NCBI RefSeq assembly: GCF_018138715.1
Contig: NZ_JAGSHX010000006.1
Location: 868,001-932,000 of the forward strand
DNA: 64,000 nucleotides
Direction of reading: 5' to 3'
Origin: Streptomyces asiaticus
GTDB taxonomy: Bacteria > Actinomycetota > Actinomycetes > Streptomycetales > Streptomycetaceae
Position numbers and translations under genes: made by a program. Below the pieces are notes generated by a model. It did no database searches. It worked only from the letters and a program-made list of their open reading frames with translations, and was not told the DNA's origin. The first letter of the stretch is position 1. Each line of letters opens with the position of its first letter. Below are positions 1 through 64,000 of this stretch, one piece after another.

Positions 1-2
1 CG

Positions 3-500
3 CGCAGTTGGGACACCCTCGGGGCCTTCGTGCGTTCCCAGGCGCTGGTCGGCCTGCTCGACGCCATCCTCATCGGGCTCGGACTGTGGGCTCTGGGAGT
101 ACCGCTGGTGCTGCCGCTGGCGGTCCTGACCTTCATCTCCGCGTTCATTCCCGTCGTGGGGGCCTTGTTCGCGGGTGTGGTCGCGGTGCTCATCGCGCTG
201 GTGTTCAACGGTCCGACGGACGCGCTGATCGCCCTGGCGATCATCGTGGTGGTGCAGCAGCTCGAGGGCAATGTGTTCCAGCCCATGATCCAGAGCCGCG
301 GCCTCGGCCTGCACGCGGCGGTCGTCCTGCTGGCGGTGACACTGGGCAGCAGCCTGGCCGGGATCGTGGGCAGTCTGCTGGCCGTACCGGTGGCCGCGCT
401 GATCGCGGTGGCCTGGAACTACGTGCGCGAACAGCTCAGCCACCCGCCACAGGAGCCGGAGAGCGACGAGCAGCCCGCGGGTGGCGCCGTCGTGTCGTAA
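3..500 (+). CDS. AI-2E family transporter, C-terminal part (5' end outside window)
   Basis: The reading frame is open from the first bases of the window, so the start lies upstream; the visible 165 residues are the C-terminal half of an AI-2E/DUF20-type permease (family length about 350-400). Seen: several hydrophobic helices, the family-typical stretch around 'FIPVVGALFAGV' and 'EGNVFQPMIQSRGLGLHA', then a charged Pro/Glu-rich cytoplasmic tail. The family contains proposed exporters of AI-2 and other small solutes; the substrate here is unknown. A GTG near base 30 is an internal Val, not the start. Confidence 0.85.
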   Translation, partial: RSWDTLGAFVRSQALVGLLDAILIGLGLWALGVPLVLPLAVLTFISAFIPVVGALFAGVVAVLIALVFNGPTDALIALAIIVVVQQLEGNVFQPMIQSRGLGLHAAVVLLAVTLGSSLAGIVGSLLAVPVAALIAVAWNYVREQLSHPPQEPESDEQPAGGAVVS

Positions 501-514
501 CCACTCGGCGTCGT

Positions 515-549
515 CCAGGACGCCGGGGGCGAGGCCCCCGGCGTCCTGG
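515..549. terminator. Bidirectional hairpin terminator
   Basis: A perfect 16-bp GC-rich stem (CCAGGACGCCGGGGGC and its complement) closes on a 3-base loop between two convergent genes. There is no U-tract, as is common in Streptomyces. It probably ends transcripts from both sides. Confidence 0.75.
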
Positions 550-558
550 GGCGGATCC

Positions 559-1128
559 TCACAGCGCTCCGAGCCAGGACTCCACTGTCATGACCCGCGC
601 GCCACGTGCGGGGAAGACCCGCTCCATGAAGAAGTCATGGACGTCCGCCTCGGCGTCCGCGCAGGCGTCGCTCAGGACGGTGGCCCGGTAGTCGCGGTCC
701 AGGGCGTCGTAGAGCGTTCCCGCGACCATCGCGCTGCTCGCCACGCCTGTCAGCGCGAGCGATTCGACATGGTGGGCGCGCAGCACCAGGTCGAGTTCCG
801 TTCCGGCGAACGCGCTGGTGCGGCGCTTGGTGATGACGACATCCTCCGGTCGCGGTGCCAGTTGCGGAATGATGTCCGTCTCCCCGGATCCCTCATGAAA
901 CAGGGAGCCGGCCTGGTGAAACGCCGTGAACAGGGTGTTGTTCTCGGAGACATCGGCTCCCGATACCCGCAGCTCCGTACGCACGAGGACGACGAGGAAG
1001 CCGTGCTCGCGAGCCGCGCGTACCAACTCCCGCATGGGAGGCACGGGCGCTCGGCTGAACGGATGGTTGGCGAGGATGCCCGTCTGCATATCACCGATGA
1101 TGAGTGCGGTGTCGGTGCGGCCGGTCAC
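559..1128 (-). CDS. Isochorismatase-fold hydrolase lacking the usual catalytic Cys
   Basis: A 189-residue protein of the isochorismatase/cysteine-hydrolase superfamily. Visible landmarks are the N-terminal Asp ('IIGDMQTG'), the Lys strand ('VITKRRTSAF') and the 'LTGVASSAMV' loop. In amidohydrolase members (PncA, N-carbamoylsarcosine amidase) the eighth residue of that loop is Cys; here it is Met, so a thiol-type amidase reaction is doubtful, while Cys-less members such as EntB/PhzD act on vinyl ethers. GTG start chosen because it overlaps the upstream permease stop (GTGA) and has GGAGAA in front. It is the last gene of the hydantoinase operon, where an N-carbamoyl amidase would be expected. 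Confidence 0.8.
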   Translation of the reverse strand: MTGRTDTALIIGDMQTGILANHPFSRAPVPPMRELVRAAREHGFLVVLVRTELRVSGADVSENNTLFTAFHQAGSLFHEGSGETDIIPQLAPRPEDVVITKRRTSAFAGTELDLVLRAHHVESLALTGVASSAMVAGTLYDALDRDYRATVLSDACADAEADVHDFFMERVFPARGARVMTVESWLGAL

Positions 1129-2489
1129 CCGATCTTCTCCGTGTCGTGGGGCTGGGGCAGTGGATCCCGGGCGGTTGACTGTTCCGCCTTTCGCCCGGCC
1201 GTCAGCAGGATCACCAATCCGGCGGCGAGCATCAGGGCGATGGCCAGGAGGGCGTAGGTGAAGTCGCCGGTCGCGTCCGCGATGGCGCCCGTCATATAGG
1301 GGCCGATGAAGCCGCTGACGTTGCTCACCGAGTTGATCAGCGCGATGCCCGAGGCCGCGGCGGCACCGGTCAGGCACAGCGGCGGCAGCCGCCAGAAGTG
1401 CGGCATGGCGGTGAAGACGCCGGAGACGCTGACGCAGAACGCCCCGATGAACAGGACGTCGTTGTGGGTGAAGGTGGCCAGCAGCAGGCCCACGACACCG
1501 AACGCCAGGGGTACGGCTGTGGAGAACACCACGGACCGGCGCGCCGCCACCTTGGCCCAGGCGAGCATGGCGACGATGGCGATGGCCGAGGGGATGCCGG
1601 CGAGCAGCACGCTGCCGACATCCGAGATGTTGGACGCGTTCCCGGTGAGCGTGGAGATCATCGTCGGCAGGAAGAACGCGATGGGGTACAGGCCGAAGAC
1701 GATGGCGAAGAAGGCGAAGGCCAGCATCCACACGCGTCCGCTGGAAAGCGCCTGACGCATCCCGGTGAGCGCGCCGTGTGCGTTCTGCTGGGCGGTTTCC
1801 AGGGTGAGTCGCTGCTGGATGGCGTCCTTCTCCTGGGGCGTCAGCCACTTCGCGTCGGCGGGGCGGTCCGGCAGCAGACCGTAGATCAGGGTTCCGGACA
1901 GGACGGTGAAGAGGCCCTCGGTGAAGAACAACGATCGCCACCCGGCGTACCCGGTGAGCTGTTCACCCCAGGACAGCATGGCCGCGGCGAGGGGCGATCC
2001 GATGATGCCGGACAGCGGAATCATGATGAAGAAGATCGACATGGCCCATGTCCGCTGTCTCCTGGGGAACCAGAAGGTCATGTACAGCAGGATTCCGGCG
2101 GCCAGCCCGGCCTCCGCGAAACCGAGCAGGATTCGCATGACGTAGAGCTGGGCAACGCTGTGCACGGCCGCGGTTCCCATGGTGACGAGGCCCCAGGAGA
2201 CCAGGATCCGGGTGATCCATTTCCGCGCTCCGAACCGGCGCAGCATCATGTTGCTGGGGATTTCCACGAGGATGTAGCCGATGAAGAACAGGCCGGAGGC
2301 CAGGCCCATCTGTCCGGCGGTGATGCCGAGGCTCTTGTTGAGCGACTGTGCCACGTAGCCGAGATTGGCACGGTCGATGTAGCTCATCACGTAGGCGAGG
2401 CCGATGAGCGGGATGATGCGGATGCCTACTTTGCGCCATACACGACGCATGTCATCGTCTGTCATTGTCAGGGCGGTGACCTCGGCCAT
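1125..2489 (-). CDS. MFS permease, ACS (anion:cation symporter) type
   Basis: 454 residues with about 12 membrane helices. The N-terminus ('GLAYVMSYIDRANLGYV') and 'IPSNMMLRRFGARKW' loop are typical of the ACS branch of MFS, which imports carboxylates such as phthalate, hydroxyphenylacetate, glucarate or tartrate with protons. ATG start follows GAGAGGA at proper spacing; an upstream in-frame extension is low-complexity and unlikely to be translated. It sits between hydantoinase B (116 bp upstream) and the isochorismatase-fold gene (4-bp overlap) and probably imports the operon's substrate. Confidence 0.88.
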   Translation of the reverse strand: MAEVTALTMTDDDMRRVWRKVGIRIIPLIGLAYVMSYIDRANLGYVAQSLNKSLGITAGQMGLASGLFFIGYILVEIPSNMMLRRFGARKWITRILVSWGLVTMGTAAVHSVAQLYVMRILLGFAEAGLAAGILLYMTFWFPRRQRTWAMSIFFIMIPLSGIIGSPLAAAMLSWGEQLTGYAGWRSLFFTEGLFTVLSGTLIYGLLPDRPADAKWLTPQEKDAIQQRLTLETAQQNAHGALTGMRQALSSGRVWMLAFAFFAIVFGLYPIAFFLPTMISTLTGNASNISDVGSVLLAGIPSAIAIVAMLAWAKVAARRSVVFSTAVPLAFGVVGLLLATFTHNDVLFIGAFCVSVSGVFTAMPHFWRLPPLCLTGAAAASGIALINSVSNVSGFIGPYMTGAIADATGDFTYALLAIALMLAAGLVILLTAGRKAEQSTARDPLPQPHDTEKIG

Positions 2490-2523
2490 GACGGGGTCCT
2501 CTCGGTGAGCGGGGTCCGAGGAT

Positions 2524-2604
2524 GGTGAGGTGGGGGGTGGATGGTGAGTCGGGGGCGGGGACGGTGAGTGGGGGACGGGACCGTGAGTTGGGGCGGGGAC
2601 GGGG
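2524..2604. repeat. G-rich imperfect tandem repeat between hyuB and the MFS gene
   Basis: Three imperfect 19-20 bp units beginning GTGAGT at 2544, 2564 and 2583, preceded by a weaker unit at about 2524. The gap between hydantoinase B and the permease is almost wholly made of it. On the coding (minus) strand it is C-rich. Confidence 0.7.
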
Positions 2605-4338
2605 CTAGCGGCGCCCGGCGGCGCGCCGTCGCCGTGTCGCTGCCGTGTCGACCGCGCCGTCCGGAGTGACGACGACTCCGTAGTCGCGGATCGCGCCGGA
2701 GGCGGTGACCTTCCCGTCCAGTACGTCTTGCAGGACACGGTCGGGATCCCGGGTGAAGGGGTCCCCGTGGCCGCCTCCGCCGGCGGTGACGTGCCGGTGG
2801 CGTTCGCCGGCGGCGAGGAGCTGGACGACCTTGGCGGGGAGTATCTGCTCCAGTGGGGTGCCGGGGTTGAGGATGTTGGACGACGGCGTGCCCTGGGCTC
2901 CCCCGTCGAGGCCGTAGGGCAGGTGGGTGCGCCGGTCGGAGCGGATCTGCACGGACACCGTGGGAGCGAGCACCGTCATGTCGCGGAAGGTCGACAGGCC
3001 GCCGCGCCACCGGCCGGGGCCGCCGGTGTCGGGCAGGTAGCCGTAGCCGTCGATGCGCACATGGCCGGACTGCTCGAGTTCCTCCACCGGTACATTGGCC
3101 AGGTTGGCGCCGAGCGGGCTGACGCCGTCCACACCGTCGCGATCGGGACGGGCTCCCCAGGCCCCGCACAGGATGTCCCACAGGACGTTGGTGGTTCCGT
3201 TCTCCCCGGTGATGCCGATGGCCACGGAGTCCGGGCCGCCGTCGCCCGCGGCCGGGACCCGGTCGGGGAAGACGGGGGCCAGCGCGCCGAGGACGGTGTC
3301 GATGATGCGGTAGGCGACCAGGCCGCGGGCGCCACGGGCCGAGGGCCTTCGGCCGTTGAGGATGGAGGCCGGGGGAATCGTGAAGGTGAGGGGCCGGTAG
3401 AAGCCGCTGTTGGCCGGGATGTCGGATCCCAGGGCGCCCTGGATGGCCGCGTAGGAGGCGGACCGGGTGAAGGACGCGGTGGCGTTGAGGGCCGAGGCGA
3501 CCTGGGGGGAGGACCCGGTGAAGTCCACGTGCAGGGTGTCCCCGGTGATGGTGACGGTGACGCGAAAGGGGATGGGCGGCGAACCCATGCCGTCGTCGTC
3601 GATGAAGTCCTCGAACGCGTAGGCACCGTCGGGTGCCTCGGCGAGCGCCGCGCGCAGCAGGGTCTCGGAGTAGGCGAGGAGTTCCTCGTTCAGTGCGGCC
3701 AGCCCGTCGGTGCCATGGCGTTCGGCCAGTGCCCTCAGCCCCTCCCCGCCCGCGTGACACGCGGCGAGCTGTGCTTCCAGATCGCCACGGAGCAGCTCCG
3801 GCTCACGTACGTTGCGGAGGATGAGCGCGAGGAAGGTCTCGTTGAGCGTGCCCGCGTCGTACAGCCGGGACGGCGGTATCTGCACGCCTTCCGCGAAGAT
3901 GCTGGTGGACTGCACCGCCATGGATCCCGCGGCCCAGCCTCCCACGTCCACGTGGTTGACGACGGTGACCGAGTAGCCGAGCAGCTGCTGCCCGGAGGTG
4001 AACACCGGGGCGATCGCGAAGATGTCGGGCAGGTGCATACCGCCCAGGTCGGGATCGTTGAGCAGGTAGACGTCGCCCGGGCGGACGGAGTCGCCGAAGG
4101 CCGTGAGCACGGCGCTCATGGCTTCGGGAATGGAGCCGAGGTGCACCGGACAGGTGTTGGCCTGTGCGATCACCCGTCCCGAGGCATCGCACAGCGCGGC
4201 CGAGAAGTCCATGCTGGAGGCGACGATCTGGGAGTGCGCGGTACGCAGAATGGTGATCGCCATTTCGTCCGCGAGTCCGGTCACCGCGTTCCGGTAGACC
4301 TCGAACGTGGCGGCGTCGCTGATCGGGCGCGGGCTCAT
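2605..4338 (-). CDS. hyuB: Hydantoinase B / 5-oxoprolinase beta-type subunit
   Basis: 577 residues of the HyuB family, close to the usual 520-600. The N-terminus ('DAATFEVYRNAVTGLADEMA', 'SGRVIAQANTCPVHLGSIPEA', 'DVYLLNDPDLGGMHLPD') is typical. Together with HyuA it forms an ATP-dependent amidohydrolase; family members act on N-methylhydantoin, 5-oxoproline or carboxylate/acetophenone-type substrates, so the substrate cannot be read off. ATG overlaps the hyuA stop by 4 bp, which suggests translational coupling and 1:1 subunit supply. The tail is Arg-rich. Confidence 0.92.
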   Translation of the reverse strand: MSPRPISDAATFEVYRNAVTGLADEMAITILRTAHSQIVASSMDFSAALCDASGRVIAQANTCPVHLGSIPEAMSAVLTAFGDSVRPGDVYLLNDPDLGGMHLPDIFAIAPVFTSGQQLLGYSVTVVNHVDVGGWAAGSMAVQSTSIFAEGVQIPPSRLYDAGTLNETFLALILRNVREPELLRGDLEAQLAACHAGGEGLRALAERHGTDGLAALNEELLAYSETLLRAALAEAPDGAYAFEDFIDDDGMGSPPIPFRVTVTITGDTLHVDFTGSSPQVASALNATASFTRSASYAAIQGALGSDIPANSGFYRPLTFTIPPASILNGRRPSARGARGLVAYRIIDTVLGALAPVFPDRVPAAGDGGPDSVAIGITGENGTTNVLWDILCGAWGARPDRDGVDGVSPLGANLANVPVEELEQSGHVRIDGYGYLPDTGGPGRWRGGLSTFRDMTVLAPTVSVQIRSDRRTHLPYGLDGGAQGTPSSNILNPGTPLEQILPAKVVQLLAAGERHRHVTAGGGGHGDPFTRDPDRVLQDVLDGKVTASGAIRDYGVVVTPDGAVDTAATRRRRAAGRR

Positions 4339-6497
4339 GAGGCTGCCTCCGGGGCTGCGGTCGTCCAGCTGATGACGATGTTGTTGAAGCGGTCGCGGTG
4401 GGCGGTGGCCGCCGGCGGTACGAGGGTGGTGGAGTCCATGTCCTCGATGACGAGGGGGCCTTGCCGGGGCTCCGGCGACAGTGCGGCGCGGGGGATGACC
4501 GGCGTCGGCTCGGTCCGGTCGAACCGGCACTCCCGGGTCGTTTCGGCCCGGGGCGCCGAAGTCGTTTCGGCCCGGGGCGCCGAAGTCGTTCCGGCACGGG
4601 GCGCCGACGGCGGCAGGCTCAGGAGCCGCTCGACGCCGACGGGGTTGCGCACCCGCCCGCGGACGCGGAGGTTGACGATCTCCACGAGCTCGTCGGTACC
4701 GGCGCGGCCGTAGGTGCGGTGGTGCTCGGCGTGGAACCGCTGCCGTACGGAGGCCATCAGGCCGGAGTCCAGCGTCCCGTCGGGGACGGTGACGGACAGC
4801 TCGAACCGCTGACCGCGGTAGCGCATGTCGAAGACCCGCTGTACCTCGGTGTGTGCCGAGGGGGCGGTCTCCCGCAGGGCCTCGGTGACTTCCTTGGCCA
4901 TGCGGTCGAACTCCGCGCCGAGCAGGTCGAGCGCGTCGAGGTCCGTCCGGTGGGGCACCACCGCCTGCCGTTCGGTGTCGGCGACGAGGAGCCCCAGACT
5001 GCTGAACAGCCCGGTGTGCACGGGGACGATGACGGTGTCGATGCCGAGCTCCCGGGCGATGGCCGCGCCGTAGAGGGGCCCGGCACCGCCGAAGGCCACC
5101 ATGACCGCCTCCCGCGGATCGCGGCCGCGTTCGCTGGTGACGGCCTTGACGGCCTTGGTCATGCTGGACACGGCGACCTCGTAGGCCCCGCGCGCGGCCG
5201 CCGGGATGTCGACGCCGAGGTCCTGGGCCACCGGGGCGATGGCCCGCCGGGCAAGGTCCGGCTCGATGGCCACGCGTCCGCCGGCCAGGGCCCTCGGGCT
5301 GAGGTAGCCCAGGACCACATTGGCATCGGTCAGCGTGGGGCTGGTCCCTCCATTGCCGTAGCATGCGGGACCGGGCCGGGAGCCGGCGCTCTCCGGTCCG
5401 ACCCGCAGGGATCCGGCGACGTCGGTGGAGATGACGCTGCCCCCGCCCGCACCCACTTCGGCGATGTCGATGGAGGGCACGCGCAGCGCGTATCCCGCCC
5501 CCTTGCCCATGCCTCGGGTGATGTTCATGCCCCCGCCGACCTCGTAGTCACCGGCGACGAACGGCTCGCCGTGCTCGATGAGGGATGCCTTGGCCGTGGT
5601 GCCGCCCATGTCGAAGGCGACCACCGAGTCGAGGCCCATGAGCTGGGAGAGTTTCCGTACGGCGATGACGCCGGCGGCGGGTCCCGACTCGATGATCTGT
5701 ACCGGGCGCCCCACCACCGAGGGTGCGTCGAGGAGCCCACCGCTGGACTGCATGATCATCAAGGGCGCGGAGACGCCCGCCTCCCGCAGCCCCTCGCCGA
5801 GCGCCGTGACATAGTCATGGACCTGGGGCCCCACATAGCTGTTGACGACCGCGGTACTGGTGCGCTCGTACTCCTGCATCTGCGGCGTGATGTCGACGGA
5901 GGCGGTCACATAGGTGCCGGGCAGGAGGGCCCGCAGTTCGGCGGCGACTCGGCGCTCCTCCTCGGGACGGACATAGGAGTTGATCAGACACACCGCCACC
6001 GCCTCGATGCCCGCGGCCCGGATCTCGTCTGCCACCCGCGCCAGTTCGGCGGAGTCCGCCGGGGGCTCGAGGTGGCCGTCGGCGGTGATGCGCTGGTCGA
6101 TCTCGTAGCGGTGGCGCCGGGGAACGAGCGGGGTCGGCCGCTGCCAGGAGAGGTCGTACAGCAGGGGACGGCGCAGGCGCCCGAGTTCCAGCACGTCCCG
6201 GAATCCCCGCGTGGTGACCAGGGCGGTATGTGCTCCCCGCATCTCCAAAATGGCGTTGGTGGCCACCGTGGTGGCGTGCAGCATCGCCGTGACCTGGTGC
6301 GGAAGCGCGTCCGCCGCGGAGAGCGCGGCCCGGGTTCCGCCGAGGACGCCGCTGCCGAAGTCCGGCGGTGTGGAGAGGACCTTCACGGGGACGACCCGGC
6401 CATCCGGGCCCAGGGCGATGACATCGGTGAAGGTCCCGCCGATGTCGGCGGCGACGCGCCAGCTTCCGTCGCGATCGGTCACAGCGGGTCCTGACAT
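4335..6497 (-). CDS. hyuA: Hydantoinase A / 5-oxoprolinase alpha-type subunit (ATP-binding)
   Basis: 720 residues. The N-terminal hydantoinase/oxoprolinase domain carries the ATP-fold motif 'AADIGGTFTDV' (about residues 16-26), followed by 'ESGPAAGV' and 'FDMGGTTAK' in the central ATPase-like domain. Near residue 635 a linker of three 8-residue repeats (SAPRAETT type) is inserted before the last subdomain, encoded by a 24-bp tandem repeat. ATG preceded by AAGGAG. First gene of the operon hyuA-hyuB-MFS-isochorismatase fold; the 165-bp upstream region holds three AGATCT palindromes, a candidate operator for the GntR regulator nearby. Confidence 0.93.
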   Translation of the reverse strand: MSGPAVTDRDGSWRVAADIGGTFTDVIALGPDGRVVPVKVLSTPPDFGSGVLGGTRAALSAADALPHQVTAMLHATTVATNAILEMRGAHTALVTTRGFRDVLELGRLRRPLLYDLSWQRPTPLVPRRHRYEIDQRITADGHLEPPADSAELARVADEIRAAGIEAVAVCLINSYVRPEEERRVAAELRALLPGTYVTASVDITPQMQEYERTSTAVVNSYVGPQVHDYVTALGEGLREAGVSAPLMIMQSSGGLLDAPSVVGRPVQIIESGPAAGVIAVRKLSQLMGLDSVVAFDMGGTTAKASLIEHGEPFVAGDYEVGGGMNITRGMGKGAGYALRVPSIDIAEVGAGGGSVISTDVAGSLRVGPESAGSRPGPACYGNGGTSPTLTDANVVLGYLSPRALAGGRVAIEPDLARRAIAPVAQDLGVDIPAAARGAYEVAVSSMTKAVKAVTSERGRDPREAVMVAFGGAGPLYGAAIARELGIDTVIVPVHTGLFSSLGLLVADTERQAVVPHRTDLDALDLLGAEFDRMAKEVTEALRETAPSAHTEVQRVFDMRYRGQRFELSVTVPDGTLDSGLMASVRQRFHAEHHRTYGRAGTDELVEIVNLRVRGRVRNPVGVERLLSLPPSAPRAGTTSAPRAETTSAPRAETTRECRFDRTEPTPVIPRAALSPEPRQGPLVIEDMDSTTLVPPAATAHRDRFNNIVISWTTAAPEAAS
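4537..4608. repeat. Three 24-bp in-frame tandem repeats inside hyuA
   Basis: Units at 4537-4560 and 4561-4584 are identical; 4585-4608 differs at three positions. Each encodes eight residues, giving an SAPRAETT-type repeat in the HyuA linker. The length keeps the frame. Confidence 0.95.
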
Positions 6498-6572
6498 GTT
6501 CGGCTCCTTGAAAGGCGGCCCTGGAGGGGGCTCCCTCGCGCCACCCCTCCGGCAGTTGCGATGACCATAAGG

Positions 6573-6608
6573 CAGATCTGAGATCTCAGCAATGAATGAG
6601 TAAGATCT
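6573..6608. promoter_or_regulatory. Cluster of AGATCT palindromes upstream of hyuA
   Basis: AGATCT occurs at 6574-6579, 6581-6586 and 6603-6608, the first two forming CAGATCTGAGATCTCAG. The same core recurs upstream of the ATPase/aminotransferase pair and next to the GntR gene. Predicted binding site of the GntR/FCD regulator (inference). Confidence 0.55.
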
Positions 6609-6662
6609 CTTTGTTGTCCGTGCGACACCTCGCCGTACCGCGAGCGTCGACTCCCCTTCCCG

Positions 6663-7832
6663 CTACTCCGCGGCGGACAGCCGGGACGCCACGCCGCCCC
6701 CGCCCCCACTCCCCCGCCTCAACTCCCCGAGCCGCCGCCCCACTTCCTCGAGGTCGGCGGCGGACCCCCCGTACACCATGCGGACATGCGTATCCGGCCC
6801 CGCGAAGGCGTCCCCCGCGATGGCCGTCATGCCGTGGTCCAACAGCAGCCGCTCCAGCCGTCGCCCGCGGAATCCGAGCGGGGCGCAGTCGACGAAGACG
6901 AAAACGCCGGCGTCGGGGCGCACCGAAGCGAGGCCCGCGCTCTCCAGCCCGCCGCGGAGGATGTCACGCCTGGCCCGCATGGTGGCGAACTCTTGTTCGA
7001 TCCAGTGTTGCGGGCCGGTCATGACGGCATGGGCCGCGGCCTGGGCCACGTCGCCGACGTTGATGGCATCCCATTCGAAGGCATGGTGTATCGGCCTCAG
7101 CAGATGGGCGGGGGCGTGCACATAGCCGACCCGCCAGCTGGTGAAGGCGTAGTTCTTACTGAGACTGGTGACGGTGACCAGGTCCGGATGGTGATCGCGC
7201 AGCAGCATCTGCGGCACATAGCCGGGCCCGTCCCATACATAGCGCTCGTAGGACTCGTCGGAGAAGACGATCAGACCGTGGCGCGCGGCGATGTCCAGAA
7301 GCTGGCAAAGCCGCTCCCGGCTGGGCACATAACCGGTCGGATTGTTGGGGTTGCAGATCAGCAGTGCCCGGGTGGCCGGAGTGATCGCGGCCTCGACGGC
7401 CGCCGGGACATGGTCCCAGCCGCGGCCCTCGTCGGACGGTACGTACACCGGCCGGGCTCCCGCCAGGCGGATCATGCCGTCGAAGAAGTAGCTCGGAGCG
7501 GGGATCACGACGTCGTCGCCCGGCGACAGCAGAGCCCTCAGCGCCACGCTCATCCCGTGCTGGGCGCCGTGGGTGATCAGCAGTTCGCGCCCCGGGTCCA
7601 CGGCGAGCCCGTACGTGGCCTCCAGACGCGAAGCGATCGCCTGGCGGAGTTCTTCGGACCCGCGGCTGTTCCGGGGGAACACCTCACCGGCGGCGGTCCG
7701 CGCCGCCTCCACGACGTGTTCCGGCATGGGCAGCATCGGCACACCCCGGAAGGGGACCATGGCCACATGGTGCGGCGGCGCCGTCCGGGCACGGTCGGCG
7801 AGTTCGAGCGCCGGCAGACGTTCCAGCTTCAT
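6663..7832 (-). CDS. PLP-dependent class I/II aminotransferase
   Basis: 389 residues, fold type I. Seen: 'HGAQHGMSVALRALL' (cofactor phosphate region), 'NPNNPTG' (substrate carboxylate loop), 'SDESYERYVW' and the Schiff-base lysine in 'SLSKNYAFTSWRVGY'. C-terminal tail is Gly-rich low complexity. It should transfer the amino group of an amino acid or amine to a 2-oxo acid; the donor is not predictable. ATG has GAAGGGA upstream. It begins 12 bp after the RsbW-like ATPase gene, so the two are probably co-transcribed from the AGATCT-containing promoter region near 8.34 kb. Confidence 0.9.
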   Translation of the reverse strand: MKLERLPALELADRARTAPPHHVAMVPFRGVPMLPMPEHVVEAARTAAGEVFPRNSRGSEELRQAIASRLEATYGLAVDPGRELLITHGAQHGMSVALRALLSPGDDVVIPAPSYFFDGMIRLAGARPVYVPSDEGRGWDHVPAAVEAAITPATRALLICNPNNPTGYVPSRERLCQLLDIAARHGLIVFSDESYERYVWDGPGYVPQMLLRDHHPDLVTVTSLSKNYAFTSWRVGYVHAPAHLLRPIHHAFEWDAINVGDVAQAAAHAVMTGPQHWIEQEFATMRARRDILRGGLESAGLASVRPDAGVFVFVDCAPLGFRGRRLERLLLDHGMTAIAGDAFAGPDTHVRMVYGGSAADLEEVGRRLGELRRGSGGGGGVASRLSAAE

Positions 7833-7844
7833 CAGGGGTTCCCT

Positions 7845-8339
7845 TCACGGATCGTGGTGCGCCGGGAAGCCGGGCAGCCGGGCCCAGACGGTCTTGCCAT
7901 CGGGATGCCGTTCGGCCGTCAGACCCCCGCCGTATTCGGTGAGCAGTGCGTCGACGATCGCCGTTCCGCGGCCATGGGTGGCCTCCGGGGAGGCGGCCGT
8001 CGGCCTCGGAACGTCGCGCGAGTTGTCGCGGACACCGAGTTCCAGCGTTCCGTCGTCACCGAGCCTGAGAGTGACGACGATGCTCGGTGTGAACACACCG
8101 GCGTGGTTCACGGCGTTGGTGACCAGCTCCGAGGCGATGAGGCCGATGGTGTGGACCAGCTCGCCTCCCGCCGGGATTCCCCATTCGAGGAGGGTCTCCA
8201 CCAGGGCACTCCGGACCCCGGGCACATCAGCGGCGGAAGGCGGTAGCGAGAAAGTCCGGTCGGTCCGGCAGAGCGCTGTGGTGTTCATAGTGATCATCTC
8301 GATGTGGCGGCGGGCGGGAGTCTGGAATTCCACCCCCAT
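7845..8339 (-). CDS. RsbW-like ATP-binding protein (HATPase_c_2)
   Basis: 164 residues with a GHKL ATPase fold like the anti-sigma kinases RsbW/SpoIIAB: N-box 'ASELVTNAVNHAG' and a degenerate G-box 'THGRGTAIVDALL'. Streptomyces encodes dozens of such proteins, most of unknown partner. Start is uncertain: the ATG at 8339 directly abuts the AGATCT cluster, while internal ATGs at 8297 or 8288 fit the domain boundary; none has a strong ribosome-binding site. No anti-anti-sigma factor lies beside it. Confidence 0.82.
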   Translation of the reverse strand: MGVEFQTPARRHIEMITMNTTALCRTDRTFSLPPSAADVPGVRSALVETLLEWGIPAGGELVHTIGLIASELVTNAVNHAGVFTPSIVVTLRLGDDGTLELGVRDNSRDVPRPTAASPEATHGRGTAIVDALLTEYGGGLTAERHPDGKTVWARLPGFPAHHDP

Positions 8340-8342
8340 CTA

Positions 8343-8369
8343 AGATCTTAGATCTCTATACTGAGATCT
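8343..8369. promoter_or_regulatory. Three AGATCT palindromes in the ATPase/aminotransferase promoter
   Basis: AGATCT at 8343-8348, 8350-8355 and 8364-8369, set in AT-rich DNA (TAAGATCTTAGATCT then CTGAGATCTTA). It lies between the GntR gene (whose 3' end is at 8435) and the start of the ATPase gene. Predicted operator of the GntR protein (inference). Confidence 0.55.
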
Positions 8370-8434
8370 TACATCTGCTCGGAGAACCACTTCAACCCCC
8401 CGGGGAACGCGAAACCGAACCCGGCCCTCCGGGA

Positions 8435-9148
8435 TCAGGTGACGCTGATGCTGACCTCGGCGAGCGACGCATGGGACACCAACTGGTCGATGATCTGCTC
8501 CTGGGCGGTCCGCGTTCTGGCGCCCATGGCCGCACGGGCCGCGGCCGGGTCACGGTCCCGGATGGCCTCGAGGATCTCCCGCCGCTGATGCGCGGCCGGC
8601 TCCGAGAAGGGCAGGGACTTCAGCGTGATCCGCAGGACTCGCTCCAACTCGTCGAAGACCCGGATGACCGCCTGGGCCAGCATGTCGTTGCCGCACCGGT
8701 TGGCGATGATCGCGTCGAACTCGAGGTTGGCGCGGAGGAACGCGTCGAGACTGGCCGGGTCCCCCGTCTCGTACGTGACCGACAGGAGCTCCTCCATCCG
8801 GGCGAGATCGCGCCCGGGGCAGCCGAGCTCCGCCGCGAGACCCGCCGCCTCGACCTCCAGCAGCCGACGGAAGGCACAGAGGTCGCGGGTCCCCTTGAGG
8901 GTGACCGGCAGGATGCGGTAGCCCGAGCGGGGCAGCGCCTGCACCAGACCGTCCCGCTGCAACCGGGTCAGCGCCTCCCGGGCGGGCATCGTGCTGGCGC
9001 CGGCCCGGCGCGCGAGGGTCGACTTGGTGACATGAGCGCCGGGCTCCAGATCGAGCTCGATGATCTGGCGCTTGATGGTGGCGTATGCGCGCTCGGTGGC
9101 GCTGAGGCTCGGATGATCTTCGCTGAGGATGGCCGGCAGGTACTTCAC
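8435..9148 (-). CDS. GntR family regulator, FCD subfamily, with altered metal site
   Basis: 237 residues: N-terminal winged HTH (about 18-80, 'GAHVTKSTLARRAGASTMPAREALTRL') and a C-terminal all-helical FCD ligand domain (about 90-225). In most FCD proteins a metal is held by Asp and three His; here the matching segment reads 'NLEFD' in place of D-x-x-F-H, and the later His positions align with Arg ('RREILEAI', 'AAMGART'). It may therefore sense its ligand without metal. GTG start with a weak AGAAG site. Flanked by GAGATCTC (9191-9198) and CGCAATTGCG (9162-9171), possible autoregulatory sites. Confidence 0.88.
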   Translation of the reverse strand: MKYLPAILSEDHPSLSATERAYATIKRQIIELDLEPGAHVTKSTLARRAGASTMPAREALTRLQRDGLVQALPRSGYRILPVTLKGTRDLCAFRRLLEVEAAGLAAELGCPGRDLARMEELLSVTYETGDPASLDAFLRANLEFDAIIANRCGNDMLAQAVIRVFDELERVLRITLKSLPFSEPAAHQRREILEAIRDRDPAAARAAMGARTRTAQEQIIDQLVSHASLAEVSISVT

Positions 9149-9161
9149 ACTTCTACTTTAG

Positions 9162-9198
9162 CGCAATTGCGATCCCACAACCCCAGCCCGGAGATCTC
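9162..9198. promoter_or_regulatory. Palindromes upstream of the GntR gene
   Basis: CGCAATTGCG (9162-9171) and GAGATCTC (9191-9198) are perfect palindromes just upstream of the GntR start. The second shares the AGATCT core of the other candidate sites and overlaps the stop codon of the MBL gene. Autoregulation is an inference. Confidence 0.45.
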
Positions 9199-10099
9199 AG
9201 CTCCGCCCGACGAGGGTGAACCCGCCGCCTCCCCGCCGGACCTCCACGGCGCCCGTGGCACCCGCGAAGTGCGCGGGAACGAGCAACTCCCTTTGATCGG
9301 CCGCGCGTCGCAGCACGCGCAGTCGGCTCGCCACCGCTTGTTCCGAGTCCAGGCAGGCGTTGCTGTTGCAGCAGGGCTGGAGGATCTGCACCGGGCTGTG
9401 CAGCAGGTCTCCGACGAAGACGGCCCGGTCGCCGCCGGAGTCGAGCCGCAGCACGGACGAGCCGGGGGTGTGGCCGGGCGCGGACTCCAGGGTGAGGTGC
9501 TCGTCGATGCGGTGGGAACCGTCCCACCGCACGGCCTGTCCGGCCCGGTGGATGGGCGCGACGCTGTCCTCGTAGATCAGCCGGCCGTCCGCCTGCGAGC
9601 CGTTGCCGTATCCGCCGTCCGGCCCGAAGTGGACGTCGTCGGCGGCCGGGATGAGGTACTGGGCATTGGCGAATGCCGGTATCCACTCCCCGTCCGCCTC
9701 GACGGTGTTCCCGCCGACATGGTCGATGTGCAGATGGGTGTTGACGACGACGTCGACGTCCTGCGGGCGGACACCGGCCTTCGCCAGGCAGCCGAGAAGA
9801 TCGCCCTGCCAGTGGTGGAACGGCGGCGAGCCCGGCCGTTCGCGCCCCTTGCCCACTCCGGTGTCGACCAGGACGGTCCGCCCGCCGCTGCGCAGCACCC
9901 AGGTCTGCAACGCGATCACCAGCCGGTCGGTATCCGGCTCCCAGTGGTCCGGCACCAGCCAGTCCTCATTGTCCTTCCACACCTCACCGGCGGTCTCCGC
10001 GACCAGACCGGAGACGGGCACGAACGGGCCCTGCCACTCCACGACCCGGATGACCTCGACATCGCCCAGCACGAGGCGGTGCACACTCTCGTTCGTCAT
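9197..10099 (-). CDS. Metallo-beta-lactamase fold hydrolase
   Basis: 300 residues. The dinuclear zinc motif 'THLHIDHVG' (H-x-H-x-D-H) is intact, followed by the further ligands in 'APGHTPGSS' and 'FVGDLLHSP' and a late 'VPAHFAG'. Length and motifs match the branch containing N-acyl-homoserine lactonases and methyl-parathion-hydrolase-like esterases, but the substrate is not clear. Divergent from the AraC gene across a 100-bp region with a 21-bp-spaced direct repeat, suggesting that AraC controls it. Ends 49 bp upstream of the GntR start on the same strand. Confidence 0.87.
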   Translation of the reverse strand: MTNESVHRLVLGDVEVIRVVEWQGPFVPVSGLVAETAGEVWKDNEDWLVPDHWEPDTDRLVIALQTWVLRSGGRTVLVDTGVGKGRERPGSPPFHHWQGDLLGCLAKAGVRPQDVDVVVNTHLHIDHVGGNTVEADGEWIPAFANAQYLIPAADDVHFGPDGGYGNGSQADGRLIYEDSVAPIHRAGQAVRWDGSHRIDEHLTLESAPGHTPGSSVLRLDSGGDRAVFVGDLLHSPVQILQPCCNSNACLDSEQAVASRLRVLRRAADQRELLVPAHFAGATGAVEVRRGGGGFTLVGRS

Positions 10100-10138
10100 G
10101 CACTCGACCCTAGGAAGGCCGTAAGAGCCTCTCCATGC

Positions 10139-10171
10139 GCATCCGGCTCACTGAGATACGCATCCGTCTCA
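10139..10171. promoter_or_regulatory. 21-bp-spaced direct repeat, candidate AraC operator
   Basis: GCATCCGGCTCA (10139-10150) and GCATCCGTCTCA (10160-10171) are 11/12 identical, in the same orientation and 21 bp apart, two DNA turns. That arrangement is typical for AraC-family half-sites. It lies between the divergent MBL and AraC genes. Confidence 0.6.
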
Positions 10172-10199
10172 TGTGTCATACGGAAGATACTCTGCATCA

Positions 10200-11063
10200 A
10201 TGGATGTGGTGAGCGACGCGATCTCCGCCATGCGTCTGGGGCACCCCTCGTCCCGCCGGTTGCGGATGAACGGCGGCGGGTGCACGCGGCTTCACTCGTT
10301 CGGCGGCGCGGGCTTTCATGTGGTGCTCAAAGGCGGTTGCCGGCTGCTGCCCGACGACGGTGACCCGGTGTCCCTCGGCGTGGGTGACGCGGTGCTGCTC
10401 CCCCATGGCACAGGCCATGTGCTCGCCGACTCCCCGGCCGAGACGGAGATCCTCTGCGGCCAGTACCGGCTGGACTGTAGCCGCATCCACCCGCTTCTCG
10501 CGGAGATGCCCCGGGTCGTCCACCTTCCCAGCCGTGTGGGCGGCCACCTCGAGCTGCGCGCCGCGATCGACCTGCTCGCCGGTGAACTGGACGAACGCCG
10601 GCCCGGCTCCTGCATCGCGCTGCCGAACCTGCTCGATCTGCTCCTCGTCTACATGATCCGTTCCTGGATGGCCGAGGCCACCAGCGGAGCCTGGCCCCGC
10701 GTCCTGGGCGACCCGGTGACGGCCGCCGCGCTGCGGGCGCTGCACTCGGATCCGGCCGCCCCGTGGACCACCGAGCGCCTGGCCGGGGAGGTGAACGTCT
10801 CCCGCCCCACCCTGGCGCGCCGGTTCACCACCCTGGTCGGGCGCCCTCCGATGGCGTACCTCACGTGGTGGCGCATCATTCTCACCGCCACCCTGCTCCG
10901 GGACACTTCGGACACCCTGGCCTCCATCGCCGACCGGGTCGGCTACGGCAGCCCGTACGCACTCTCACACGCCTTCCAGCGGGAGTTCGGTACCACCCCG
11001 GGCCGGTACCGCAAGGCGGCGGCCCGGGGTGGAGAGGGGCAGGGGGTCAGCGGTCGCAGTTGA
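10200..11063 (+). CDS. AraC family transcriptional regulator with cupin sensor
   Basis: 287 residues from the ATG: an N-terminal cupin-like sensor domain (about 15-160, 'GGAGFHVVLKGGC', 'VGDAVLLPHGTGHVL') of the kind found in AraC_binding_2/cupin_6 proteins, then a double HTH (about 185-280, 'TTERLAGEVNVSRPTLARRF', 'SIADRVGYGSPYALSHAFQREFGTTPGRYR'). A GTG 27 bp upstream is in frame but falls within the repeat region. Likely controls the divergent MBL hydrolase. Its 3' end overlaps the convergent SGNH hydrolase gene by 17 bp. Confidence 0.88.
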   Translation: MDVVSDAISAMRLGHPSSRRLRMNGGGCTRLHSFGGAGFHVVLKGGCRLLPDDGDPVSLGVGDAVLLPHGTGHVLADSPAETEILCGQYRLDCSRIHPLLAEMPRVVHLPSRVGGHLELRAAIDLLAGELDERRPGSCIALPNLLDLLLVYMIRSWMAEATSGAWPRVLGDPVTAAALRALHSDPAAPWTTERLAGEVNVSRPTLARRFTTLVGRPPMAYLTWWRIILTATLLRDTSDTLASIADRVGYGSPYALSHAFQREFGTTPGRYRKAAARGGEGQGVSGRS

Positions 11064-12294
11064 GGGCGTGGAGGGGGATGGCGTCGCTCATCACGCGCAT
11101 ACCGGTGTCATTGGGGTGGAGGTGGTCGCCGCTGTCGTAGGCGGGGAGCATCCGGGTGGGCGCCGCGGGGTCCTGGACGGCCTTGTCGAAGTCGACGACC
11201 GCGTCGAACTCGCCGCTGGTGCGGATGAAGTCGTTGACCTGTTGGCGGACCGTCTCGTCGACGGCCTCGTACTCCCGCCAGCCCTCGTACGGCATGACGG
11301 TCGCCCCGACCACGCACGTGCCACGCGCGTGGGACCTGGCGATGATCTGCCGGTAGCCGGCGATGAGGTCGTCGGCGGTGGGGCCCGGCGTGGCCTTGAT
11401 GTCGTTGATGCCCTCCAGCAGGACCGTCGTGCGCACACCGGCCTGGGAGAGCACATCCCGGTCGAGTCGCTTCAGCGCGCTCTCGGCCGAGCCGTCGGCG
11501 AGGATCCTGTTGCCGGAGATTCCTTCGTTGGCGACGCCCTTGAGCCGGGAGCGGGGGTCGGCGAGCAGCCGTCGGGCGAGGAAGTCCGGCCAGCGGCGGT
11601 TGGTGTCCTGAGTCGAGGCGGAGCCGTCGGTGATCGAGTCGCCGAAGGCGACGACGGCGCCGGTGCCGCGCGGGGGCCGTACGACGGCGGCGTCCAGGTA
11701 GTACCAGGAGGTGATCTGCTGGGTGTAGGCGGCGGGATCCTCCTCCGCGGCGTGGTCGCCGGCCGGTGCGACGTACTGGGTCGCGCGGGCCCCCTTGTGG
11801 CCGGTCGCGAGGGTGCCCGCGCCGCGCACATAGAGGCTGATGGCGAGGTCGGACTGGGGCTGGACGCGGCCCGGCAGCGGATCGCTGTACACGACGCCGC
11901 CCACCGGTACGGTCACCGACGACGCGCCGCGGAAGGTCAGCCGTCCGTTGCTGCCGGGCACGACCGCCGCCCCGGACTCGCGTACACCGGCGTAGGCGTG
12001 GCCGAAGGTCACCGGCTGGTCGCCGTAGGCGTTGGAGAGCCGGATCCGCAGGTCCCGGCCGCCGACGCTGGTGTGGACGACGAACCGGTAGGTCAGGTCC
12101 TGGGCGGCGGTTCCCGCCGGGTACGCGCTGGAGGCCCAGGTGACGACGGAGGAGCGCGGGGCGGGGGGTGTCACGGACTGGGCGGCGGACTGGGCGGCGT
12201 AGGACTCGGTTCCGGTGGCCACGAAGGCTCCGAGGGCGGCGGCGGTCGCGGCCAGGAGGCCGAAGGCGCGTGCGGGTAAGCCCGGTCTCTGCAT
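11047..12294 (-). CDS. Secreted SGNH/GDSL hydrolase
   Basis: 415 residues with an N-terminal signal peptide (about 1-33, Ala-rich, cut near 'SYA-AQS'). After a beta-rich N-terminal region (about 45-200) comes an SGNH esterase domain with all four blocks: 'VAFGDSITDG' (Ser), 'NEGISGNR' (Gly), 'LEGINDI' (Asn) and 'DHLHPND' (Asp/His). Expected to hydrolyse esters, for example acyl or acetyl groups on lipids or polysaccharides, outside the cell. ATG preceded by GGAAAGG. Its upstream DNA holds nested inverted repeats. Confidence 0.9.
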   Translation of the reverse strand: MQRPGLPARAFGLLAATAAALGAFVATGTESYAAQSAAQSVTPPAPRSSVVTWASSAYPAGTAAQDLTYRFVVHTSVGGRDLRIRLSNAYGDQPVTFGHAYAGVRESGAAVVPGSNGRLTFRGASSVTVPVGGVVYSDPLPGRVQPQSDLAISLYVRGAGTLATGHKGARATQYVAPAGDHAAEEDPAAYTQQITSWYYLDAAVVRPPRGTGAVVAFGDSITDGSASTQDTNRRWPDFLARRLLADPRSRLKGVANEGISGNRILADGSAESALKRLDRDVLSQAGVRTTVLLEGINDIKATPGPTADDLIAGYRQIIARSHARGTCVVGATVMPYEGWREYEAVDETVRQQVNDFIRTSGEFDAVVDFDKAVQDPAAPTRMLPAYDSGDHLHPNDTGMRVMSDAIPLHALNCDR

Positions 12295-12309
12295 GATGCG
12301 GCCTTTCCT

Positions 12310-12370
12310 TCTCTCGACAGTTCAGTGATCGGATGAATTGATACGCAATTCCGGTCCGGCTGTCGAGAGA
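12310..12370. repeat. Nested inverted repeats upstream of the SGNH hydrolase
   Basis: Outer arms TCTCTCGACAG (12310-12320) and CTGTCGAGAGA (12360-12370) match perfectly over 11 bp; inside, GAATTG/CAATTC (12335-12351) is a second perfect inverted repeat with nearly the same centre. Could be a cruciform, operator or transcript structure. Confidence 0.65.
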
Positions 12371-12450
12371 GAGGGCCAAACTGCCCGGGATCAGCCGCTC
12401 ACCACTTCCATGGTCATCGGATCTATTCGATGGACGTATGGACGGCGTCG

Positions 12451-13491
12451 TCAGCGCACGCGCGTGTACCGATGCACACCGTCGGCGCGGGCCGCCGTCA
12501 CCCGGCCCCGCAGCACCAGGACGTCCAGATGCGCGGCCGTCTCATGGACCGCGAGCATCTGGTTGAAGGCGCTCAGCTCCCCGAACGGCACGGCCCGGCG
12601 CGTCCATCCGAGCTTCCGCGCCACGGCGTGGGCGTCGAGCGTGTCCTCGCCCAGCGCCGTCAGGCTCCGGGCCAGCCGGTCGTCGTGGTGGGCGAGCAGT
12701 TCGGCGACCCGGGTGTGGGCGGAGTCGGCGACCGGTCCGTGCGCGGGCAGCAGTCGGGCGTCGGCGTAGCGGGTCATCAGCCGCAGCGAGTCCAGGTAGT
12801 CGGCGAGCGGGTGGCCGCCCGGCTCGGCGAGTTCGAAGCCGATGGACGGGGTGATGTGGGGCAGGACGTGGTCCCCGGAGAACAGCAGCCCGCGCTGTTC
12901 GTCCAGGAAGACCACATGGCCCTTGGTGTGCCCCGGAGTGGGCACGACCCGCAGTTCGCGCTCGCCGAAGCGCAGCGTCTCCGCGCCGAGCCAGTGATCG
13001 GGGGCCTCCCAGAGGCTCGGGTCGTAGCCACCGTGGTCCATCGCCTCGATGCGGTCGGCGAGTTCCCCGGCGCCCGCCGCCCGCAGGGTCCGCAGCGAGC
13101 CCACGGGCTGGTCGCTGCGCAGCCGGTCGAGCATCTCCAGGCCCGGGCGCTCCCCCGCGCCGAGGTAGACGCGCGAGCCGAGCAGCCGGCGCAGCTCCAC
13201 CGCCTGGGTGTAGTGGTCGCGGTGGATGTGGGTGACCAGGATGTGGCTGATGTCGCCGGGGTCGCGGTCGATGGCGGCCAGGGCCTCCTCGAGCGTCTTG
13301 CGCGCCTCGGGAATCGCCCAGCCCCCGTCGATCATGACGATGCCGCCGTCGTCGTCCAGATCCTCCAGGAGGTAGACATTCACGGCGTGCAGGCCGTCGT
13401 TGGGCAGCGGCAGCGGCACGCGGTGCACCCCGGGCCCCACGGTCTGGATTCCGGCCGTCGCCCATGGAGCCTGGTCGAACCGCGCTGTCAT
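12451..13491 (-). CDS. Metallo-beta-lactamase fold hydrolase (glyoxalase II-like)
   Basis: 346 residues. Zinc motif 'VTHIHRDHYTQA' (H-x-H-x-D-H), then 'PTPGHTKGHVVFL', 'FSGDHVLPHITPSIG' and 'LLPAHGP'; a C-terminal helical region (about 260-340) is as in the glyoxalase II/LACTB2 group. The start ATG has a near-perfect AAGGAGGATC site and overlaps the CoA ligase stop by 4 bp. Location behind an acyl-CoA ligase suggests a thioesterase-like role on CoA esters (inference). Last gene of the unit starting near 16.33 kb. Confidence 0.87.
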   Translation of the reverse strand: MTARFDQAPWATAGIQTVGPGVHRVPLPLPNDGLHAVNVYLLEDLDDDGGIVMIDGGWAIPEARKTLEEALAAIDRDPGDISHILVTHIHRDHYTQAVELRRLLGSRVYLGAGERPGLEMLDRLRSDQPVGSLRTLRAAGAGELADRIEAMDHGGYDPSLWEAPDHWLGAETLRFGERELRVVPTPGHTKGHVVFLDEQRGLLFSGDHVLPHITPSIGFELAEPGGHPLADYLDSLRLMTRYADARLLPAHGPVADSAHTRVAELLAHHDDRLARSLTALGEDTLDAHAVARKLGWTRRAVPFGELSAFNQMLAVHETAAHLDVLVLRGRVTAARADGVHRYTRVR

Positions 13492-14993
13492 GATCCTCCT
13501 TCGCGGGTGTGCAGCCTGACGGCCAGGTCCCGGGCCCCGCCCCGGTCGAGCTTGCCGACCTTCGTCTGGGGCAGCTCCTCGACGTCGTAGACGTACTCGG
13601 GCCACTTGGTCTTGGACAGACCGACGCTCTCCAGATGGCCGGTCACCTCGGCCAGTTCGACGCCGCCACCGTCCTCGGCGACGACGAGCAGCGCCACGCG
13701 TTCACCGAGGACATCGTCGGGGACCGGCGTGACACAGGCCCTGGCCACGCGCGGATGGCTGGCGACCGCGCGCTCGATCTCGGTGATGTCGATGTTGCGG
13801 CCGCCCCGGATGATGATGTCCTTCTCGCGGCCCATGATGGTGATGGTGCCGTCCTCGTGGACCATCAGCAGATCGCCGGTGGGCAGATAGCCGTCCGCCG
13901 TGAGCGCGGGTGGATCGGTTCTGCCCTCGCGGGCGTACCCGAGGTAGAGGGAAGGGCCGCGGACCTGCGCCCGGCCGGTCACCCCCGGTCCGGCCACCTG
14001 ACCGTCGGAGGTGAGCGCGCGCACGTCCGTACCCGGGAAGGGGCGGCCGTCCCTGCCGAGCCGGATCTCCTCGGGGTCGTCGGGGCTCGGCGTGGTGTGG
14101 CCCAGGCACTCGGACATGCCGAAGACGCGGAGGATCTTCGTGCCCAGGGACCGTTCGGCCCGGGCCAGCGCCCCACGGTCCATGGGCCCGCCGCCGACGG
14201 TGATCGACCGGACGCCCCGGAGGATGCCGGAGCCGGCCGCTTCGGCGCCCATCTGCAATGCCATGGTCGGTACGCACATGGTCCATCGGACGCCCGCGTC
14301 GGCCATCCGCCGCAGCGCGACCGCCCGGTCCCACTTGCCCGTGAGGACGAGCGGCCCGCGCAGCAGGAGGGAGAGATAGACCCCGAAGCAGTAGGCCGCG
14401 GTGGACGACAGCGGCACGATCGCGGCGATGGCGTCGCCCGGCGCCAGCCCGTTGGCGTCGATGGTGCTCGTGGCGGCGTAGCGCAGGGCCCGCTCGGACT
14501 GTACGACGCCCTTGGGCCGCCCGGTCGATCCGGAGGTCAGACCGATGAGGGCGCCGCCCGACCAGCGCGACACCTCGTGTCCGCCGGGTACGGACCGGCA
14601 CGCCCAGCCGTCCAGCACCGTCCGCGCCGGGCCCGGCAGCCGGGTGTGCACCGTCCACTCGTCCATCGCCGAGGGCTCGGCGACGACGGCGTCCGGGCGG
14701 ATGTCCTCCCACGCGGCGGCGAACTCGGCGGGTGTGGTGTGCCGATTGACCACCGCGAGAACCCCGCCCCGCAGGCCCACGGCGAGGGTGGCGGCGATGG
14801 TGCGCCATGAGTTGTCCGCCTGGACCAGGACCGTGCCGACCGATCCGTCGGCCGCGTCGGCGGACAGCGCTCCGGCCAGCCGTACGGCCTCCTCGAACAG
14901 TTGCCGGGCCGTATGGCTGCCGGTGTCGTCGATCACGGCGATGAAGTCGGCTTCGTCCGCCTTCTGCTGGAACTCCCGCACTACCTGTCGCAT
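13488..14993 (-). CDS. Acyl-CoA ligase (AMP-dependent synthetase)
   Basis: 501 residues of the adenylate-forming family: P-loop 'GLTSGSTGRPKGVV' (about 167-180), 'FGMSECLGHTTP', the adenine/ribose motif 'TGDLLMVHEDG', hinge 'GREKDIIIRGGRNI' and the C-terminal catalytic lysine in 'PQTKVGKLDR'. It should activate a carboxylic acid as its CoA thioester and so feed the catabolic island. ATG preceded by GAGGGG. Separated by 242 bp from the EthD gene but same strand and probably the same transcript. Confidence 0.9.
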   Translation of the reverse strand: MRQVVREFQQKADEADFIAVIDDTGSHTARQLFEEAVRLAGALSADAADGSVGTVLVQADNSWRTIAATLAVGLRGGVLAVVNRHTTPAEFAAAWEDIRPDAVVAEPSAMDEWTVHTRLPGPARTVLDGWACRSVPGGHEVSRWSGGALIGLTSGSTGRPKGVVQSERALRYAATSTIDANGLAPGDAIAAIVPLSSTAAYCFGVYLSLLLRGPLVLTGKWDRAVALRRMADAGVRWTMCVPTMALQMGAEAAGSGILRGVRSITVGGGPMDRGALARAERSLGTKILRVFGMSECLGHTTPSPDDPEEIRLGRDGRPFPGTDVRALTSDGQVAGPGVTGRAQVRGPSLYLGYAREGRTDPPALTADGYLPTGDLLMVHEDGTITIMGREKDIIIRGGRNIDITEIERAVASHPRVARACVTPVPDDVLGERVALLVVAEDGGGVELAEVTGHLESVGLSKTKWPEYVYDVEELPQTKVGKLDRGGARDLAVRLHTREGGS

Positions 14994-15235
14994 CCTGCCC
15001 CTCGTTGCGCTGTGCCGAACTCCGTTTGCCGAAACGCTTTGGTGTCTGACCTGCCGCCGGACCGGGCCGGGCGGCCTAAGCGCTTCGCTGGAAGTGCCCC
15101 GACCTGCCGTCGATCGTCTGCGGCGCCGTCGTGGCTGGTCGCGCCCGCGCGGCGGAGCCGCACATCGACACAGCCCCGCGCCCCTTCGGGACGCCACCGA
15201 ACCGCGGCCGACTTCCACCGATCCGCTGAGAACGC

Positions 15236-15556
15236 TCAGGCGGCGAACATCTCCGCCTCGTGCCCCATGACCGCGATCCGGCGGCCCTTCATGTCGCCGA
15301 CCTGGGCGACGGCATCGGCCCACTCGGGGCTCGCGAGGGCCTTCCTCAGGTCCTCGGGGGAGTCGAAGCTGAGTACGGAGATCCCGTCCCAGCCCTCGGA
15401 ACGCGGCTCCAGAGCGGCGTCGATCTCGGTGTGGCGCCAGGCACGCAGCCCGGGCAGGCGGTAGGTCAGCTCCGCGTGGTCGCCGCGCCACCACGTGATG
15501 AATTGTTCATGCGTCCACTCCGGGGGCCGGGCCGCCAGCAGGACCAGGTTGTACAT
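15236..15556 (-). CDS. EthD-like small protein (dimeric alpha/beta barrel)
   Basis: 106 residues from the ATG at 15556, which has GGAGAG 9 bases ahead; an ATG at 15571 would add five residues. Motifs 'TWWRGDHAELTYRLPGLRAWRHTEI' and 'ISVLSFDSPEDLRKALASPEW' fit the EthD/ferredoxin-like barrel family, small proteins found with degradation operons, often of unclear chemistry. Follows the NTF2-like genes and shares their promoter. Confidence 0.78.
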   Translation of the reverse strand: MYNLVLLAARPPEWTHEQFITWWRGDHAELTYRLPGLRAWRHTEIDAALEPRSEGWDGISVLSFDSPEDLRKALASPEWADAVAQVGDMKGRRIAVMGHEAEMFAA

Positions 15557-15581
15557 GACAGTGCTCTCCATGGGGTCGAGG

Positions 15582-15959
15582 TCAGGTGAAGCGGATCTCG
15601 GATGAGCGCCCGATCAGCAGGCGCTGAAGCCGGCCTGCGTCGTTCACCCGCCCGGCGGCGACGAAGGTGGCCTCGGGGACACCCGCGCGGCGCACCTCGC
15701 CCAGGAAGAGCTCGTCCTGGCCGAGCGTGGTCGCCGACAGCAGATGGTGGGTGCGGGTGCCCTTCTCACGCTGTTCGAGATAGCCCACCAGGGCGGCGCG
15801 GTCCCCGGCGAAGTCGGTGGCGTTGCCGTCGCCGGTGGAGAACAGGATGGACAGCGAGAAGTCGTCGCTGATCAGGTCGAGAATACGGGACGGCTCATCG
15901 CCGTCGAGAATCTCGAACCACGCGGTGAGGAAGGGGGCCGCGGCCGGGGTGTCCGTCAT
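15582..15959 (-). CDS. NTF2-like (SnoaL-type) protein 1
   Basis: 125 residues with an NTF2-like cone fold pattern: N-terminal helix ('FLTAWFEILDGDEPSRILDLISDDFSLSILFS'), then alternating beta strands. Such proteins include isomerases, dehydratases and simple binding proteins. It overlaps the second NTF2-like gene by 4 bp, so the pair may form a heterodimer (inference). No catalytic residue can be assigned. Confidence 0.75.
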   Translation of the reverse strand: MTDTPAAAPFLTAWFEILDGDEPSRILDLISDDFSLSILFSTGDGNATDFAGDRAALVGYLEQREKGTRTHHLLSATTLGQDELFLGEVRRAGVPEATFVAAGRVNDAGRLQRLLIGRSSEIRFT

Positions 15960-16330
15960 GCCCGGCTCCCGTCGCCCTGCGGAGCCCAGTCGACCAGTTC
16001 GAACGAGGTGGTGAAGAAGGACTGGTAGCGCGCGATGAGCCCGCCGGGCGAGATCACCGCGGCCGAGAGGAAGGAGCCGGTGTACCGCCCGGCCTCCGTC
16101 ACCACGCCGTACACGGTCTCGAGGTCGCCCTCCCGGCTGTGGCGCAGGATCTCATGCGACCGTTCCTTGGGATTCCGGCCGGCGATGTACGCGGCGAAGT
16201 CCTCCTTGGACTCGCCGGTGATCTCGCTGCCCGGCAGGGCGATGAGAAAGCGGAAGTCGGGTTCGAGCAGGTCCAGCGTCCGTTCCGGATGCGGGCTGTC
16301 CATACTGGCCATGTACGTGCGCAATGCCAT
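15956..16330 (-). CDS. NTF2-like (SnoaL-type) protein 2
   Basis: 124 residues of the same fold as its downstream partner ('TLDLLEPDFRFLIALPGSEITGESKEDFAAYI'). First gene of the unit NTF2-NTF2-EthD-ligase-MBL; a TetR-type palindrome lies 24-43 bp upstream of its ATG. Role likely in ring or acid processing within the catabolic island, but this rests on context only. Confidence 0.75.
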   Translation of the reverse strand: MALRTYMASMDSPHPERTLDLLEPDFRFLIALPGSEITGESKEDFAAYIAGRNPKERSHEILRHSREGDLETVYGVVTEAGRYTGSFLSAAVISPGGLIARYQSFFTTSFELVDWAPQGDGSRA

Positions 16331-16353
16331 GAGACCGGGGCTCCCAGATCAAC

Positions 16354-16373
16354 CTGAGTTCAGTTCAATTCAG
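16354..16373. promoter_or_regulatory. TetR-type operator upstream of the NTF2/ligase unit
   Basis: CTGAGTTCAGTTCA followed by ATTCAG gives two overlapping copies of the island's 14-bp consensus with CTGA/TCAG outer arms. It sits immediately upstream of the 16330 start. Confidence 0.7.
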
Positions 16374-16432
16374 TGATCTGGATCGTAATCCGGGGGAAAC
16401 GCGGCTGACAAGAGTCCGTACGGACGCGAAAC

Positions 16433-16460
16433 GGCCCCCGGCGGATATCCGCCGGGGGCC
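16433..16460. terminator. Perfect 28-bp palindrome, terminator of the TetR gene
   Basis: The two 14-base halves are exact complements (left half GGCCCCCGGCGGAT). It lies 27 bp after the TetR stop on the minus strand and upstream of the NTF2 operator, so it insulates the two units. Confidence 0.75.
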
Positions 16461-16486
16461 GGAACGGCAGGGGGCCGCTCAGGGGA

Positions 16487-17110
16487 TCAGGTGGCGACCA
16501 TACGCACGCAGGCGCCCTCGATCAGTTCACTGACCTCCGACAGCGGCGTCGGCCCCGAGGGCCGGTACCACCGCCAGACGCTGACGATCAGACCGAGCAC
16601 CCCCGAGCCGAGCAGTTGCGCGTCCCGGAGCGGGAACGCACCCATGGACATACCCTTCACCAGCAGGTTCGTCCAGTTCCGCTCGACGAGCTGGACCAGC
16701 TTGCGGGCCTCGACGCGCTCGGCCTCCTCCCGCTTGGACTTGCGCGTGCCGGAGAGCAGGTCCATGTGGTTGTGCAGGATCCGCATCTGGAGGACCTCGT
16801 GGTCCGAGACGTCGTAGGCCGCGCGGATGGCCGCCCGGAGCGCCTCGGTCGGATCCTCGACGCCCTCGGTCGCCTCCGTGAACTTGTCGTGGGAGCGCTG
16901 GAGCTCCAGCCGCATGATGGTGAGCAGGCAGTGCGTCTTGGACTCGAAGTAGTGGTAGAGCGCCGTCTGCCCGATGCCGACCCGCTCGGCCACGGTGGAC
17001 CACTTGGTGGCCTCGAACCCCGTCTCGCCGAAGCAGTCGACGGCGGCGGCCAGGATGGCGGCACGCTTGGACCTCGGTCCCGCTTCGGGTTCAACGATTC
17101 TCGTCGCCAT
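16487..17110 (-). CDS. TetR family regulator, candidate master of the catabolic island
   Basis: 207 residues: N-terminal TetR HTH (about 14-60, 'SKRAAILAAAVDCFGETGF', 'TVAERVGIGQTALYHYFESKTHCLLTI') and a helical ligand domain. ATG has AGGAGA ahead. A CTGAACTCAG palindrome lies 54-63 bp upstream, and copies of the same motif precede the other transcription units between 16.3 and 36.9 kb, so it probably represses itself and the island, released by an acyl-CoA or free-acid intermediate (inference). The C-terminal half has no recognisable ligand signature. Confidence 0.88.
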   Translation of the reverse strand: MATRIVEPEAGPRSKRAAILAAAVDCFGETGFEATKWSTVAERVGIGQTALYHYFESKTHCLLTIMRLELQRSHDKFTEATEGVEDPTEALRAAIRAAYDVSDHEVLQMRILHNHMDLLSGTRKSKREEAERVEARKLVQLVERNWTNLLVKGMSMGAFPLRDAQLLGSGVLGLIVSVWRWYRPSGPTPLSEVSELIEGACVRMVAT

Positions 17111-17163
17111 GCCTCGTCTCCTGGCCGCAGTCCACCTTGTCCGTACCCGAGAGTAGCCCCAAG

Positions 17164-17177
17164 CTGAACTCAGTTGC
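17164..17177. promoter_or_regulatory. TetR-type operator upstream of the tetR gene
   Basis: CTGAACTCAG with partial extension on the right. Places the TetR gene under autoregulation (inference). Confidence 0.65.
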
Positions 17178-17200
17178 CAATCGACGTGAATGGGCCGTGT

Positions 17201-18349
17201 TCAAAGGCGCTCCACTACCGTCGCGTTCGCCATGCCGCCGCCCTCGCACATCGTCTGGAGGCCGTAGCGTCCGCCGGTCCTGCGCAGTTGGTGGACGAGC
17301 GTGGTCATGAGCCGGGCGCCGGTGGCGCCGAGCGGATGTCCGAGCGCGATGGCGCCGCCGAAGGCGTTGACCCGCTCCGGGTCGGCGCCGATCTCCTTCT
17401 GCCAGGCGAGGACGACGGAGGCGAACGCCTCGTTGATCTCCACCAGATCGATGTCGCCGATCGCCAGTCCGGCCCTGTCCAGGACCTTCTCGGTGGCGGG
17501 GATCGGACCGGTCAGCATGTGGATCGGATCGGAGCCGACGACGGCCATGGTGTGCACGCGCGCGAGCGGGGTCAGGCCGTGGCGGCGCACCGCCTCCTCG
17601 GAGGCGATCAGCAGGGCGGCGGCGCCGTCGGAGATCTGGCTGGAGACGGCGGCGGTCAGCCGGCCGTCCTCGGTGAGGCTCTTCAGCCCGGCCATCTTCT
17701 CCAGGGTGGTGTCGGCGCGCGGCCCCTCGTCGGCGGTGAGCCCGAAGGCCGGGGTGATCTCTTCGTCGAAGGCGCCGTCGGCCTGGGCGGCGAGGGCCCG
17801 CTGGTGGCTGGTGAGCGCGAACTCCTCCATCTCCGCGCGGGAGATGGCCCATTTCTCGGCGATCAGCTCGGCCCCTCGGAACTGGGAGACCTCCTGGTCC
17901 CCGAAGCGCTCGCGCCAGCCGTCCCCCGCGAACGGGCTGCCCATACCGGCCTGTTCTCCGACGTACATGGGGCTGGCGATGGGCACCAGGCTCATCACCT
18001 CCACCCCGCCGGCGACCACCAGATCGGCGGTCCCGGAGCCGACCGCCTGGGCGGCGAAGTGCACGGCCTGCTGGGATGAGCCGCACTGGCGGTCGATGGT
18101 GGTGCCGGGGACGTGCTGGGGCAGCCCGGCCGACAGCCATGCGGTACGGGCGACGTTGCCGGTCTGCGCGCCGATCTGGCTGACGCAGCCGAAGTACACG
18201 TCGTCGACGGCGCCCGGGTCGGCCCCGGTGCGCTCCAGCAGGGCGCGCAGCGCGTGAGCGCCGAGATCGGCGGGGTGGACGCCGCTGAGCGCGCCCTTGC
18301 GGCGGCCGACGGGGGTGCGGACGGCTCCGACGATGAATGCTTCCGACAC
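17201..18349 (-). CDS. Acetyl-CoA acyltransferase (thiolase, FadA-type)
   Basis: 382 residues of the degradative thiolase family: acyl-enzyme Cys in 'DRQCGSSQQAVHFA' (about residue 88), 'NEAFASV', His in 'GGAIALGHPLGATG' and the second Cys in 'TMCEGGGMAN'. Catalyses CoA-dependent cleavage of 3-oxoacyl-CoA to acetyl-CoA (or propionyl-CoA) at the end of a beta-oxidation turn. GTG start with GGAG upstream. Last gene of a ten-gene minus-strand run beginning at 26.5 kb; 29 bp gap from the hydratase. Confidence 0.92.
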   Translation of the reverse strand: MSEAFIVGAVRTPVGRRKGALSGVHPADLGAHALRALLERTGADPGAVDDVYFGCVSQIGAQTGNVARTAWLSAGLPQHVPGTTIDRQCGSSQQAVHFAAQAVGSGTADLVVAGGVEVMSLVPIASPMYVGEQAGMGSPFAGDGWRERFGDQEVSQFRGAELIAEKWAISRAEMEEFALTSHQRALAAQADGAFDEEITPAFGLTADEGPRADTTLEKMAGLKSLTEDGRLTAAVSSQISDGAAALLIASEEAVRRHGLTPLARVHTMAVVGSDPIHMLTGPIPATEKVLDRAGLAIGDIDLVEINEAFASVVLAWQKEIGADPERVNAFGGAIALGHPLGATGARLMTTLVHQLRRTGGRYGLQTMCEGGGMANATVVERL

Positions 18350-18378
18350 GGTGGGGCTCCAGGGGTTTCGGGCGGGAG

Positions 18379-19170
18379 TCAGGTGCTGGGGGCGGCGGAT
18401 GTGAAGTCGGGTGTCCGTTTGCCCAGGAAGGCGGCGACACCCTCACGGCCGGCGGCGGAGGCGGCCGCGGCGGCGATCGCACGGGCCTCGCGGTCCAGGT
18501 GCGTACCGAGGTCCGCGGTCAGCCCGGTGGCGACGAGGCGTCGGGTGGCGCCGAAGGCGGCGGTGGGTCCGTCGCGCAGCGCCTCGGCCGTGCGCAGCGC
18601 CTCGGCGGCGAGCCGGTCGGCGGTGACGACCCGGCTCACCAGTCCGATGTCCTCGGCTTCCGCCGCCGCGATACGGCGGTTGGTCAGCAGCAGGTCCAGG
18701 GCCCGCTTGGGGCCGACGAGCCGGGGCAGGAACCAGCTCACTCCGGCGTCCGGTGAGTAGCCGATCCGGGTGTACGCGGTGGTGAAGGAGGCGTCGTCGG
18801 CGGCCAGGGTCACATCGGCGGACGCGGCCAGGCCGATACCCGCACCGGCCACGGCTCCCTGGACGGCGGCCACCACGGGCGCGTCGCCCGCCGCGAACGT
18901 GCGCAGCGCTTCGTGGAGCGCGCCGGTCACCGCGATGAGGTGCCGCTCCAGTGGCTCTCCGGAGAGCCGGGAGAACTCCCCGAGGTCGCCGCCGACGCAG
19001 AAGGACTTCCCCTCACCGGTCAGCAGCACGGCCCGGACGGACTCGGTGGCGCAGACCCGCGCCGCGTCCAGCAGCCCGTGTGCCATGTCCAGCCCGATGG
19101 CGTTGCCCGCCGCGCCCCGGCGCAGGGTGACACGGGCCAGGCCGTCGTCGATCTCGATGCCGACGCTCAT
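18379..19170 (-). CDS. Enoyl-CoA hydratase/isomerase family protein
   Basis: 263 residues of the crotonase fold. Oxyanion-hole segments are 'GKSFCVGGDLGEFS' and 'VAGAGIGLAASADVTLA'; the second catalytic Glu of classical hydratases is replaced by Asp/Ala context ('RIGYSPDAGVSWFLPRLVG'), as in many isomerase-like members. ATG overlaps the next upstream SDR stop by 4 bp. Likely hydrates or isomerises an unsaturated acyl-CoA of the pathway. Confidence 0.88.
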   Translation of the reverse strand: MSVGIEIDDGLARVTLRRGAAGNAIGLDMAHGLLDAARVCATESVRAVLLTGEGKSFCVGGDLGEFSRLSGEPLERHLIAVTGALHEALRTFAAGDAPVVAAVQGAVAGAGIGLAASADVTLAADDASFTTAYTRIGYSPDAGVSWFLPRLVGPKRALDLLLTNRRIAAAEAEDIGLVSRVVTADRLAAEALRTAEALRDGPTAAFGATRRLVATGLTADLGTHLDREARAIAAAAASAAGREGVAAFLGKRTPDFTSAAPST

Positions 19171-19946
19171 CGCGCGGTCCATCCGCCGTCGACGGTCAGG
19201 ACCTGGCCGGTGCAGTACGAGGAGGCGTCCGAGGCGAGGAACAGCAGCGCGCCGTCCAGTTCATGGGCCCCGCCGCCGCGCCGCAGCAGGGTGTTGCGCT
19301 CGACCCAGCGGCTGGAGCGCTCGTCGCCGAAGAGGTCCGCGGTCATCTCGGTGCGGAACCAGCCCGGGGCGAGCGCGTTGACGCGGGTTCCGCTCGCGCC
19401 CCACTGACCGGCCAGCTCCCGGGTCAGCCCGATCAGCCCGGCCTTGGACGCCGCGTAGCTCGCGCCGCCCAGCGGGGCGGCGGTGACCAGGCCGAGGATG
19501 GAGGAGACGTTGATGACGCTGCGGGGCGGGTCGCCGTCCACGGCGGGAGCCTCGGCCACCAGGCGCGCCAGGTGGAAGGGGGCGGTGAGGTTGACGCCGA
19601 GGACATCGGCGAAGGCGTCCGGGGATTCGTCCTCGGCGCGGGTCTCCCCGGACGTGGCCGCGTTGTTGACCAGGACGTCGATGCGGCCGGTGGCCCCCAG
19701 CGCCGTCCCGGTCAGCCGCGCGCGGTCGGCGGCGAGCGAGACATCGCAGGCGACGGGGTGGATACGGGTGTCGGAGTCGGCGAGTTCGTTCAGCTTCTCG
19801 ACGCGCCGGGCGGCGGCGAACACGGTGGCCCCGGCCTGTGCGAGGACGGCGGCGAAGCGTGCGCCGAGCCCCGCGGAGGCGCCGGTGACCACCGCCGTCC
19901 TGCCCCGGAGCGAGAACAGCTCCGCGGCGGCGAGCGGCGCGCTCAT
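19167..19946 (-). CDS. SDR family oxidoreductase 1
   Basis: 259 residues, classical SDR: cofactor loop 'TGASAGLGA', 'NNAAT', catalytic Ser in 'NVSSILG', and Y-x-x-x-K as 'YAASK'; 'APGWFRTEM' follows. The Arg-rich 'AARRVEKL' after strand 2 suggests NADP(H). Probably oxidises or reduces a hydroxy/oxoacyl-CoA. Coupled by 4-bp overlaps to both neighbours. Confidence 0.9.
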   Translation of the reverse strand: MSAPLAAAELFSLRGRTAVVTGASAGLGARFAAVLAQAGATVFAAARRVEKLNELADSDTRIHPVACDVSLAADRARLTGTALGATGRIDVLVNNAATSGETRAEDESPDAFADVLGVNLTAPFHLARLVAEAPAVDGDPPRSVINVSSILGLVTAAPLGGASYAASKAGLIGLTRELAGQWGASGTRVNALAPGWFRTEMTADLFGDERSSRWVERNTLLRRGGGAHELDGALLFLASDASSYCTGQVLTVDGGWTAR

Positions 19947-20719
19947 CCCTCCACCCCGATCGGCAGGGCGGTCGCGCCACCGTCGAGCACCAGGGTCTGG
20001 CCGGTCATCCAGGAGGAGGCGTCGGTGGCCAGGAACAGCGCCGCGTGTGCCACGTCCTCGACCGTGCCCAGGCGCCGCAGTGGCAGCTTCGCGGTGAGGA
20101 TCGGCTCCCGGACCTCCCACACCGCCCGTGCCAGCTCCGTCTTGATCAGTCCGGGGGCGATGGCGTTGACGCGGGCGCGCGGCCCGAGTTCGTAGGCGAG
20201 CTGCCGGGTCATGTGCAGCATGGCGGCCTTGGTGGCGTTGTAGTAGCCGATGTGCGGATCGACGATGAGCCCGCCGACGGAGGCGATGTTGACCACCGCT
20301 CCCCCGTGCTCGGCCATCCAGGCCCGCCAGGCACACCGGGTCCAGGCGATCATGCCGTACTGGTTGACCCGGACGGTCTTCTCCGCGCGCGGCAGGTCCA
20401 GGTCGAGCAGATCGCCGTGGTACGGGTTGGTTGCCGCGTTGTTGACGAGGACGTCGACCCGGCCGAAGCGGGCCATGGTCTCCTCGACGCACCGCTCGGC
20501 CTGCTCCGGTTCACCGGCGTTCGCCACCACCGTGTGTACGTCACCGTCGCCCTTGACGCGCAGCAACTCCTCGCGCGCCTCGGCGAGTCCGGCCGGTTTG
20601 CGGGCCGCGATCACCACGTGGGCACCGGCCGCCCGGTAGGCGGTGGCGATGCCGAGGCCGATGCCGCGGGATCCGCCCGTGATGACGGCCACCTTGCCGT
20701 CGAGGCTGTTGGCGCTCAC
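19943..20719 (-). CDS. SDR family oxidoreductase 2
   Basis: 258 residues: 'TGGSRGIGLGIA', 'NNAATNPYHGDLLDLDL', 'NIASVGG', 'YNATK' and 'APGLIKTELAR'. The Asn-Pro-Tyr after NNAAT is typical of the DHRS4-like/3-oxoacyl reductase group. GTG start overlaps the acyl-CoA dehydrogenase stop (GTGA). Expected hydroxyacyl-CoA or hydroxy-acid dehydrogenase. Confidence 0.9.
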   Translation of the reverse strand: MSANSLDGKVAVITGGSRGIGLGIATAYRAAGAHVVIAARKPAGLAEAREELLRVKGDGDVHTVVANAGEPEQAERCVEETMARFGRVDVLVNNAATNPYHGDLLDLDLPRAEKTVRVNQYGMIAWTRCAWRAWMAEHGGAVVNIASVGGLIVDPHIGYYNATKAAMLHMTRQLAYELGPRARVNAIAPGLIKTELARAVWEVREPILTAKLPLRRLGTVEDVAHAALFLATDASSWMTGQTLVLDGGATALPIGVEG

Positions 20720-21948
20720 GCTGCCCCTGCCTTCGTATCGGTCTTCTTCTTGTACGGCGCGAGCTCCTGGCGGGCCACCGTCCGCAGATGGACTTCGTCG
20801 GGGCCGTCGGCGATCTTCAGTGCCCGTGTGATGGCGTACAGCCGGGCCAGTACGGTGTCGTCGCTGACCCCCGCCGCGCCGTGCGCCTGCACCGCTCGGT
20901 CGACGACCTTGTGGGCGACCTCCAGCGCCGCGACCTTGATCGCGGCGACCTCCATACGGGCGGCGGCGTTGCCGGCGGTGTCCATCAGCCAGGCCGATTT
21001 GAGGACGAGGAGCCGCAGCTGCTCGATCTCGATGCGGCTGCGGGCGATCCACTCCCGGACCACGCCCTGGTCGGCGAGGGGTCCGCCGAAGGCGACGCGT
21101 TCGGTGACGCGCTCGCACATCAGCCGCAGGGCGCGCTCGGCGAAACCCACGGCGCGCATCGCGTAGTGCATCCGTCCGGGACCGAGCCGTCCCTGGGCGA
21201 GCGCGAAGCCCTCGCCCTCGCCGACGAGGATGTTCTCCACCGGCACGCGGACGTCCTCGAAGAGCACATCGCCGTGTCCGAGGCGGTCGGTGTAGCCGAA
21301 CATCGGCAGGTCGCGCAGGATCTTGACGCCCGGGGTGTCCCTGGGGATGAGCAGCATGGACTGCTGCCGGTAGGTGGGCGCCTCCGGGTCGGTCTTGCCC
21401 ATCAGGATGATCAGCTTGCAGTCGGGGTCGAGGATCCCGGAGGTGTACCACTTGCGGCCGTTGACCACGTAAGCGTCGCCGTCGCGGGTGATACGGGTGC
21501 GGATGTTGCGGGCGTCGGAGCTGGCGACCTCCGGCTCGGTCATGGCGAAGCACGATCGGATCTCCGCGTCGAGCAGGGGCCGCAGCCAGCGTTCCTGCTG
21601 TTCGGGGGTGCCGTACAGCGCGAGCAGCTCCATGTTGCCGGTGTCGGGCGCCGAGCAGTTGAACACCTCGGGACCGATGATGGATTCGCCCGCCAGCCCG
21701 GCGAGCGGCGCGTATTCCAGGTTGCTGAGCCCCGCGCCCCAGTCGCCGTGCGCCATGAAGAGGTTCCACAGGCCCTCGGCGCGGGCCTTGGCCTTCAGCT
21801 CGGCCATCACCGGCGGCAGGGCGTGCGGATCGTCCCCTTCGGCCAGTTGCCGGTCGTACGTGGCTTCCGCGGGGAAGACGTACTCGTCCATGAACGACCG
21901 CATACGGTCTTGGAGTTCACTCGCCCGTGGCGAGTATCCGAAATCCAC
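20716..21948 (-). CDS. Acyl-CoA dehydrogenase, ACAD11-like
   Basis: 410 residues, three-domain ACAD fold: 'SCFAMTEPEVASSDARNI' (FAD/substrate loop), 'YVVNGRKWYTSG', and the C-terminal 'KIADGPDEVHLRTVARQEL', which closely matches the end of animal ACAD10/ACAD11. In those proteins and in bacterial LvaC, the dehydrogenase works with an APH-type kinase to remove a phosphate from a phosphorylated hydroxyacyl-CoA; the adjacent kinase gene (38 bp upstream) supports that here. GTG start with AGGAG. Part of the ten-gene operon. Confidence 0.92.
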   Translation of the reverse strand: MDFGYSPRASELQDRMRSFMDEYVFPAEATYDRQLAEGDDPHALPPVMAELKAKARAEGLWNLFMAHGDWGAGLSNLEYAPLAGLAGESIIGPEVFNCSAPDTGNMELLALYGTPEQQERWLRPLLDAEIRSCFAMTEPEVASSDARNIRTRITRDGDAYVVNGRKWYTSGILDPDCKLIILMGKTDPEAPTYRQQSMLLIPRDTPGVKILRDLPMFGYTDRLGHGDVLFEDVRVPVENILVGEGEGFALAQGRLGPGRMHYAMRAVGFAERALRLMCERVTERVAFGGPLADQGVVREWIARSRIEIEQLRLLVLKSAWLMDTAGNAAARMEVAAIKVAALEVAHKVVDRAVQAHGAAGVSDDTVLARLYAITRALKIADGPDEVHLRTVARQELAPYKKKTDTKAGAA

Positions 21949-21986
21949 GAGTGCTCCTGTTCGGTGGGGTACGGACCGCTGCCGGG

Positions 21987-22961
21987 TCAGCCGAGGATGT
22001 CGCGGGCGGTGCGGATCATCGCGGCGATGGTGGGCGGCAGGCGTTCCTGATCCGGGTCGTGGTGTTTGCCCTCGCGGTGGCGGCGCAGGTTGTGGCCCAT
22101 GATCGCGGCCATCTTCATGCGGCCGAGCGCCCGGAACCAATCCATCGCGGGCAGCGCGGGCCCGCCGTCGCCGTAGGTGTCCAGCAGTTCCGCCTCGCCG
22201 GGCAGACCGGGCACGGCGTGTCCCAGTTGGGGGAAGTTGCGGTGGTCGGCGAAGAGCAGGAACCAGCCCAGGTCGATGCGGGGGTCGCCGACGCTCCAGA
22301 TCTCCCAGTCCACGACGGCCACCGCCCGCTCGCCCGCGCACAGCACATTGCCGAGCCGGAAGTCCCCGTGCAGCAGCACCGGCGGCAGGCCGCTTGGCAC
22401 GCCATCGGCGAGACGTACCAGCAACTCCTCGCCGCCGGGCCGCAGTTCGGCGGGAACGGCACGCAGGGTGCGGCTCCATCGGTCCAGCTCGCCGGAGGGG
22501 TCGAGCGGTGCGGGCGGGTCGAGCCCGGGGGTGTGCACATCGGTGCCGTGCAGCCGCCGCAGGACGGACGCGATCTCCAGCATCCGGGCGCGGGCCGTCG
22601 CGGCGGGCACCTCGTGGTCGTCCAGCACCGGCTCGACGGCCGCCCCGTCCGCGAACTCCATGGCGAACCAGGCGGGTTGTGTCTCGTCTACGGCCACCAC
22701 GCCCGGTACCGGCACCGCGGACCCGGCCAGCGCGCCCAGCACCCGTGCCTGGCGCAGCACGTCGTTGCGTCCGACGGGCCGCTGCCCCGGTGGCACGGCC
22801 TTGACGACGTACCGGGCGTCCCCGGCCGCGACCTCGTAGGTCAGCCCGGAGTGGCCGCCCGGCAGCACCCGCAACTCGCCGATGGCCGCGCCCGGGTGGT
22901 GGCGGGCGAGCCGGTCGCGGACCCGTGCGGCCAGCTCCGGCACCTCGGTGGCCATGTTCAT
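21987..22961 (-). CDS. APH-type kinase (ACAD11 kinase-domain-like)
   Basis: 324 residues of the aminoglycoside phosphotransferase fold: Gly-rich loop 'GGHSGLTYEVAAGDARYVVKA', catalytic loop 'LLHGDFRLGNVL' (Asp and Asn) and metal Asp in 'VVDWEIWSVGDPRIDLGWF'. It lies between two acyl-CoA dehydrogenase genes and matches the kinase domain fused to ACADs in animals, so it probably phosphorylates a hydroxyacyl-CoA rather than an antibiotic (inference). ATG overlaps the upstream ACAD stop by 4 bp. Confidence 0.88.
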   Translation of the reverse strand: MNMATEVPELAARVRDRLARHHPGAAIGELRVLPGGHSGLTYEVAAGDARYVVKAVPPGQRPVGRNDVLRQARVLGALAGSAVPVPGVVAVDETQPAWFAMEFADGAAVEPVLDDHEVPAATARARMLEIASVLRRLHGTDVHTPGLDPPAPLDPSGELDRWSRTLRAVPAELRPGGEELLVRLADGVPSGLPPVLLHGDFRLGNVLCAGERAVAVVDWEIWSVGDPRIDLGWFLLFADHRNFPQLGHAVPGLPGEAELLDTYGDGGPALPAMDWFRALGRMKMAAIMGHNLRRHREGKHHDPDQERLPPTIAAMIRTARDILG

Positions 22962-24160
22962 CGGACGGGCTCCTTGGGCAGGCCGAGGACGCGTTCGGCG
23001 AGGATGGTGCGCTGGATCTCGTCGGTGCCGCCCGCGATGCTGTAGCCGGGGGCGCCCAGCAGGTGCTCGGTCCAGGCGTAGGTGCCCCACTCCCCCGTGT
23101 CCGCCACCAGGCTCGGCCCCAGCAGCTCGGACACCAGGTCGCTGGTGCGCCGCATGGTCTCGGTGGCGTACAGCTTGCCGACCGACGCCTCCGCGCCGGG
23201 CTCGCGCCCCGCGACGAGGGCGGCGGTGACCCGCAGCCCCATGAGCCGCTGGACGAGGGTGCGGATGTGGAGGTCGGCGGCGCGCTGCCGCTCGGCGCCG
23301 GTGAGGGGGCGCGGCAGGTTCGCGGCCAGGTCCAGCGCCCGGTCGGCGTTGTCCAGGCCGAGGCCGCCGGAGTCGAGCCGTTCGGCGGCCAGCACGCTGA
23401 GCGTGACCCGCCAGCCCTCGCCGACCGGCCCGAGCCGGTCGGTGTCCGGCACCCGCACACCGTCGAGGTAGACCTCGTTGAAGCTGGTGCCACCGGTCAT
23501 CTGCCGGATGGGCCGTACGGTGACGCCCGGCGCGTCCATGCGCACCAGGAAGACGGTGATGCCGGCGTGCTTGCGGACGTCCCCGTCGGTGCGGCACACC
23601 GCCACGCCCCAGGTCGCGACGCGGGCGCCGGAGGTCCACACCTTGTGCCCGGTCAGCACCCAGCCCTCGCCCTCGCGCACCGCCCTGGTGCGCACCGCGG
23701 CGAGGTCGGAGCCCGCCTCGGTCTCCGAGAACAGCTGGCAGGCCAGTTCGTCGGTGCGCAGCAGGGGCACGAGCCAGCGGCTCTTCTGCTCCTCGGTGCC
23801 CCACAGGCCGATCGCGGGGGCGACGAGTGCCTGTGTCACGGGGAAGATCTCGGGGCGGTGGGGTATGTCGAAGGCCGCCTCCTCGGCGCGGTAGAGCTGC
23901 TCGTAGTACGCGGGCAGCCCCCGCCCTCCGTACTCCCGCGGCCAGTTGAACGCGGACCAGCCGTGGTCGTAGCGGGTGCGTTCCCACTCCTGGACGCGGG
24001 CGGTGTGCTCGCGCTCCTGCTCCTCGGTCCAGTTGTCGAACACGGCGACGGAGTCGGAGCCGCTGCCCCACTCCCCGTCGGCGGCGCGGGGCCGGGCGAC
24101 TCCGGTGAGCCACCGCCGGGCCGCGGCGCGGAACTCATCGGGTTCCGGGATGCCGCTCAT
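22958..24160 (-). CDS. Acyl-CoA dehydrogenase (FadE type)
   Basis: 400 residues. 'CQLFSETEAGSDLAAVRTRAV' and 'WVLTGHKVWTSGA' mark the FAD/substrate loop; the C-terminus 'GYSIAGGTDEIQRTILAERVLGLPKEP' is the usual FAD-binding end. The ATG at 24160 is preferred because AGGAGG lies 11 bases ahead; a GTG at 24172 overlaps that site. Introduces the alpha-beta double bond; the divergent dehydrogenase at 26.6 kb may be its heteromeric partner. Confidence 0.91.
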   Translation of the reverse strand: MSGIPEPDEFRAAARRWLTGVARPRAADGEWGSGSDSVAVFDNWTEEQEREHTARVQEWERTRYDHGWSAFNWPREYGGRGLPAYYEQLYRAEEAAFDIPHRPEIFPVTQALVAPAIGLWGTEEQKSRWLVPLLRTDELACQLFSETEAGSDLAAVRTRAVREGEGWVLTGHKVWTSGARVATWGVAVCRTDGDVRKHAGITVFLVRMDAPGVTVRPIRQMTGGTSFNEVYLDGVRVPDTDRLGPVGEGWRVTLSVLAAERLDSGGLGLDNADRALDLAANLPRPLTGAERQRAADLHIRTLVQRLMGLRVTAALVAGREPGAEASVGKLYATETMRRTSDLVSELLGPSLVADTGEWGTYAWTEHLLGAPGYSIAGGTDEIQRTILAERVLGLPKEPVR

Positions 24161-24190
24161 CTGCGCTGCCACCTCCTTTCAGCGGATGGT

Positions 24191-25336
24191 TCAGCGGGAC
24201 AGGACCGTGCAGGCGCTCACGCCGGGGGCGCCGTACACATGGGTGAAGCCGACCCTGGGCTCGTCCGGGACCTGGCGTTCGCCCGCCTGTCCGCGCAGCT
24301 GCTGGACGACTTCGTAGACCTGGCGCAGTCCCGAGGCGCCGATGGGTTCGCCGTTGGCGATGCAGCCGCCGTCGGTGTTGACCGGCAGCGTTCCGCCGAT
24401 CCCGGTGGCGCCCGAGGCGACCAGCCCCTCCTGCTCGCCGTCCGCGCAGAACCCGCACTCGGCCATGTGCATCACCTCGGCACCGCTCTCGGTGTCCTGC
24501 AACTGGCAGACGTCCACGTCGCCGGGGCCGACTCCCGCCTCCTCGAAGGCGGCGGCCGAGGCGTCACGGCTGACGCTGGCCAGTTCGCCCCCGGGGATCC
24601 ACGGGCTGAACACCTCGAACGAGCCGAAGCGCCGGGTGCGTACGACCGCCGAGCGCAGGGTGACCGGCGTGCCGTCCAGCGCGCGGGCGGCCTCGGGCGA
24701 GCAGAGGACCAGCGCCGCCGCGCCCGCTCCCGGGGAGCAGAACATATAGCGGGTCAGCGGGTCGCTGACCATCCCGGACTCCAGGATCTCCTGGGTGGAC
24801 AGCGGCTTTCGGCGCCATGCCTCGGGGGTCAGAGCTCCGTTGCGGTACGCCTTCTCGGCCACCAGGGCGAGGGTCCGCGGGGTGATGCCGTGGTCGTGCA
24901 TATAGCGCTGGATCTTCATGCCGAAGAACTGGGTGGTCACCATGAGCCCGTCGCTGCCGTACTCCGCTCCCAGGCCCCAGTCCTCGGGCCGCGGATCGAA
25001 GGCGCCGCGCGGGTGTTTGTCGAAGCCGACGGCGAGGACGACGTCGGCCATGCCGGAGCGGATCGCGTTCACGGCGGAGACCAGCGCGCTGCCGCCGGTG
25101 GCACAGCCGTTCTTGACGTTGACGAACGGCAGGCCGGTCAGGCCGAGTTGGGCCACCAGGGTGTCCGCGAGGCCCGCGCTGTCGCTGCCGCCGAACGCGG
25201 CCCCGACCCGCGACCACGGGATCCCGGCGTCCGCCAGCGCGGCGTTCACGGCGGCCACGGCCAGCTGCCGGCCGGTCGCCTCGGACCGGCCGAACGGGGT
25301 GCGCCCCGCGCCGCAGATCAGCACATCGGTGCTCAA
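24191..25336 (-). CDS. SCP-x/Ltp-type thiolase-fold protein
   Basis: 381 residues of the lipid-transfer-protein/thiolase branch: nucleophile Cys in 'VKNGCATGGSAL' (about residue 78) and the late loop 'NTDGGCIANGEPIGASG'. The usual His-Asp-Cys-Phe motif is replaced by 'CQLQDT'. Members paired with a DUF35 protein include thiolases such as BbsB and the steroid side-chain retro-aldolase Ltp2, so this may be a thiolase or an aldolase. TTG start overlaps the DUF35 stop by 4 bp (TTGA) after GAGGAGGG. Confidence 0.88.
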   Translation of the reverse strand: MSTDVLICGAGRTPFGRSEATGRQLAVAAVNAALADAGIPWSRVGAAFGGSDSAGLADTLVAQLGLTGLPFVNVKNGCATGGSALVSAVNAIRSGMADVVLAVGFDKHPRGAFDPRPEDWGLGAEYGSDGLMVTTQFFGMKIQRYMHDHGITPRTLALVAEKAYRNGALTPEAWRRKPLSTQEILESGMVSDPLTRYMFCSPGAGAAALVLCSPEAARALDGTPVTLRSAVVRTRRFGSFEVFSPWIPGGELASVSRDASAAAFEEAGVGPGDVDVCQLQDTESGAEVMHMAECGFCADGEQEGLVASGATGIGGTLPVNTDGGCIANGEPIGASGLRQVYEVVQQLRGQAGERQVPDEPRVGFTHVYGAPGVSACTVLSR

Positions 25337-25716
25337 GAGCCCTCCTCGCTCAGGGTCGTGGGCCGGGCCCGGGGCACCCCGGGGCCGGCGGTCACGGAAA
25401 GAGCCATGCCGATGCGGATGTCGTCGAGGTCGTCGACGTCCAGGACGGCGGCCACCCGTACGTCATCCGCCAACTCGACGTAGCCGAGGGCGAACGGCGC
25501 GAAGCCTCCGGGCGGGGCCTGGTAGGGCGGCGACTTGGGCGCGTACCGCTGCACCGTCCAGGTCCACAGCGTGCCCGTGCCCTGGAGGACCGCCGGATCG
25601 GCCGGCCCTCCGCAGCGCGGGCACGTGTCGTCCGCGGGATACACCGTCACCGAGCAGCCGGAGCAGCGTGCACCCTGGAGCCCGCCGGCGGCGGGGCTCC
25701 GCGGATCCGTGGTCAT
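25333..25716 (-). CDS. DUF35 zinc-ribbon/OB-fold partner protein
   Basis: 127 residues: a zinc ribbon ('CSGC' and 'CPRCGG', about residues 21-41) followed by an OB-fold ('LQGTGTLWTWTVQRYAPKSPPYQAPPGGFAPFALGYVEL'). DUF35 proteins bind acyl-CoA and form complexes with thiolase-like partners; the overlapping thiolase-fold gene downstream is the obvious partner. It starts 5 bp after the enoyl-CoA hydratase stop. Confidence 0.9.
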   Translation of the reverse strand: MTTDPRSPAAGGLQGARCSGCSVTVYPADDTCPRCGGPADPAVLQGTGTLWTWTVQRYAPKSPPYQAPPGGFAPFALGYVELADDVRVAAVLDVDDLDDIRIGMALSVTAGPGVPRARPTTLSEEGS

Positions 25717-25721
25717 CCGGA

Positions 25722-26510
25722 TCAGCGCCCCTGCCACTTGGGTTCGCGCTTCTCCAGGAACGCCGAGACGCCCTCGTTCGCGTCCTCGGAGTTGAGCGCC
25801 ACGCCCACGGCGAGGTGCTCCATCACCATCAGCGACTGGGTGTCGGCGTCCAGGCTGCGGTCGATCGTCATCTTGGTGAGCCACATCGTGAAGGGGCTCT
25901 TGTCCGCGAGGTGGCTGATGAACTCCTCCACCGTCGCGTCCAGCTCGTCGGCCGGGGCCGACTTGTTGATCAGCCCGAACTCGGCGGCCTCGACCCCGGA
26001 GAGCAGCTTGCCGGTGAGCATCAGCTCCTTGGTCTTACGGATACCGATCATGCGCGGCACCCGGTAGATCGGACCGGCCCCGCCGAACAGCGCACGGCGG
26101 ATGTGGAAGTCGCCGATCTTCGCGTCGTCGGCGGAGATGGCGAAGTCACAGGAGATCATGATCTCGAAGCCACCGGCGGTGACGTGGCCCTCCAGGACCG
26201 CGACCGAAGGGGTCTTCATCGAGTACAGGCGGTCGCACACCTTCGCGGACTTCACCGCGACGTCGATCGCGTTCGACTTGCCGACGTACTCGGCCTTCAG
26301 GCTGTCCAGGTCGAAGCCCGAGCAGAAGGTGCCGCCACGGCCGCGCACCACCAGGACCCGCAGGTCGGGGTCCTCGTCCACCTCGGTGATGATCTCGTCG
26401 AGCCGGTCCAGGATCGGCACCGTGACGCAGTTCTTCTTCCACGGACGGTTGAGCCACACCCGGGCGACGTGTCCATCGCGCTCGAACTGGATCTCGTCTT
26501 CCGTTGTCAT
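25722..26510 (-). CDS. Enoyl-CoA hydratase family protein, first gene of the ten-gene operon
   Basis: 262 residues of the crotonase fold: 'GGTFCSGFDLDSL' and 'VTAGGFEIMISCDFAIS' supply the oxyanion hole; 'RRALFGGAGPIYRVPRMIG' and a C-terminal 'NEGVSAFLEKREPKWQG' follow. ATG preceded by GGTGAGGG, with a TetR-type palindrome about 20-30 bp upstream, so this gene heads the unit hydratase-DUF35-thiolase-ACAD-kinase-ACAD-SDR-SDR-hydratase-thiolase. Confidence 0.9.
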   Translation of the reverse strand: MTTEDEIQFERDGHVARVWLNRPWKKNCVTVPILDRLDEIITEVDEDPDLRVLVVRGRGGTFCSGFDLDSLKAEYVGKSNAIDVAVKSAKVCDRLYSMKTPSVAVLEGHVTAGGFEIMISCDFAISADDAKIGDFHIRRALFGGAGPIYRVPRMIGIRKTKELMLTGKLLSGVEAAEFGLINKSAPADELDATVEEFISHLADKSPFTMWLTKMTIDRSLDADTQSLMVMEHLAVGVALNSEDANEGVSAFLEKREPKWQGR

Positions 26511-26527
26511 CCCTCACCCCTCTGAAA

Positions 26528-26541
26528 CTGAACTGAATTCA
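26528..26541. promoter_or_regulatory. TetR-type operator of the ten-gene operon
   Basis: CTGAACTGAATTCA, a near-palindrome matching the island consensus, 18 bp upstream of the first start codon. Confidence 0.7.
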
Positions 26542-26604
26542 CTACAACTCTGATTCCAATGCCGCACGGTGTCAAGCCCTTGATCGAGACATACCTATTG
26601 CGGT

Positions 26605-27786
26605 TCAGGCGGCGGGACGGGGGGTGGCGGTGCGGGCGGCGGGACCGACGAGCCCGGCGAGCCGGGCCCGGTGCTGGTCCGCGGTGCCGAACAGCACCTC
26701 GGCGCCGCGCGCCCGGCGCACATACAGATGGGCCGGGTGCTCCCAGGTGAAGCCGATACCGCCGTGCAGCTGGACATACTCGGCCGTCGCCAGGCGGAAG
26801 GTCTCGGAACAGACCACGGCGGCGGCACAGGCGGCCACCGGCAACTGCGGGGAGGCGACGGCCGCGCAGGCGGTCGCGTACGCGGACGCCGAACGCGCCG
26901 CCTCCAGCGCCACCAGCACATCGGCCAGCCGGTGCTTGACGGCCTGGAAGGACCCGATGGGACGGCCGAACTGGTGGCGCTGCGCCACGAACGCGACCGT
27001 GGCGTCCAGCGCGTGGCCGCTGCCGCCGACCTGCTCGGCGGCGAGCGCGGCCCGTCCGGCGTCCAACGTCGCCGACACCGCGCCCTCCGTGCCGTCCGCC
27101 GTGCCCTCGGCGCCGTCGGCCGCGCCTACGGCGGCGGCCGGGGCGCCCCGGAACTCCACCAGCGCCTGGCGCCGGGTCTCGTCCAGGACGCGGCGCGGAG
27201 TCCGCCGGCAGCTGTCAGGGGCGGGCTCACAGGCGAAGAGCCGGGGCCCGGCGGGCGTTCCGGCCCGCACCAGGATCAGCTCCGCACCGGCCCCGTCGAG
27301 TACGAAGTCGGTCTGCCCGCGCAGCACCCAGCCGCCGCTCCCCCGCTCCGCGGCGACGCCGGGCACGCCGTCGTCGAACCCGGCCACGGTGGCGGTGAGC
27401 GTGCCGTCGGCGATCCGGGGCAGATAGCGCTCGCATGCCGTACGGTCGCCGCTGAGCAGCAGGGCGTGCGCGGCCAGGACCACCGTGGGCAGCAGCGGCC
27501 CGCAGTACAGGGCGCGCCCGGACTCCTCCAGGGCCACGGCCAGCTCGGCGAAGGTGAAGCCCGACCCGCCGTACTCCTCCGGAACGGCCAGCCCATGGAC
27601 CCCGATCTCACGCGCGAGCCGCGCCCAGAGCGCTTCGTCGTATCCACGCGGGGTGGCCAGATGTGTGCGCAGATCCTCGACGCCGCTCGTCTCGGCGTAG
27701 AAGTCCCGCAGGACGGTTCGGAGTTGTCGTTGTTCATCCGTTTCGGACAGCAGCTGGGGGGCGATCTCGGGGTGGCGATGGTGCAT
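26605..27786 (-). CDS. Divergent acyl-CoA dehydrogenase subunit
   Basis: 393 residues with ACAD helices at both ends ('GVHGLAVPEEYGGSGFTFAELAVALEESG', 'FGRPIGSFQAVKHRLADVLVALE', 'LHGGIGFTWEHPAHLYVRRA'), but the middle beta domain lacks the usual T-E-x-x-x-G-S-D loop and carries an Ala/Gly/Glu/Thr low-complexity insertion (about residues 218-240). Such divergent members often pair with a second ACAD in alpha2beta2 enzymes, as in actinobacterial steroid side-chain dehydrogenases. ATG preceded by GGAGATCCC. Single-gene unit behind its own operator. Confidence 0.87.
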   Translation of the reverse strand: MHHRHPEIAPQLLSETDEQRQLRTVLRDFYAETSGVEDLRTHLATPRGYDEALWARLAREIGVHGLAVPEEYGGSGFTFAELAVALEESGRALYCGPLLPTVVLAAHALLLSGDRTACERYLPRIADGTLTATVAGFDDGVPGVAAERGSGGWVLRGQTDFVLDGAGAELILVRAGTPAGPRLFACEPAPDSCRRTPRRVLDETRRQALVEFRGAPAAAVGAADGAEGTADGTEGAVSATLDAGRAALAAEQVGGSGHALDATVAFVAQRHQFGRPIGSFQAVKHRLADVLVALEAARSASAYATACAAVASPQLPVAACAAAVVCSETFRLATAEYVQLHGGIGFTWEHPAHLYVRRARGAEVLFGTADQHRARLAGLVGPAARTATPRPAA

Positions 27787-27826
27787 GGGATCTCCATCGT
27801 GGTCGTACGACGGCCGGAAGATACAA

Positions 27827-27843
27827 GAATTGAACTCAATTCA
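27827..27843. promoter_or_regulatory. TetR-type operator upstream of the divergent ACAD gene
   Basis: GAATTGAACTCAATTCA, an almost perfect palindrome (GAATTGA/TCAATTC arms) and the best-preserved copy of the island motif; 41 bp upstream of the ATG. Confidence 0.75.
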
Positions 27844-27924
27844 AGACCGTAGGCATCGAACTCCGCGTGGGCAAGACCCGCACCGCGGGCAGCACCCGCA
27901 CCGCGCCCGCCCCGGACACCCGGC

Positions 27925-28728
27925 TCAGGCGGTGAACCGGCCGCCGTTGGCGAGCAGCACCGCGCCGACCAGGTTCGCCGCGGCGTCGCTCACCAGGAAG
28001 AGGGCGATCTCGGATATCTCCTCGGGCGTCGCGTACGGGCGCACCCGCGGGTCGGCGAAACCGGCCCGCAGCGCCTCGGGGGTGCGGGCCGCCATCCCCG
28101 TCTCGGTCGGCCCCGGCGCCACGACGTTCACGCGGATCCCGGACGCGATGACCTCCTTGGCCACGCCCTGGGCCAGCGCGTGCACACCCGCCTTGGAGGC
28201 CGCGTAATGGGGGTAGCCGACGGGGGCGTCGAAGGCCGACGACGAGCCGATCACCGCGATCGCCCCGGCCCCGGCGGGCCGCATGACCCGCACCGCGGCG
28301 CGCAGCACATGGAAGGTTCCGTCCAGGTTCACGCGCAGGACCCGCCGCCAGGAGGCGTCGTCGAGGGAGTCGGTCAGCTCGACCGGCCGCCCTTCGACCA
28401 CCGCGTCCGCGATGCGCCGCTTCGCCTCCGGATCGTCCACCCCCGCCGCGTGCACCAGGACGTCGAGCCGCCCGTACCGGCGCAGTACCTCCTGGAAGGC
28501 GCCGTCGACGGCCGCCGCGTCCGTCACGTCGAGCGCGATCGGCCTGGCGCCGGGCAGCTCCTCGGCGACCGCCGCGGCGCCCTCCCCGTTCACATCCGCC
28601 AGGACGACGGCCGCCGCCCCTTCCGCGGCCAGCTGCCGGGCGACCGCCGCGCCCATGCCGGAAGCGGCTCCCGTCACCATCGCGACCCGGCCGGCGAACC
28701 TCCCGGCGCGGACATCCCCGCGTGTCAC
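27925..28728 (-). CDS. SDR family oxidoreductase 3
   Basis: 267 residues from the GTG at 28728, which has AAGGGAG 8 bases ahead (a GTG at 28743 is less well supported). Motifs: 'TGAASGMGAAVA', 'VHAAGVDDPE' in place of NNAG, 'IGSSSAF', 'YAASK' and 'APGPTETGMA'. Asp after strand 2 ('VVLADVNGE') suggests NAD(H). Divergent from the alcohol dehydrogenase across a region with one operator. Confidence 0.88.
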   Translation of the reverse strand: MTRGDVRAGRFAGRVAMVTGAASGMGAAVARQLAAEGAAAVVLADVNGEGAAAVAEELPGARPIALDVTDAAAVDGAFQEVLRRYGRLDVLVHAAGVDDPEAKRRIADAVVEGRPVELTDSLDDASWRRVLRVNLDGTFHVLRAAVRVMRPAGAGAIAVIGSSSAFDAPVGYPHYAASKAGVHALAQGVAKEVIASGIRVNVVAPGPTETGMAARTPEALRAGFADPRVRPYATPEEISEIALFLVSDAAANLVGAVLLANGGRFTA

Positions 28729-28759
28729 ATGGACTCCCTTCACTTGCCAGGACCATCTA

Positions 28760-28773
28760 TTGAACCGACTTCA
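28760..28773. promoter_or_regulatory. TetR-type operator between SDR 3 and the alcohol dehydrogenase
   Basis: TTGAACCGACTTCA matches the consensus at both arms. It lies in the 95-bp divergent gap and could control both directions. Confidence 0.6.
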
Positions 28774-28823
28774 CCTCTGTTACCGTGGCAGCCGCAGCGC
28801 TGACAAGACCCGGGACGGTGAAG

Positions 28824-29864
28824 ATGAGGGCACTGCGGTTGACGGCCTGGGGCGAGGCTCCGGCATCGGTTGAGGTCGAGCGGCCCGTCCCCCACGGCGC
28901 CGAGGTGCTGGTGCGGGTCGAAGCCGCCGGACTGTGCCGCTCCGATCTGCACGTCATGGACGCTCCTCCGGGAGCGCTCCCCTACCGGCTGCCGTTCACC
29001 CTCGGCCATGAGATCGCCGGGCAGGTCACGGACCTGGGGCCGGACGCCGACGGGGTGGCGGCAGGTGACCGTGTGGTGGTCTACGGGCCGTGGGGCTGCG
29101 GCTCCTGCGCGCGTTGCGCCGCGGGCTCCGGCAACTACTGCGACCGGCGTGACACCCTCGCCTGGCACGGGGCGGGACTGGGCCGGGACGGCGGCATGGC
29201 CGAGTATCTGCTCGTCCCGTCCGCCCGCCATCTGGTGCCGATCGGCGACCTGCCGGCCGACCAGGCCGCCCCGCTCTCCGACGCGGGCCTGACCTCCTAC
29301 CACGCCGTGTCCGGGCTCCGGCCCGCACTCGGCGAGGGCACCACCGCCGTCGTCATCGGTGTCGGCGGGCTCGGCCACCTGGCCGTCCAGATCCTCCGTG
29401 CCACCACCGAGAGCCGGGTGCTTGCGGTCGATGTCCGGGAGGACGCCCTGGCCCTCGCGGACCGTTCCGGCGCGGACTTCTCCACCCTGATGCGGCCGGA
29501 CACCGCCCGCGCGCTGCGGGCGCGAAGCGGTGACGTGGGAGCGGACGCCGTGCTCGACTTCGTCGGCACCGCACAGACACTGGAACTCGCGGTCGGCGTC
29601 CTGCGCCCCGGTGGCGAACTCGCCTTCGTCGGAAGCGGGGGCGGCAGCCTGACGGTGGCCAAGCCGGGTGTCCTCCCGGCCGGCTTCCGGCTCTCGCTGC
29701 CCTTCTGGGGAACTCGACACGAATTGGCCGGGGTGGTCACGCTGGCACGTTCGGGAGCGCTCCGCGTCGAGACGGAACACTTCCCGCTGTCCGCCGCTGC
29801 GGAGGCGATCGACCGGCTTCGCCGGGGCGCGGCTCGGGGCCGGACCGTGCTCGTCCCCAACTGA
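28824..29864 (+). CDS. Zinc-dependent alcohol dehydrogenase (MDR family)
   Basis: 346 residues. Catalytic zinc ligands 'GLCRSDLHVMD' (Cys) and 'TLGHEIAG' (His-Glu); structural zinc Cys cluster in 'GCGSCARCAAGSGNYC'; Rossmann loop 'VIGVGGLGHLAVQ' with Asp in 'VLAVDVRED', favouring NAD. Oxidises an alcohol or reduces an aldehyde/ketone of the pathway. ATG at 28824 matches the family's start better than an upstream frame opening at 28785. Confidence 0.9.
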   Translation: MRALRLTAWGEAPASVEVERPVPHGAEVLVRVEAAGLCRSDLHVMDAPPGALPYRLPFTLGHEIAGQVTDLGPDADGVAAGDRVVVYGPWGCGSCARCAAGSGNYCDRRDTLAWHGAGLGRDGGMAEYLLVPSARHLVPIGDLPADQAAPLSDAGLTSYHAVSGLRPALGEGTTAVVIGVGGLGHLAVQILRATTESRVLAVDVREDALALADRSGADFSTLMRPDTARALRARSGDVGADAVLDFVGTAQTLELAVGVLRPGGELAFVGSGGGSLTVAKPGVLPAGFRLSLPFWGTRHELAGVVTLARSGALRVETEHFPLSAAAEAIDRLRRGAARGRTVLVPN

Positions 29865-29891
29865 TCACATTCGCGGTGAACCGATGGCTCC

Positions 29892-29936
29892 GGCTCAGGG
29901 ATGCCGGGCTCAGGGATGCCGGGCTCAGGGATGCGG
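29892..29936. repeat. Three 15-bp tandem repeats in the leader of SDR 4
   Basis: Units GGCTCAGGGATGCCG at 29892, 29907 and 29922 (last one 14/15). They fill the gap between the alcohol dehydrogenase stop and the SDR ribosome-binding site and are in frame with the SDR, where they would read LRDAG if translated. Confidence 0.9.
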
Positions 29937-29950
29937 AAGGGAAGTTCAGC

Positions 29951-30700
29951 ATGCGCTTCGACGGAAGAGTGGCGATCGTCACCGGCGGCGCCCGGGGCAT
30001 GGGTGCCACGCATGTACGGGAGCTGGTCGCGGAGGGCGCCCGGGTCGCCGTCTGTGACCTGCTGGACGACGAGGGGGAGGCCCTGGCCGGGGAACTGGCC
30101 CCTGCGCGGTACTGCCACCTCGACGTCACCGACGAAGCGGAGTGGCGGTCCGTCGTCCGCACGGTCGAGGACACCCTCGGACCCGTGGACGTCCTGGTCA
30201 ACAACGCGGGGATCATGCACTACGGCGGTGTGGAAGGGCAGTCGCCCGAGCACTTCCGCCGGATCATCGACGTCAATCTGGTGGGCGCCTTCCTCGGCAT
30301 GCACACCGTCCTCCCCGGTATGCGCGAGCGCGGCCACGGAGCCGTCGTCAACGTCTCCTCGGCCGCCGGGATGACGGGTTTCGCCCATGGCATCGGCTAT
30401 GTGGCGAGCAAGTGGGGGGTGCGCGGGATGACCAAGGCCGCCGCACTGGACATGGCGGGCAGCGGGGTGCGTATCAACTCCGTCCACCCCGGGGTCATCC
30501 GTACGCCCATGGGTGAGAGTGCCTCACCCGAACTCTTCGCTCATCAGCCCGTGGCACGCATCGGCGAGCCCGAGGAGGTCACCCGCATGGTGCTCTTCCT
30601 CGCGAGCGACGACGCCTCCTACACCACGGGTGGGGAGTTCCTCATCGACGGTGGCCAGACCATCGGCCTCGGCGGCCACTCCGCCACGACGGCGGACTGA
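29951..30700 (+). CDS. SDR family oxidoreductase 4
   Basis: 249 residues: 'TGGARGMGATHVRELV', 'NNAGIMHYGG', 'NVSSAAGMTG', 'YVASK' and 'HPGVIRTPMG'. 'VAVCDLLDDEG' (Asp after strand 2) suggests NAD(H); the layout resembles 3-alpha/20-beta-hydroxysteroid-type dehydrogenases, a group with broad cyclic-alcohol substrates. Follows the alcohol dehydrogenase by 86 bp, same strand, likely same transcript; GGAAGGGAAG upstream. Confidence 0.9.
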   Translation: MRFDGRVAIVTGGARGMGATHVRELVAEGARVAVCDLLDDEGEALAGELAPARYCHLDVTDEAEWRSVVRTVEDTLGPVDVLVNNAGIMHYGGVEGQSPEHFRRIIDVNLVGAFLGMHTVLPGMRERGHGAVVNVSSAAGMTGFAHGIGYVASKWGVRGMTKAAALDMAGSGVRINSVHPGVIRTPMGESASPELFAHQPVARIGEPEEVTRMVLFLASDDASYTTGGEFLIDGGQTIGLGGHSATTAD

Positions 30701-30735
30701 CGCGGCACGGTGGTCGGCGGCCACCGCGGCCGCCC

Positions 30736-32037
30736 CTATACGTCCTTGCGTACGGTGAACAGGGAACCGATCCCGATCAGGCAGACCAGCATGACGAAGA
30801 ACGCCGGGGAGAGCAGGTTCCCGGTCTTGTCCACGAGGAAGGCCGCGATGTACGGAGCCGTACCGCCCGCGAGGACGGTGCCGAGGTTGTACCCGATCGC
30901 CATGCCGGTGTAGCGGACCCGGCGCTCGAACAGATGCGGCCACAAGCTGGCCGCCGGGACCTGCACGAACGCACTGCCCAGCATCAGCAGGACATACGCC
31001 GCCCCGGCCAGGGCCAGGCTGTGCCGGCCCATGAGCATCATCGCGGGGTAGGCGGTCACCAGAAAGGCCAGCAAGCCGCCCATCAGGACGCGGCGGCAGC
31101 CGAACCGGGCGGAGAGCCAGCCGGCCGGGACCATGAGCAACACGGTGACCAGCACGACGCCCGAGCTCAGCCAGTACACCTTCGTGGTGTCGAATCCGAG
31201 GTTGGTGGTCATATAGATGCCGATGTACGTCAGCCCGAGGAAGATGGCGCCGCCCTGGGCCATGGCCAGGCCGACGGACTGCAACAGCGGCACACGGTGA
31301 GTGGACAGGACCTCCCGGATCGGAGCCGTGGGGATATCGGCGCGCTGTGCGGCCTCCTTGAATTCCGGGGTGTCCTCGATCCGCAGCCGGGCCCACAGAC
31401 AGATCAGGGTGAGCGGCACGGCCATCAAGAAGGGTAGCCGCCAGCCCCACTCGGCCATCTGGTCCTTGGTGGTGAAGGCGGAAATCGCTCCGGCCGTCGC
31501 GGCCGCGAACATGAACCCGAGGTTGGACCCGATGGGTGTGACGGCGCCGAGGAAGGCCCTGCGTTGAGGTGGCGCCGACTCGTAGATGTAGGTGTAGGCG
31601 CCGACGGACTCGCCGCCCGAGGAGATGCCCTGCACCATCCGGGTGAGGAAGAGGAGCACCGCGGCGACCACCCCGATCTGGCCGTAGGTGGGCAGCAGCC
31701 CCGTGACGCTGCTGGCCACCCCCATGCACAGCACCGAGGAGACCAGCGCCTTGCGACGCCCCCATCGGTCGCCGATCCATCCGAAGAAGACACCGCCGAT
31801 CGGCCGCACTACCAGGCCGGTGGCGAACACCGCGAGCGCCGCCAGCATCGAGGCCGTCGGATCGTTTCCCGGGAAGAACTGCGGAGCGATCGCCACGGCG
31901 AGATAGCCGTAGATGCTGAAGTCGTAGTACTCGATCAGGGTGCCTATGCTCCCGGCGAGCATCGCGCGCCGCACCGTCCGTGGATCGTACGACGCCGACT
32001 CCTCCCCTGGAGGTGCGGGCTGTTGTGTGGTGCTCAT
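30736..32037 (-). CDS. MFS permease, MHS (metabolite:H+ symporter) family
   Basis: 433 residues, 12 predicted helices. 'IEYYDFSIYGYLA', 'RPIGGVFFGWIGDRWGRRKAL' and 'RMVQGISSGGESVGAYTYI' are signatures of MHS carriers such as ShiA, KgtP and ProP-type symporters, which import organic acids. Likely uptake system for the island's substrate. Single-gene unit; a TetR-type palindrome lies about 65-75 bp upstream of the ATG. Confidence 0.9.
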   Translation of the reverse strand: MSTTQQPAPPGEESASYDPRTVRRAMLAGSIGTLIEYYDFSIYGYLAVAIAPQFFPGNDPTASMLAALAVFATGLVVRPIGGVFFGWIGDRWGRRKALVSSVLCMGVASSVTGLLPTYGQIGVVAAVLLFLTRMVQGISSGGESVGAYTYIYESAPPQRRAFLGAVTPIGSNLGFMFAAATAGAISAFTTKDQMAEWGWRLPFLMAVPLTLICLWARLRIEDTPEFKEAAQRADIPTAPIREVLSTHRVPLLQSVGLAMAQGGAIFLGLTYIGIYMTTNLGFDTTKVYWLSSGVVLVTVLLMVPAGWLSARFGCRRVLMGGLLAFLVTAYPAMMLMGRHSLALAGAAYVLLMLGSAFVQVPAASLWPHLFERRVRYTGMAIGYNLGTVLAGGTAPYIAAFLVDKTGNLLSPAFFVMLVCLIGIGSLFTVRKDV

Positions 32038-32099
32038 GTTCCGGCTCCCTTCCCAACGGCACGGTCCGGTGCCCTGCCGACGCCCGGGACGCTACAGAA

Positions 32100-32113
32100 C
32101 TGAACTCAGTACA
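32100..32113. promoter_or_regulatory. TetR-type operator of the MHS permease
   Basis: CTGAACTCAGTACA, identical over the first ten bases to the site in front of tetR. Confidence 0.7.
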
Positions 32114-32284
32114 GCTAGCCATCGAACAGGAGTTTTCTGCGGGAAGCGCGTCGGACGCCGTGGGCACGAGTGGGCGCGCGGACCAAAAGGGCTCTGAGCA
32201 TACACAGCCCGACCTGCGACTCAGGCGGCGGCGAAGCGCCACGCGGGACGGCCATGGCAGCGACACACGCCCGATCGGTTGATG

Positions 32285-32299
32285 ATCTGAATTGGATTC
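32285..32299. promoter_or_regulatory. TetR-type operator of the ACAD-kinase-SDR unit
   Basis: CTGAATTGGATTCGG, a weaker copy with CTGAAT/ATTCGG arms, about 90-100 bp upstream of the ACAD start. Confidence 0.5.
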
Positions 32300-32386
32300 G
32301 GTTTACTCGTAAGGGGCGGACGCACCATGTGCGCCGTCCGCGCCTCAGACCTACAGGTAGGCAGTAGCCAAGCTCGGGAGTGCAAC

Positions 32387-33589
32387 GTGCCCATCGGGTT
32401 CGAGATCGAGGAAAGAGTCGCGGAGATCGCGCGGCGCACCACCGAGTTCGTACGGGACGTGGTGATACCCGAGGAGCGGGTGTGTGACGGCGATGTCCAT
32501 GCCGGGCCGGAGCCGCTGCGCCGCCGGCTTCAGGACGCGGCCCGCGAGGCGGGGGTGTTCGCCCCGCACGTCGACGCCGAATGGGGCGGACTCGGACTGG
32601 ACCTGCGCGGGCAGGCAGTGGTGTTCGAAGCGGCCGGGTACTCGCTGCTGGGGCCACTCGCGCTCAACTGCGCGGCGCCCGACGAGGGCAACACACACCT
32701 GCTCGAGGTGGTGGCCACGAAGGAGCAGAAGGAGCGGTATCTGCGCCCGCTGGCGGCCGGTGAGACGCGCTCGTGTTTCGCGATGACCGAGCCGGCGCCG
32801 GGCGCCGGCTCCGACCCGCGCGCCCTCGCGACGACCGCGACGAGGATCGACGGCGGCTGGCGGATCGACGGCCGCAAGTGGTTCATCAGCGGCGCCGACG
32901 GGGCGGCCTTCGCCATCTGCATGGCCCGCACCAGCGGCGACCCGGGCGACCCGGGCGGCGCGACGATGTTCCTCGTCGCCGCCGACAACCCCGGCATGAA
33001 GATCGTCCGGAATATCGACACTCTGGACCGGGGTCTCTTCGGCGGCCACAGCGAAATCGCCTTCGAAGGCTGCGAGGTCGGGGACGAGGCCGTGCTGGGC
33101 GAGGTGGACCAGGGCTTCGGGTATGCCCAGGTACGCCTGGGGCCCGCGCGGATGACCCACTGCATGCGCTGGCTCGGAGTGGCCCGGCGGGCGCAGGACA
33201 TCGCCCTGGAGCGCGCGGCGGACCGTTCGGCCTTCGGCAAACCGCTGGCCGAACTGGGCATGGTGCAGCAGATGCTGGCCGACTCCGAGATCGACATCGA
33301 GACCGGCCGGGCGGTGCTGTGGCGGGCCTGCTGGGAGCTGGACCAGGGCCGCCCGGCCGCCCAGCACACCTCCATCGCCAAGACGTACGTCTCCGAGGCG
33401 GTGCACCGGGTGGTCGACCGGGCCGTCCAGATATGCGGTGCGCTCGGCATCTCGGGGGACGCCCCGCTGTCGCGGCTGTACCGCGAGGTGCGTCCGTTCC
33501 GTATCTACGACGGCCCTTCCGAGACCCATCGCTGGGCCATCGCCAAGCGCGCGGTGCGGGCGGCGCGGGAGCGGAGGGCGGCTCGGTGA
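32387..33589 (+). CDS. Acyl-CoA dehydrogenase, ACAD10/11-like
   Basis: 400 residues from a GTG with GGGAG ahead. 'SCFAMTEPAPGAGSDPRALATT' and 'WRIDGRKWFISGADG' are the FAD/substrate loop; the end 'RPFRIYDGPSETHRWAIAKRAV' again matches the ACAD10/11 branch. Its stop overlaps the kinase start (GTGA). With the following kinase and SDR it forms a second copy of the module found at 20.7-23 kb; the proteins are clearly diverged, so it is not a recent duplication. Confidence 0.91.
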   Translation: MPIGFEIEERVAEIARRTTEFVRDVVIPEERVCDGDVHAGPEPLRRRLQDAAREAGVFAPHVDAEWGGLGLDLRGQAVVFEAAGYSLLGPLALNCAAPDEGNTHLLEVVATKEQKERYLRPLAAGETRSCFAMTEPAPGAGSDPRALATTATRIDGGWRIDGRKWFISGADGAAFAICMARTSGDPGDPGGATMFLVAADNPGMKIVRNIDTLDRGLFGGHSEIAFEGCEVGDEAVLGEVDQGFGYAQVRLGPARMTHCMRWLGVARRAQDIALERAADRSAFGKPLAELGMVQQMLADSEIDIETGRAVLWRACWELDQGRPAAQHTSIAKTYVSEAVHRVVDRAVQICGALGISGDAPLSRLYREVRPFRIYDGPSETHRWAIAKRAVRAARERRAAR

Positions 33590-34614
33590 CCCTCCCCGGG
33601 ACGACGCCGGCCGGCGTCGACGTGGCCGCGCTGGAGCGCTACTTCGAACGCCACGTACCCGAGTGCGCGGGCCCGCTCGAGGTCACGCTCCTGGAGGGCG
33701 GGCGCTCCAACCTCACCTACACGGTGACCGATGGGACACACCGGTGGGTGCTGCGCCGGCCGCCACTGGGGGTGCTGACGCCGACGGCGCACGACATGGA
33801 CCGCGAATACCGCGTCGTCGCGGCGCTCGCCGACACCGCGGTGCCGGTCGCCCGGGCCGTGCTGTCGTGCACGGACCCGGAGGTGATCGGGGCGCCGTTC
33901 TGCGTCGTCGGCTTCGTGGAGGGCACGGTGCTGCGCGACGGCGACGAGGCCGCCGTACTCCCGCCGGACGACGCGCGGCGCGCCGCTGACACGCTGGTGG
34001 ACGCCCTGGTCACGCTGCACTCGGTGGACGCCGTCGGCGTCGGGCTCGGCGACTTCGGCCGGCCCGACGGCTATCTGGAGCGCCAGGTGCGGCGATGGCG
34101 CGGGCAGTGGGACAAGGTCGCCACGCGGAGCCTGCCCGACCTCGACGAACTGCACGGCAGACTGGCCCGCTCGCTGCCCGCGAGCGGCGCCCCGGCCATC
34201 GTGCACGGCGACTACCGCCTGGACAACGTCATCCTGGCACCCGGCGGCTTCGGGCGGATCGCCGCGGTCCTCGACTGGGAGATGGCCACGCTCGGCGATC
34301 CCCTCGCCGACCTCGGGATGCTGCTCATGTACTGGGACCGGACCTGCGAACCGGTCCTTGCGGCGCGGCATGTCCCGACGGCCAACCCCGGTTTTGGATC
34401 GGGGCGCGAACTGGCGGAGCGATACGCCGAGAAGTCCGGACGGGACATCGGCGCCCTGCCGTATTACCAGGCCCTGGGCTGTTTCAAGCTGGCCGTCATC
34501 GCGGAGGGCATCCACGCCCGCTTTTCGGCGGGACAGACGGTCGGCACGGGGTTCGAACGGGTCGGGTCCGCGGTGCCCGCGCTACTGCGCTCGGGGCTGG
34601 AACTCCTGCCGTGA
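33586..34614 (+). CDS. APH-type kinase (ACAD10/11 kinase-domain-like)
   Basis: 342 residues: 'EGGRSNLTYTVTDGTHRWVLRRPP' (Gly-rich loop and ATP lysine region), catalytic 'IVHGDYRLDNVIL' and 'VLDWEMATLGDPLADLGMLLMYW', nearly the same layout as the kinase domain of animal ACAD11. Predicted to phosphorylate the hydroxyl of a hydroxyacyl-CoA for elimination by the co-translated ACAD (inference from the ACAD10/11 and LvaA/LvaC systems). Confidence 0.9.
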   Translation: MTLPGTTPAGVDVAALERYFERHVPECAGPLEVTLLEGGRSNLTYTVTDGTHRWVLRRPPLGVLTPTAHDMDREYRVVAALADTAVPVARAVLSCTDPEVIGAPFCVVGFVEGTVLRDGDEAAVLPPDDARRAADTLVDALVTLHSVDAVGVGLGDFGRPDGYLERQVRRWRGQWDKVATRSLPDLDELHGRLARSLPASGAPAIVHGDYRLDNVILAPGGFGRIAAVLDWEMATLGDPLADLGMLLMYWDRTCEPVLAARHVPTANPGFGSGRELAERYAEKSGRDIGALPYYQALGCFKLAVIAEGIHARFSAGQTVGTGFERVGSAVPALLRSGLELLP

Positions 34615-34643
34615 CCACTGACACGCAAGACGAAGGAGATCCC

Positions 34644-35414
34644 GTGCGAGACCGACTGTCCGGACAGATCGCCCTGGTCACCGGCGCGACCGGCGGCATA
34701 GGAACCGCCATCTCGCGGCGGTTGGCCATCGAGGGCGCCACGGTGGTGGTGACCGACGTGGACGCCGGCCGCTGCGAGCGGCTGGCGGAGGAGCTGACGA
34801 AGGAGCTGGCGGCCGACGGAGCGCCGGCGCTGGGCCTCGCGCTGGACGTGAGCGACGAGGAGGCGTGGCGCGGAACGGTCGAGCGCGTGGTCTCCCAGCT
34901 GGGCGGCCTGTCCGTGCTCGTCAACAACGCGGGGATCGCCCAGATGCGCACCGTGGAGACGGAGACCCAGGAGTCCTGGGACAAGGTCATCGCGGTGACC
35001 CAGGGCGGTGTCTGGCTCGGCATGAAGCACGGTGGCCCCGCGATGGAACGCTCCGGCGGCGGCTCGATCATCAACATCGCGTCGATCTTCGGCACGGTGG
35101 GCGGCTTCGGCAGCCAGTTCTCGTATCACGCCGCGAAGGGCGCGGTCCGGCTGATGACGAAGAACGCCGCGCTGCACTGGGCCACCCGCGGCGTCCGGGT
35201 CAATTCGATCCATCCCGGCTTCATCGAGACCCCGCTCTCGCGCGAACTGTGGCGGGGCACGCCTCGTCACACCGCGATGGTCGAGGGCACCCCCATGGGG
35301 CGGCTCGGCAGTCCGGAAGAGGTCGCGGGGGCCGTCGCGTTCCTCGCGTCCCAGGACGCGAGCTTCGTGACCGGCTCCGAGCTGTATGTGGACGGCGGCT
35401 GGACGGCACGCTGA
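34644..35414 (+). CDS. SDR family oxidoreductase 5
   Basis: 256 residues from the GTG at 34644, which follows AAGGAG by 5 bases; a GTG at 34611 overlapping the kinase stop is possible. Motifs: 'TGATGGIGTAIS', 'NNAGIAQMRT', 'NIASIFG', 'YHAAK' and 'HPGFIETPLS'; Asp in 'VVTDVDAG' suggests NAD(H). Third gene of the ACAD-kinase-SDR unit; in the levulinate pathway an SDR makes the 4-hydroxyacyl-CoA that is then phosphorylated. Confidence 0.88.
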   Translation: MRDRLSGQIALVTGATGGIGTAISRRLAIEGATVVVTDVDAGRCERLAEELTKELAADGAPALGLALDVSDEEAWRGTVERVVSQLGGLSVLVNNAGIAQMRTVETETQESWDKVIAVTQGGVWLGMKHGGPAMERSGGGSIINIASIFGTVGGFGSQFSYHAAKGAVRLMTKNAALHWATRGVRVNSIHPGFIETPLSRELWRGTPRHTAMVEGTPMGRLGSPEEVAGAVAFLASQDASFVTGSELYVDGGWTAR

Positions 35415-35496
35415 CGGGACACCACCCGCCGTGGCGGACGAGCGGGTGGCGGCCGGGTGTCGTGGCGGACGAGCCGGGTGCCCGGCCGCCGCGTGC

Positions 35497-36855
35497 TCAG
35501 TCCGTCGCGTGCGACGCGGTCGCGGTGGCGGTGGCGGTGGCGGTGTCCGCGGCGGTCAGTCCGAACACCAGGGCCGAGGCGATGCCACCGGCGTAGGCAC
35601 GGTTCCACAGGCCGCCGGTGTCCGACCCGGCGGCGAGCAGTCCGGGCAGCGGTTCGCCGTCCCCGCGCAGTACGCGGGCCCGGTCGTCGATGCGGACACC
35701 GTGAAAGGGGAAGGTGATGGCCGGTACCGCCTCGATCACGTAGTACGGCGGTTCGTCCAGCGGGAGGCGGTCCAGTTTCCGGCCGGGCGAGGGCTCCAGC
35801 CCCGCCGCGGCGTGTTCGTTGAACAGCTTGACCGCGTCGCGCACGGCATCGCCCCGATACCCCCATTCCTCCGGGAGGTAGGCCAGTTCGTCGAGGTCTT
35901 CGGCGAGTCCCACCCGGCCGCCCCGCTTGCCGGCCAGGGCGAACTTGTCCACGGCGACCGCGCCCTCGACGTAACTGCCGACGACCCAGTCACGGAAGAC
36001 CCGGGCGTCGGCGATGAGCAGGCCCCGGCCTTCGGGCTGCTCCAGCAGCGCCATGGCAGTGAGGTGGTCCCCCAGCGTCTCGTCGACGAACCGGTCGTTG
36101 GCCACGTTGAACAGGAGGGCGTGCTCGCTGTAGTAGAGCGACAGGTCGACGAAGTCCGCCGGATCGGCGAAGGGGATCCCGCTGGGGATGAGATGGCCGT
36201 AGAAGCCCGCGTCATCGTGGCCGGTGGCGGCACCGACCGAGGTGGCCAGACGGTAGCCACCGCCGCGGCTGAAGGGGTTGGAGCGGAGCTCCATGCCCCC
36301 GGCCCGGGGGTGCACATGCGTGGCGCGGAGTTCCGTATCGCCCTGGAACCCACCGGTCGCGATGAGTGTGGACCCGGCACGCACCTGGGTGCGGGTGCCA
36401 TCGGCCAGTCGCAGTTCCGCCCCGGTCACGACACCGTCGTCGACCACCAGCCTTTCGGCGCGGGTCTCCAACAGCAGCGTGCCACCGCCTCGGCGGATGG
36501 CTTGACGACAGGTGGCGACATACTGATGGGTGTCGAACTGGTGCCCGCGACCGAAACTGAGAACGCGCTGTGCCTCCTTGATGTCCACGCCGAGGGAACG
36601 GATCCACGAGACGCCCTCGGGGAACCGCTCCACCAGGGCGCGCTTGAGAGCGGTGTCTCCATACGGATTCTGCTGGTCCATGACGTCGTGGCTCGGCGCG
36701 GTCCATGCGTAACCCGCGAAGAGCGCGGAACCGCCGACGTCCTTACCGATCTCCACGACCGTGACGGACAGACCGTTGTGAACCGCGCGGGCACCGGCGG
36801 TCAGCCCCGCCATACCCGCACCGATGATCAGCAGATCGACTTCTTCCGCGCGCAC
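35497..36855 (-). CDS. FAD-dependent dehydrogenase, fumarate reductase/KstD-like
   Basis: 452 residues. N-terminal dinucleotide site 'DLLIIGAGMAGLTAGARA' and C-terminal 'GEPLPGLLAAGSDTGGLWNRAYAGG' bind FAD as in the fumarate reductase/3-ketosteroid dehydrogenase family; 'LIATGGFQGDTELR' is also typical. Probably desaturates or reduces next to a carbonyl. The C-terminus ends in a Thr-Ala repeat from a GGTGGC microsatellite near 35520. ATG lies about 40 bp downstream of a TetR-type operator. Confidence 0.87.
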   Translation of the reverse strand: MRAEEVDLLIIGAGMAGLTAGARAVHNGLSVTVVEIGKDVGGSALFAGYAWTAPSHDVMDQQNPYGDTALKRALVERFPEGVSWIRSLGVDIKEAQRVLSFGRGHQFDTHQYVATCRQAIRRGGGTLLLETRAERLVVDDGVVTGAELRLADGTRTQVRAGSTLIATGGFQGDTELRATHVHPRAGGMELRSNPFSRGGGYRLATSVGAATGHDDAGFYGHLIPSGIPFADPADFVDLSLYYSEHALLFNVANDRFVDETLGDHLTAMALLEQPEGRGLLIADARVFRDWVVGSYVEGAVAVDKFALAGKRGGRVGLAEDLDELAYLPEEWGYRGDAVRDAVKLFNEHAAAGLEPSPGRKLDRLPLDEPPYYVIEAVPAITFPFHGVRIDDRARVLRGDGEPLPGLLAAGSDTGGLWNRAYAGGIASALVFGLTAADTATATATATASHATD

Positions 36856-36895
36856 GCGACTCCCCTCCGACCATGGGACAACCCTCCCAGCAAAA

Positions 36896-36909
36896 CTGAA
36901 TCCAGTTCA
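36896..36909. promoter_or_regulatory. TetR-type operator of the FAD dehydrogenase
   Basis: CTGAATCCAGTTCA, matching both arms of the island consensus; the last copy found on this side. Confidence 0.7.
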
Positions 36910-36987
36910 AAGAACAAGCGTTGCGACCAGATCAGCCTGCCAGAACCAGCATCACCATGACCGAAGTGGATTCGCCTGATGAGAGTG

Positions 36988-37240
36988 TCAGCGGTAGTGG
37001 GCCGCCAGTTCGGCGATGGAGGTGAAGGTCTGTGTTCCGGCGCTGCCACCGATGACGCGGACGCCGTCACCGGTTGTGGTGTCGAAGTCGAAGACGTAGG
37101 TCTTGTTCGTGCCGGCGGCCGAGGAGGTCGGGTAGGCCGGTGTGACGCGTTGACCGGTGACATCGGTCCAGGTGCCGTTGCGGCGGACCTGGATCCTGGG
37201 TGGGCCGCTGAACCAGCCGCCGTCGCCGGGGGGCGCTCAG
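36988..37240 (-). pseudogene. Fossil C-terminus of a secreted glycoside hydrolase
   Basis: An open frame of about 84 codons without a start, ending in TGA at 36988. It reads 'GDGGWFSGPPRIQVRRNGTW', '...VTGQRVTPAYPTSSAAGTN', 'TTTGDGVRVIGGSAG' and '...FTSIAELAAHYR', the typical last domain (galactose-binding/discoidin-like) of Streptomyces secreted glycoside hydrolases. Everything upstream of this domain is missing, and the fragment runs straight into the FGGY kinase stop. It marks a deletion or recombination junction. Confidence 0.75.
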
Positions 37241-38715
37241 CGCTCCTGTAGCGCGGCCAGCGCGTGGACGGTCGCGGCGGTGTCCGGGTACAGCCGCCGG
37301 TAGAGGGCGTACAGCTCGTCGTAACGCCCGGTGTGTTCGGGGCGGGGCGTCACCGTCTCGCGCACCGGGTTCCAGTCGTCGATGGAGGCGTCGCCGACGA
37401 GCTGGGCGGCAAGCAGAGCGTCGCCGTAGCCCGCGCCGATGGTGGTGGTGCGCAACTCCTGCGGGCGGCCGGTGATGTCGGAGACGATCTGCGTCCACAG
37501 CGAGCCCTGGGTGCCGCCACCGACGGCGACCACCCGGCGGATGTCGCCGCCGACCGCCTCGATGACCTCGATGTTCTGGCGGATGGCGAAACCGGTGGCC
37601 TCGAGCGCGGCCCGATAGAGGTCGCCGCGGGTGTGGGACAGGGTCAGCCCGGCGATCACTCCACGGGCGTCGGGGTCCATGATCGGGGTGCGCTCGCCGG
37701 AGAAGTACGGCAGCATCAGCAGGCCGTTGGCGCCGACGCCCGACTCGGCGGCCAGCGCGGTGAGTTCGGCGTGGCCGCCGTCGGCGAACAGGTCCTTCAG
37801 CCAGTTGGCCACCGCGCCGGAGGTGGCCATGCCACCGGCCAGGTTCCGGGTCCCGGGCACGGCGCCGACGGTGCCCCACAGGGACGGGCTGGTCAGCGGC
37901 TCGGGCACGGTGTGGATGAGGAACATGGTGGTGCCGTACATCAGCATCAGATCGCCGATGTTCTGCGCCCCCACGCTCAGGGCCTCGGCCCAGGCGTCGA
38001 TGGTGCCGGTGGTGACGGGGATACCGGCGGGCAGACCGGTCGCCGTGGCGGCCTCGGGGGTGAGGGCGCCGGCCGCCTCGCCGGGCCAGCGCAGCGGCGG
38101 CAGCTCGATCCCGGGGGCGACCTCGGCGGCCCAGGGGGCGTACCACTCGCCGGCGAGCGTGTCGTACAGCGGGGTGCACTGGCTGGCCGAGTGGTGGTCC
38201 AGGACGTAGTTCCCGGTGAGTTTTCTGACCAGCCAGGAGCTCGGCATGTACAGGCGCCTGGCCCGCGCGTAGAGATCGGGTTCCTCCTCGGCGATCCACG
38301 CGATCTTCGGCCCGGCGGCCTGGGTGGTCAGGGCGGAGCCGCCGCGACGGATGATCTCGTCGGCGCCGAGCCGCGCCTCGATGCGCTGGATCTGCCGGAC
38401 CGAGCGGGTGTCCACACCGTAGAGCACGGCGGGGCGCAGCGGGGCGTCGTGCTCATCGGTCAGCAGGACGCAGGGGCCCATGCCACTGACCCCGACGGCG
38501 ACCACGGTGGTGTCCTCCGCGGCGGTCAGCTCGCGGGCGAGTTCGGTGAACTCGCGCCACCAGACGGAGGCGTTCATCTCGAAGTGGCCGGGACCCGGTC
38601 TCGCGGGCGTGTGCTCCCGGGTGGCGGAGCGAATCAGTGCGCCATCGAGACCGACGAGGACGCCCTTGCTGCTCGAGGTGCCGATGTCCACTCCGATGAC
38701 TGCGTTGCAAGGCAT
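37237..38715 (-). CDS. FGGY-family carbohydrate kinase
   Basis: 492 residues: N-terminal phosphate loop 'VIGVDIGTSSSKGVLV' and C-terminal ATP site 'VAVGGGTQGSLWTQIVSDITG'. Family members phosphorylate xylulose, gluconate, ribulose, glycerol or erythritol; the sequence does not decide, though a GntP-type permease lies 4 kb away. The ATG at 38715 is chosen: no ribosome-binding site is seen, but it sits 7 bases after a possible -10 box, so the mRNA may be leaderless. A LacI-type operator lies in its promoter. Confidence 0.9.
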   Translation of the reverse strand: MPCNAVIGVDIGTSSSKGVLVGLDGALIRSATREHTPARPGPGHFEMNASVWWREFTELARELTAAEDTTVVAVGVSGMGPCVLLTDEHDAPLRPAVLYGVDTRSVRQIQRIEARLGADEIIRRGGSALTTQAAGPKIAWIAEEEPDLYARARRLYMPSSWLVRKLTGNYVLDHHSASQCTPLYDTLAGEWYAPWAAEVAPGIELPPLRWPGEAAGALTPEAATATGLPAGIPVTTGTIDAWAEALSVGAQNIGDLMLMYGTTMFLIHTVPEPLTSPSLWGTVGAVPGTRNLAGGMATSGAVANWLKDLFADGGHAELTALAAESGVGANGLLMLPYFSGERTPIMDPDARGVIAGLTLSHTRGDLYRAALEATGFAIRQNIEVIEAVGGDIRRVVAVGGGTQGSLWTQIVSDITGRPQELRTTTIGAGYGDALLAAQLVGDASIDDWNPVRETVTPRPEHTGRYDELYALYRRLYPDTAATVHALAALQER

Positions 38716-38722
38716 GGCGAGC

Positions 38723-38751
38723 ACGCTGACAGAAAACGATTTCATCGTCAA
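38723..38751 (-). promoter_or_regulatory. Kinase promoter with LacI-type operator
   Basis: On the minus strand TTGACG (38751-38746), a 17-base spacer and CAGCGT (38728-38723) resemble a sigma70-type promoter; GAAATCGTTTTC, a LacI-type palindrome, fills the spacer. The start codon follows after 7 bases. Confidence 0.55.
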
Positions 38752-38860
38752 GAGAGACCACGCGAACGGCCATTGCCCCGGCGAAAAGCCATATCAGCAG
38801 CGCGCATCGGCACCCAGGGACACTCCGGGATACCCCGCGAGTGGCCGCATGTCTCACCCC

Positions 38861-38907
38861 TTGACACCCCCTGGGGCCCGCTCTACGTTTCGGTGAAATG
38901 GATTTCA
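38861..38907 (+). promoter_or_regulatory. Orphan promoter-operator facing the 3' end of lacI
   Basis: TTGACA (38861-38866), 17-base spacer, TACGTT (38884-38889), then TGAAATGGATTTCA (38894-38907) at the expected transcription start. It points to the plus strand, where only the reverse side of lacI follows. Same operator type as the other two sites of this regulator. Confidence 0.6.
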
Positions 38908-38943
38908 GACGTGCTGCGCCGCGTCGCTCGTGGCGCCCGCCCG

Positions 38944-39966
38944 TCAGGCCCGGGCAGGCCCGGCCGTGCTCTCCCTGACCTGTAGCTTTGTGCGCAGCAC
39001 CACGGTCTGCACCGGCGACACGCTGCCGTCCATGCGCTGGAGGAGGAGGTCGGCGGCGGTGCGGCCCAGCTCGTACGAGGGCAGTTCGACCGCGGTGAGC
39101 GACGGGCGTACCAGCGATGCCCAGGGAACGTCCCCGAAGGAGAGCACACCGACGTCGGGTGGGGTGCGGCCGGTCTCGCGGAGGGCGTCGAGGACACCGA
39201 TGGTCATGAGGCTGTTGGCGACGAACACGGCATCGGGCGGCTCGGGCAGCGCAAGCAGTTCGCGCATCGCCGCGCGGCCGCCGTCCACCCGGAAGTCGGC
39301 GTGCCGTACGTAGGTGTCGTCGGCCGCGGCCGGGCCGCCCTGGGCGGCGCGCAACGCCGTGCGGTGGCCCGCGAGGCGCTCCTCGGAGGTGGAGACGCCT
39401 TCGGGCCCCGTGACGCAGGCGATCCTGTGGTAACCGGCCTGGAGGAGGTGGCGGGTGGCCACCTCGCCACCGTGGTGGTTGTCGACCCGGACCGCGTCCA
39501 CCTCGGCGTCGCGCGGACGACGATCGACGGCGACCACGGGCACACGCCGGTCGGTCAGCGGCCCCAGATCCGTCTCGTCCTGGGACGCCGCCGCCACGAT
39601 CACGCCCGCCATCTGCTCACCGAGAGCCACCTCCAGGTAGCGGCGCTCCTTGTCGGTGTCCTCGTCGGAGTTGCAAAGGACCACGGAGAGGCTGGTGCGC
39701 TGCGCGGCGTCCTCGACGCCACGGGCGAGCGAGGTGAAGATCGGGTTCTCGATGTCCGGGATGATCAGCGCGATCACACTGGACCGCTGCTTGCGCAGCG
39801 ACCGCGCCACCCGATTGGGCGCGAACCCGAGGGCAGCCGCGGCCTCTTGTACGGACAGGGCACGTGCCGGTGTGACCTTGCCGCCGTTGAAGACACGCGA
39901 GACGGTCGCCGGAGAGACACCGGCGGCTCGCGCCACGTCATGGATCGTCACCAACTGTGTCCGCAT
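38944..39966 (-). CDS. LacI family regulator 1
   Basis: 340 residues: N-terminal HTH and hinge ('VTIHDVARAAGVSPATVSRV', about residues 6-26), then a periplasmic-binding-like sensor ('NPIFTSLARGVEDAA', 'VPVVAVDRRPRD', 'GDVPWASLVRPSLTAVELP'). Three matching palindromes (TGAAAnnGATTTCA type) flank it: in its own promoter, in front of the FGGY kinase and in an orphan promoter. Likely represses the kinase and itself, with a sugar or sugar phosphate as inducer. Confidence 0.91.
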   Translation of the reverse strand: MRTQLVTIHDVARAAGVSPATVSRVFNGGKVTPARALSVQEAAAALGFAPNRVARSLRKQRSSVIALIIPDIENPIFTSLARGVEDAAQRTSLSVVLCNSDEDTDKERRYLEVALGEQMAGVIVAAASQDETDLGPLTDRRVPVVAVDRRPRDAEVDAVRVDNHHGGEVATRHLLQAGYHRIACVTGPEGVSTSEERLAGHRTALRAAQGGPAAADDTYVRHADFRVDGGRAAMRELLALPEPPDAVFVANSLMTIGVLDALRETGRTPPDVGVLSFGDVPWASLVRPSLTAVELPSYELGRTAADLLLQRMDGSVSPVQTVVLRTKLQVRESTAGPARA

Positions 39967-39995
39967 CCTTTCACCGTGTACGGTCAGGCTTCACC

Positions 39996-41263
39996 CTACC
40001 CCGTGGTGAAAAGGATTTCACACAGGTAGCCGCGGGCCACCTGGGGTCCGCGCACTTGGACGTGGCCCACCCGCCGGTCGTCCAGCGGGCGGTCCGCGCC
40101 GTCCACGATGCGCACCTCGCACCCGGGCACCGGCAGACCGACGTCCATCAACTCCACGGCGTCCGGGCCCCGGGCCGTCTCCACCGCGTGGCCCCGGCTG
40201 AGAGCCGCCCGGTCCAGCACACGCTCCACCGCCATCTCGCCCAGGGGCGGGAAGGTGACCGCCAAAGTGGCCTCGGCCAGGCCGTAGACCGGCAGTGGTG
40301 CCCGCTCGTCGAGGCCGGACGTCCGCGCCTTCGCCACGAACCTCCACCACACCGCCGGGGCGATCGGCTCGGCACCGACCAGGAGCAATCGCACGGAGGT
40401 CAGATCGAGCCGCGCGAAGACCTCATCCGGGATCCGCCGTACGGCCAGGGCCAGGGCGAAGCTGGCGGCGGACAGGAGGGTCGCCCCGGTGGCGGGCCGC
40501 CGTCTCCAGCCACAGCGCCGGACGCTTGGCGAACGACAACGGCTCCAGCCGTACCTGCTTGGCGCGCGCGGCGAGCGGGCCCAGGTGGGTGCCGATGAGC
40601 CCCATGTCGTGGAAGTACGGCATCCAGCTCGCCACCACATCGTCGGGTGTGATGGCCGCGGCGAGCCGCATCTGCTCCAGGTTGGCCAGCACGGCGGCAT
40701 GCGTCAGCTCGACGTCCTTCGGGGCTCCGGTGCTGCCCCGAGGAGAACTGGACGAACGCCACGTCGTCGGGCGTGGCCTGCGGCAACCGGGTGGGCGGGC
40801 GCCCCTGCCGCAGATCGTCCAGTCGCAACGCCTCGACACCATCGGGCAGTTCGCCCAGCAGCGTCTCCGTGGCCTCGTCCACCGCCACCGGCGGGCGGCC
40901 GAGCGATTCCCACACCGGCGCCACCCGCCGGACATCGGACGCGAGCGACACCGGGACGAGACCGGCCAGCAACGCACCCCAGAACAACGCCTGGAAGTCA
41001 TCGCCGCGGTCGGCGAGCAGCGGGACACAGGTGCCCGGCGCCACCCCGGCCGCGAGACAGCCACCGGCGACGCACATCGCCTCGTCCCGCAGCTCCGCGA
41101 AGGTGACGGTCCGCTCGCCACCGTCGCCTCGGACATGCACCAGCACCTGGTCCGGGGCCGCCTCTGCCGCGCCCGTCGAGACCTGCGGGAGCGTGGTCTC
41201 GCCATTCGGTCCGGTTCTGGGCGCTCTGGCGTCCCGTCCTGCCGTAGGTGCCCGGCCGGTCAC
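39996..41263 (-). pseudogene. Fatty-acyl-AMP ligase remnant, two frameshifts, C-terminus lost
   Basis: The N-terminal part reads '...APDQVLVHVRGDGGERT' through 'DDVAFVQFSSG'. There a G4 run (40736-40739) shifts the frame; the next part continues 'STGAPKDVELTHAAVLANL' to 'ALWLETAARHRG', and a second shift near 40485 leads to 'ATLLSAASFALALAVRRIP' and on to 'GHVQVRGPQVARGY'. It stops at 39996, exactly where the C-terminal ligase domain should begin, against the LacI control region. Intact relatives (about 550-600 residues) load fatty acids onto polyketide/NRPS carriers; no such genes are here. Confidence 0.85.
40007..40020 (-). promoter_or_regulatory. LacI-type operator in the lacI promoter
   Basis: TGAAAAGGATTTCA overlaps a possible -35 (GTGAAA) whose -10 would be TAGGGT, 17 bases on. 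Indicates autoregulation. Confidence 0.65.
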
Positions 41264-41903
41264 GGACGCCGCGGGTCACCATGATGTCGACGAGTTCGAC
41301 GAGGTAGTCGGCGGAGAGCTCCTCGCCTTCGACCCGGCGGGTGGTGGGGTGGGGGCGGCCGGGGCCCGCGGCCGTGAACTGGGGTGCGTTGCCGAAGGCC
41401 GCCTGGGCGCGCGGGTCGGCGCCCGCCGCGAGCAACGCGTCGACGGCCGCGGCCGAACGCGCCGCCACGGCGTGGTGCAGGGGTGTCGCGCCGTACTCGT
41501 CGAGCGTGCCGACGTCAGCGCCCTCGTCGAGCGCGGTACGCAGCGCATCCACGTCCCCGGCGGCGCACGCCCGCAGCAGGGTGCGGCCGGCCGGGTCGGG
41601 TGTGCTGCGGGGCGGGAGTTCGAGGATGGCGAAGGCCACTTCCTGGTGCGGCGGTGCGGCGCTGGCCAGCATGACGAACCGTGCGCCGGGGAGCCGCGTC
41701 GCCACGCCGCCCAACCGCCGCCCCGGCGCCGGGTGCCGGGTGCCGGGTGCCGGGGCACCGAAGAGTTCCGCGAGGTCCGCGTCGTCGACATACGTCCCCT
41801 CGGGGTCGTACTGCACGACCACATAGCTCCCGCCGGTCAGCTCCTCCCGCAGCTCACCGGACTCGGCCTCCGCGAGGCACCGCAACAGCTCGTCAAGATC
41901 CAT
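40998..41903 (-). CDS. Ankyrin-repeat protein, C-terminus probably replaced
   Basis: 301 residues as read. About residues 95-165 form two ankyrin repeats ('GRTLLRACAAGDVDALRTALDEGADVG', 'GATPLHHAVAARSAAAVDALLAAGADP'). After 'LVELVDIMVTRGVRD' (about residue 212) the protein turns into Arg/Gly-rich sequence that overlaps the N-terminal part of the ligase pseudogene in another frame, so the natural end was probably lost at the same junction. ATG chosen at the family-like 'MDLDELLRCLAEAE'. Function unknown; ankyrin repeats mediate protein contacts. Confidence 0.65.
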   Translation of the reverse strand: MDLDELLRCLAEAESGELREELTGGSYVVVQYDPEGTYVDDADLAELFGAPAPGTRHPAPGRRLGGVATRLPGARFVMLASAAPPHQEVAFAILELPPRSTPDPAGRTLLRACAAGDVDALRTALDEGADVGTLDEYGATPLHHAVAARSAAAVDALLAAGADPRAQAAFGNAPQFTAAGPGRPHPTTRRVEGEELSADYLVELVDIMVTRGVRDRPGTYGRTGRQSAQNRTEWRDHAPAGLDGRGRGGPGPGAGACPRRRWRADRHLRGAAGRGDVRRRWLSRGRGGAGHLCPAARRPRR

Positions 41904-41970
41904 GGCCGGAGTCTCGCAGGTGGGTCCGTCAGCCACCGGGCCGCCGGACCCACCGCGGGCGACCGGCGTC

Positions 41971-43416
41971 TCAGGCGAACACCGACAGCAGCAGGGCCAT
42001 GGCCAGACCCAGCACACTGACCAGGGTCTGCACGGCGGTCTGGGTCTTGGTGGCCTGGGTGAGGTCCATTCCGAACGACTCCTTCACCAGCCAGAACCCC
42101 GCGTGGTTGACGTAGTTGAGACCGAGCGAACCGGCGCCGATCGCGACCACGAGCAGGGAAGCCTCCAGGCCCCCGCCGTCGCCGATGAGCGGGGCCACGA
42201 TGCCGGTGGCGGAGACGATGCCGACAGTGGCGGAACCGGTGGTCAGCGACAGCAGCAGGGCGATGAGCCAGCCCAGCAGGATCACATTGATGTGAGCGCC
42301 CTCGGCGGCCGACGCGATGGCATCGCCGATGCCCGAGTCCTGAAGGACCTGCTTGAACGCCCCTCCCCCGCCGATGATGAGCAGGATGGCGGCGATGGAC
42401 TTCAGGCTGTCGGTCAGGGAGGCCCGGGTCTCCTCACCCGAACGGCCGGAACCGGAACGGGCGGAGCCGACCATCGTCACCCCCAGGGCGAAGACGAAAC
42501 CGGCGAGCATCGCCACCAGCGGTTCTCCGGCGAACACCAGCGCCGCGCCCAGCCCGCTCGACTCGTCCAGCACCGTCTCGGCCAGGGTGCGCAGCAGCAT
42601 CAGGACGACGGGCACCAGCACGGCCGCCACGGCCAGACCGGTCGGCACACCGGTCCGGCGGGACACCTCCGCGCTCGCCCGCGCACCGGGCGCCGAGGTG
42701 CCGGTTTCAGCGGGCTGACGCTCAGCCCCCGTGAACTGCGCCACCAGCTCGGCGTCCGGAGCCACATCGGGAAGCCGGGGCGCGATCCAACGGGCGTAGA
42801 CGGGCCCGGCCAGGATGACGGTGGGCACGGCGCAGACGATGCCGACGCCGAGGGTGAGGCCGAGGTCGGCGTGCAGGCCGGTCATGGCGGTCAGCGGGCC
42901 GGGGTGGGGCGGCAGCATGCCGTGCAGGGTGGACAGCGAGGCGATGGCGGGCACGCCGAGGAGCACGTACGGGCTGCCCTTGGCACCGCCCTGTTCCTCC
43001 ATCCTGCGGGCGACACTGAAGATCAACGGCAGCAGCACGATCAGGCCCACCTCGAAGAACATGGGCACACCGATGACGAACGCCGCGGCACCCACCAGCC
43101 AGGGCAGTCTGCGGGGCTCGGCGCGGGCGACGAGGGCGCGGGCGATGGCGTCGGTGGCGCCCGAGTCGGACAGCAGACGGCCGAGCATGGCGCCCAGGGC
43201 GAGGGTGACGCCCACGTCGCCGAGGGTGCCGCCGGCGCCCTCCTCGATGGATCCGGCGAGTTTCGCGGCGGGCTCCCCGGCCGCTATCCCCGTGCCCACA
43301 CTGACCAGGATCAGCGCGACGAACGGATGGACCCGCAGCCTTGAGTTGATGAGATAGATCAGTGCTGCGATCGCCACCGTGAGGATGAGCAGCAGCCACC
43401 AGGTGTGTGCGGTCAT
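41971..43416 (-). CDS. GntP family permease (gluconate:H+ symporter type)
   Basis: 481 residues with about 12 membrane helices; 'PMFFEVGLIVLLPLIFSVARR', 'LHGMLPPHPGPLTAM' and 'NHAGFWLVKESFGMDLTQATKTQTAVQT' are family signatures. GntP members import gluconate, fructuronate, idonate or related sugar acids with protons. ATG has GGAAAGG ahead; an in-frame extension to 43476 is not supported. Lies 163 bp downstream of the Bug-type binding-protein gene on the same strand. Confidence 0.92.
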   Translation of the reverse strand: MTAHTWWLLLILTVAIAALIYLINSRLRVHPFVALILVSVGTGIAAGEPAAKLAGSIEEGAGGTLGDVGVTLALGAMLGRLLSDSGATDAIARALVARAEPRRLPWLVGAAAFVIGVPMFFEVGLIVLLPLIFSVARRMEEQGGAKGSPYVLLGVPAIASLSTLHGMLPPHPGPLTAMTGLHADLGLTLGVGIVCAVPTVILAGPVYARWIAPRLPDVAPDAELVAQFTGAERQPAETGTSAPGARASAEVSRRTGVPTGLAVAAVLVPVVLMLLRTLAETVLDESSGLGAALVFAGEPLVAMLAGFVFALGVTMVGSARSGSGRSGEETRASLTDSLKSIAAILLIIGGGGAFKQVLQDSGIGDAIASAAEGAHINVILLGWLIALLLSLTTGSATVGIVSATGIVAPLIGDGGGLEASLLVVAIGAGSLGLNYVNHAGFWLVKESFGMDLTQATKTQTAVQTLVSVLGLAMALLLSVFA

Positions 43417-43579
43417 GCGGCGCCTTTCCAGGACATAGGGGTTCGTACCAGGGCATGCGGGGGGTTCGTACGCCACCAGGGCATGGGTGGGTCAGGGGGT
43501 GTGGTTCAAGGGCGACAAGAGTGAGAGGCGACAAGGGTGGGAACGGCGTGTGGCGGCCGCCGCCCGGCGGGGTGTTCGG

Positions 43580-44587
43580 TCAGTCCAGTCCCAGGTGTCC
43601 GACCAGCTCCGCCACGTTCTTGTCCTGCCGGGCCAGATACGCGGCAAAGGCGCCACCCGTGGTGAAGGCGTCGGTCCAGCCGTGGCGGGTGAGCTCGGCC
43701 TTCCACTGCCGGGAGGTGTGCAGCGCGGTCAGCACCGCGATCCAGCGTTCGCGGTCCGCGGAGCTGATGCCGGGCGGGGCGACGATCCCCCGCCAGTTGT
43801 CGAAGACCAGGTCGATCCCGGCCGCCTTCAGCGTCGGTACACCGGGCAGCGCGGCCACGGGCCGGTCGCTGGTGACCGCGAGCACCCTGAGCTGCCCGGC
43901 CGCGATCTGGTCGAGGAACTCGCCGATGCCGCTGGTGGCGAAGTCGACCCGGCCGTCCAGCAGCGCGGGGAGCAGATCGCCGCCACCGCCGTCGTAGGCG
44001 TCGTAACGCACCGTCTTCGGCTGGATGCCGACGGCGCGGGCCAGCGCCATGGGCAGCAGGTGGTCCGGGCCGCCCGGCGACGAGCCACCGCCGACCGTGA
44101 CGTCTCCCGGGTGCTTCCGCCACTCCGCGACCAGGTCCCCGATGGTGCGGTACGGCGAGTCCTCGCGGACCACCACCGCCTCGGGCTCCTCGATCAGGCG
44201 GGCGATCGGGGTGGTCCGCGCCACGGTCACCTTCGCGTGGGCGACATGGGACGCGCCCAGCACGCCGAGGCCCATCTGGAGGGCGAGCCGTCCGTTGCCC
44301 CGTTCGTCCACGACGCGCTGGAGACCGACCGTGCCACCGGCCCCGGGCAGGTTGAACACCTCCATGCCGGAGGTGGTCCCGGTCTCCTCCAGCACCCGGG
44401 CCACGGTCCGGGCCGTGGTGTCGTAGCCGCCTCCGGGTGTGTTCGGCACCAGGATCCGCAGCCCGTCGTCCCGGGTGTCCCCGGTGCCCGGCCAGGTGCC
44501 ACAGGCGCCGACGAGCAGGGACAGCACGGCGGCCAGGGCGCCGGACAGGACGCGGGTACGGGTACGGGTGCCGGTGCGACGTCTCAT
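43580..44587 (-). CDS. Bug/TctC-type tricarboxylate-binding lipoprotein
   Basis: 335 residues: signal with lipobox 'SLLVGAC' (Cys at about 29), then the Bug fold ('ILVPNTPGGGYDTTARTVARVLEE', 'NLPGAGGTVGLQRV', 'LPGVPTLKAAGIDLVFDNWRGIVAPPG'). Binds di/tricarboxylates at the cell surface. The usual TctA/TctB membrane genes are absent; instead it is divergent from a CitA/CitB-type two-component system and upstream of GntP, so it may work as a co-sensor or with a distant transporter. Confidence 0.88.
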   Translation of the reverse strand: MRRRTGTRTRTRVLSGALAAVLSLLVGACGTWPGTGDTRDDGLRILVPNTPGGGYDTTARTVARVLEETGTTSGMEVFNLPGAGGTVGLQRVVDERGNGRLALQMGLGVLGASHVAHAKVTVARTTPIARLIEEPEAVVVREDSPYRTIGDLVAEWRKHPGDVTVGGGSSPGGPDHLLPMALARAVGIQPKTVRYDAYDGGGGDLLPALLDGRVDFATSGIGEFLDQIAAGQLRVLAVTSDRPVAALPGVPTLKAAGIDLVFDNWRGIVAPPGISSADRERWIAVLTALHTSRQWKAELTRHGWTDAFTTGGAFAAYLARQDKNVAELVGHLGLD

Positions 44588-44685
44588 GGCACCTCCCTTT
44601 CGCTTCCCATACGGCGGACGCCATGATTGTGCGGCCTGGTGGACAATGCGCCCAGGTTGTGTCAGCAGGAGAGATTGAGTTCATT

Positions 44686-46359
44686 GTGGTCGCCGCGTTC
44701 CGTCGCCAAACGCTCGCGGGCGAGATGCTGCTCCTCCAGCTCGCCATCGTCGTGGTGGTGCTGATGGCGGTGGCGGCGGTCTCGCTCGCGCAGTCGGAGG
44801 CCACCTTCAACCGGGTGGAGGGCCGCCGGGTCGGTGCGCTCGCCGAGCAGCTGGCCGCCCAGCCGCTGGTGCGCAGCAGGCTGGTGGGGCCGTCGCCGGC
44901 GGAGGCGCTGGCCCCGCTGGTGTACTCGGCGCGGGTGCAGTCGCGGGTGACGTCCGTCACGGTGGCCGACCGCCACGGGCGCGTCGTCAGCTCGACGAAT
45001 CCCACCGTGCTCGGCGACCGGCTGCCGCTGGGCGAGGGGGTCGGCCGGGGCCGTGGCTGGTCGGGCACGCTGGACTGGGACGGCAGCCGGGAGCTGGTGG
45101 CGCAGGTGCCGGTGCTCGGCGCGACGGGGGACGACCTGGGGCGGCATCTGGGCACGGTCATGATCGGCGAGGCGTCCCCCACGGTGTGGCAGCGGCTGAG
45201 CGGCGCGTCCTCGTATCTGCCCGTCTACCTCGGCGTGGCGAGCGCGCTCGGCGTCGTCGGCTCCTGGCTGCTCGCCCGGCGCGTCAAACGGCAGACGCTG
45301 GGCCTGGAGCCGCGCGAGATCACCGGCCTTGCCGAGCACCGCGAGGCGATGCTGTACGGCATCGCCGAGGGCGTCGTCGCCCTCGATCCGCAGCACCGGG
45401 TGACCCTCGTCAACGACATGGGCAGGCGGCTGCTGGACCTGCCCGAGGACTGTGTCGGCCGCAACCTGGCCGAGCTCGGCATCGAGGGACGGCTGCTGGA
45501 CGTCCTCGCCGGGGCGCGGAAGGAATCGGCGGACCCGAAGGACGAGGTCGTGGTCCGGCACGGCCGGGTCCTGGTGATGAACCGCATGACCGTGGTCAAG
45601 GACGGTCGGCCGCTCGGCTCCGTGACCACCCTGCGGGACCGCACCGAGCTGGCGAGGCTGGAACGCGAGATCGGCTCCTTCCGCTCCACCTCCGAGCTGC
45701 TGCGCGCGCAGACGCATGAGTTCGCCAACCAGCTGCACACCATCTCCGGGCTGATCCAGATCGGCGAGCAGGAGGAGGTGGTGCGCTACATCCGGGCGCT
45801 GAACCAGCGCCGCCAGTCGCTCGACATGTCCATCGGCCGCCGGGTCCGGGACACCGCCATCGCCGCCCTGCTGATGGCGAAGGCGTCCCAGGCCGCCGAG
45901 CGGAGGGTGGCCCTGCGCCTCTCGGACCGCACCGCGCTGGACCGGCTGACACCCGAGGACGCCGCCGATGTGGCGACCGTGGTCGGCAACCTGGTCGACA
46001 ACGCCATCGACGCAGCCACGTCCGAGCACGGCGGTGGGAACAAGGACGGCGGCGGGGCCGGCGACGAGCCGTGGGTGGAGGTCGAGCTGCGCCAGGACCA
46101 CACCAGTGTGGAGATCGTGGTGCGCGACTCCGGCCCCGGCGTCGCCCCCGGACTCGCCCAGGAGGTCTTCGCCCACGGCTTCACCACCAAGGCCGCCCGG
46201 GAGGGCGAGCGTGGCATCGGACTCGCGCTCACCCGGCTCGTCTGCGAGCGGCGCGGTGGTGAAATCGCGGTGACCAACACCAGTCAGGGCGCGATGTTCA
46301 GCGCCCGCATGTCCGTCAGCCACCCCGCCGACGCGGTGGCGGAAGGAGCGACCCGATGA
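44686..46359 (+). CDS. Sensor histidine kinase, CitA/DcuS family
   Basis: 557 residues: TM1 (about 15-35), an extracytoplasmic PDC-like sensor (about 36-175), TM2 (about 182-202, 'VYLGVASALGVVGSWLLARR'), a PAS domain (about 215-320), the phospho-acceptor His344 in 'AQTHEFANQLHTISGLIQ' and an ATPase domain ('VVGNLVDNAIDAA', 'DSGPGVAPGL', 'GERGIGLALTRLV'). Senses extracellular carboxylates such as citrate or C4-acids in known members. GTG start is the best of weak options. Overlaps the regulator by 4 bp. Confidence 0.88.
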   Translation: MVAAFRRQTLAGEMLLLQLAIVVVVLMAVAAVSLAQSEATFNRVEGRRVGALAEQLAAQPLVRSRLVGPSPAEALAPLVYSARVQSRVTSVTVADRHGRVVSSTNPTVLGDRLPLGEGVGRGRGWSGTLDWDGSRELVAQVPVLGATGDDLGRHLGTVMIGEASPTVWQRLSGASSYLPVYLGVASALGVVGSWLLARRVKRQTLGLEPREITGLAEHREAMLYGIAEGVVALDPQHRVTLVNDMGRRLLDLPEDCVGRNLAELGIEGRLLDVLAGARKESADPKDEVVVRHGRVLVMNRMTVVKDGRPLGSVTTLRDRTELARLEREIGSFRSTSELLRAQTHEFANQLHTISGLIQIGEQEEVVRYIRALNQRRQSLDMSIGRRVRDTAIAALLMAKASQAAERRVALRLSDRTALDRLTPEDAADVATVVGNLVDNAIDAATSEHGGGNKDGGGAGDEPWVEVELRQDHTSVEIVVRDSGPGVAPGLAQEVFAHGFTTKAAREGERGIGLALTRLVCERRGGEIAVTNTSQGAMFSARMSVSHPADAVAEGATR

Positions 46360-47048
46360 CCGAGTCGGCCGGCACGATCGATGTGCTCGTCGTGGACGAC
46401 GACTTCATGGTGGCGCGCGTTCACCGCACCTTCGTGGAGCGGGTGGCGCCGTTCCGCGTCGTCGGCACCGCCCACACCGGCGAGCAGGCGATCGAGGCGG
46501 TCGACGCGCTCCGGCCCGACCTGGTCCTGCTCGACCTCTATCTGCCGGACCTCTTCGGCCTGGACGTCATCCCCCGGCTGCGCACCGCCGGGCACGACTG
46601 CGACGTCATGGTGATCACCGCGGCGCGGGAGGCCGACGCGGTGCGCGGCGCCGTCCGTCAGGGCGTGGTCGACTACCTCCTCAAGCCCTTCGACTACGAG
46701 GACCTCCAGCCCCGCCTGGAACGCTATGCGACCCAGCGCGGGCGGCTGCTCACCACGGTCGTCCGTGGCCAGGCGGATGTGGACCGCGTCCTGGCCGGGG
46801 CGTTCGCGCCCCCGGCGGGCGGCGCCCTCCCGAAGGGTCTGAGCGTGGAGACCGCCCAGCTCGTCGAGCGCGCCCTCCGCGAGGCGGACGGCACCGTCTC
46901 CGCCGCCGAGGCGGCCACCGCCATCGGCATCTCGCGGGTCAGCGCCCGCCGCTACCTGGAGTACTTCCACGCCACCGGCCACGCCGATGTCTCCCTGCGC
47001 TACGGCACCGCCGGGCGCCCGGAGCGCCGCTACAGCCGGCGGGCGTAG
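46356..47048 (+). CDS. Response regulator, CitB/DcuR family
   Basis: 230 residues: receiver domain with acidic 'VVDDDFM', phospho-Asp60 in 'LVLLDLYLPD' and Lys in 'DYLLKPFDYED'; C-terminal HTH ('TVSAAEAATAIGISRVSARRYLEYF', about 170-215). Partner of the overlapping kinase; likely activates the divergent Bug gene and GntP. No terminator hairpin was recognised downstream. Confidence 0.92.
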   Translation: MTESAGTIDVLVVDDDFMVARVHRTFVERVAPFRVVGTAHTGEQAIEAVDALRPDLVLLDLYLPDLFGLDVIPRLRTAGHDCDVMVITAAREADAVRGAVRQGVVDYLLKPFDYEDLQPRLERYATQRGRLLTTVVRGQADVDRVLAGAFAPPAGGALPKGLSVETAQLVERALREADGTVSAAEAATAIGISRVSARRYLEYFHATGHADVSLRYGTAGRPERRYSRRA

Positions 47049-47134
47049 CGCCCCGGGAGGTCCGCGCGACGGCTCATATCGGGCCGGGCGGGCGACCACT
47101 GGCTGAGACGGCCGAACGAGCCTTGTGAGAACTC

Positions 47135-47196
47135 TTGACTCGGCTGGGCGCGTCCACCAAGATCCCCGCTGGAATCGATTCCATGGAATCGATTCC
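47135..47196 (+). promoter_or_regulatory. Promoter with perfect 26-bp double LacI operator
   Basis: TTGACT (47135-47140), a 17-base spacer and CAAGAT (47158-47163) precede two copies of GGAATCGATTCC (47171-47182 and 47185-47196) joined by AT; the whole 26 bp is one perfect palindrome placed at the likely transcription start of lacI 2. Central CG and length fit LacI-family operators. Confidence 0.8.
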
Positions 47197-47292
47197 GGAG
47201 CCCGCCGCCCCTGCCGTCAACTCCCCAACCTCACCACCAGGGCAGCGAGTTCGCCGCACCCGCACGAGCCCGCCCCAGTAGAAAGGTCGCAT

Positions 47293-48324
47293 GTGGACGC
47301 CACCGTCACCCTCAAGGACGTCGCAGCCCGCGCGGGTGTCTCCGTGGGGACCGCGTCGCGGGTGCTCTCCGGTCACTCGGCCACCTCACCCGCGGCCCGA
47401 GAACGGGTGCGGGCGGCGGCCACCGAGCTCGGCTACCGGGTGAACGCCCGGGCGCAGGCGCTGCGTTCGGCGCGCAGCCATGCGGTGGGGCTGCTCGTCT
47501 CCGACGTACGCAACCCGTTCTTCGCGGACATCGCCCACGGCGCCGAACAGACCGCGCTCGCCTCGTCGTACGTCACACTGCTGGCCAACGCCAACGAGGA
47601 CACCGCACAACAGGACACCTACCTGGATGTGTTCCTCACCCAGCGGGTGGACGGCATCATCATCGCTCCCCAGGGAGAGGGCCGTGGCGATCTGCGCGCT
47701 CTGGAAGAGGCGCGGGTGCCACTGGTCTTCGTGGACCGCGTCGTCGACGGGTTCGATGTGCCCAGCGTGACGGCCGACAACGCACAGGGCGTCGAGCTCG
47801 CCGTCGCCCATCTCGCCGAGCAGGGCCACACCCGCATCGGATACATCGGCGGACCGCCGTCGGTGTCCACCGGGCGGGCGCGGCTCAGCGCGTTCCTGGA
47901 GGCGATCGCCCGCCACCACCTGGACGACGACCCCGCGCTGATCACGGCGGGGGACTTCCGCCGGGCGAGCGGTGGCACGGCGGCCGCGAAACTCCTCGCG
48001 CACCACCGGCCGCCGACCGCGCTGCTCGCCGCCGACAGCCTGATGGCGGTCGGCGCCCTGGCCGAGGTGCGCCAACGGGGCTTGCGGATCGGCGAGGATC
48101 TGGCCCTGGTCGCCTTCGACGACATCGAGTGGTTCGGCGAACTCGATCCCCCGCTCACGGTGGTGGCCCACGATGCCCGCGCCTTAGGGGCGACCGCGAT
48201 GCGGCTCCTGCTCGATGTCATCGACGGCGGTACGGCCGAGTCGGTCGTCCTGCCGATGCGGCTGATCCCCCGCCGGTCATCGGCGGCGCGACCGCACACC
48301 GCTGCCAGTCGCCCCTCCGCCTGA
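47293..48324 (+). CDS. LacI family regulator 2, contains a TTA codon
   Basis: 343 residues: HTH 'VTLKDVAARAGVSVGTASRV' (about 5-24) and sensor domain ('NPFFADIAHGAEQTALASSY', 'RVPLVFVDRVVDGFDVPSVTADNAQG', 'VAFDDIEWFGELDPPLTVV'). GTG start with AAAGG; an overlapping ATG two bases earlier is out of frame. Leu in 'DARALGAT' is coded by TTA (48184-48186), so full synthesis may need the bldA tRNA. Probably represses its own operon with the sugar-phosphate isomerase and MFS genes. Confidence 0.9.
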   Translation: MDATVTLKDVAARAGVSVGTASRVLSGHSATSPAARERVRAAATELGYRVNARAQALRSARSHAVGLLVSDVRNPFFADIAHGAEQTALASSYVTLLANANEDTAQQDTYLDVFLTQRVDGIIIAPQGEGRGDLRALEEARVPLVFVDRVVDGFDVPSVTADNAQGVELAVAHLAEQGHTRIGYIGGPPSVSTGRARLSAFLEAIARHHLDDDPALITAGDFRRASGGTAAAKLLAHHRPPTALLAADSLMAVGALAEVRQRGLRIGEDLALVAFDDIEWFGELDPPLTVVAHDARALGATAMRLLLDVIDGGTAESVVLPMRLIPRRSSAARPHTAASRPSA

Positions 48325-48336
48325 CGACCCGCCCCG

Positions 48337-48392
48337 TTCATAACCCGCAGCCCGTAACCCACAGTCCGTAACCCACAGTCCATAACCCGCGC
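48337..48392. repeat. Four 14-bp tandem repeats between lacI 2 and the isomerase
   Basis: Units start at 48337, 48351, 48365 and 48379, core CCGTAACCCACAGT with variants CATAACCCGC. Noncoding. Confidence 0.85.
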
Positions 48393-48486
48393 ACTCCGCG
48401 GACCCGCCCACCCCGCGGTCCCGCCGCCTCGGCGTGGCGTCCGCGGGGCGGCTCACCCTGCCCGACGCACCGACGAAAGGCTGACC

Positions 48487-48957
48487 ATGCGCATCGCACT
48501 CGGCAACGACCACGCGGGGCTGACCCTCAAGGAACACGTCCGCCAGGTGTTGCTACGTCTGGGACACGAGGTGGCCGACTTCGGTCCCGACACCGACACC
48601 CCCGTCGACTTCCCCGACATCACCTTCGCCACCTGCGACGCCGTACGCGGCGGGGATGCCGACCGCGCCGTACTGGTGTGCGGGACGGGTGCGGGGGCGC
48701 TGATGGCCGCCAACAAGATCGCGGGCATTCGGTGCGGCCTCGGCCATGACGTGTACTCCGCCCACCAGGCCGTCGAGCACGACGACGCCAACGCGCTCGC
48801 CATGGGCGCGTGGCTCATCGGACCCGCCATGGCCACGGAGGTCCTGGAGGCGTTCCTCGGCGCGACGTTCGACGACGACGCCGACACCGTGCGCCGCGTG
48901 GCCAAGCTCCGCGATCTGGAGCTGCGTTCGGCCCGCGAGCTCGCCGAACACATCTGA
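48487..48957 (+). CDS. rpiB: RpiB/LacAB family sugar-phosphate isomerase
   Basis: 156 residues: N-terminal 'IALGNDHAGLTLKEHV', active-site loop 'LVCGTGAGALMAANKIAGIRCG' with the catalytic Cys, then 'HDDANALAMGAWLIG'. Interconverts aldose and ketose phosphates (ribose/ribulose-5-P, allose/psicose-6-P, or tetrose phosphates in tetritol pathways). ATG preceded by GAAAGG. Between lacI 2 and an MFS permease, so it serves the sugar handled by that operon rather than general pentose metabolism (inference). Confidence 0.92.
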   Translation: MRIALGNDHAGLTLKEHVRQVLLRLGHEVADFGPDTDTPVDFPDITFATCDAVRGGDADRAVLVCGTGAGALMAANKIAGIRCGLGHDVYSAHQAVEHDDANALAMGAWLIGPAMATEVLEAFLGATFDDDADTVRRVAKLRDLELRSARELAEHI

Positions 48958-48978
48958 TCCCCGCCGGCCACATCCGAC

Positions 48979-49023
48979 GTCCCCGGCACACCCGTCCCCG
49001 GCACACCCCGTCCCCGGCACGCC
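48979..49023. repeat. Three 15-16 bp tandem repeats between isomerase and MFS
   Basis: Three copies of GTCCCCGGCACACC (last with one change) at 48979, 48994 and 49010. Noncoding, just ahead of the MFS ribosome-binding site. Confidence 0.8.
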
Positions 49024-49043
49024 TCCGCTCGAAGGGAACCGGT

Positions 49044-50402
49044 ATGACCGCTCCTGCCTCACCCTCGTCTCCCCCGCCCCCGCCCCCGCCCGCCGCACGA
49101 GGACGCGTCAGGACAGCCCTCGCGTCCGCCGTCGGCACCTGCGTCGAGAACTACGACTTCGTCGCCTACGGCACCGCGTCCGCCCTCTACTTCGGCGACG
49201 CCTTCTTCCCCAACTCGGACCCGGTGGTCGGCACCCTGCTGGCCTTCGTCACCCTCGGCGTCGGCTTCCTGATGCGCCCGATCGGCGGGGCCGTGGGCGG
49301 CTACCTCGGAGACCGTCACGGGCGTAAGCCGGTCCTGGTCGGCGCCCTGCTCACGATGGGCATCGCCACCGTCCTGATCGGCATGCTGCCCACCTATGAG
49401 CAGGTCGGAGTGGCAGCGCCGGTACTGCTGGTGGTCATCCGCTGTGTCCAGGGGCTGGCGTTCGGCGCCGAGTGGGGCAGCGCCGTGATGATGACGTACG
49501 AACACGCGCCCCGCACCCGCCGCGGCCTGTATTCGGCGATACCGCAGGCCGGAAACCCCCTGGGCATCGCGCTCGCCAACATCGCCTTCCTGCTCTCCTC
49601 CACCCTCGACTCCGACTGGGCCTGGCGGCTGCCCTTCCTGGCCAGCGCCCTGCTGATCGTGGCCGGAGTGGTGATCCGGATGAAGCTCACCGAGTCCCCG
49701 GAGTTCGAGGCCGCCCGGGCGAAGGGCACCACCGTCCGCAACCCGCTGCTCAGCGTGGTGCGCGAGGACTGGCGCAATATCCTGCGCATCATCGCGCTGC
49801 GCGTGGTGGAGTCCTGCGCCTACTACCTGACGGCCACCTATCTCCTCTCCTACATCACCGACCGCGACGACGGCGACCGTGGGGTGGCGCTCGCCGGAGT
49901 GGTCACCGCCAGCCTGCTCGCCACCGCCACCACCGTGCTCTCCGGCGCGCTCACCGACCGCGTGGGCCGCCGCACGGTGTACCTGGTGGCATGCGTGCTG
50001 GCCGCGGTCTTCGGCTTCCCGATGTATCTGATGGCCAACACGGGCGCTCCGGTGCTCATCGTGCTGATCTTCCTGATCGGCATCGGGGTGATCCACGCGG
50101 CGCTGACGGGCACCCAAGCCGCCTGGTTCGCCGAGCTGTTCAACACCGCCACCCGTACGTCCGGGGCGTCCCTCGGCTACCAGACCGCGGCGTCGGTGGC
50201 CGGTTTCGCGCCGTTCCTCGCCGTGCTGCTCGCGGAGTCCTTCGGCTGGGCGGGCCCGGCCGGACTCTATGTGTGCATCGCGCTCGTGGGACTCCTCGGG
50301 GTGCTGTCCACCCGCGAGACCTGGAGCCCCGAGCAGCGCGCGGTCCTCCCGGCCGGTCAGCCGCGGCGAGCGGCCGATCGCGAACGGCACCCCTCCCGCT
50401 GA
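49044..50402 (+). CDS. MFS permease, MHS-like
   Basis: 452 residues, about 12 helices: 'VENYDFVAYGTASALYFGDAFF', 'RPIGGAVGGYLGDRHGRKPVL', 'RCVQGLAFGAEWGSAVMMTYEHAP' are MHS/SP-type signatures. A poly-Pro N-terminus precedes TM1. ATG has GAAGGGA. Third gene of the lacI-isomerase-MFS operon and likely the uptake system for its sugar, polyol or sugar acid. Its last codons and stop lie inside a 28-bp tandem repeat. Confidence 0.9.
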   Translation: MTAPASPSSPPPPPPPAARGRVRTALASAVGTCVENYDFVAYGTASALYFGDAFFPNSDPVVGTLLAFVTLGVGFLMRPIGGAVGGYLGDRHGRKPVLVGALLTMGIATVLIGMLPTYEQVGVAAPVLLVVIRCVQGLAFGAEWGSAVMMTYEHAPRTRRGLYSAIPQAGNPLGIALANIAFLLSSTLDSDWAWRLPFLASALLIVAGVVIRMKLTESPEFEAARAKGTTVRNPLLSVVREDWRNILRIIALRVVESCAYYLTATYLLSYITDRDDGDRGVALAGVVTASLLATATTVLSGALTDRVGRRTVYLVACVLAAVFGFPMYLMANTGAPVLIVLIFLIGIGVIHAALTGTQAAWFAELFNTATRTSGASLGYQTAASVAGFAPFLAVLLAESFGWAGPAGLYVCIALVGLLGVLSTRETWSPEQRAVLPAGQPRRAADRERHPSR

Positions 50403-50465
50403 GCCGAGGGAACGGCACCCCTCCCGCTGAGCCGAGGGAACGGCACCCCTCCCGCTGAGCCGAGG
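50382..50465. repeat. Three perfect 28-bp tandem repeats spanning the MFS stop codon
   Basis: Identical units at 50382-50409, 50410-50437 and 50438-50465, beginning GAACGGCACCCCTCCCGCTG. The TGA of the permease is in the first unit. Confidence 0.95.
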
Positions 50466-50528
50466 AGCAGTCGGCGTGGGCCCGGACACGGCGCCGGGCC
50501 CACCGGTCAACGGCGTCGGGCAACGACG

Positions 50529-51344
50529 TCAGGGCTTGCGGGCCACCGCCCCGTACATCGCGATGTCCTCGTCCTTGATGTCCTCGGTGGCGGTGGCGTC
50601 CGGGCGCCACTTGTGGACCTGGGTGAGGCCGGGCTCGACCAGCTCGAGGCCGTCGAAGAACCGCTCGGCCTCGGCCTCGGTGCGCAGCCGCATGGGCATG
50701 TCGCGGGCCGCGTACTCACGGGCGACCCGGGCCACCTCGTCCGGCGCGAAGTCGGCGGTGCCGATGGACATCGCCAGGTAGCTGCCGGAGGGCAGCGGCT
50801 CCAGGAGGCGGTTGACGATTCCGTAGGCGTCGTCTTTGTCCAGGACGAAGTGCACGATGGCGATCACCGTCAGGGCGACCGGCTGCGTCAGATCGAGGGT
50901 CTCGCGGAGTTCGGGGGCCCGCAGGATGGTGGCGGGCTCGCACATGTCCGCTTCGACATACGCGGTCCTGCCCTCGGGGGTGCTGGCGAGCAGGCCCTGG
51001 GAGAGCGTGAGCACGATGGGGTCGTTGTCCACGTAGACGACCCGGGAGTCCGGGGCCACCGCCTGGGCGATCTCATGGAGGTTGGGCGAGGTCGGGATGC
51101 CGGTGCCGATGTCGAGGAACTGCCGGATGCCCGCCTCCTCGGCCAGATAGCGCACGGCTCGGTTCATGAAGTCGCGGTTGGCCCGCATATGGATCGGCAG
51201 GGCGGGCCACTCGCGGGACATGGCGATGCCCGCTTCCTTGTCGGCCGGGTAGTAGTCCTTACCGCCGAGGATGTAGTCGTAGATACGTGCCGAATGCGCG
51301 CTCTCGGTGTCGATGCGGTCGGCCGACCATCCGTTGTCGCTCAA
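50529..51344 (-). CDS. SAM-dependent methyltransferase (DUF574/Methyltransf_19 type)
   Basis: 271 residues: N-terminal 'SARIYDYILGGKDYYPADKEAG', SAM site 'FLDIGTGIPTSPNLHEIAQ', acidic 'VVYVDNDPIVL' and 'IVHFVLDKDDAYGIV'. Very common in Streptomyces, often beside WhiJ-type regulator modules as here; substrate unknown. ATG start; ends near a run of tandem repeats. Confidence 0.88.
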   Translation of the reverse strand: MSDNGWSADRIDTESAHSARIYDYILGGKDYYPADKEAGIAMSREWPALPIHMRANRDFMNRAVRYLAEEAGIRQFLDIGTGIPTSPNLHEIAQAVAPDSRVVYVDNDPIVLTLSQGLLASTPEGRTAYVEADMCEPATILRAPELRETLDLTQPVALTVIAIVHFVLDKDDAYGIVNRLLEPLPSGSYLAMSIGTADFAPDEVARVAREYAARDMPMRLRTEAEAERFFDGLELVEPGLTQVHKWRPDATATEDIKDEDIAMYGAVARKP

Positions 51345-51447
51345 GGCGTCCCCTCCCAGTGGATCGTCAGTTCGCTGTTGGTGTGGCCCCCGGTCGCGCG
51401 GGCCTGGACGGGCCCGCGCGACCGGGAAGGATGTGGTGCCGTGGCGG

Positions 51448-51684
51448 CTAAAACAGGAAGTCGGCGTCGCCGTCCTTCACACCCGCCAGAAACCGGGTCA
51501 TCTCGTTCGTGGTGAAAACCAGTGCGGGGCCGTCGGGGTCGGTCGACTGGCGCAGCGCCACCCGTCCGCCGTGCAGCTTCTTGGCCTCGACGCAGGCACC
51601 CCCGGCGTCGTCGCTCCACGGCTTGGACCAGCCCAGGGCGCCGAGGTGGTGGGAGGGCATGCCGCTGCGTATGTGGTGGTGCAC
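51448..51684 (-). CDS. DUF397 protein (partner of the HTH regulator)
   Basis: 78 residues with DUF397 landmarks: 'GWSKPWSDDAGGACVEAKKL' and 'VALRQSTDPDGPALVFTTNEMTRFLAGVKDGDADFL'. GTG start one base after the HTH gene stop, with AAGGAG 7 bases ahead. In WhiJ- and Scr1-type modules the small DUF397 protein binds the HTH regulator and relieves repression. Confidence 0.88.
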   Translation of the reverse strand: MHHHIRSGMPSHHLGALGWSKPWSDDAGGACVEAKKLHGGRVALRQSTDPDGPALVFTTNEMTRFLAGVKDGDADFLF

Positions 51685-51685
51685 T

Positions 51686-52627
51686 TCAGAGCTCCTTGCG
51701 AATTGCGCCGAGGACGGCCTCGGTTTTCCTGGCGGGCACCGACTGGGCGCCCATCCGGTCCAGGACCTCGCGATACACCACCACGTCGTCTTCCTTGTCC
51801 AGATACACCGCGCCGACCAGGCCGCTGAGGTAGACGATGTCGGGCAACTCCGGGGCCCTGAACCGGAAGACATGGAACGCACCGGCCCGCATGGCCGGAT
51901 GCGGTCCGCTCCCGAACGGCATGATCTGCACGGTCACCTGGGGAAGGGCGCTGACCTCGATCAGATGGTCGATCTGGGCGCGCATCACGGCCGGGCCCCC
52001 GACCGGCCACCTCAGCACCGTCTCGTCCATCACGACCCACAGCCGGGGAGGGGATTCCCGGGACAGCAGTTCCTGGCGCTGCATCCGCAGGGCGACCCGG
52101 CGCTCGGTGGCCTCCGACGGAGCGTGCGGATTTCCGGCGCTGAGCAGCGCACGGGCGTAGTCCTCGGTCTGGAGCAGCCCGTGCACGAACTGCGCCTCGT
52201 AGGCGCGGATCTGAAGCGCCGCCTGCTCCAGATTCAGATACGCGGCGAACCAGTCCGGCATCACATCGCGGTAGGTGTGCCACCAGCCGCGCTTGTTGGC
52301 CTCGCGGACCGACTTCAGGAAGGTGTCGAGCTCATGCCGGTCGGTGATGCCGTACGTCTGGAGCAGCTTCTCCACGTCCGCGAGTCTGAGCCGGGCCACC
52401 TTGGCGGCTTCCATCCTGCGGATCGTGGAGTGGCTGACCCCGATCGCCGCGCCCGCCTGGTCGTAGGTCAGGCCGGCACGCGTCCGCAGCTCCTCCAGCT
52501 GCCTGCCGAGGATCATGCGGAGGACAGAGGGGGCACCGCCCCATGCGGTTTCCGCCGCCAACGCTCTACCTCCCCACACCGGGCTACGGCTGAAGTCTGT
52601 CACGGTCGCCGACCGCGCGAACGACAT
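51686..52627 (-). CDS. HTH regulator with DUF5753 (WhiJ/Scr1-like)
   Basis: 313 residues: an XRE-type HTH (about 40-95, 'RTRAGLTYDQAGAAIGVSHSTIRRMEAA') and a C-terminal DUF5753 domain ('MPDWFAAYLNLEQAALQIRAYEAQFVHGLLQTEDYARALL', 'VQIMPFGSGPHPAMRAGAFHVF'). The exact start is unsure; the ATG with a G-run at 52627 is used. Upstream an ACTTGCAA inverted repeat probably is its operator. Controls development or antibiotic genes in studied cases. Confidence 0.87.
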   Translation of the reverse strand: MSFARSATVTDFSRSPVWGGRALAAETAWGGAPSVLRMILGRQLEELRTRAGLTYDQAGAAIGVSHSTIRRMEAAKVARLRLADVEKLLQTYGITDRHELDTFLKSVREANKRGWWHTYRDVMPDWFAAYLNLEQAALQIRAYEAQFVHGLLQTEDYARALLSAGNPHAPSEATERRVALRMQRQELLSRESPPRLWVVMDETVLRWPVGGPAVMRAQIDHLIEVSALPQVTVQIMPFGSGPHPAMRAGAFHVFRFRAPELPDIVYLSGLVGAVYLDKEDDVVVYREVLDRMGAQSVPARKTEAVLGAIRKEL

Positions 52628-52640
52628 CCCCCCGATGGCA

Positions 52641-52671
52641 ACTTGCAATTTTCAACTTACCGCTTGCAAGT
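52641..52671. promoter_or_regulatory. Inverted repeat between HTH regulator and ATPase
   Basis: ACTTGCAA (52641-52648) and TTGCAAGT (52664-52671) are exact complements around 15 bases of AT-rich DNA. Likely operator shared by the divergent genes. Confidence 0.6.
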
Positions 52672-52804
52672 CGTTCGTTGCACCTGTCACAGTGGTCACA
52701 CCGTCCGATCACGGTGGGAACGCTTGCGTGGGTACGTCCGTAGGCACTGCGCAGTGCGGGAACGGCACGGTCATGATGCGCAGGCAGACGAAAGGCGGCC
52801 GCTC

Positions 52805-53266
52805 GTGGCTCCCCTCGCCCTTCCCCTGACTCCCCTTCGGACGTCCCGGGAGCAGGACACCCACCCGGGATGTGCTTTACGGCTTCCGTCCACCGCTTCG
52901 TCGGTGAGCACGGTCCGCGCGGCCGTGCGCGAGCGGCTGCGCGCCTGGGGCGTGAGCGCCCAGGTGTGCGATGACGCGCTCCTCGTGGTCTCCGAGCTGG
53001 TCACCAACGTGATCACACACACGCGCAGCGATCACCTGGAGTGCAGGCTGAGCGTCGGCGCGGGACTGCTGCGCCTCGAGGTCGAGGATGAGATCCGGGC
53101 CCACACCCTCCCCGCGCCCCGCACCCCCGACCCCGATGAGCACTGCGGACGAGGGCTTCTGCTGGTCGGCGCGGTGAGCAGCGCCTGGGGCGTCAGGGAC
53201 GCCCCGCACGGGCCGGGGCGGATCGTATGGGCCGAGCTGCCGTCGCGCACGGAAGAGTGTCACTGA
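52805..53266 (+). CDS. RsbW-like ATP-binding protein with a TTA codon
   Basis: 153 residues from a GTG with AAAGGCGG ahead: strand 'CALRLPSTASSVSTVRAAVRERL', N-box 'VVSELVTNVITHTRSD', 'EVEDEIRAH' and 'GRGLLLVGAVSSAWGV' (GHKL ATPase fold). A GTG at 52904 would cut off the first strand, so the upstream start is preferred; then Leu at 52877-52879 is TTA, implying bldA dependence. Forms the third piece of the WhiJ-like module with the divergent HTH and DUF397 genes. Confidence 0.82.
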   Translation: MAPLALPLTPLRTSREQDTHPGCALRLPSTASSVSTVRAAVRERLRAWGVSAQVCDDALLVVSELVTNVITHTRSDHLECRLSVGAGLLRLEVEDEIRAHTLPAPRTPDPDEHCGRGLLLVGAVSSAWGVRDAPHGPGRIVWAELPSRTEECH

Positions 53267-53269
53267 CTC

Positions 53270-53755
53270 ATGGACCGACAGTTTGTTGCCCCTGAGGCGC
53301 CTGAGACACGCGAGATGCCTGAGGCCCCGTCACTCGGCGCGGCGCGCCTCTGGCGAGGCCACCGCGGACGCCTGCGACTCCCCGACGGACTGCCCGCCAG
53401 ACTGGGATACGACGCGGTGGGGATGCCCACGGACATCGGCAGGCGGGTCATGAAGTGTCTGCCCCGCATCGGCTGTGTCTTCGCCGACGACCAGCGGTGG
53501 TGGTGGATCGTGCCGTCGGGGTCGAACATCGACGTCGCCTGGCCGCCGTTCACCAGCTACGCGGTCGGGGCGCGGATGACCGACCTGAGCGGCGAGTACT
53601 CCGGGCGTTCCCGCCTCCCCCGCCTGATCCATCACCCCCAGGACGACTCGCCGTACACCCCGCCGATTCCGCTGTACTTCATGACCTGTCATATCGCGGG
53701 CATCCGGCCCCGCTGGTCACCTGGGGACGCCTCCGGGCCGTCCCGAGCGATCTAG
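53270..53755 (+). CDS. Conserved hypothetical protein
   Basis: 161 residues, starting 4 bp after the ATPase gene. The core 'LPRIGCVFADDQRWWWIVPSGS' through 'WPPFTSYAVGAR' and 'LPRLIHHPQDDSPYTPPIPLYFM' looks like a conserved actinobacterial protein often encoded near RsbW-like ATPases; no known domain or catalytic motif was recognised. Rich in Trp and Pro, no signal or membrane segment. Probably co-transcribed with the ATPase. Confidence 0.7.
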   Translation: MDRQFVAPEAPETREMPEAPSLGAARLWRGHRGRLRLPDGLPARLGYDAVGMPTDIGRRVMKCLPRIGCVFADDQRWWWIVPSGSNIDVAWPPFTSYAVGARMTDLSGEYSGRSRLPRLIHHPQDDSPYTPPIPLYFMTCHIAGIRPRWSPGDASGPSRAI

Positions 53756-53930
53756 GTCCCCTCCCGCGCGCTGCCGCTCCGCATGCGACCCTGCCTCGCC
53801 GACAACGTTGTCCCAAGGTATGGACAAACACTGGAGTGAGTGCTCTGGTAATGCGTGCAGCAAGTGTTCCCTGTGGAAGAGTTCCGCCGTCCTCCGGGCG
53901 GCGGCGCCAACCGGACCATGGAGCAGCAGC

Positions 53931-56300
53931 GTGCTGAAACACTTGTTCCTTCGTTTCCCCTCCCTCCGTCCAAGACGGACCTGGCGGCGGCGCGTGGCGG
54001 CCGCCGTGGTCCCCGCGCTGGCCGCCACCGGTCTGCTCGTCTCCGGCGCCGGCCCCTCCCACGCCGCCCAGGCCTGGGATCCCAAACCCTCCCCGATGAC
54101 GACTCCATGGACGAACCAGGTCCCGGTCTACAACCCGCTGCCGGAGTATCCGCGCCCGCAGCTCACCCGGCCCGACTGGTCCCCCCTCAACGGGATCTGG
54201 GACTTCGCGGTCACCTCCCGCGACGCCGGACAGCCGGCCACGTTCGGTGAGCGGATCCGGGTGCCGTTCGTGCCCGAGTCGGCGCTCTCCGGCGTCCAGC
54301 GCGAGATCACCCAGAATGACAAGCTCTGGTACCGGCGCACCTTCACGGTCCCCTCCGGCTGGAACGGCCGCCGCGTCCAGCTCAACTTCGGCGCGTCCGA
54401 CTGGGAGACCACGGTCCGGGTCAACGGCAAACAGGCGGGAGCCGCCCACCGCGGCGGCTACGACGCCTTCAGTTACGACATCACGCCCCTGCTGAACGGC
54501 GGCACCAACACCGTCGTCGTCTCCGTGTACGACCCCACGGAGACCGGCGGTCAGGCCATCGGCAAGCAGCGCGTCCAGGACGTCACCCCGCACCCCGGCC
54601 ACAGCATCGTCTACACCGCCTCGTCGGGGATCTGGCAGACCGTCTGGCTCGAGCCCACCGCCCCCGCGCACATCACCCGCCTGGACATGGTCCCGCGCCT
54701 GGCGGACAACACCCTGCGGGTCACGGTGCGCGGCGCCGGAGGAGCCGACGGCGCGGGCGTCAAGGTCACCGTCTCCAGCGGCGGTACGACGGTCGGCAGC
54801 GCCACCGGCACCGTGGGCGGCGAGCTCTCCGTGCCGGTGCCGAACGCCCGTCTGTGGACGCCGGAGGACCCGTTCCTGTACGACGTCACGGCCGAGCTGA
54901 CCGGCGCCGCCGGAGCCGACAAGGTCGGCAGTTACACCGGCATGCGGTCGATCGCGGTGAAGGACGTGGGCGGGGTCCGGCGGCCGGTGCTCAACGGCAC
55001 GTTCGTCTTCCAGACCGGCACCCTGGACCAGGGCTACTGGCCGGACGGCATCTACACCGCGCCCACCGACGAGGCCCTCAAGTACGACCTCCAGAAACAC
55101 AAGGACCTGGGTTTCAACATGGTCCGCAAGCACATCAAGGTCGAGCCGCAGCGGTGGTTCTACTGGGCGGACCGGCTCGGGCTGCTGGTGTGGCAGGACA
55201 TGCCCTCGATGGACAGTGGCAAGACCCCGGACACCGCGGCCCGCGCCCAGTGGGAGAGCGAGTACCGCGCCATCATCGACCAGCACCGCAGCTCGCCCGC
55301 GCTCATCCAGTGGGTGGACCAGAACGAGGGCTGGGGCCAGTACGACCAGGCCCGCATCGCCGACATGGTCAAGGCGTACGACCCCTCGCGCCTGGTCGAC
55401 AACATGAGCGGCGTGAACTGCTGCGCCGCCAAGGACGGCGGCAACGGCGACGTCATCGACAACCACAACTACGTCGGGCCCGGCAACACTCCGACGGAGC
55501 CGGTGCGCGCCTCGGTGCTCGGGGAGTACGGCGGCCTCGGCTACCGGGTGCCCGGCCATGAGTGGTATCCGGGTGGCGGGTTCAGCTACGAGGACCAGCC
55601 GAGCATCCCCGCGCTCAACAACCGGCTCGTCGGCCTGCTCGACGGCATCCGGGAGAGCGGCATGCCCGCGGGTGGCCTGTCGGCCTCCGTCTACACCCAG
55701 ATCACGGACGTGGAGAACGAGGCCAACGGGCTGATGTCCTACGACCGCCAAGTGGTGAAGGTCGACCAGGCCCGGGTCCGGGCCGCCAACCAGGCCCTCA
55801 TCGCGGCCTCCCGGTCGGCCGGCGCCACGGTGAAACTGCCCGTCGGGCAGAACGTGTCGATCCGGGTCACCACCCCCGGCTACACCGACCGCTACATCCG
55901 CCACTACGACGGGCTGGGCTTCACGGAGGTGGTGAACGCGGCCAGCGCCGATCTGCTGAAACGGGACGCCACCTGGACGGTCCGGCAGGGTCTCGCGAAC
56001 AAGCTCTGCTACTCCTTCGAGTCCCGCAACTACCCCGGTGAGTATCTGCGCCACCGCGACTTCCGCGTCCGGCGCGAGGCGGGCGACGGCTCCACCGTGT
56101 CCAAGGAGGACGCCACCTGGTGCCCGACCCAGGGCAGCGGTGGCATCCGGATGTCAGCCGCCAACTTCCCCGGACAGTATCTGCGGCACATCAACGCCGA
56201 GCTGTGGCTGGCCCAGTCCGGCGGCAGCCACGCCTGGGACAACCCGGCCGGCTTCACCGAGGACACCACCTGGGCGATCGAGTCGCCCTGGGCTCCCTAG
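53931..56300 (+). CDS. Secreted GH2 glycoside hydrolase with CBM42 (AbfB) domain
   Basis: 789 residues. Signal peptide about 1-45 (cut near 'SHA-AQA'); GH2 sugar-binding domain (about 75-240), immunoglobulin-like domain (about 245-350) and TIM barrel (about 350-600) with acid/base Glu466 ('DQNEGWG') and nucleophile Glu532 ('VLGEYGG'); C-terminal AbfB arabinose-binding repeats (about 640-785, 'RYIRHYDG', 'EYLRHRDF', 'QYLRHINAE'). Family acts on beta-galactosides, glucuronides or mannosides; the CBM targets arabinose-decorated polymers. GTG start with GGAG upstream. Confidence 0.9.
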   Translation: MLKHLFLRFPSLRPRRTWRRRVAAAVVPALAATGLLVSGAGPSHAAQAWDPKPSPMTTPWTNQVPVYNPLPEYPRPQLTRPDWSPLNGIWDFAVTSRDAGQPATFGERIRVPFVPESALSGVQREITQNDKLWYRRTFTVPSGWNGRRVQLNFGASDWETTVRVNGKQAGAAHRGGYDAFSYDITPLLNGGTNTVVVSVYDPTETGGQAIGKQRVQDVTPHPGHSIVYTASSGIWQTVWLEPTAPAHITRLDMVPRLADNTLRVTVRGAGGADGAGVKVTVSSGGTTVGSATGTVGGELSVPVPNARLWTPEDPFLYDVTAELTGAAGADKVGSYTGMRSIAVKDVGGVRRPVLNGTFVFQTGTLDQGYWPDGIYTAPTDEALKYDLQKHKDLGFNMVRKHIKVEPQRWFYWADRLGLLVWQDMPSMDSGKTPDTAARAQWESEYRAIIDQHRSSPALIQWVDQNEGWGQYDQARIADMVKAYDPSRLVDNMSGVNCCAAKDGGNGDVIDNHNYVGPGNTPTEPVRASVLGEYGGLGYRVPGHEWYPGGGFSYEDQPSIPALNNRLVGLLDGIRESGMPAGGLSASVYTQITDVENEANGLMSYDRQVVKVDQARVRAANQALIAASRSAGATVKLPVGQNVSIRVTTPGYTDRYIRHYDGLGFTEVVNAASADLLKRDATWTVRQGLANKLCYSFESRNYPGEYLRHRDFRVRREAGDGSTVSKEDATWCPTQGSGGIRMSAANFPGQYLRHINAELWLAQSGGSHAWDNPAGFTEDTTWAIESPWAP

Positions 56301-56310
56301 CACGACCGCC

Positions 56311-56335
56311 GCGGGCCCCGGCCGAAGGGGCCCGC
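56311..56335 (+). terminator. Hairpin after the GH2 gene
   Basis: GCGGGCCCC and GGGGCCCGC pair around a 7-base loop, 10 bp after the stop; a second GC hairpin follows at about 56343-56370. Confidence 0.65.
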
Positions 56336-56455
56336 GCCCTCCGGCGGCCGCCCCCGCGCGGGCGGCCGCCCGTCTCTCCTCCCCCACGTTCAGCCGCCAC
56401 TTCACTCCTCCTCCACGCTCATGCGCACGGCCCCCCACGGAAAGGCGGGTACGTC

Positions 56456-58306
56456 ATGTCAGCGCGGCTCCACCGTGTCCTCCACGGACTTCTGACCCTG
56501 GCCATCGCCCTGGCCGGTCTGGTCGCCCTCCCCACGCCGTCCCGTGCCGCGACCGCGGTCTGCGCGCTGGCGTGCGACACCCTCGACCCCTCGAAGGCGC
56601 AGCGCGAGACCTTCCCCGTACCGCAGGTGAACCTGGGCGGCCGGATCCTGAAGCTGCACGTCTCCGACCCCGACTCCATGGCCTGGGCCAGCATCGACAA
56701 CGGTGTGAGCGGTGATGCGGTCTGGCTCGACCGGTCCTGGGACCGGGGCGCCACCTGGGAGGGCCTGCTCGGCAAGGCGAGCATCCCCGGCACCTGGACC
56801 GGCACCCGCACCCTGATGTACAACCTCACCGACCCGGTGGGACACCGGCGCGGCTGGATCCGCGCCTGCGCCGACGCCGCCGGTGTCACCTGCACCGGCT
56901 GGGTCTACCCGAAGGTGTGCGACGGCTCGCTCTGCGACGGCGCCGACCCCGCCACCGCGGCGGGCGACGACCGCCCGGTGCCCGCCACCACCCTGTTCGG
57001 GCGCACCATCAGCCTCCATGTCGACCAGAAGAACGCGATGGCGTGGGGCGTCATCGAAAGCGGTGGCACGGGCGACGAGATCTGGCTGGACCGCTCCTGG
57101 GACACCGGCGCCACCTGGCCCGAGGGCTCCTCCCTCGGCCGTACGAGCGTGGCGTCGGGCAAGACCTCGACACGGACGGCCATGTTCGCCACCCGGGATC
57201 CGCGCGGGCTGATGTTCGGCGGCGCGGTCCGGGCGTGCGGACGTGAGGCGAGCCACCAGGAAGGCAGCTGCACGGCCTGGGTCAGACCCGCGCCGAGCCG
57301 GGCGCGCGCCGCCGCTGACGCGCTGATGGCCTCGTACCACCCGTACGAGGGCTGGTGGCGCAGCAGTTGGTGGAACTCGGCCGTCGCGGTCACCTCGCTC
57401 ATCGACTTCGCCCAGCGCACCGGGCGGCACGACTACGACTGGGTCATCGCCCGCACCTTCGAGCAGAACCGCGGCACCTTCGCCCCGGGCGAGCGCAGCT
57501 CCGACGCGGTGGAGGGCCACTTCATCAGCCGCGCCATCGACGACGCGGCCTGGTGGGGCGTGGCCTGGCTGGCCGCGTACGACCACACCCACGAGCGGCG
57601 CTACCTGGACGAGGCGGTCACCATCGCCACTTACGTCCACCAGTACTGGGACACCGGCAGCTGCGGCGGCGGTGTGTGGTGGGACCGGGAGCGCACCTAC
57701 AAGAACGCCGTGACCAACGGGCTGTACCTGTGGCTGACCACGTCACTGCACCGGCGGATCTCCGGCGACACCGTATGGGGCGGCCGGGCGGCCACGGCGG
57801 CGACCTGGTACCTGGGCAGTGGGTTGATCAACAGTGCGGGCCTGGTCAACGACGGGCTCACCGGTGATTGCCGCAACAACGCGCAGACCGTGTGGAGTTA
57901 CAACCAGGGCCTCGCCATCGGCGCCTTCACCCAGCTGTGGCGGTCCACCGGCAACACCCGGTACCTGGACACCGCCCGCCGCCTGGCCGACGCCGCGACC
58001 ACCTCGGCGGCGCTGACCCGCGACGGCGTCCTCACCGAGTCCTGCGACACCGGCGGCAACTCCTGCGACGACAACCAGAAGCAGTTCAAGGGCGTCTTCA
58101 TGCGCCACTTCGCCGACCTCGCGGACGCCACCGGGTCCGCCGGCTACCGGGCGTACATCAAGAAGCAGGCCGACTCGATCTGGGCCACCGACCGCGACCC
58201 CCTCAACCGGCTCGGCCAGCGCTGGGCGGGCACCAGCCCCAACCAGGTGGACTGGCGCACCCAGGCCAGTGCCCTCGGCGCGCTGACGGCCGCGGACGGC
58301 CTGTGA
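56456..58306 (+). CDS. Secreted GH76-like hydrolase with duplicated N-terminal domain
   Basis: 616 residues. Signal peptide about 1-32; two tandem homologous domains of about 105 residues (about 47-150 and 168-285) each with 'WLDRSWD-GATW' and Cys pairs; then an (alpha/alpha)6 barrel of the GH76 endo-alpha-1,6-mannanase family with the paired catalytic Asp362-Asp363 in 'IDDAAWWG'. 'WSYNQGLAIGAF' is also typical. Probably cleaves alpha-mannan or similar chains outside the cell. ATG follows GGAAAGGCGG. 60 bp upstream of the GH43 gene. Confidence 0.9.
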   Translation: MSARLHRVLHGLLTLAIALAGLVALPTPSRAATAVCALACDTLDPSKAQRETFPVPQVNLGGRILKLHVSDPDSMAWASIDNGVSGDAVWLDRSWDRGATWEGLLGKASIPGTWTGTRTLMYNLTDPVGHRRGWIRACADAAGVTCTGWVYPKVCDGSLCDGADPATAAGDDRPVPATTLFGRTISLHVDQKNAMAWGVIESGGTGDEIWLDRSWDTGATWPEGSSLGRTSVASGKTSTRTAMFATRDPRGLMFGGAVRACGREASHQEGSCTAWVRPAPSRARAAADALMASYHPYEGWWRSSWWNSAVAVTSLIDFAQRTGRHDYDWVIARTFEQNRGTFAPGERSSDAVEGHFISRAIDDAAWWGVAWLAAYDHTHERRYLDEAVTIATYVHQYWDTGSCGGGVWWDRERTYKNAVTNGLYLWLTTSLHRRISGDTVWGGRAATAATWYLGSGLINSAGLVNDGLTGDCRNNAQTVWSYNQGLAIGAFTQLWRSTGNTRYLDTARRLADAATTSAALTRDGVLTESCDTGGNSCDDNQKQFKGVFMRHFADLADATGSAGYRAYIKKQADSIWATDRDPLNRLGQRWAGTSPNQVDWRTQASALGALTAADGL

Positions 58307-58365
58307 CACCTCCCCCACGAGCCAACCCGCACGAGCCGTACTCGCATCGACGCAAGGAAGCGCCC

Positions 58366-59811
58366 ATGAGCCCTCGCACCACCCGCCGCCGGGCGGCGCT
58401 GCTCACCGCCCTGCTCGCCGTCCTGTGGGGCCTGATCTCCGGCCCGCCCGCGGCCACTGCGGCCCCGCACACCGCCGCCGCGGGCACCTTCCGCAACCCC
58501 CTCAACACCGGCCCCGACCCATTCGTGGCCACCTGGAGCGGGAACTACTACCTGACCACCACGCAGGGCGACAGCATCCGGATGTGGCGCTCCACCTCCC
58601 TGGGCAGCCTGCTCGACGCCGACCCCATCACCGTGTGGACGGACACCGACGCCTCCCGCAACCAGCACATCTGGGCTCCGGAGTTCTACCGCTTCGGCAA
58701 CCGCTGGTACCTCTACTACACCGCCGACGACGGGACCGACGACCACCACCGGCTCTATGTGCTGGAGTCGGACCGCGACGACCCGGCGGGCCCGTACCAC
58801 TTCACGTCCCGTCTGACGCCGCCCAACCACTCCGCCGACTTCGCCATCGACCCCGGCATCCTCGAGCACAACGGACGCCTCTACCTCGCCTACTCCGGTA
58901 TCAACCAGTACCAGCACAACGGCCTCAACATCGCCCCGATGTCCAACCCGTACACCGTCTCGGGCAACGCGGTCGCCATCAACGCGGCGGGCGGCTGCCC
59001 GGAGGTGCGCGAGGGCCCCGAGTTCCTCTACCGCAACGGCCGCACCTGGATGACGTACTCCACCTGCGACACCGGCAAGCCGGACTACCAGGTCTGGATG
59101 ATGTCCCTGCCGTCCACCGCCGACCCGCTCGTGCCCGGCAACTGGACCCAGCGCTCCGGCGCGGTGTTCTCCCGCGCCGATGACCACGGCGTCTACGGCC
59201 CCGGCCACCACGCGTTCTTCCGCTCGCCCGACGGCAAGGAGGACTGGATCGTCTACCACGCCAAGACCACGTCGGTGAACACCTACAGCAACCGCACCAC
59301 CCGCGCGCAGAAGATCACCTGGAACGCCGACGGCAGCCCGAACCTGGGCCGCCCGCTCGCCATGGGCGCCACCCAGGACCTGCCGTCCGGCGACCCGGGA
59401 GCGGGCACGTACTGGATCAATGACGACGGCCGGTCCAGCGGCGACGGAAGCGTGTCGTACACCGGCTCCTGGAACTCGGGGACCGGCTGCGCCACCCAGT
59501 GCTTCTGGAGCGACGACCACTGGAGCGACCGGGCGGGCAACACCGCCACGTTCTCCTTCACCGGCACCCGGATCGCCCTGCTGTCGGTCCGCGACACCGG
59601 CAACGGCATCGCCGCCCTCAGCATCGACGGCGGCCCCGAGCAGCGCGTGGACTTCTACGGTGCGATCCGCACCGGCGAGACGCTCCAGTACCTCAGTCCC
59701 CGGCTCGCCTCCGGCCGCCACACCCTGCGCATCCGGGTCACCGGCGAGCACAACGCCCAGTCGGGCGCCTCGTTCGTGAGCGTGGACCGCGCCGAGGTGT
59801 ACACCCGCTGA
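58366..59811 (+). CDS. Secreted GH43 glycosidase (arabinofuranosidase/xylosidase type)
   Basis: 481 residues. Signal peptide about 1-33; five-bladed propeller (about 40-335) with the three acidic residues in 'NTGPDPFVA', 'FAIDPGILEHNG' and 'REGPEFLYRNG'; C-terminal beta-sandwich of CBM type (about 365-480, 'ATFSFTGTRIALLSVRDTGNGIAALSIDGG'). Removes arabinose or xylose from polysaccharides. ATG with AAGGAAG. Likely co-transcribed with GH76 and ended by a strong hairpin. Confidence 0.91.
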   Translation: MSPRTTRRRAALLTALLAVLWGLISGPPAATAAPHTAAAGTFRNPLNTGPDPFVATWSGNYYLTTTQGDSIRMWRSTSLGSLLDADPITVWTDTDASRNQHIWAPEFYRFGNRWYLYYTADDGTDDHHRLYVLESDRDDPAGPYHFTSRLTPPNHSADFAIDPGILEHNGRLYLAYSGINQYQHNGLNIAPMSNPYTVSGNAVAINAAGGCPEVREGPEFLYRNGRTWMTYSTCDTGKPDYQVWMMSLPSTADPLVPGNWTQRSGAVFSRADDHGVYGPGHHAFFRSPDGKEDWIVYHAKTTSVNTYSNRTTRAQKITWNADGSPNLGRPLAMGATQDLPSGDPGAGTYWINDDGRSSGDGSVSYTGSWNSGTGCATQCFWSDDHWSDRAGNTATFSFTGTRIALLSVRDTGNGIAALSIDGGPEQRVDFYGAIRTGETLQYLSPRLASGRHTLRIRVTGEHNAQSGASFVSVDRAEVYTR

Positions 59812-59825
59812 CACCCGGCACATCC

Positions 59826-59853
59826 GCGGCCCCCGCCCGGCGGCGGGGGCCGC
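59826..59853 (+). terminator. Hairpin after the GH43 gene
   Basis: A perfect 12-bp stem (GCGGCCCCCGCC and its complement) with a 4-base loop, 14 bp after the stop codon. Confidence 0.75.
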
Positions 59854-59915
59854 ACCCGCCGCGGGGTCGGGTGAGACATGACGCCGTGCGCAATCCCACC
59901 GGCGCTTGCCTTACC

Positions 59916-60827
59916 GTGGCGCACGTGGATCTCAACTTGCTCGTGGCGCTCGACGCGCTGCTGGAGGAGAACAGCGTGACCGCCGCGGCGGACCGGCTGA
60001 ACCTCTCGCCACCGGCGATGAGCCGGACGCTGGCCCGGATCCGTCGCGCGACCGGCGACGACATCCTGGTGCGCGCCGGCCGCACCATGGTCCCGACCCC
60101 GCGCGCCCTCGAACTGCGCGAGGAGACCCGCGATCTGGTCCGGCGGGCCACCGCCGTGCTCACTCCCGTGCGCCGGCTCGACCTCGCCGCCCTGAACCGG
60201 CACTTCACCGTGCGCGGCCATGACGCGCTGCTGGCCGCCCTCGCCGCCCCGCTGATCGCCAGGGTCGGCGCCACCGCCCCGAACATCCATCTGAGCCTGC
60301 TGGCCGAGTCCGCCGCCGACCAGCCCGACCTCGCCCGGGGCCAGGTCGATCTGGAGATCGGCGCGGACGAGCCGGGCCGCCCGGAGATCTCCTCCGAGGT
60401 GGTCGGCGCCGACCGGCTGGTCCTGGCGCTGCGACGGGGGCATCCGCTCGCCAAGGGCCGGGTCGGCCTCGACAGGCTCGTCCGCATGACCTTCGTGACC
60501 GTCTCGCGCCGGGGCCGACTGCACAACGCCATCGACGACGCCCTCGCCGAACGGGGGCTGCGACGGCGGGTGATCGCGTCCCTGCCGACGAGCGCCGCGG
60601 CGCTGGACGTGGTGTCCCGTTCGGACGCCGTGGCCGTCGTCGCCGAGCGGGTCTGCCGACCCGCCTCGGCGAGGCTCGGCCTCGTCACCCGGCGGCTCCC
60701 GCTGGAGCTGCCACCGACCCGGGTGGTCCTCACCTGGCATCACCGGCACGACAGCGACCCCGCCCACGCATGGCTGCGCGGCCAGGTGCGGGACGTGCTC
60801 CGCGAGGCGACCGACGGCACTGCGTGA
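59916..60827 (+). CDS. LysR family regulator
   Basis: 303 residues: winged HTH (about 4-62, 'DLNLLVALDALLEENSVTAAADRLNLSPPAMSRTLARIR') and an effector domain (about 95-295). The HTH is of the NodD/PnbR-like subgroup. Start is uncertain: GTGs at 59886, 59916 and 59925 are all in frame and none has a clear ribosome-binding site. Convergent with the GH4 operon and downstream of the GH genes; targets not evident. Confidence 0.86.
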   Translation: MAHVDLNLLVALDALLEENSVTAAADRLNLSPPAMSRTLARIRRATGDDILVRAGRTMVPTPRALELREETRDLVRRATAVLTPVRRLDLAALNRHFTVRGHDALLAALAAPLIARVGATAPNIHLSLLAESAADQPDLARGQVDLEIGADEPGRPEISSEVVGADRLVLALRRGHPLAKGRVGLDRLVRMTFVTVSRRGRLHNAIDDALAERGLRRRVIASLPTSAAALDVVSRSDAVAVVAERVCRPASARLGLVTRRLPLELPPTRVVLTWHHRHDSDPAHAWLRGQVRDVLREATDGTA

Positions 60828-60869
60828 GTCGCTTGGCACACTATTCTTCGTATTGTCAGATGACTGGGG

Positions 60870-62180
60870 TCAGAGGGCGAGGGTCGCGCGCAGCGCCGGT
60901 TGCAGCCGTTCGCGGTGTGCGCGCACCATCTCGTCGCACAGCTCCCAGATCTGCTCGACACGCAGGGCGGCGGCGGTCGCCGGGTCGGTCATGGCCGCGT
61001 GCCGGATGTGGCGTGGCTCGTTCTCCAGGGCGGCGCGCACCACGAGGTCGTTCATGCTGAGGTAGGTGCGGTTGAGCGCGGCGAGCTGCGGCGGCAGCGC
61101 ACCGGCCCGGGTCGGCCGCACCCCGGACCGGTCGACCAGACACGGCACTTCGACCACGCCGTGGGACGGAAGGTTCTCGATGAGGCCGTGGTTGGGCACA
61201 TTGCCGTAGACGGTCCTGGGGGTGCCGGTCACCATGGAGTGGATGATCTGCGGGGCGTACTCCATGGTCCCCTCGACGTCGATGGGGGCGCCGGTCGCCA
61301 GGGCGTCGCGGGTTTGTTCGTACGCGGCGACGTTCTCGTCCACGATGCCGAGGTACGCGCCGACGGGCAGCCGCAGCCGCTCGATCTCGCTGTCGTGGTG
61401 CAGATACCAGGGCACATACTCGGAGGAGTGCTCGCTGGTCTCGGTCGGGTAGTAGCCGAGCCGCCGGTACATGTCGACGCGGACCCGCCGCCGCAGCTGC
61501 TCGTTCTCGGCGATCAGCGCGTCCAGCCGGGGGTAGAGATCGGTGCCGTCGTGCTCCAGACGGAGCACCCACGCCTGGTGGTTGACCCCGGCGGCGCGGT
61601 AGGTGACCTCGTTGAAGGGGACCTTCAGCAGGTCGCACAGGTCGTGGATGGTCCAGTGCACCGAGTGGCACAGGCCGACCACCCGGGTAAGACCGGTGGC
61701 CGCCACGAGGTACTGCACATTCATGGCCATCGGGTTGGTGTAGTTGAGCAGCCATGCCCCGGGGCATACGGCGGCGATGTCCTCGCCCAGCGCCTTGAGG
61801 AACGGGAAGGTGCGCAGGGCGCGGAAGATGCCGCCGACGCCGAGGGTGTCGCCGATGGTCTGCCGCACACCGTGGCGCGCCGGGATCTCGAAGTCGATCC
61901 GGGTGGCCTCCCCCATGCCGATCTGGACGAGGTTGATGACGAAGTCGGCGCCGTCGAGCGCCTCGCGCCGGTCGGCGTGTGCGGTGATGTGCGCGGCGGC
62001 GCCCCGCCGCTCGGCGATGTAGCGCGCGGCGGCCTCGGCGGTGGCCAGGCGTTGCGGATCGATGTCGTGCAGGGCGATCCGCGCGGTCTTCAGCTCCGGG
62101 AAGGCGAAGAGATCCGCCAGCAGGCCCTGGGTGAAGACGACGCTTCCCGCGCCGATCAGCACGATCTTGGGGTTGATCAT
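60870..62180 (-). CDS. GH4 family glycosidase (alpha-galactosidase/6-phospho-glucosidase type)
   Basis: 436 residues: NAD-binding start 'KIVLIGAGSVVFTQGLLADLF', then 'NYTNPMAMNVQYL', the metal-Cys segment 'GLCHSVHW' and 'AGVNHQAWVLRL'. GH4 enzymes use NAD+ and Mn2+ in a redox-assisted cleavage inside the cell; the C-H-S and 'GVNH' pattern is closest to MelA-type alpha-galactosidases and alpha-glucuronidases. ATG overlaps the kinase stop by 4 bp; last gene of the permease-kinase-GH4 operon. Confidence 0.9.
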   Translation of the reverse strand: MINPKIVLIGAGSVVFTQGLLADLFAFPELKTARIALHDIDPQRLATAEAAARYIAERRGAAAHITAHADRREALDGADFVINLVQIGMGEATRIDFEIPARHGVRQTIGDTLGVGGIFRALRTFPFLKALGEDIAAVCPGAWLLNYTNPMAMNVQYLVAATGLTRVVGLCHSVHWTIHDLCDLLKVPFNEVTYRAAGVNHQAWVLRLEHDGTDLYPRLDALIAENEQLRRRVRVDMYRRLGYYPTETSEHSSEYVPWYLHHDSEIERLRLPVGAYLGIVDENVAAYEQTRDALATGAPIDVEGTMEYAPQIIHSMVTGTPRTVYGNVPNHGLIENLPSHGVVEVPCLVDRSGVRPTRAGALPPQLAALNRTYLSMNDLVVRAALENEPRHIRHAAMTDPATAAALRVEQIWELCDEMVRAHRERLQPALRATLAL

Positions 62181-63133
62181 GACGGGAGGTCTCCGTTGGC
62201 GGTGAGGTGGGTGAGGGCTTCGTCCCAGGTGGGCTGGGCGGTGGTGCCGCCCGCGGCGCGGGTGGACAGCGCACCGCAGGCGGCGGCGAGGTCGAGCGCC
62301 TCGGCGATCGGCCGGCCCGTGAGCCGTCCGGCGAGGAAGCCCGCGTTGAAGCTGTCGCCCGCGCCGACGGCGTCCTGGGGTGTGACACGGATCCCGGCGG
62401 TGGTGTGCAGGGTCCGGCCGTCGTGGCACAGGGCGCCGTCCGCCCCGTTCTTGACGGCCACCAGCGGGACCTGCCGCGCGAGCACTTCGGCGGCCGCCAC
62501 GACGGATGTGCCGTCGGTGCCGGCCAGCCGGTGGGCCTCGGCGGCGTTGGGCAGCAGGAGGTCGGTCCGGGCGAGGACGGGCGCCAGCGCGGCGGGGTCC
62601 CATCGGCCCGAGGGGTCGTCGTTGGTGTCCAGCGAGGTGGTGGCGCCCGCCGCGCGGGCGGTGTCGAACAGGTCCGGCAGATCGGCGGCGAGCCCCGGCA
62701 TGAGGAAGAAGGACGCGGCGTGGAGATGCCGGGCCGAGGTCAGCAGGTGTGGGGGGATGTCGCGGCCCGAGGTGGCGGCGAGGGTGCCCGGCGCGGTGAG
62801 GATGGCCCGGTCGTCCCCGCGGGTCACGATGACCGTGAGCGGTGTCGGCAGGCCGCCGTCCAGGTGCAGTCCACTGACGTCGACGCCGTGCGCCGCGAGC
62901 CGGTCGCGCATGTAGTGTCCGGCGCCGTCGTCCCCGACGCGTCCGGCGAAGGCCACGCGCAGCCCCAGCCGGGCGGCGCCGCACGCGGTGATCGCGGCGG
63001 ATCCGCCGAGGGTGAGCGCGCCGCTGTCGACGAGCTGTTCGCGCTGGCCGAAGGCGAGCGCGGTGTCGAGCGGTCCGACGATGACGTCCGGGTTGGCGTC
63101 CCCGATGACGAGCAGGTCGAAGGTGGGTGGCAT
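62177..63133 (-). CDS. PfkB family carbohydrate kinase
   Basis: 318 residues of the ribokinase fold: 'GDANPDVIVGPLD' at the N-terminus, 'GGSAAITACGAARLGLRVAFAGRVGDD', and the anion-hole/catalytic base motif 'DAVGAGDSFNAGFLAG' (about residues 252-267). Phosphorylates a sugar or nucleoside taken up by the neighbouring ABC transporter. Starts 41 bp after the permease stop and is coupled to GH4. Confidence 0.9.
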   Translation of the reverse strand: MPPTFDLLVIGDANPDVIVGPLDTALAFGQREQLVDSGALTLGGSAAITACGAARLGLRVAFAGRVGDDGAGHYMRDRLAAHGVDVSGLHLDGGLPTPLTVIVTRGDDRAILTAPGTLAATSGRDIPPHLLTSARHLHAASFFLMPGLAADLPDLFDTARAAGATTSLDTNDDPSGRWDPAALAPVLARTDLLLPNAAEAHRLAGTDGTSVVAAAEVLARQVPLVAVKNGADGALCHDGRTLHTTAGIRVTPQDAVGAGDSFNAGFLAGRLTGRPIAEALDLAAACGALSTRAAGGTTAQPTWDEALTHLTANGDLPS

Positions 63134-63173
63134 ACGGGTTCCTGAAGGGTGAGGGAGGGCTGGGCGGTGCCGG

Positions 63174-63998
63174 TCAGCCCTTGAGGCCGGTGGAGGTGAT
63201 CGACCGGACGAAGGTCTTCTGGGCGGCGAGGAAGGCGAGCAGCACCGGCAGGACGGTGATGACGTTCCCCGCCATCACGGCCGACCACTGGGTGTGGTGC
63301 TGCCCCCGGAAGGTGGTCAGACCCAGCTGGAGGGTGTAGTTGGCGTCGTGGTTCAGCGCGATGAGCGGCCAGGACAGGTCGTTCCAGGTGGTGAGGAAGG
63401 TCAGGACGGCGACCGTGCTCAGCGCCGGGCGGGACAGCGGGACGACGATCTGGAACAGCACCCGCAGCCGCGAACACCCGTCGATCCAGGCGGCCTCCTC
63501 CAGCTCCCGGGGCAGGGAGAGGAAGAACTGCCGCAGCAGGAACACCGCGAACGGCGTCACCAGCGACGGCACGATCAGCGCCCCGAGGGTGTCGACGAGC
63601 CCCAGCTTCCGCATCACCAGGAACGTCGGGATCATCGTCAGCTGGAACGGGATGGCCATGGTGGCCAGCATCAGCACCAGCAGCACCCGGGACCCGCCGA
63701 ACCGCATCCGGGCGAAGGCGTAGCCGCCCAGCGTCCCCAGCAGCAGATTGGACACGACCGCGACCGCCGAGACGATCAGGGAGTTGGCGAACCAGCGCGG
63801 GAACATCGCGTTGCCGAGCACGAAGCGGTAGCCGCCCAGGTGGATTCCGGAGGGCCAGAGCGCGGGCGGGAAGCGGTTGATCTCCGCGTCGCTCATCACC
63901 GAGCTGAGCCCCAGCCAGATCAGTGGTACGGCGAAGAGCAGCGCCAGTGGCGCGAGCAGCAGATGCCACGGGCTGAACGGCAGCCGCGGCCACCGCCG
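63174..63998 (-). CDS. Sugar ABC transporter permease, MalG type (5' end outside window)
   Basis: 275 residues are visible and the frame stays open to the window edge (first codons read 'RRWPRLPFSPWHLLLAPLALL'), so the start lies beyond. Six helices expected; the ABC-permease EAA loop reads 'LEEAAWIDGCSRLRVLFQIVVPLSRP'. Partner permease, binding protein and probably a regulator should lie beyond the right edge. Imports the oligosaccharide or sugar used by the PfkB kinase and GH4. Confidence 0.91.
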   Translation of the reverse strand, partial: RRWPRLPFSPWHLLLAPLALLFAVPLIWLGLSSVMSDAEINRFPPALWPSGIHLGGYRFVLGNAMFPRWFANSLIVSAVAVVSNLLLGTLGGYAFARMRFGGSRVLLVLMLATMAIPFQLTMIPTFLVMRKLGLVDTLGALIVPSLVTPFAVFLLRQFFLSLPRELEEAAWIDGCSRLRVLFQIVVPLSRPALSTVAVLTFLTTWNDLSWPLIALNHDANYTLQLGLTTFRGQHHTQWSAVMAGNVITVLPVLLAFLAAQKTFVRSITSTGLKG

Positions 63999-64000
63999 TG

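Follow-up and report, generated by a model that had tools for sequence, protein, structure and literature searches.

Only in 2024-2025 were ACAD10 and ACAD11 assigned the removal of an unactivated hydroxyl group, which proceeds via phosphorylation and a flavin-assisted elimination step (PMC11342911, PMC12440821). The mammalian enzymes are fused kinase-dehydrogenases for 4-hydroxyacyl-CoA, and split bacterial kinase-dehydrogenase pairs are described as active in PMC11342911. A distantly related APH-fold kinase, the 25-hydroxysteroid kinase of Sterolibacterium denitrificans (PDB: 9fsg, 9ft5), also prepares a hydroxyl for elimination; PMC8449060 reports no known lyase for it and no candidate gene in its neighbourhood.

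In contrast to the mammalian fusions, the island described here carries its kinases and dehydrogenases as separate proteins, two pairs in one regulon. We consider it probable that the island is a single TetR-type regulon which degrades an oxygenated carboxylic acid via CoA thioesters, employing two ACAD10/11-type ATP-dependent dehydration modules, with pair A as the core and pair B as an accessory.

Gene layout and shared operator

The window is the whole stretch of 64,000 nucleotides of DNA from the soil bacterium Streptomyces asiaticus that was analysed, and the island genes were obtained by gene calling. Numbers of loci in the list refer to the best 80 of 345 related loci.

12451..13491, minus, metallo-beta-lactamase (MBL)-fold hydrolase, in 69/80 loci
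13488..14981, minus, AMP-forming acyl-CoA ligase, in 75/80 loci
15236-15571, minus, EthD-family protein
15582-15959 and 15956-16312, minus, two small proteins without family match
16351..16365, operator site upstream of gene 16
16487..17110, minus, TetR-family regulator, candidate operator reader, in 78/80 loci
17162..17176, operator site upstream of the TetR gene, left out of pattern derivation
17201..18349, minus, FadA-type thiolase (NCBIfam NF005865, 649.5 bits, cut-off 591)
18379..19182, minus, ECH19, enoyl-CoA hydratase/isomerase
19167..19946, minus, SDR20, short-chain dehydrogenase, in 79/80 loci
19943..20719, minus, SDR21, short-chain dehydrogenase with a 4-bp ACAD_A overlap
20716..21903, minus, ACAD_A, ACAD10/11-clade acyl-CoA dehydrogenase (motif R..R.HYAMR, catalytic DGPDEVH)
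21987..22961, minus, KIN_A, APH-fold kinase of a divergent subfamily (PF01636, E value 2e-30; HGDFRLGN, DWEIWS)
22958..24160, minus, FadE24, PimC-like acyl-CoA dehydrogenase, non-ACAD10/11 type, overlapping KIN_A by 4 bp
24191..25324, minus, Ltp25, SCP2-thiolase-like, nucleophile Cys retained, GHP replaced by GEP
25333..25650, minus, OB26, OB-fold partner of the ChsH2 C-terminal type (Pfam PF01796)
25722..26510, minus, ECH27, enoyl-CoA hydratase (closest NCBIfam model, EchA19, scoring below its cut-off)
26526..26545, operator site upstream of ECH27
26605..27786, minus, FadE28, acyl-CoA dehydrogenase resembling IpdE2/PimD, with scores below the cut-offs
27828..27842, operator site upstream of FadE28
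27925..28743, minus, SDR29
28905..29864, plus, ADH30, zinc alcohol dehydrogenase
29951..30700, plus, SDR31 (nearest NCBIfam model trans-4-hydroxycyclohexanecarboxylate dehydrogenase, 261/400 bits, below cut-off)
30736..31962, minus, MFS transporter (nearest model metabolite:H+ symporter, 359/443 bits, below cut-off)
32098..32112 and 32289..32303, two operator sites in the interval from the MFS gene to ACAD_B
32387..33589, plus, ACAD_B, deep-branching ACAD10/11-clade dehydrogenase (motif R..R.THCMR, DGPSETH)
33586..34614, plus, KIN_B, ACAD11/LvaA-type kinase (PF01636, E value 3e-54)
34644..35414, plus, SDR35, starting 29 bp past KIN_B
35497..36855, minus, FAD-binding dehydrogenase/reductase (gene 36), fumarate reductase/ketosteroid dehydrogenase fold
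36894..36908, zero-mismatch operator site upstream of gene 36

The gene calls and PF01636 matches bear out the original prediction of two APH-type kinases, each adjoining an acyl-CoA dehydrogenase that carries DGPDEVH or DGPSETH. KIN_A lies 83 bp upstream of ACAD_A, the coding regions of KIN_B and ACAD_B overlap by 4 bp, and the short-chain dehydrogenases expected alongside are SDR21 and SDR35. The overlap of KIN_A with FadE24, which the prediction omitted, couples this kinase to a second, non-ACAD11 dehydrogenase as well. In a Rhodococcus cluster, a neighbour in the position of these small proteins is annotated as NTF2 family.

A palindromic operator is common to both pairs, the CoA-ligase operon, the transporter and the TetR gene. 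The pattern was derived from six of the seven window sites; the genome holds 17 sites with at most two mismatches (24 rows merged by position), of which seven are in the island. It occurs at 293 sites in 79 of the best 80 of 345 loci, against one for the reversed pattern, and nothing recognisably linked was found at three operator-like regions outside the island. The TetR protein would be expected to bind these sites. That the CoA ligase belongs to the same regulon, as had been proposed, is supported by the shared operator, provided that a single operon runs from gene 16, whose operator lies at 16351, to gene 13 across the 254-bp gap before the ligase as called.

Across the genome, three of the 28 APH matches have one of the 43 acyl-CoA dehydrogenase matches no more than 2.5 kb away. 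Because 0.41 such neighbours are expected, and three or more arose in only 28 of 3001 random placements, the adjacency is not due to chance. ACAD_A is immediately downstream of KIN_A in 78, and FadE24 immediately upstream in 77, of the best 80 of 345 loci. Many Actinobacteria thus share a catabolic cluster built around pair A, to which pair B is a frequent addition. Scoring pair B by ACAD_B alone, KIN_A is also present in 21 of the 22 Streptomyces genomes that carry ACAD_B, in 19 of them within 15 kb. Conversely, eight of 29 Streptomyces with KIN_A have no ACAD_B at least 80% identical (one of these, G247, has a 74% homologue elsewhere). In a comparison that covered ACAD_B and KIN_A, genome G317 has the former without the latter, and G142 has pair B at lower identity. 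Recent duplication as the origin of the two pairs was rejected: the dehydrogenases are distant from each other, as are the kinases, and each pair can occur alone.

Canonical and divergent halves

Judged from their sequences, each pair combines one canonical and one divergent half. In pair B the kinase is canonical and the dehydrogenase deep-branching; pair A joins a near-canonical dehydrogenase with an H634Y change to a kinase from a separate subfamily without the CoA-contacting Arg.

The kinship with ACAD10/11 advanced in the original prediction holds by clade for both dehydrogenases and for KIN_B, but KIN_A forms a clade of its own. In a tree with 16 other acyl-CoA dehydrogenases of the genome (L181 as a 236-residue piece), ACAD_A and ACAD_B fall inside a 14-row clade with mouse ACAD11 (support 100/100), and the 16 paralogues, FadE24 and FadE28 fall outside it. 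The best PDB match of ACAD_A is ACAD11 (E value 2e-128), followed by 4hr3, an uncharacterised mycobacterial protein (2e-124), and by other dehydrogenases from 1e-39. Both ACAD_A and ACAD_B retain R626, R637 and the catalytic D753 (mouse ACAD11 numbering; residue roles from PMC12440821). Among 18 other dehydrogenases checked in the genome, none has R626 or D753 and two have Arg at 637; FadE24, whose top NCBIfam model is pimC (174 bits, cut-off 624), lacks the ACAD11 residues. On the tree and these residues, the reading of both enzymes as ordinary FadE proteins was rejected.

The three residues are invariant in 120/120 ACAD_B homologues on the best-match list, and in ACAD_A of the window and of the best 80 of 345 loci. 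ACAD_B also retains H634 of the HCMR motif, as do 120/120 listed homologues, all at least 80% identical. In ACAD_A this position is Tyr, in the window and in 78 of the 80 loci; the other two (L147 and L158) have His in a more distant dehydrogenase. Thus, ACAD_A is called a motif variant within the clade rather than a plain member. Since the homologue sets (best 120 of 1273 and best 120 of 7969) and the loci hold closest relatives only, invariance within them is not independent evidence. The proline given as an ACAD10/11 mark in PMC11342911 is also present, by alignment, in FadE24 and FadE28 and was therefore left out of the classification.

The PDB matches of KIN_B are 9o56 (E value 6e-72), 3dxp (3e-57) and ACAD11 (5e-55), with the next at 9e-10, and in the kinase tree, which included 17 other kinases of the same genome, it groups with 9o56, 3dxp and the mouse ACAD11 kinase (support 99/100). 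It retains the catalytic D220 and N225 and the CoA-contacting R176, as do 58/58 KIN_B-type rows, some of which are one gene fetched twice. In KIN_A the alpha-C Glu is replaced with Gln and R176 with Gly. Residue 176 is Gly in 103, Ala in 12, Asp in two and Arg in one of 120 listed homologues (remaining two not shown); D220 and N225 are present in all 120, and DWE in 29/29 aligned rows. Because it lacks R176, KIN_A was not filed with the ACAD10/11-LvaA kinases. It falls on the same side of a branch as the ACAD11 kinases, but at only 72/59 support. Its nearest structures are 3dxp, ACAD11 and 9o56 by profile and 3dxp by fold; the absence of ACAD11 (8v3u) and 9o56 among the 50 listed fold matches says nothing against kinship. 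In the KIN_A profile search, the 25-hydroxysteroid kinase ranks below 3dxp, ACAD11, 9o56 and Rv3168, and by fold its Z score is below that of 3dxp and tied with Rv3168. PMC12440821 names R86 beside the alpha-C glutamate; the neighbouring Arg is 84 in our numbering, so this residue was not used.

Proposed pathway and alternative readings

Given the place of ACAD_A and ACAD_B in the ACAD10/11-LvaC clade, and of KIN_B among the ACAD11-type kinases, phosphorylation followed by elimination is the best reading. We infer the following reactions and order. Using ATP, the kinase would phosphorylate a hydroxyacyl-CoA at one hydroxyl, with position 4 the likeliest. In the partner flavin dehydrogenase, the aspartate would take the alpha proton while two arginines hold the phosphate, which would be expelled to give a 2-enoyl-CoA without net oxidation. 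The hydratases, the short-chain dehydrogenases, the Ltp25-OB26 lyase or thiolase and the FadA thiolase could then complete beta-oxidation. Pair A would be the constant core, and pair B might serve a second hydroxylated intermediate of the same pathway. As to the substrate, an alicyclic or branched (terpenoid-like) acid is only a guess. No description of the cluster or its substrate was found among open-licence PMC papers, where absence is weak evidence, and the annotated Rhodococcus plasmid neighbours name no substrate.

More tentatively, KIN_A and ACAD_A may constitute a new ATP-dependent dehydration enzyme whose target is not the 4-hydroxyl of a fatty acyl-CoA but, e.g., a tertiary or ring hydroxyl on a terpenoid or alicyclic acyl-CoA, at the core of an undescribed, widely shared actinobacterial pathway in which pair B removes a second hydroxyl of the same compound.

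It is unlikely that KIN_A acts instead on a free (e.g., tertiary or ring) alcohol, like the Sterolibacterium kinase, with ACAD_A working elsewhere or on a phospho-compound activated later. In the KIN_A profile search, the 25-hydroxysteroid kinase ranks below 3dxp, ACAD11, 9o56 and Rv3168, and by fold its Z score is below that of 3dxp and tied with Rv3168.

It seems quite improbable that the island serves levulinate or gamma-lactone degradation as a counterpart of the lva operon. Kinase, ACAD11-type dehydrogenase, SDR and CoA ligase are found together, and the metallo-hydrolase could open a lactone, but its top PDB matches are uncharacterised proteins. Moreover, a separate canonical pair (L075; dehydrogenase 58% identical to ACAD_A, kinase 54% to KIN_B) is present elsewhere in the genome, and a KIN_B-like kinase, at an E value of 1e-40 or better, is present in 86 of the 90 genomes sampled from the genus. 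A C5 acid would presumably not need a heteromeric-type dehydrogenase pair, Ltp25-OB26, several SDRs and a ketosteroid-dehydrogenase-like flavoprotein. Nothing points specifically to the levulinate, lactones or ring-cleavage products originally suggested.

Antibiotic-resistance function was rejected for both kinases, as neither reached an NCBIfam resistance cut-off (KIN_A, APH(3') at best, 37.1/205 bits; KIN_B, Mph(A), 27/550 bits), and no better E value than 5e-7 is seen when aminoglycoside and macrolide kinases are matched to the KIN_A profile. By these scores, the grouping with true aminoglycoside kinases that was named as a refutation is not borne out; the kinase tree compared them with 17 unnamed kinases of the same genome rather than with certified resistance enzymes. 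Ordinary oxidising dehydrogenases beside kinases for an unrelated metabolite or antibiotic are very improbable: APH-family kinases are common (28 matches in the genome) and the 120 listed KIN_A homologues include a few with the name aminoglycoside phosphotransferase or streptomycin 6-kinase, but the resistance scores, the phosphate-site arginines and Asp base of both dehydrogenases and the conserved pairing all argue against this.

The regulon offers naturally varied forms of each half: its KIN_A lacks the CoA-contacting Arg, and its ACAD_A has Tyr in place of the phosphate-site His. Both variants are conserved in many species and can be used to test which residues set substrate and position. 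They also point to an uncharacterised catabolic pathway, the kinases of which sometimes bear antibiotic-resistance names in databases.

Comparison with known systems

Compared by gene roles, the island resembles LvaA-LvaC of Pseudomonas putida and the Burkholderia orthologues tested in PMC11342911 in its split kinase and dehydrogenase with an SDR and a CoA ligase nearby. Unlike the lva operon, it has many more genes and a conserved operator, and nothing indicates a C5 substrate.

The domain make-up of FadE24/FadE28, OB26 and Ltp25 resembles the steroid propionate side-chain set, i.e., a FadE pair, ChsH2 and Ltp2, although the island hydratase is of the crotonase type. Among the window genes scanned no steroid-ring genes were recognised, save a distant ketosteroid-dehydrogenase likeness of gene 36. 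The Sterolibacterium kinase differs from the island in that its substrate is a free tertiary alcohol.

The island shares with ACAD10/11 the dehydrogenase clade, the phosphate-binding arginines, the Asp base, and the kinase fold and catalytic motif, together with R176 in KIN_B. It departs from them in the Tyr that ACAD_A has for H634, in the loss of R176 and the alpha-C Glu from KIN_A, and in the deep branching of ACAD_B.

Kinase-dehydrogenase pairs of the island

Gene calling on codon usage gave 59 genes in the window (C6:868001-932000 of the 11.88 Mb source Streptomyces genome), of which genes 12-36 form the island under discussion; families were assigned by Pfam and NCBIfam scans. The original prediction, that APH-type kinases each adjoin an acyl-CoA dehydrogenase (ACAD) with the motif DGPDEVH or DGPSETH, is borne out at both kinases:

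20716-21903, minus strand: ACAD_A, 83 bp downstream of kinase A; C-terminal motif DGPDEVH
21987-22961, minus strand: kinase A (KIN_A), APH family
32387-33589, plus strand: ACAD_B, upstream of kinase B with a 4-bp overlap; C-terminal motif DGPSETH
33586-34614, plus strand: kinase B (KIN_B), APH family

Judged by sequence, one half of the pair is canonical and the other divergent, in pair A and pair B alike. Three of the 28 APH matches in the genome have an acyl-CoA dehydrogenase no more than 2.5 kb away (0.41 expected; 28 of 3001 random placements reached three). This proximity is unusual relative to random placement, and the stronger argument for pairing is conservation across loci. A kinase of the KIN_A or KIN_B type occurs together with an ACAD_A- or ACAD_B-like dehydrogenase in 49 of 50 related-genome loci (L011-L060, which include some single places fetched twice). 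A third pair lies outside the island in the same genome (L075); its ACAD shares 58% identity with ACAD_A and its kinase 54% with KIN_B, and the residue sets of both are canonical. Among four distant KIN_A relatives examined, three (L071-L073; 35-38% identity) have an ACAD11-clade dehydrogenase in the locus, with the motif HHAMR. The sole exception is L074 (genome G122; relative at 9931, 39%), where no ACAD11-type dehydrogenase was detected in the 20 kb fetched.

Elsewhere in the window, hydantoinase/oxoprolinase A and B subunit genes (2605-6482, minus strand) apparently have no relation to the island. An FGGY sugar kinase, LacI-family regulator and GntP permease (37237-43416, minus strand) look like a gluconate-type group, and a TctC-type binding protein beside a Cache-domain sensor kinase and response regulator (43580-47048) resembles a tricarboxylate-sensing system. 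What look like the remains of two genes occupy 39996-42017 (minus strand): an ankyrin-like frame broken by stop codons and, below it, a lone AMP-binding domain fragment (39996-40394). A close relative (L061) carries similar fragments.

Conservation of the cluster and its operator

A one-genome-per-species scan returned 345 KIN_A relatives, the best 80 of which were kept as loci. Neighbours within 10 kb at identity of at least 40%, some loci being cut by contig ends, included FadE24 and Ltp25 (80 each), OB26, ACAD_A and SDR20 (79 each), ECH27 and TetR (78 each), EthD (76), ligase (75), MBL (69), FadE28 (61) and SDR35 (45). ACAD_B (7) and KIN_B (4) were counted in 10-kb flanks that often miss pair B, which begins about 9-10 kb from KIN_A in the window. 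In these best 80, ACAD_A is directly downstream of KIN_A in 78 and FadE24 directly upstream in 77. Hosts include Streptomyces, Rhodococcus, Nocardia, Amycolatopsis, Kibdelosporangium, Aeromicrobium and Pseudonocardia, as well as a Rhodococcus qingshengii plasmid.

Of 392 Streptomyces genomes, 29 carry KIN_A and 22 carry ACAD_B at 80% identity or more (44 at a looser threshold). KIN_A is present in 21 of those 22 (hypergeometric p = 2.8e-27, inflated by the genomes' shared ancestry), within 15 kb of ACAD_B on one contig in 19 of the 21 and on different contigs in the other two. The physical linkage stands despite the inflated p-value. ACAD_B at this identity is absent from eight of the 29 KIN_A genomes. 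From linkage and co-occurrence, pair B is therefore accessory to the pair A cluster.

Promoter-region comparison yielded the palindrome AACTGAAYYCAGTTC, found within 2 mismatches at 17 separate genome places (24 listed rows merged by position), seven of them inside the island, six of which served to derive it:

16351, 17162, 26526, 27828, 32098, 32289, 36894: island operator sites, at most 2 mismatches

The best 80 KIN_A loci hold 293 operator sites, in 79 loci; the reversed pattern gave one. Seventy-eight precede ECH27, six precede ACAD_B (five shared with MFS32) and 44 are near no mapped gene start. In genome G079, the 581 bp upstream of ACAD_B carry no operator at up to 4 mismatches; the closest site in G011 is 1.7 kb away. 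The most evident candidate for reading the operator is TetR17. Outside the island, a 0.9-kb stretch (L178 9609-10449; G000:C6:229608-230448) also carries three operator-like sites with 2-3 mismatches, near genes that have no evident tie to the island.

Proposed pathway and known systems

Judging by homology, the ligase would form an acyl-CoA, the kinase would place phosphate on its hydroxyl, and the ACAD11-type flavoprotein would expel the phosphate to give a 2-enoyl-CoA, from which hydratases, SDRs and thiolases would carry on. According to PMC11342911, cells form ACAD10-dependent phospho-acyl-CoA from 4-hydroxyhexanoate, not from 5- or 6-hydroxyhexanoate, and the ACAD10 kinase prefers the R form; position 4 is therefore taken as the default hydroxyl. 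The nearest models of FadE24 and FadE28 suggest that the two make up a heteromeric dehydrogenase pair. Ltp25 (24191-25324, minus strand), which is SCP2-thiolase-like, keeps the thiolase Cys, while GHP is changed to GEP and HDxF to QDTES, changes that hint at retro-aldol lyase activity in place of thiolase activity.

The best NCBIfam match of SDR31, below cut-off, is a hydroxycyclohexanecarboxylate dehydrogenase model; a model of this kind is also among the top three for SDR35, and the gene 36 product resembles fumarate reductase and ketosteroid dehydrogenases. These resemblances make an alicyclic or branched acid a candidate substrate but do not establish it. Nothing in the island analysis points to levulinate, which the original prediction had raised.

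The open-licence literature searched, including passages of PMC12440821, PMC11342911 and PMC8449060, yielded no report of the pairing of the KIN_A subfamily with a Tyr-bearing ACAD_A, of the regulon with its two pairs, or of the broader cluster in Actinobacteria. Split pairs as such are already known from LvaA/LvaC, and PMC11342911 describes Burkholderia split orthologues that stood in for the ACAD10 halves in vitro. Like these, the island pairs consist of a kinase and a dehydrogenase as separate proteins.
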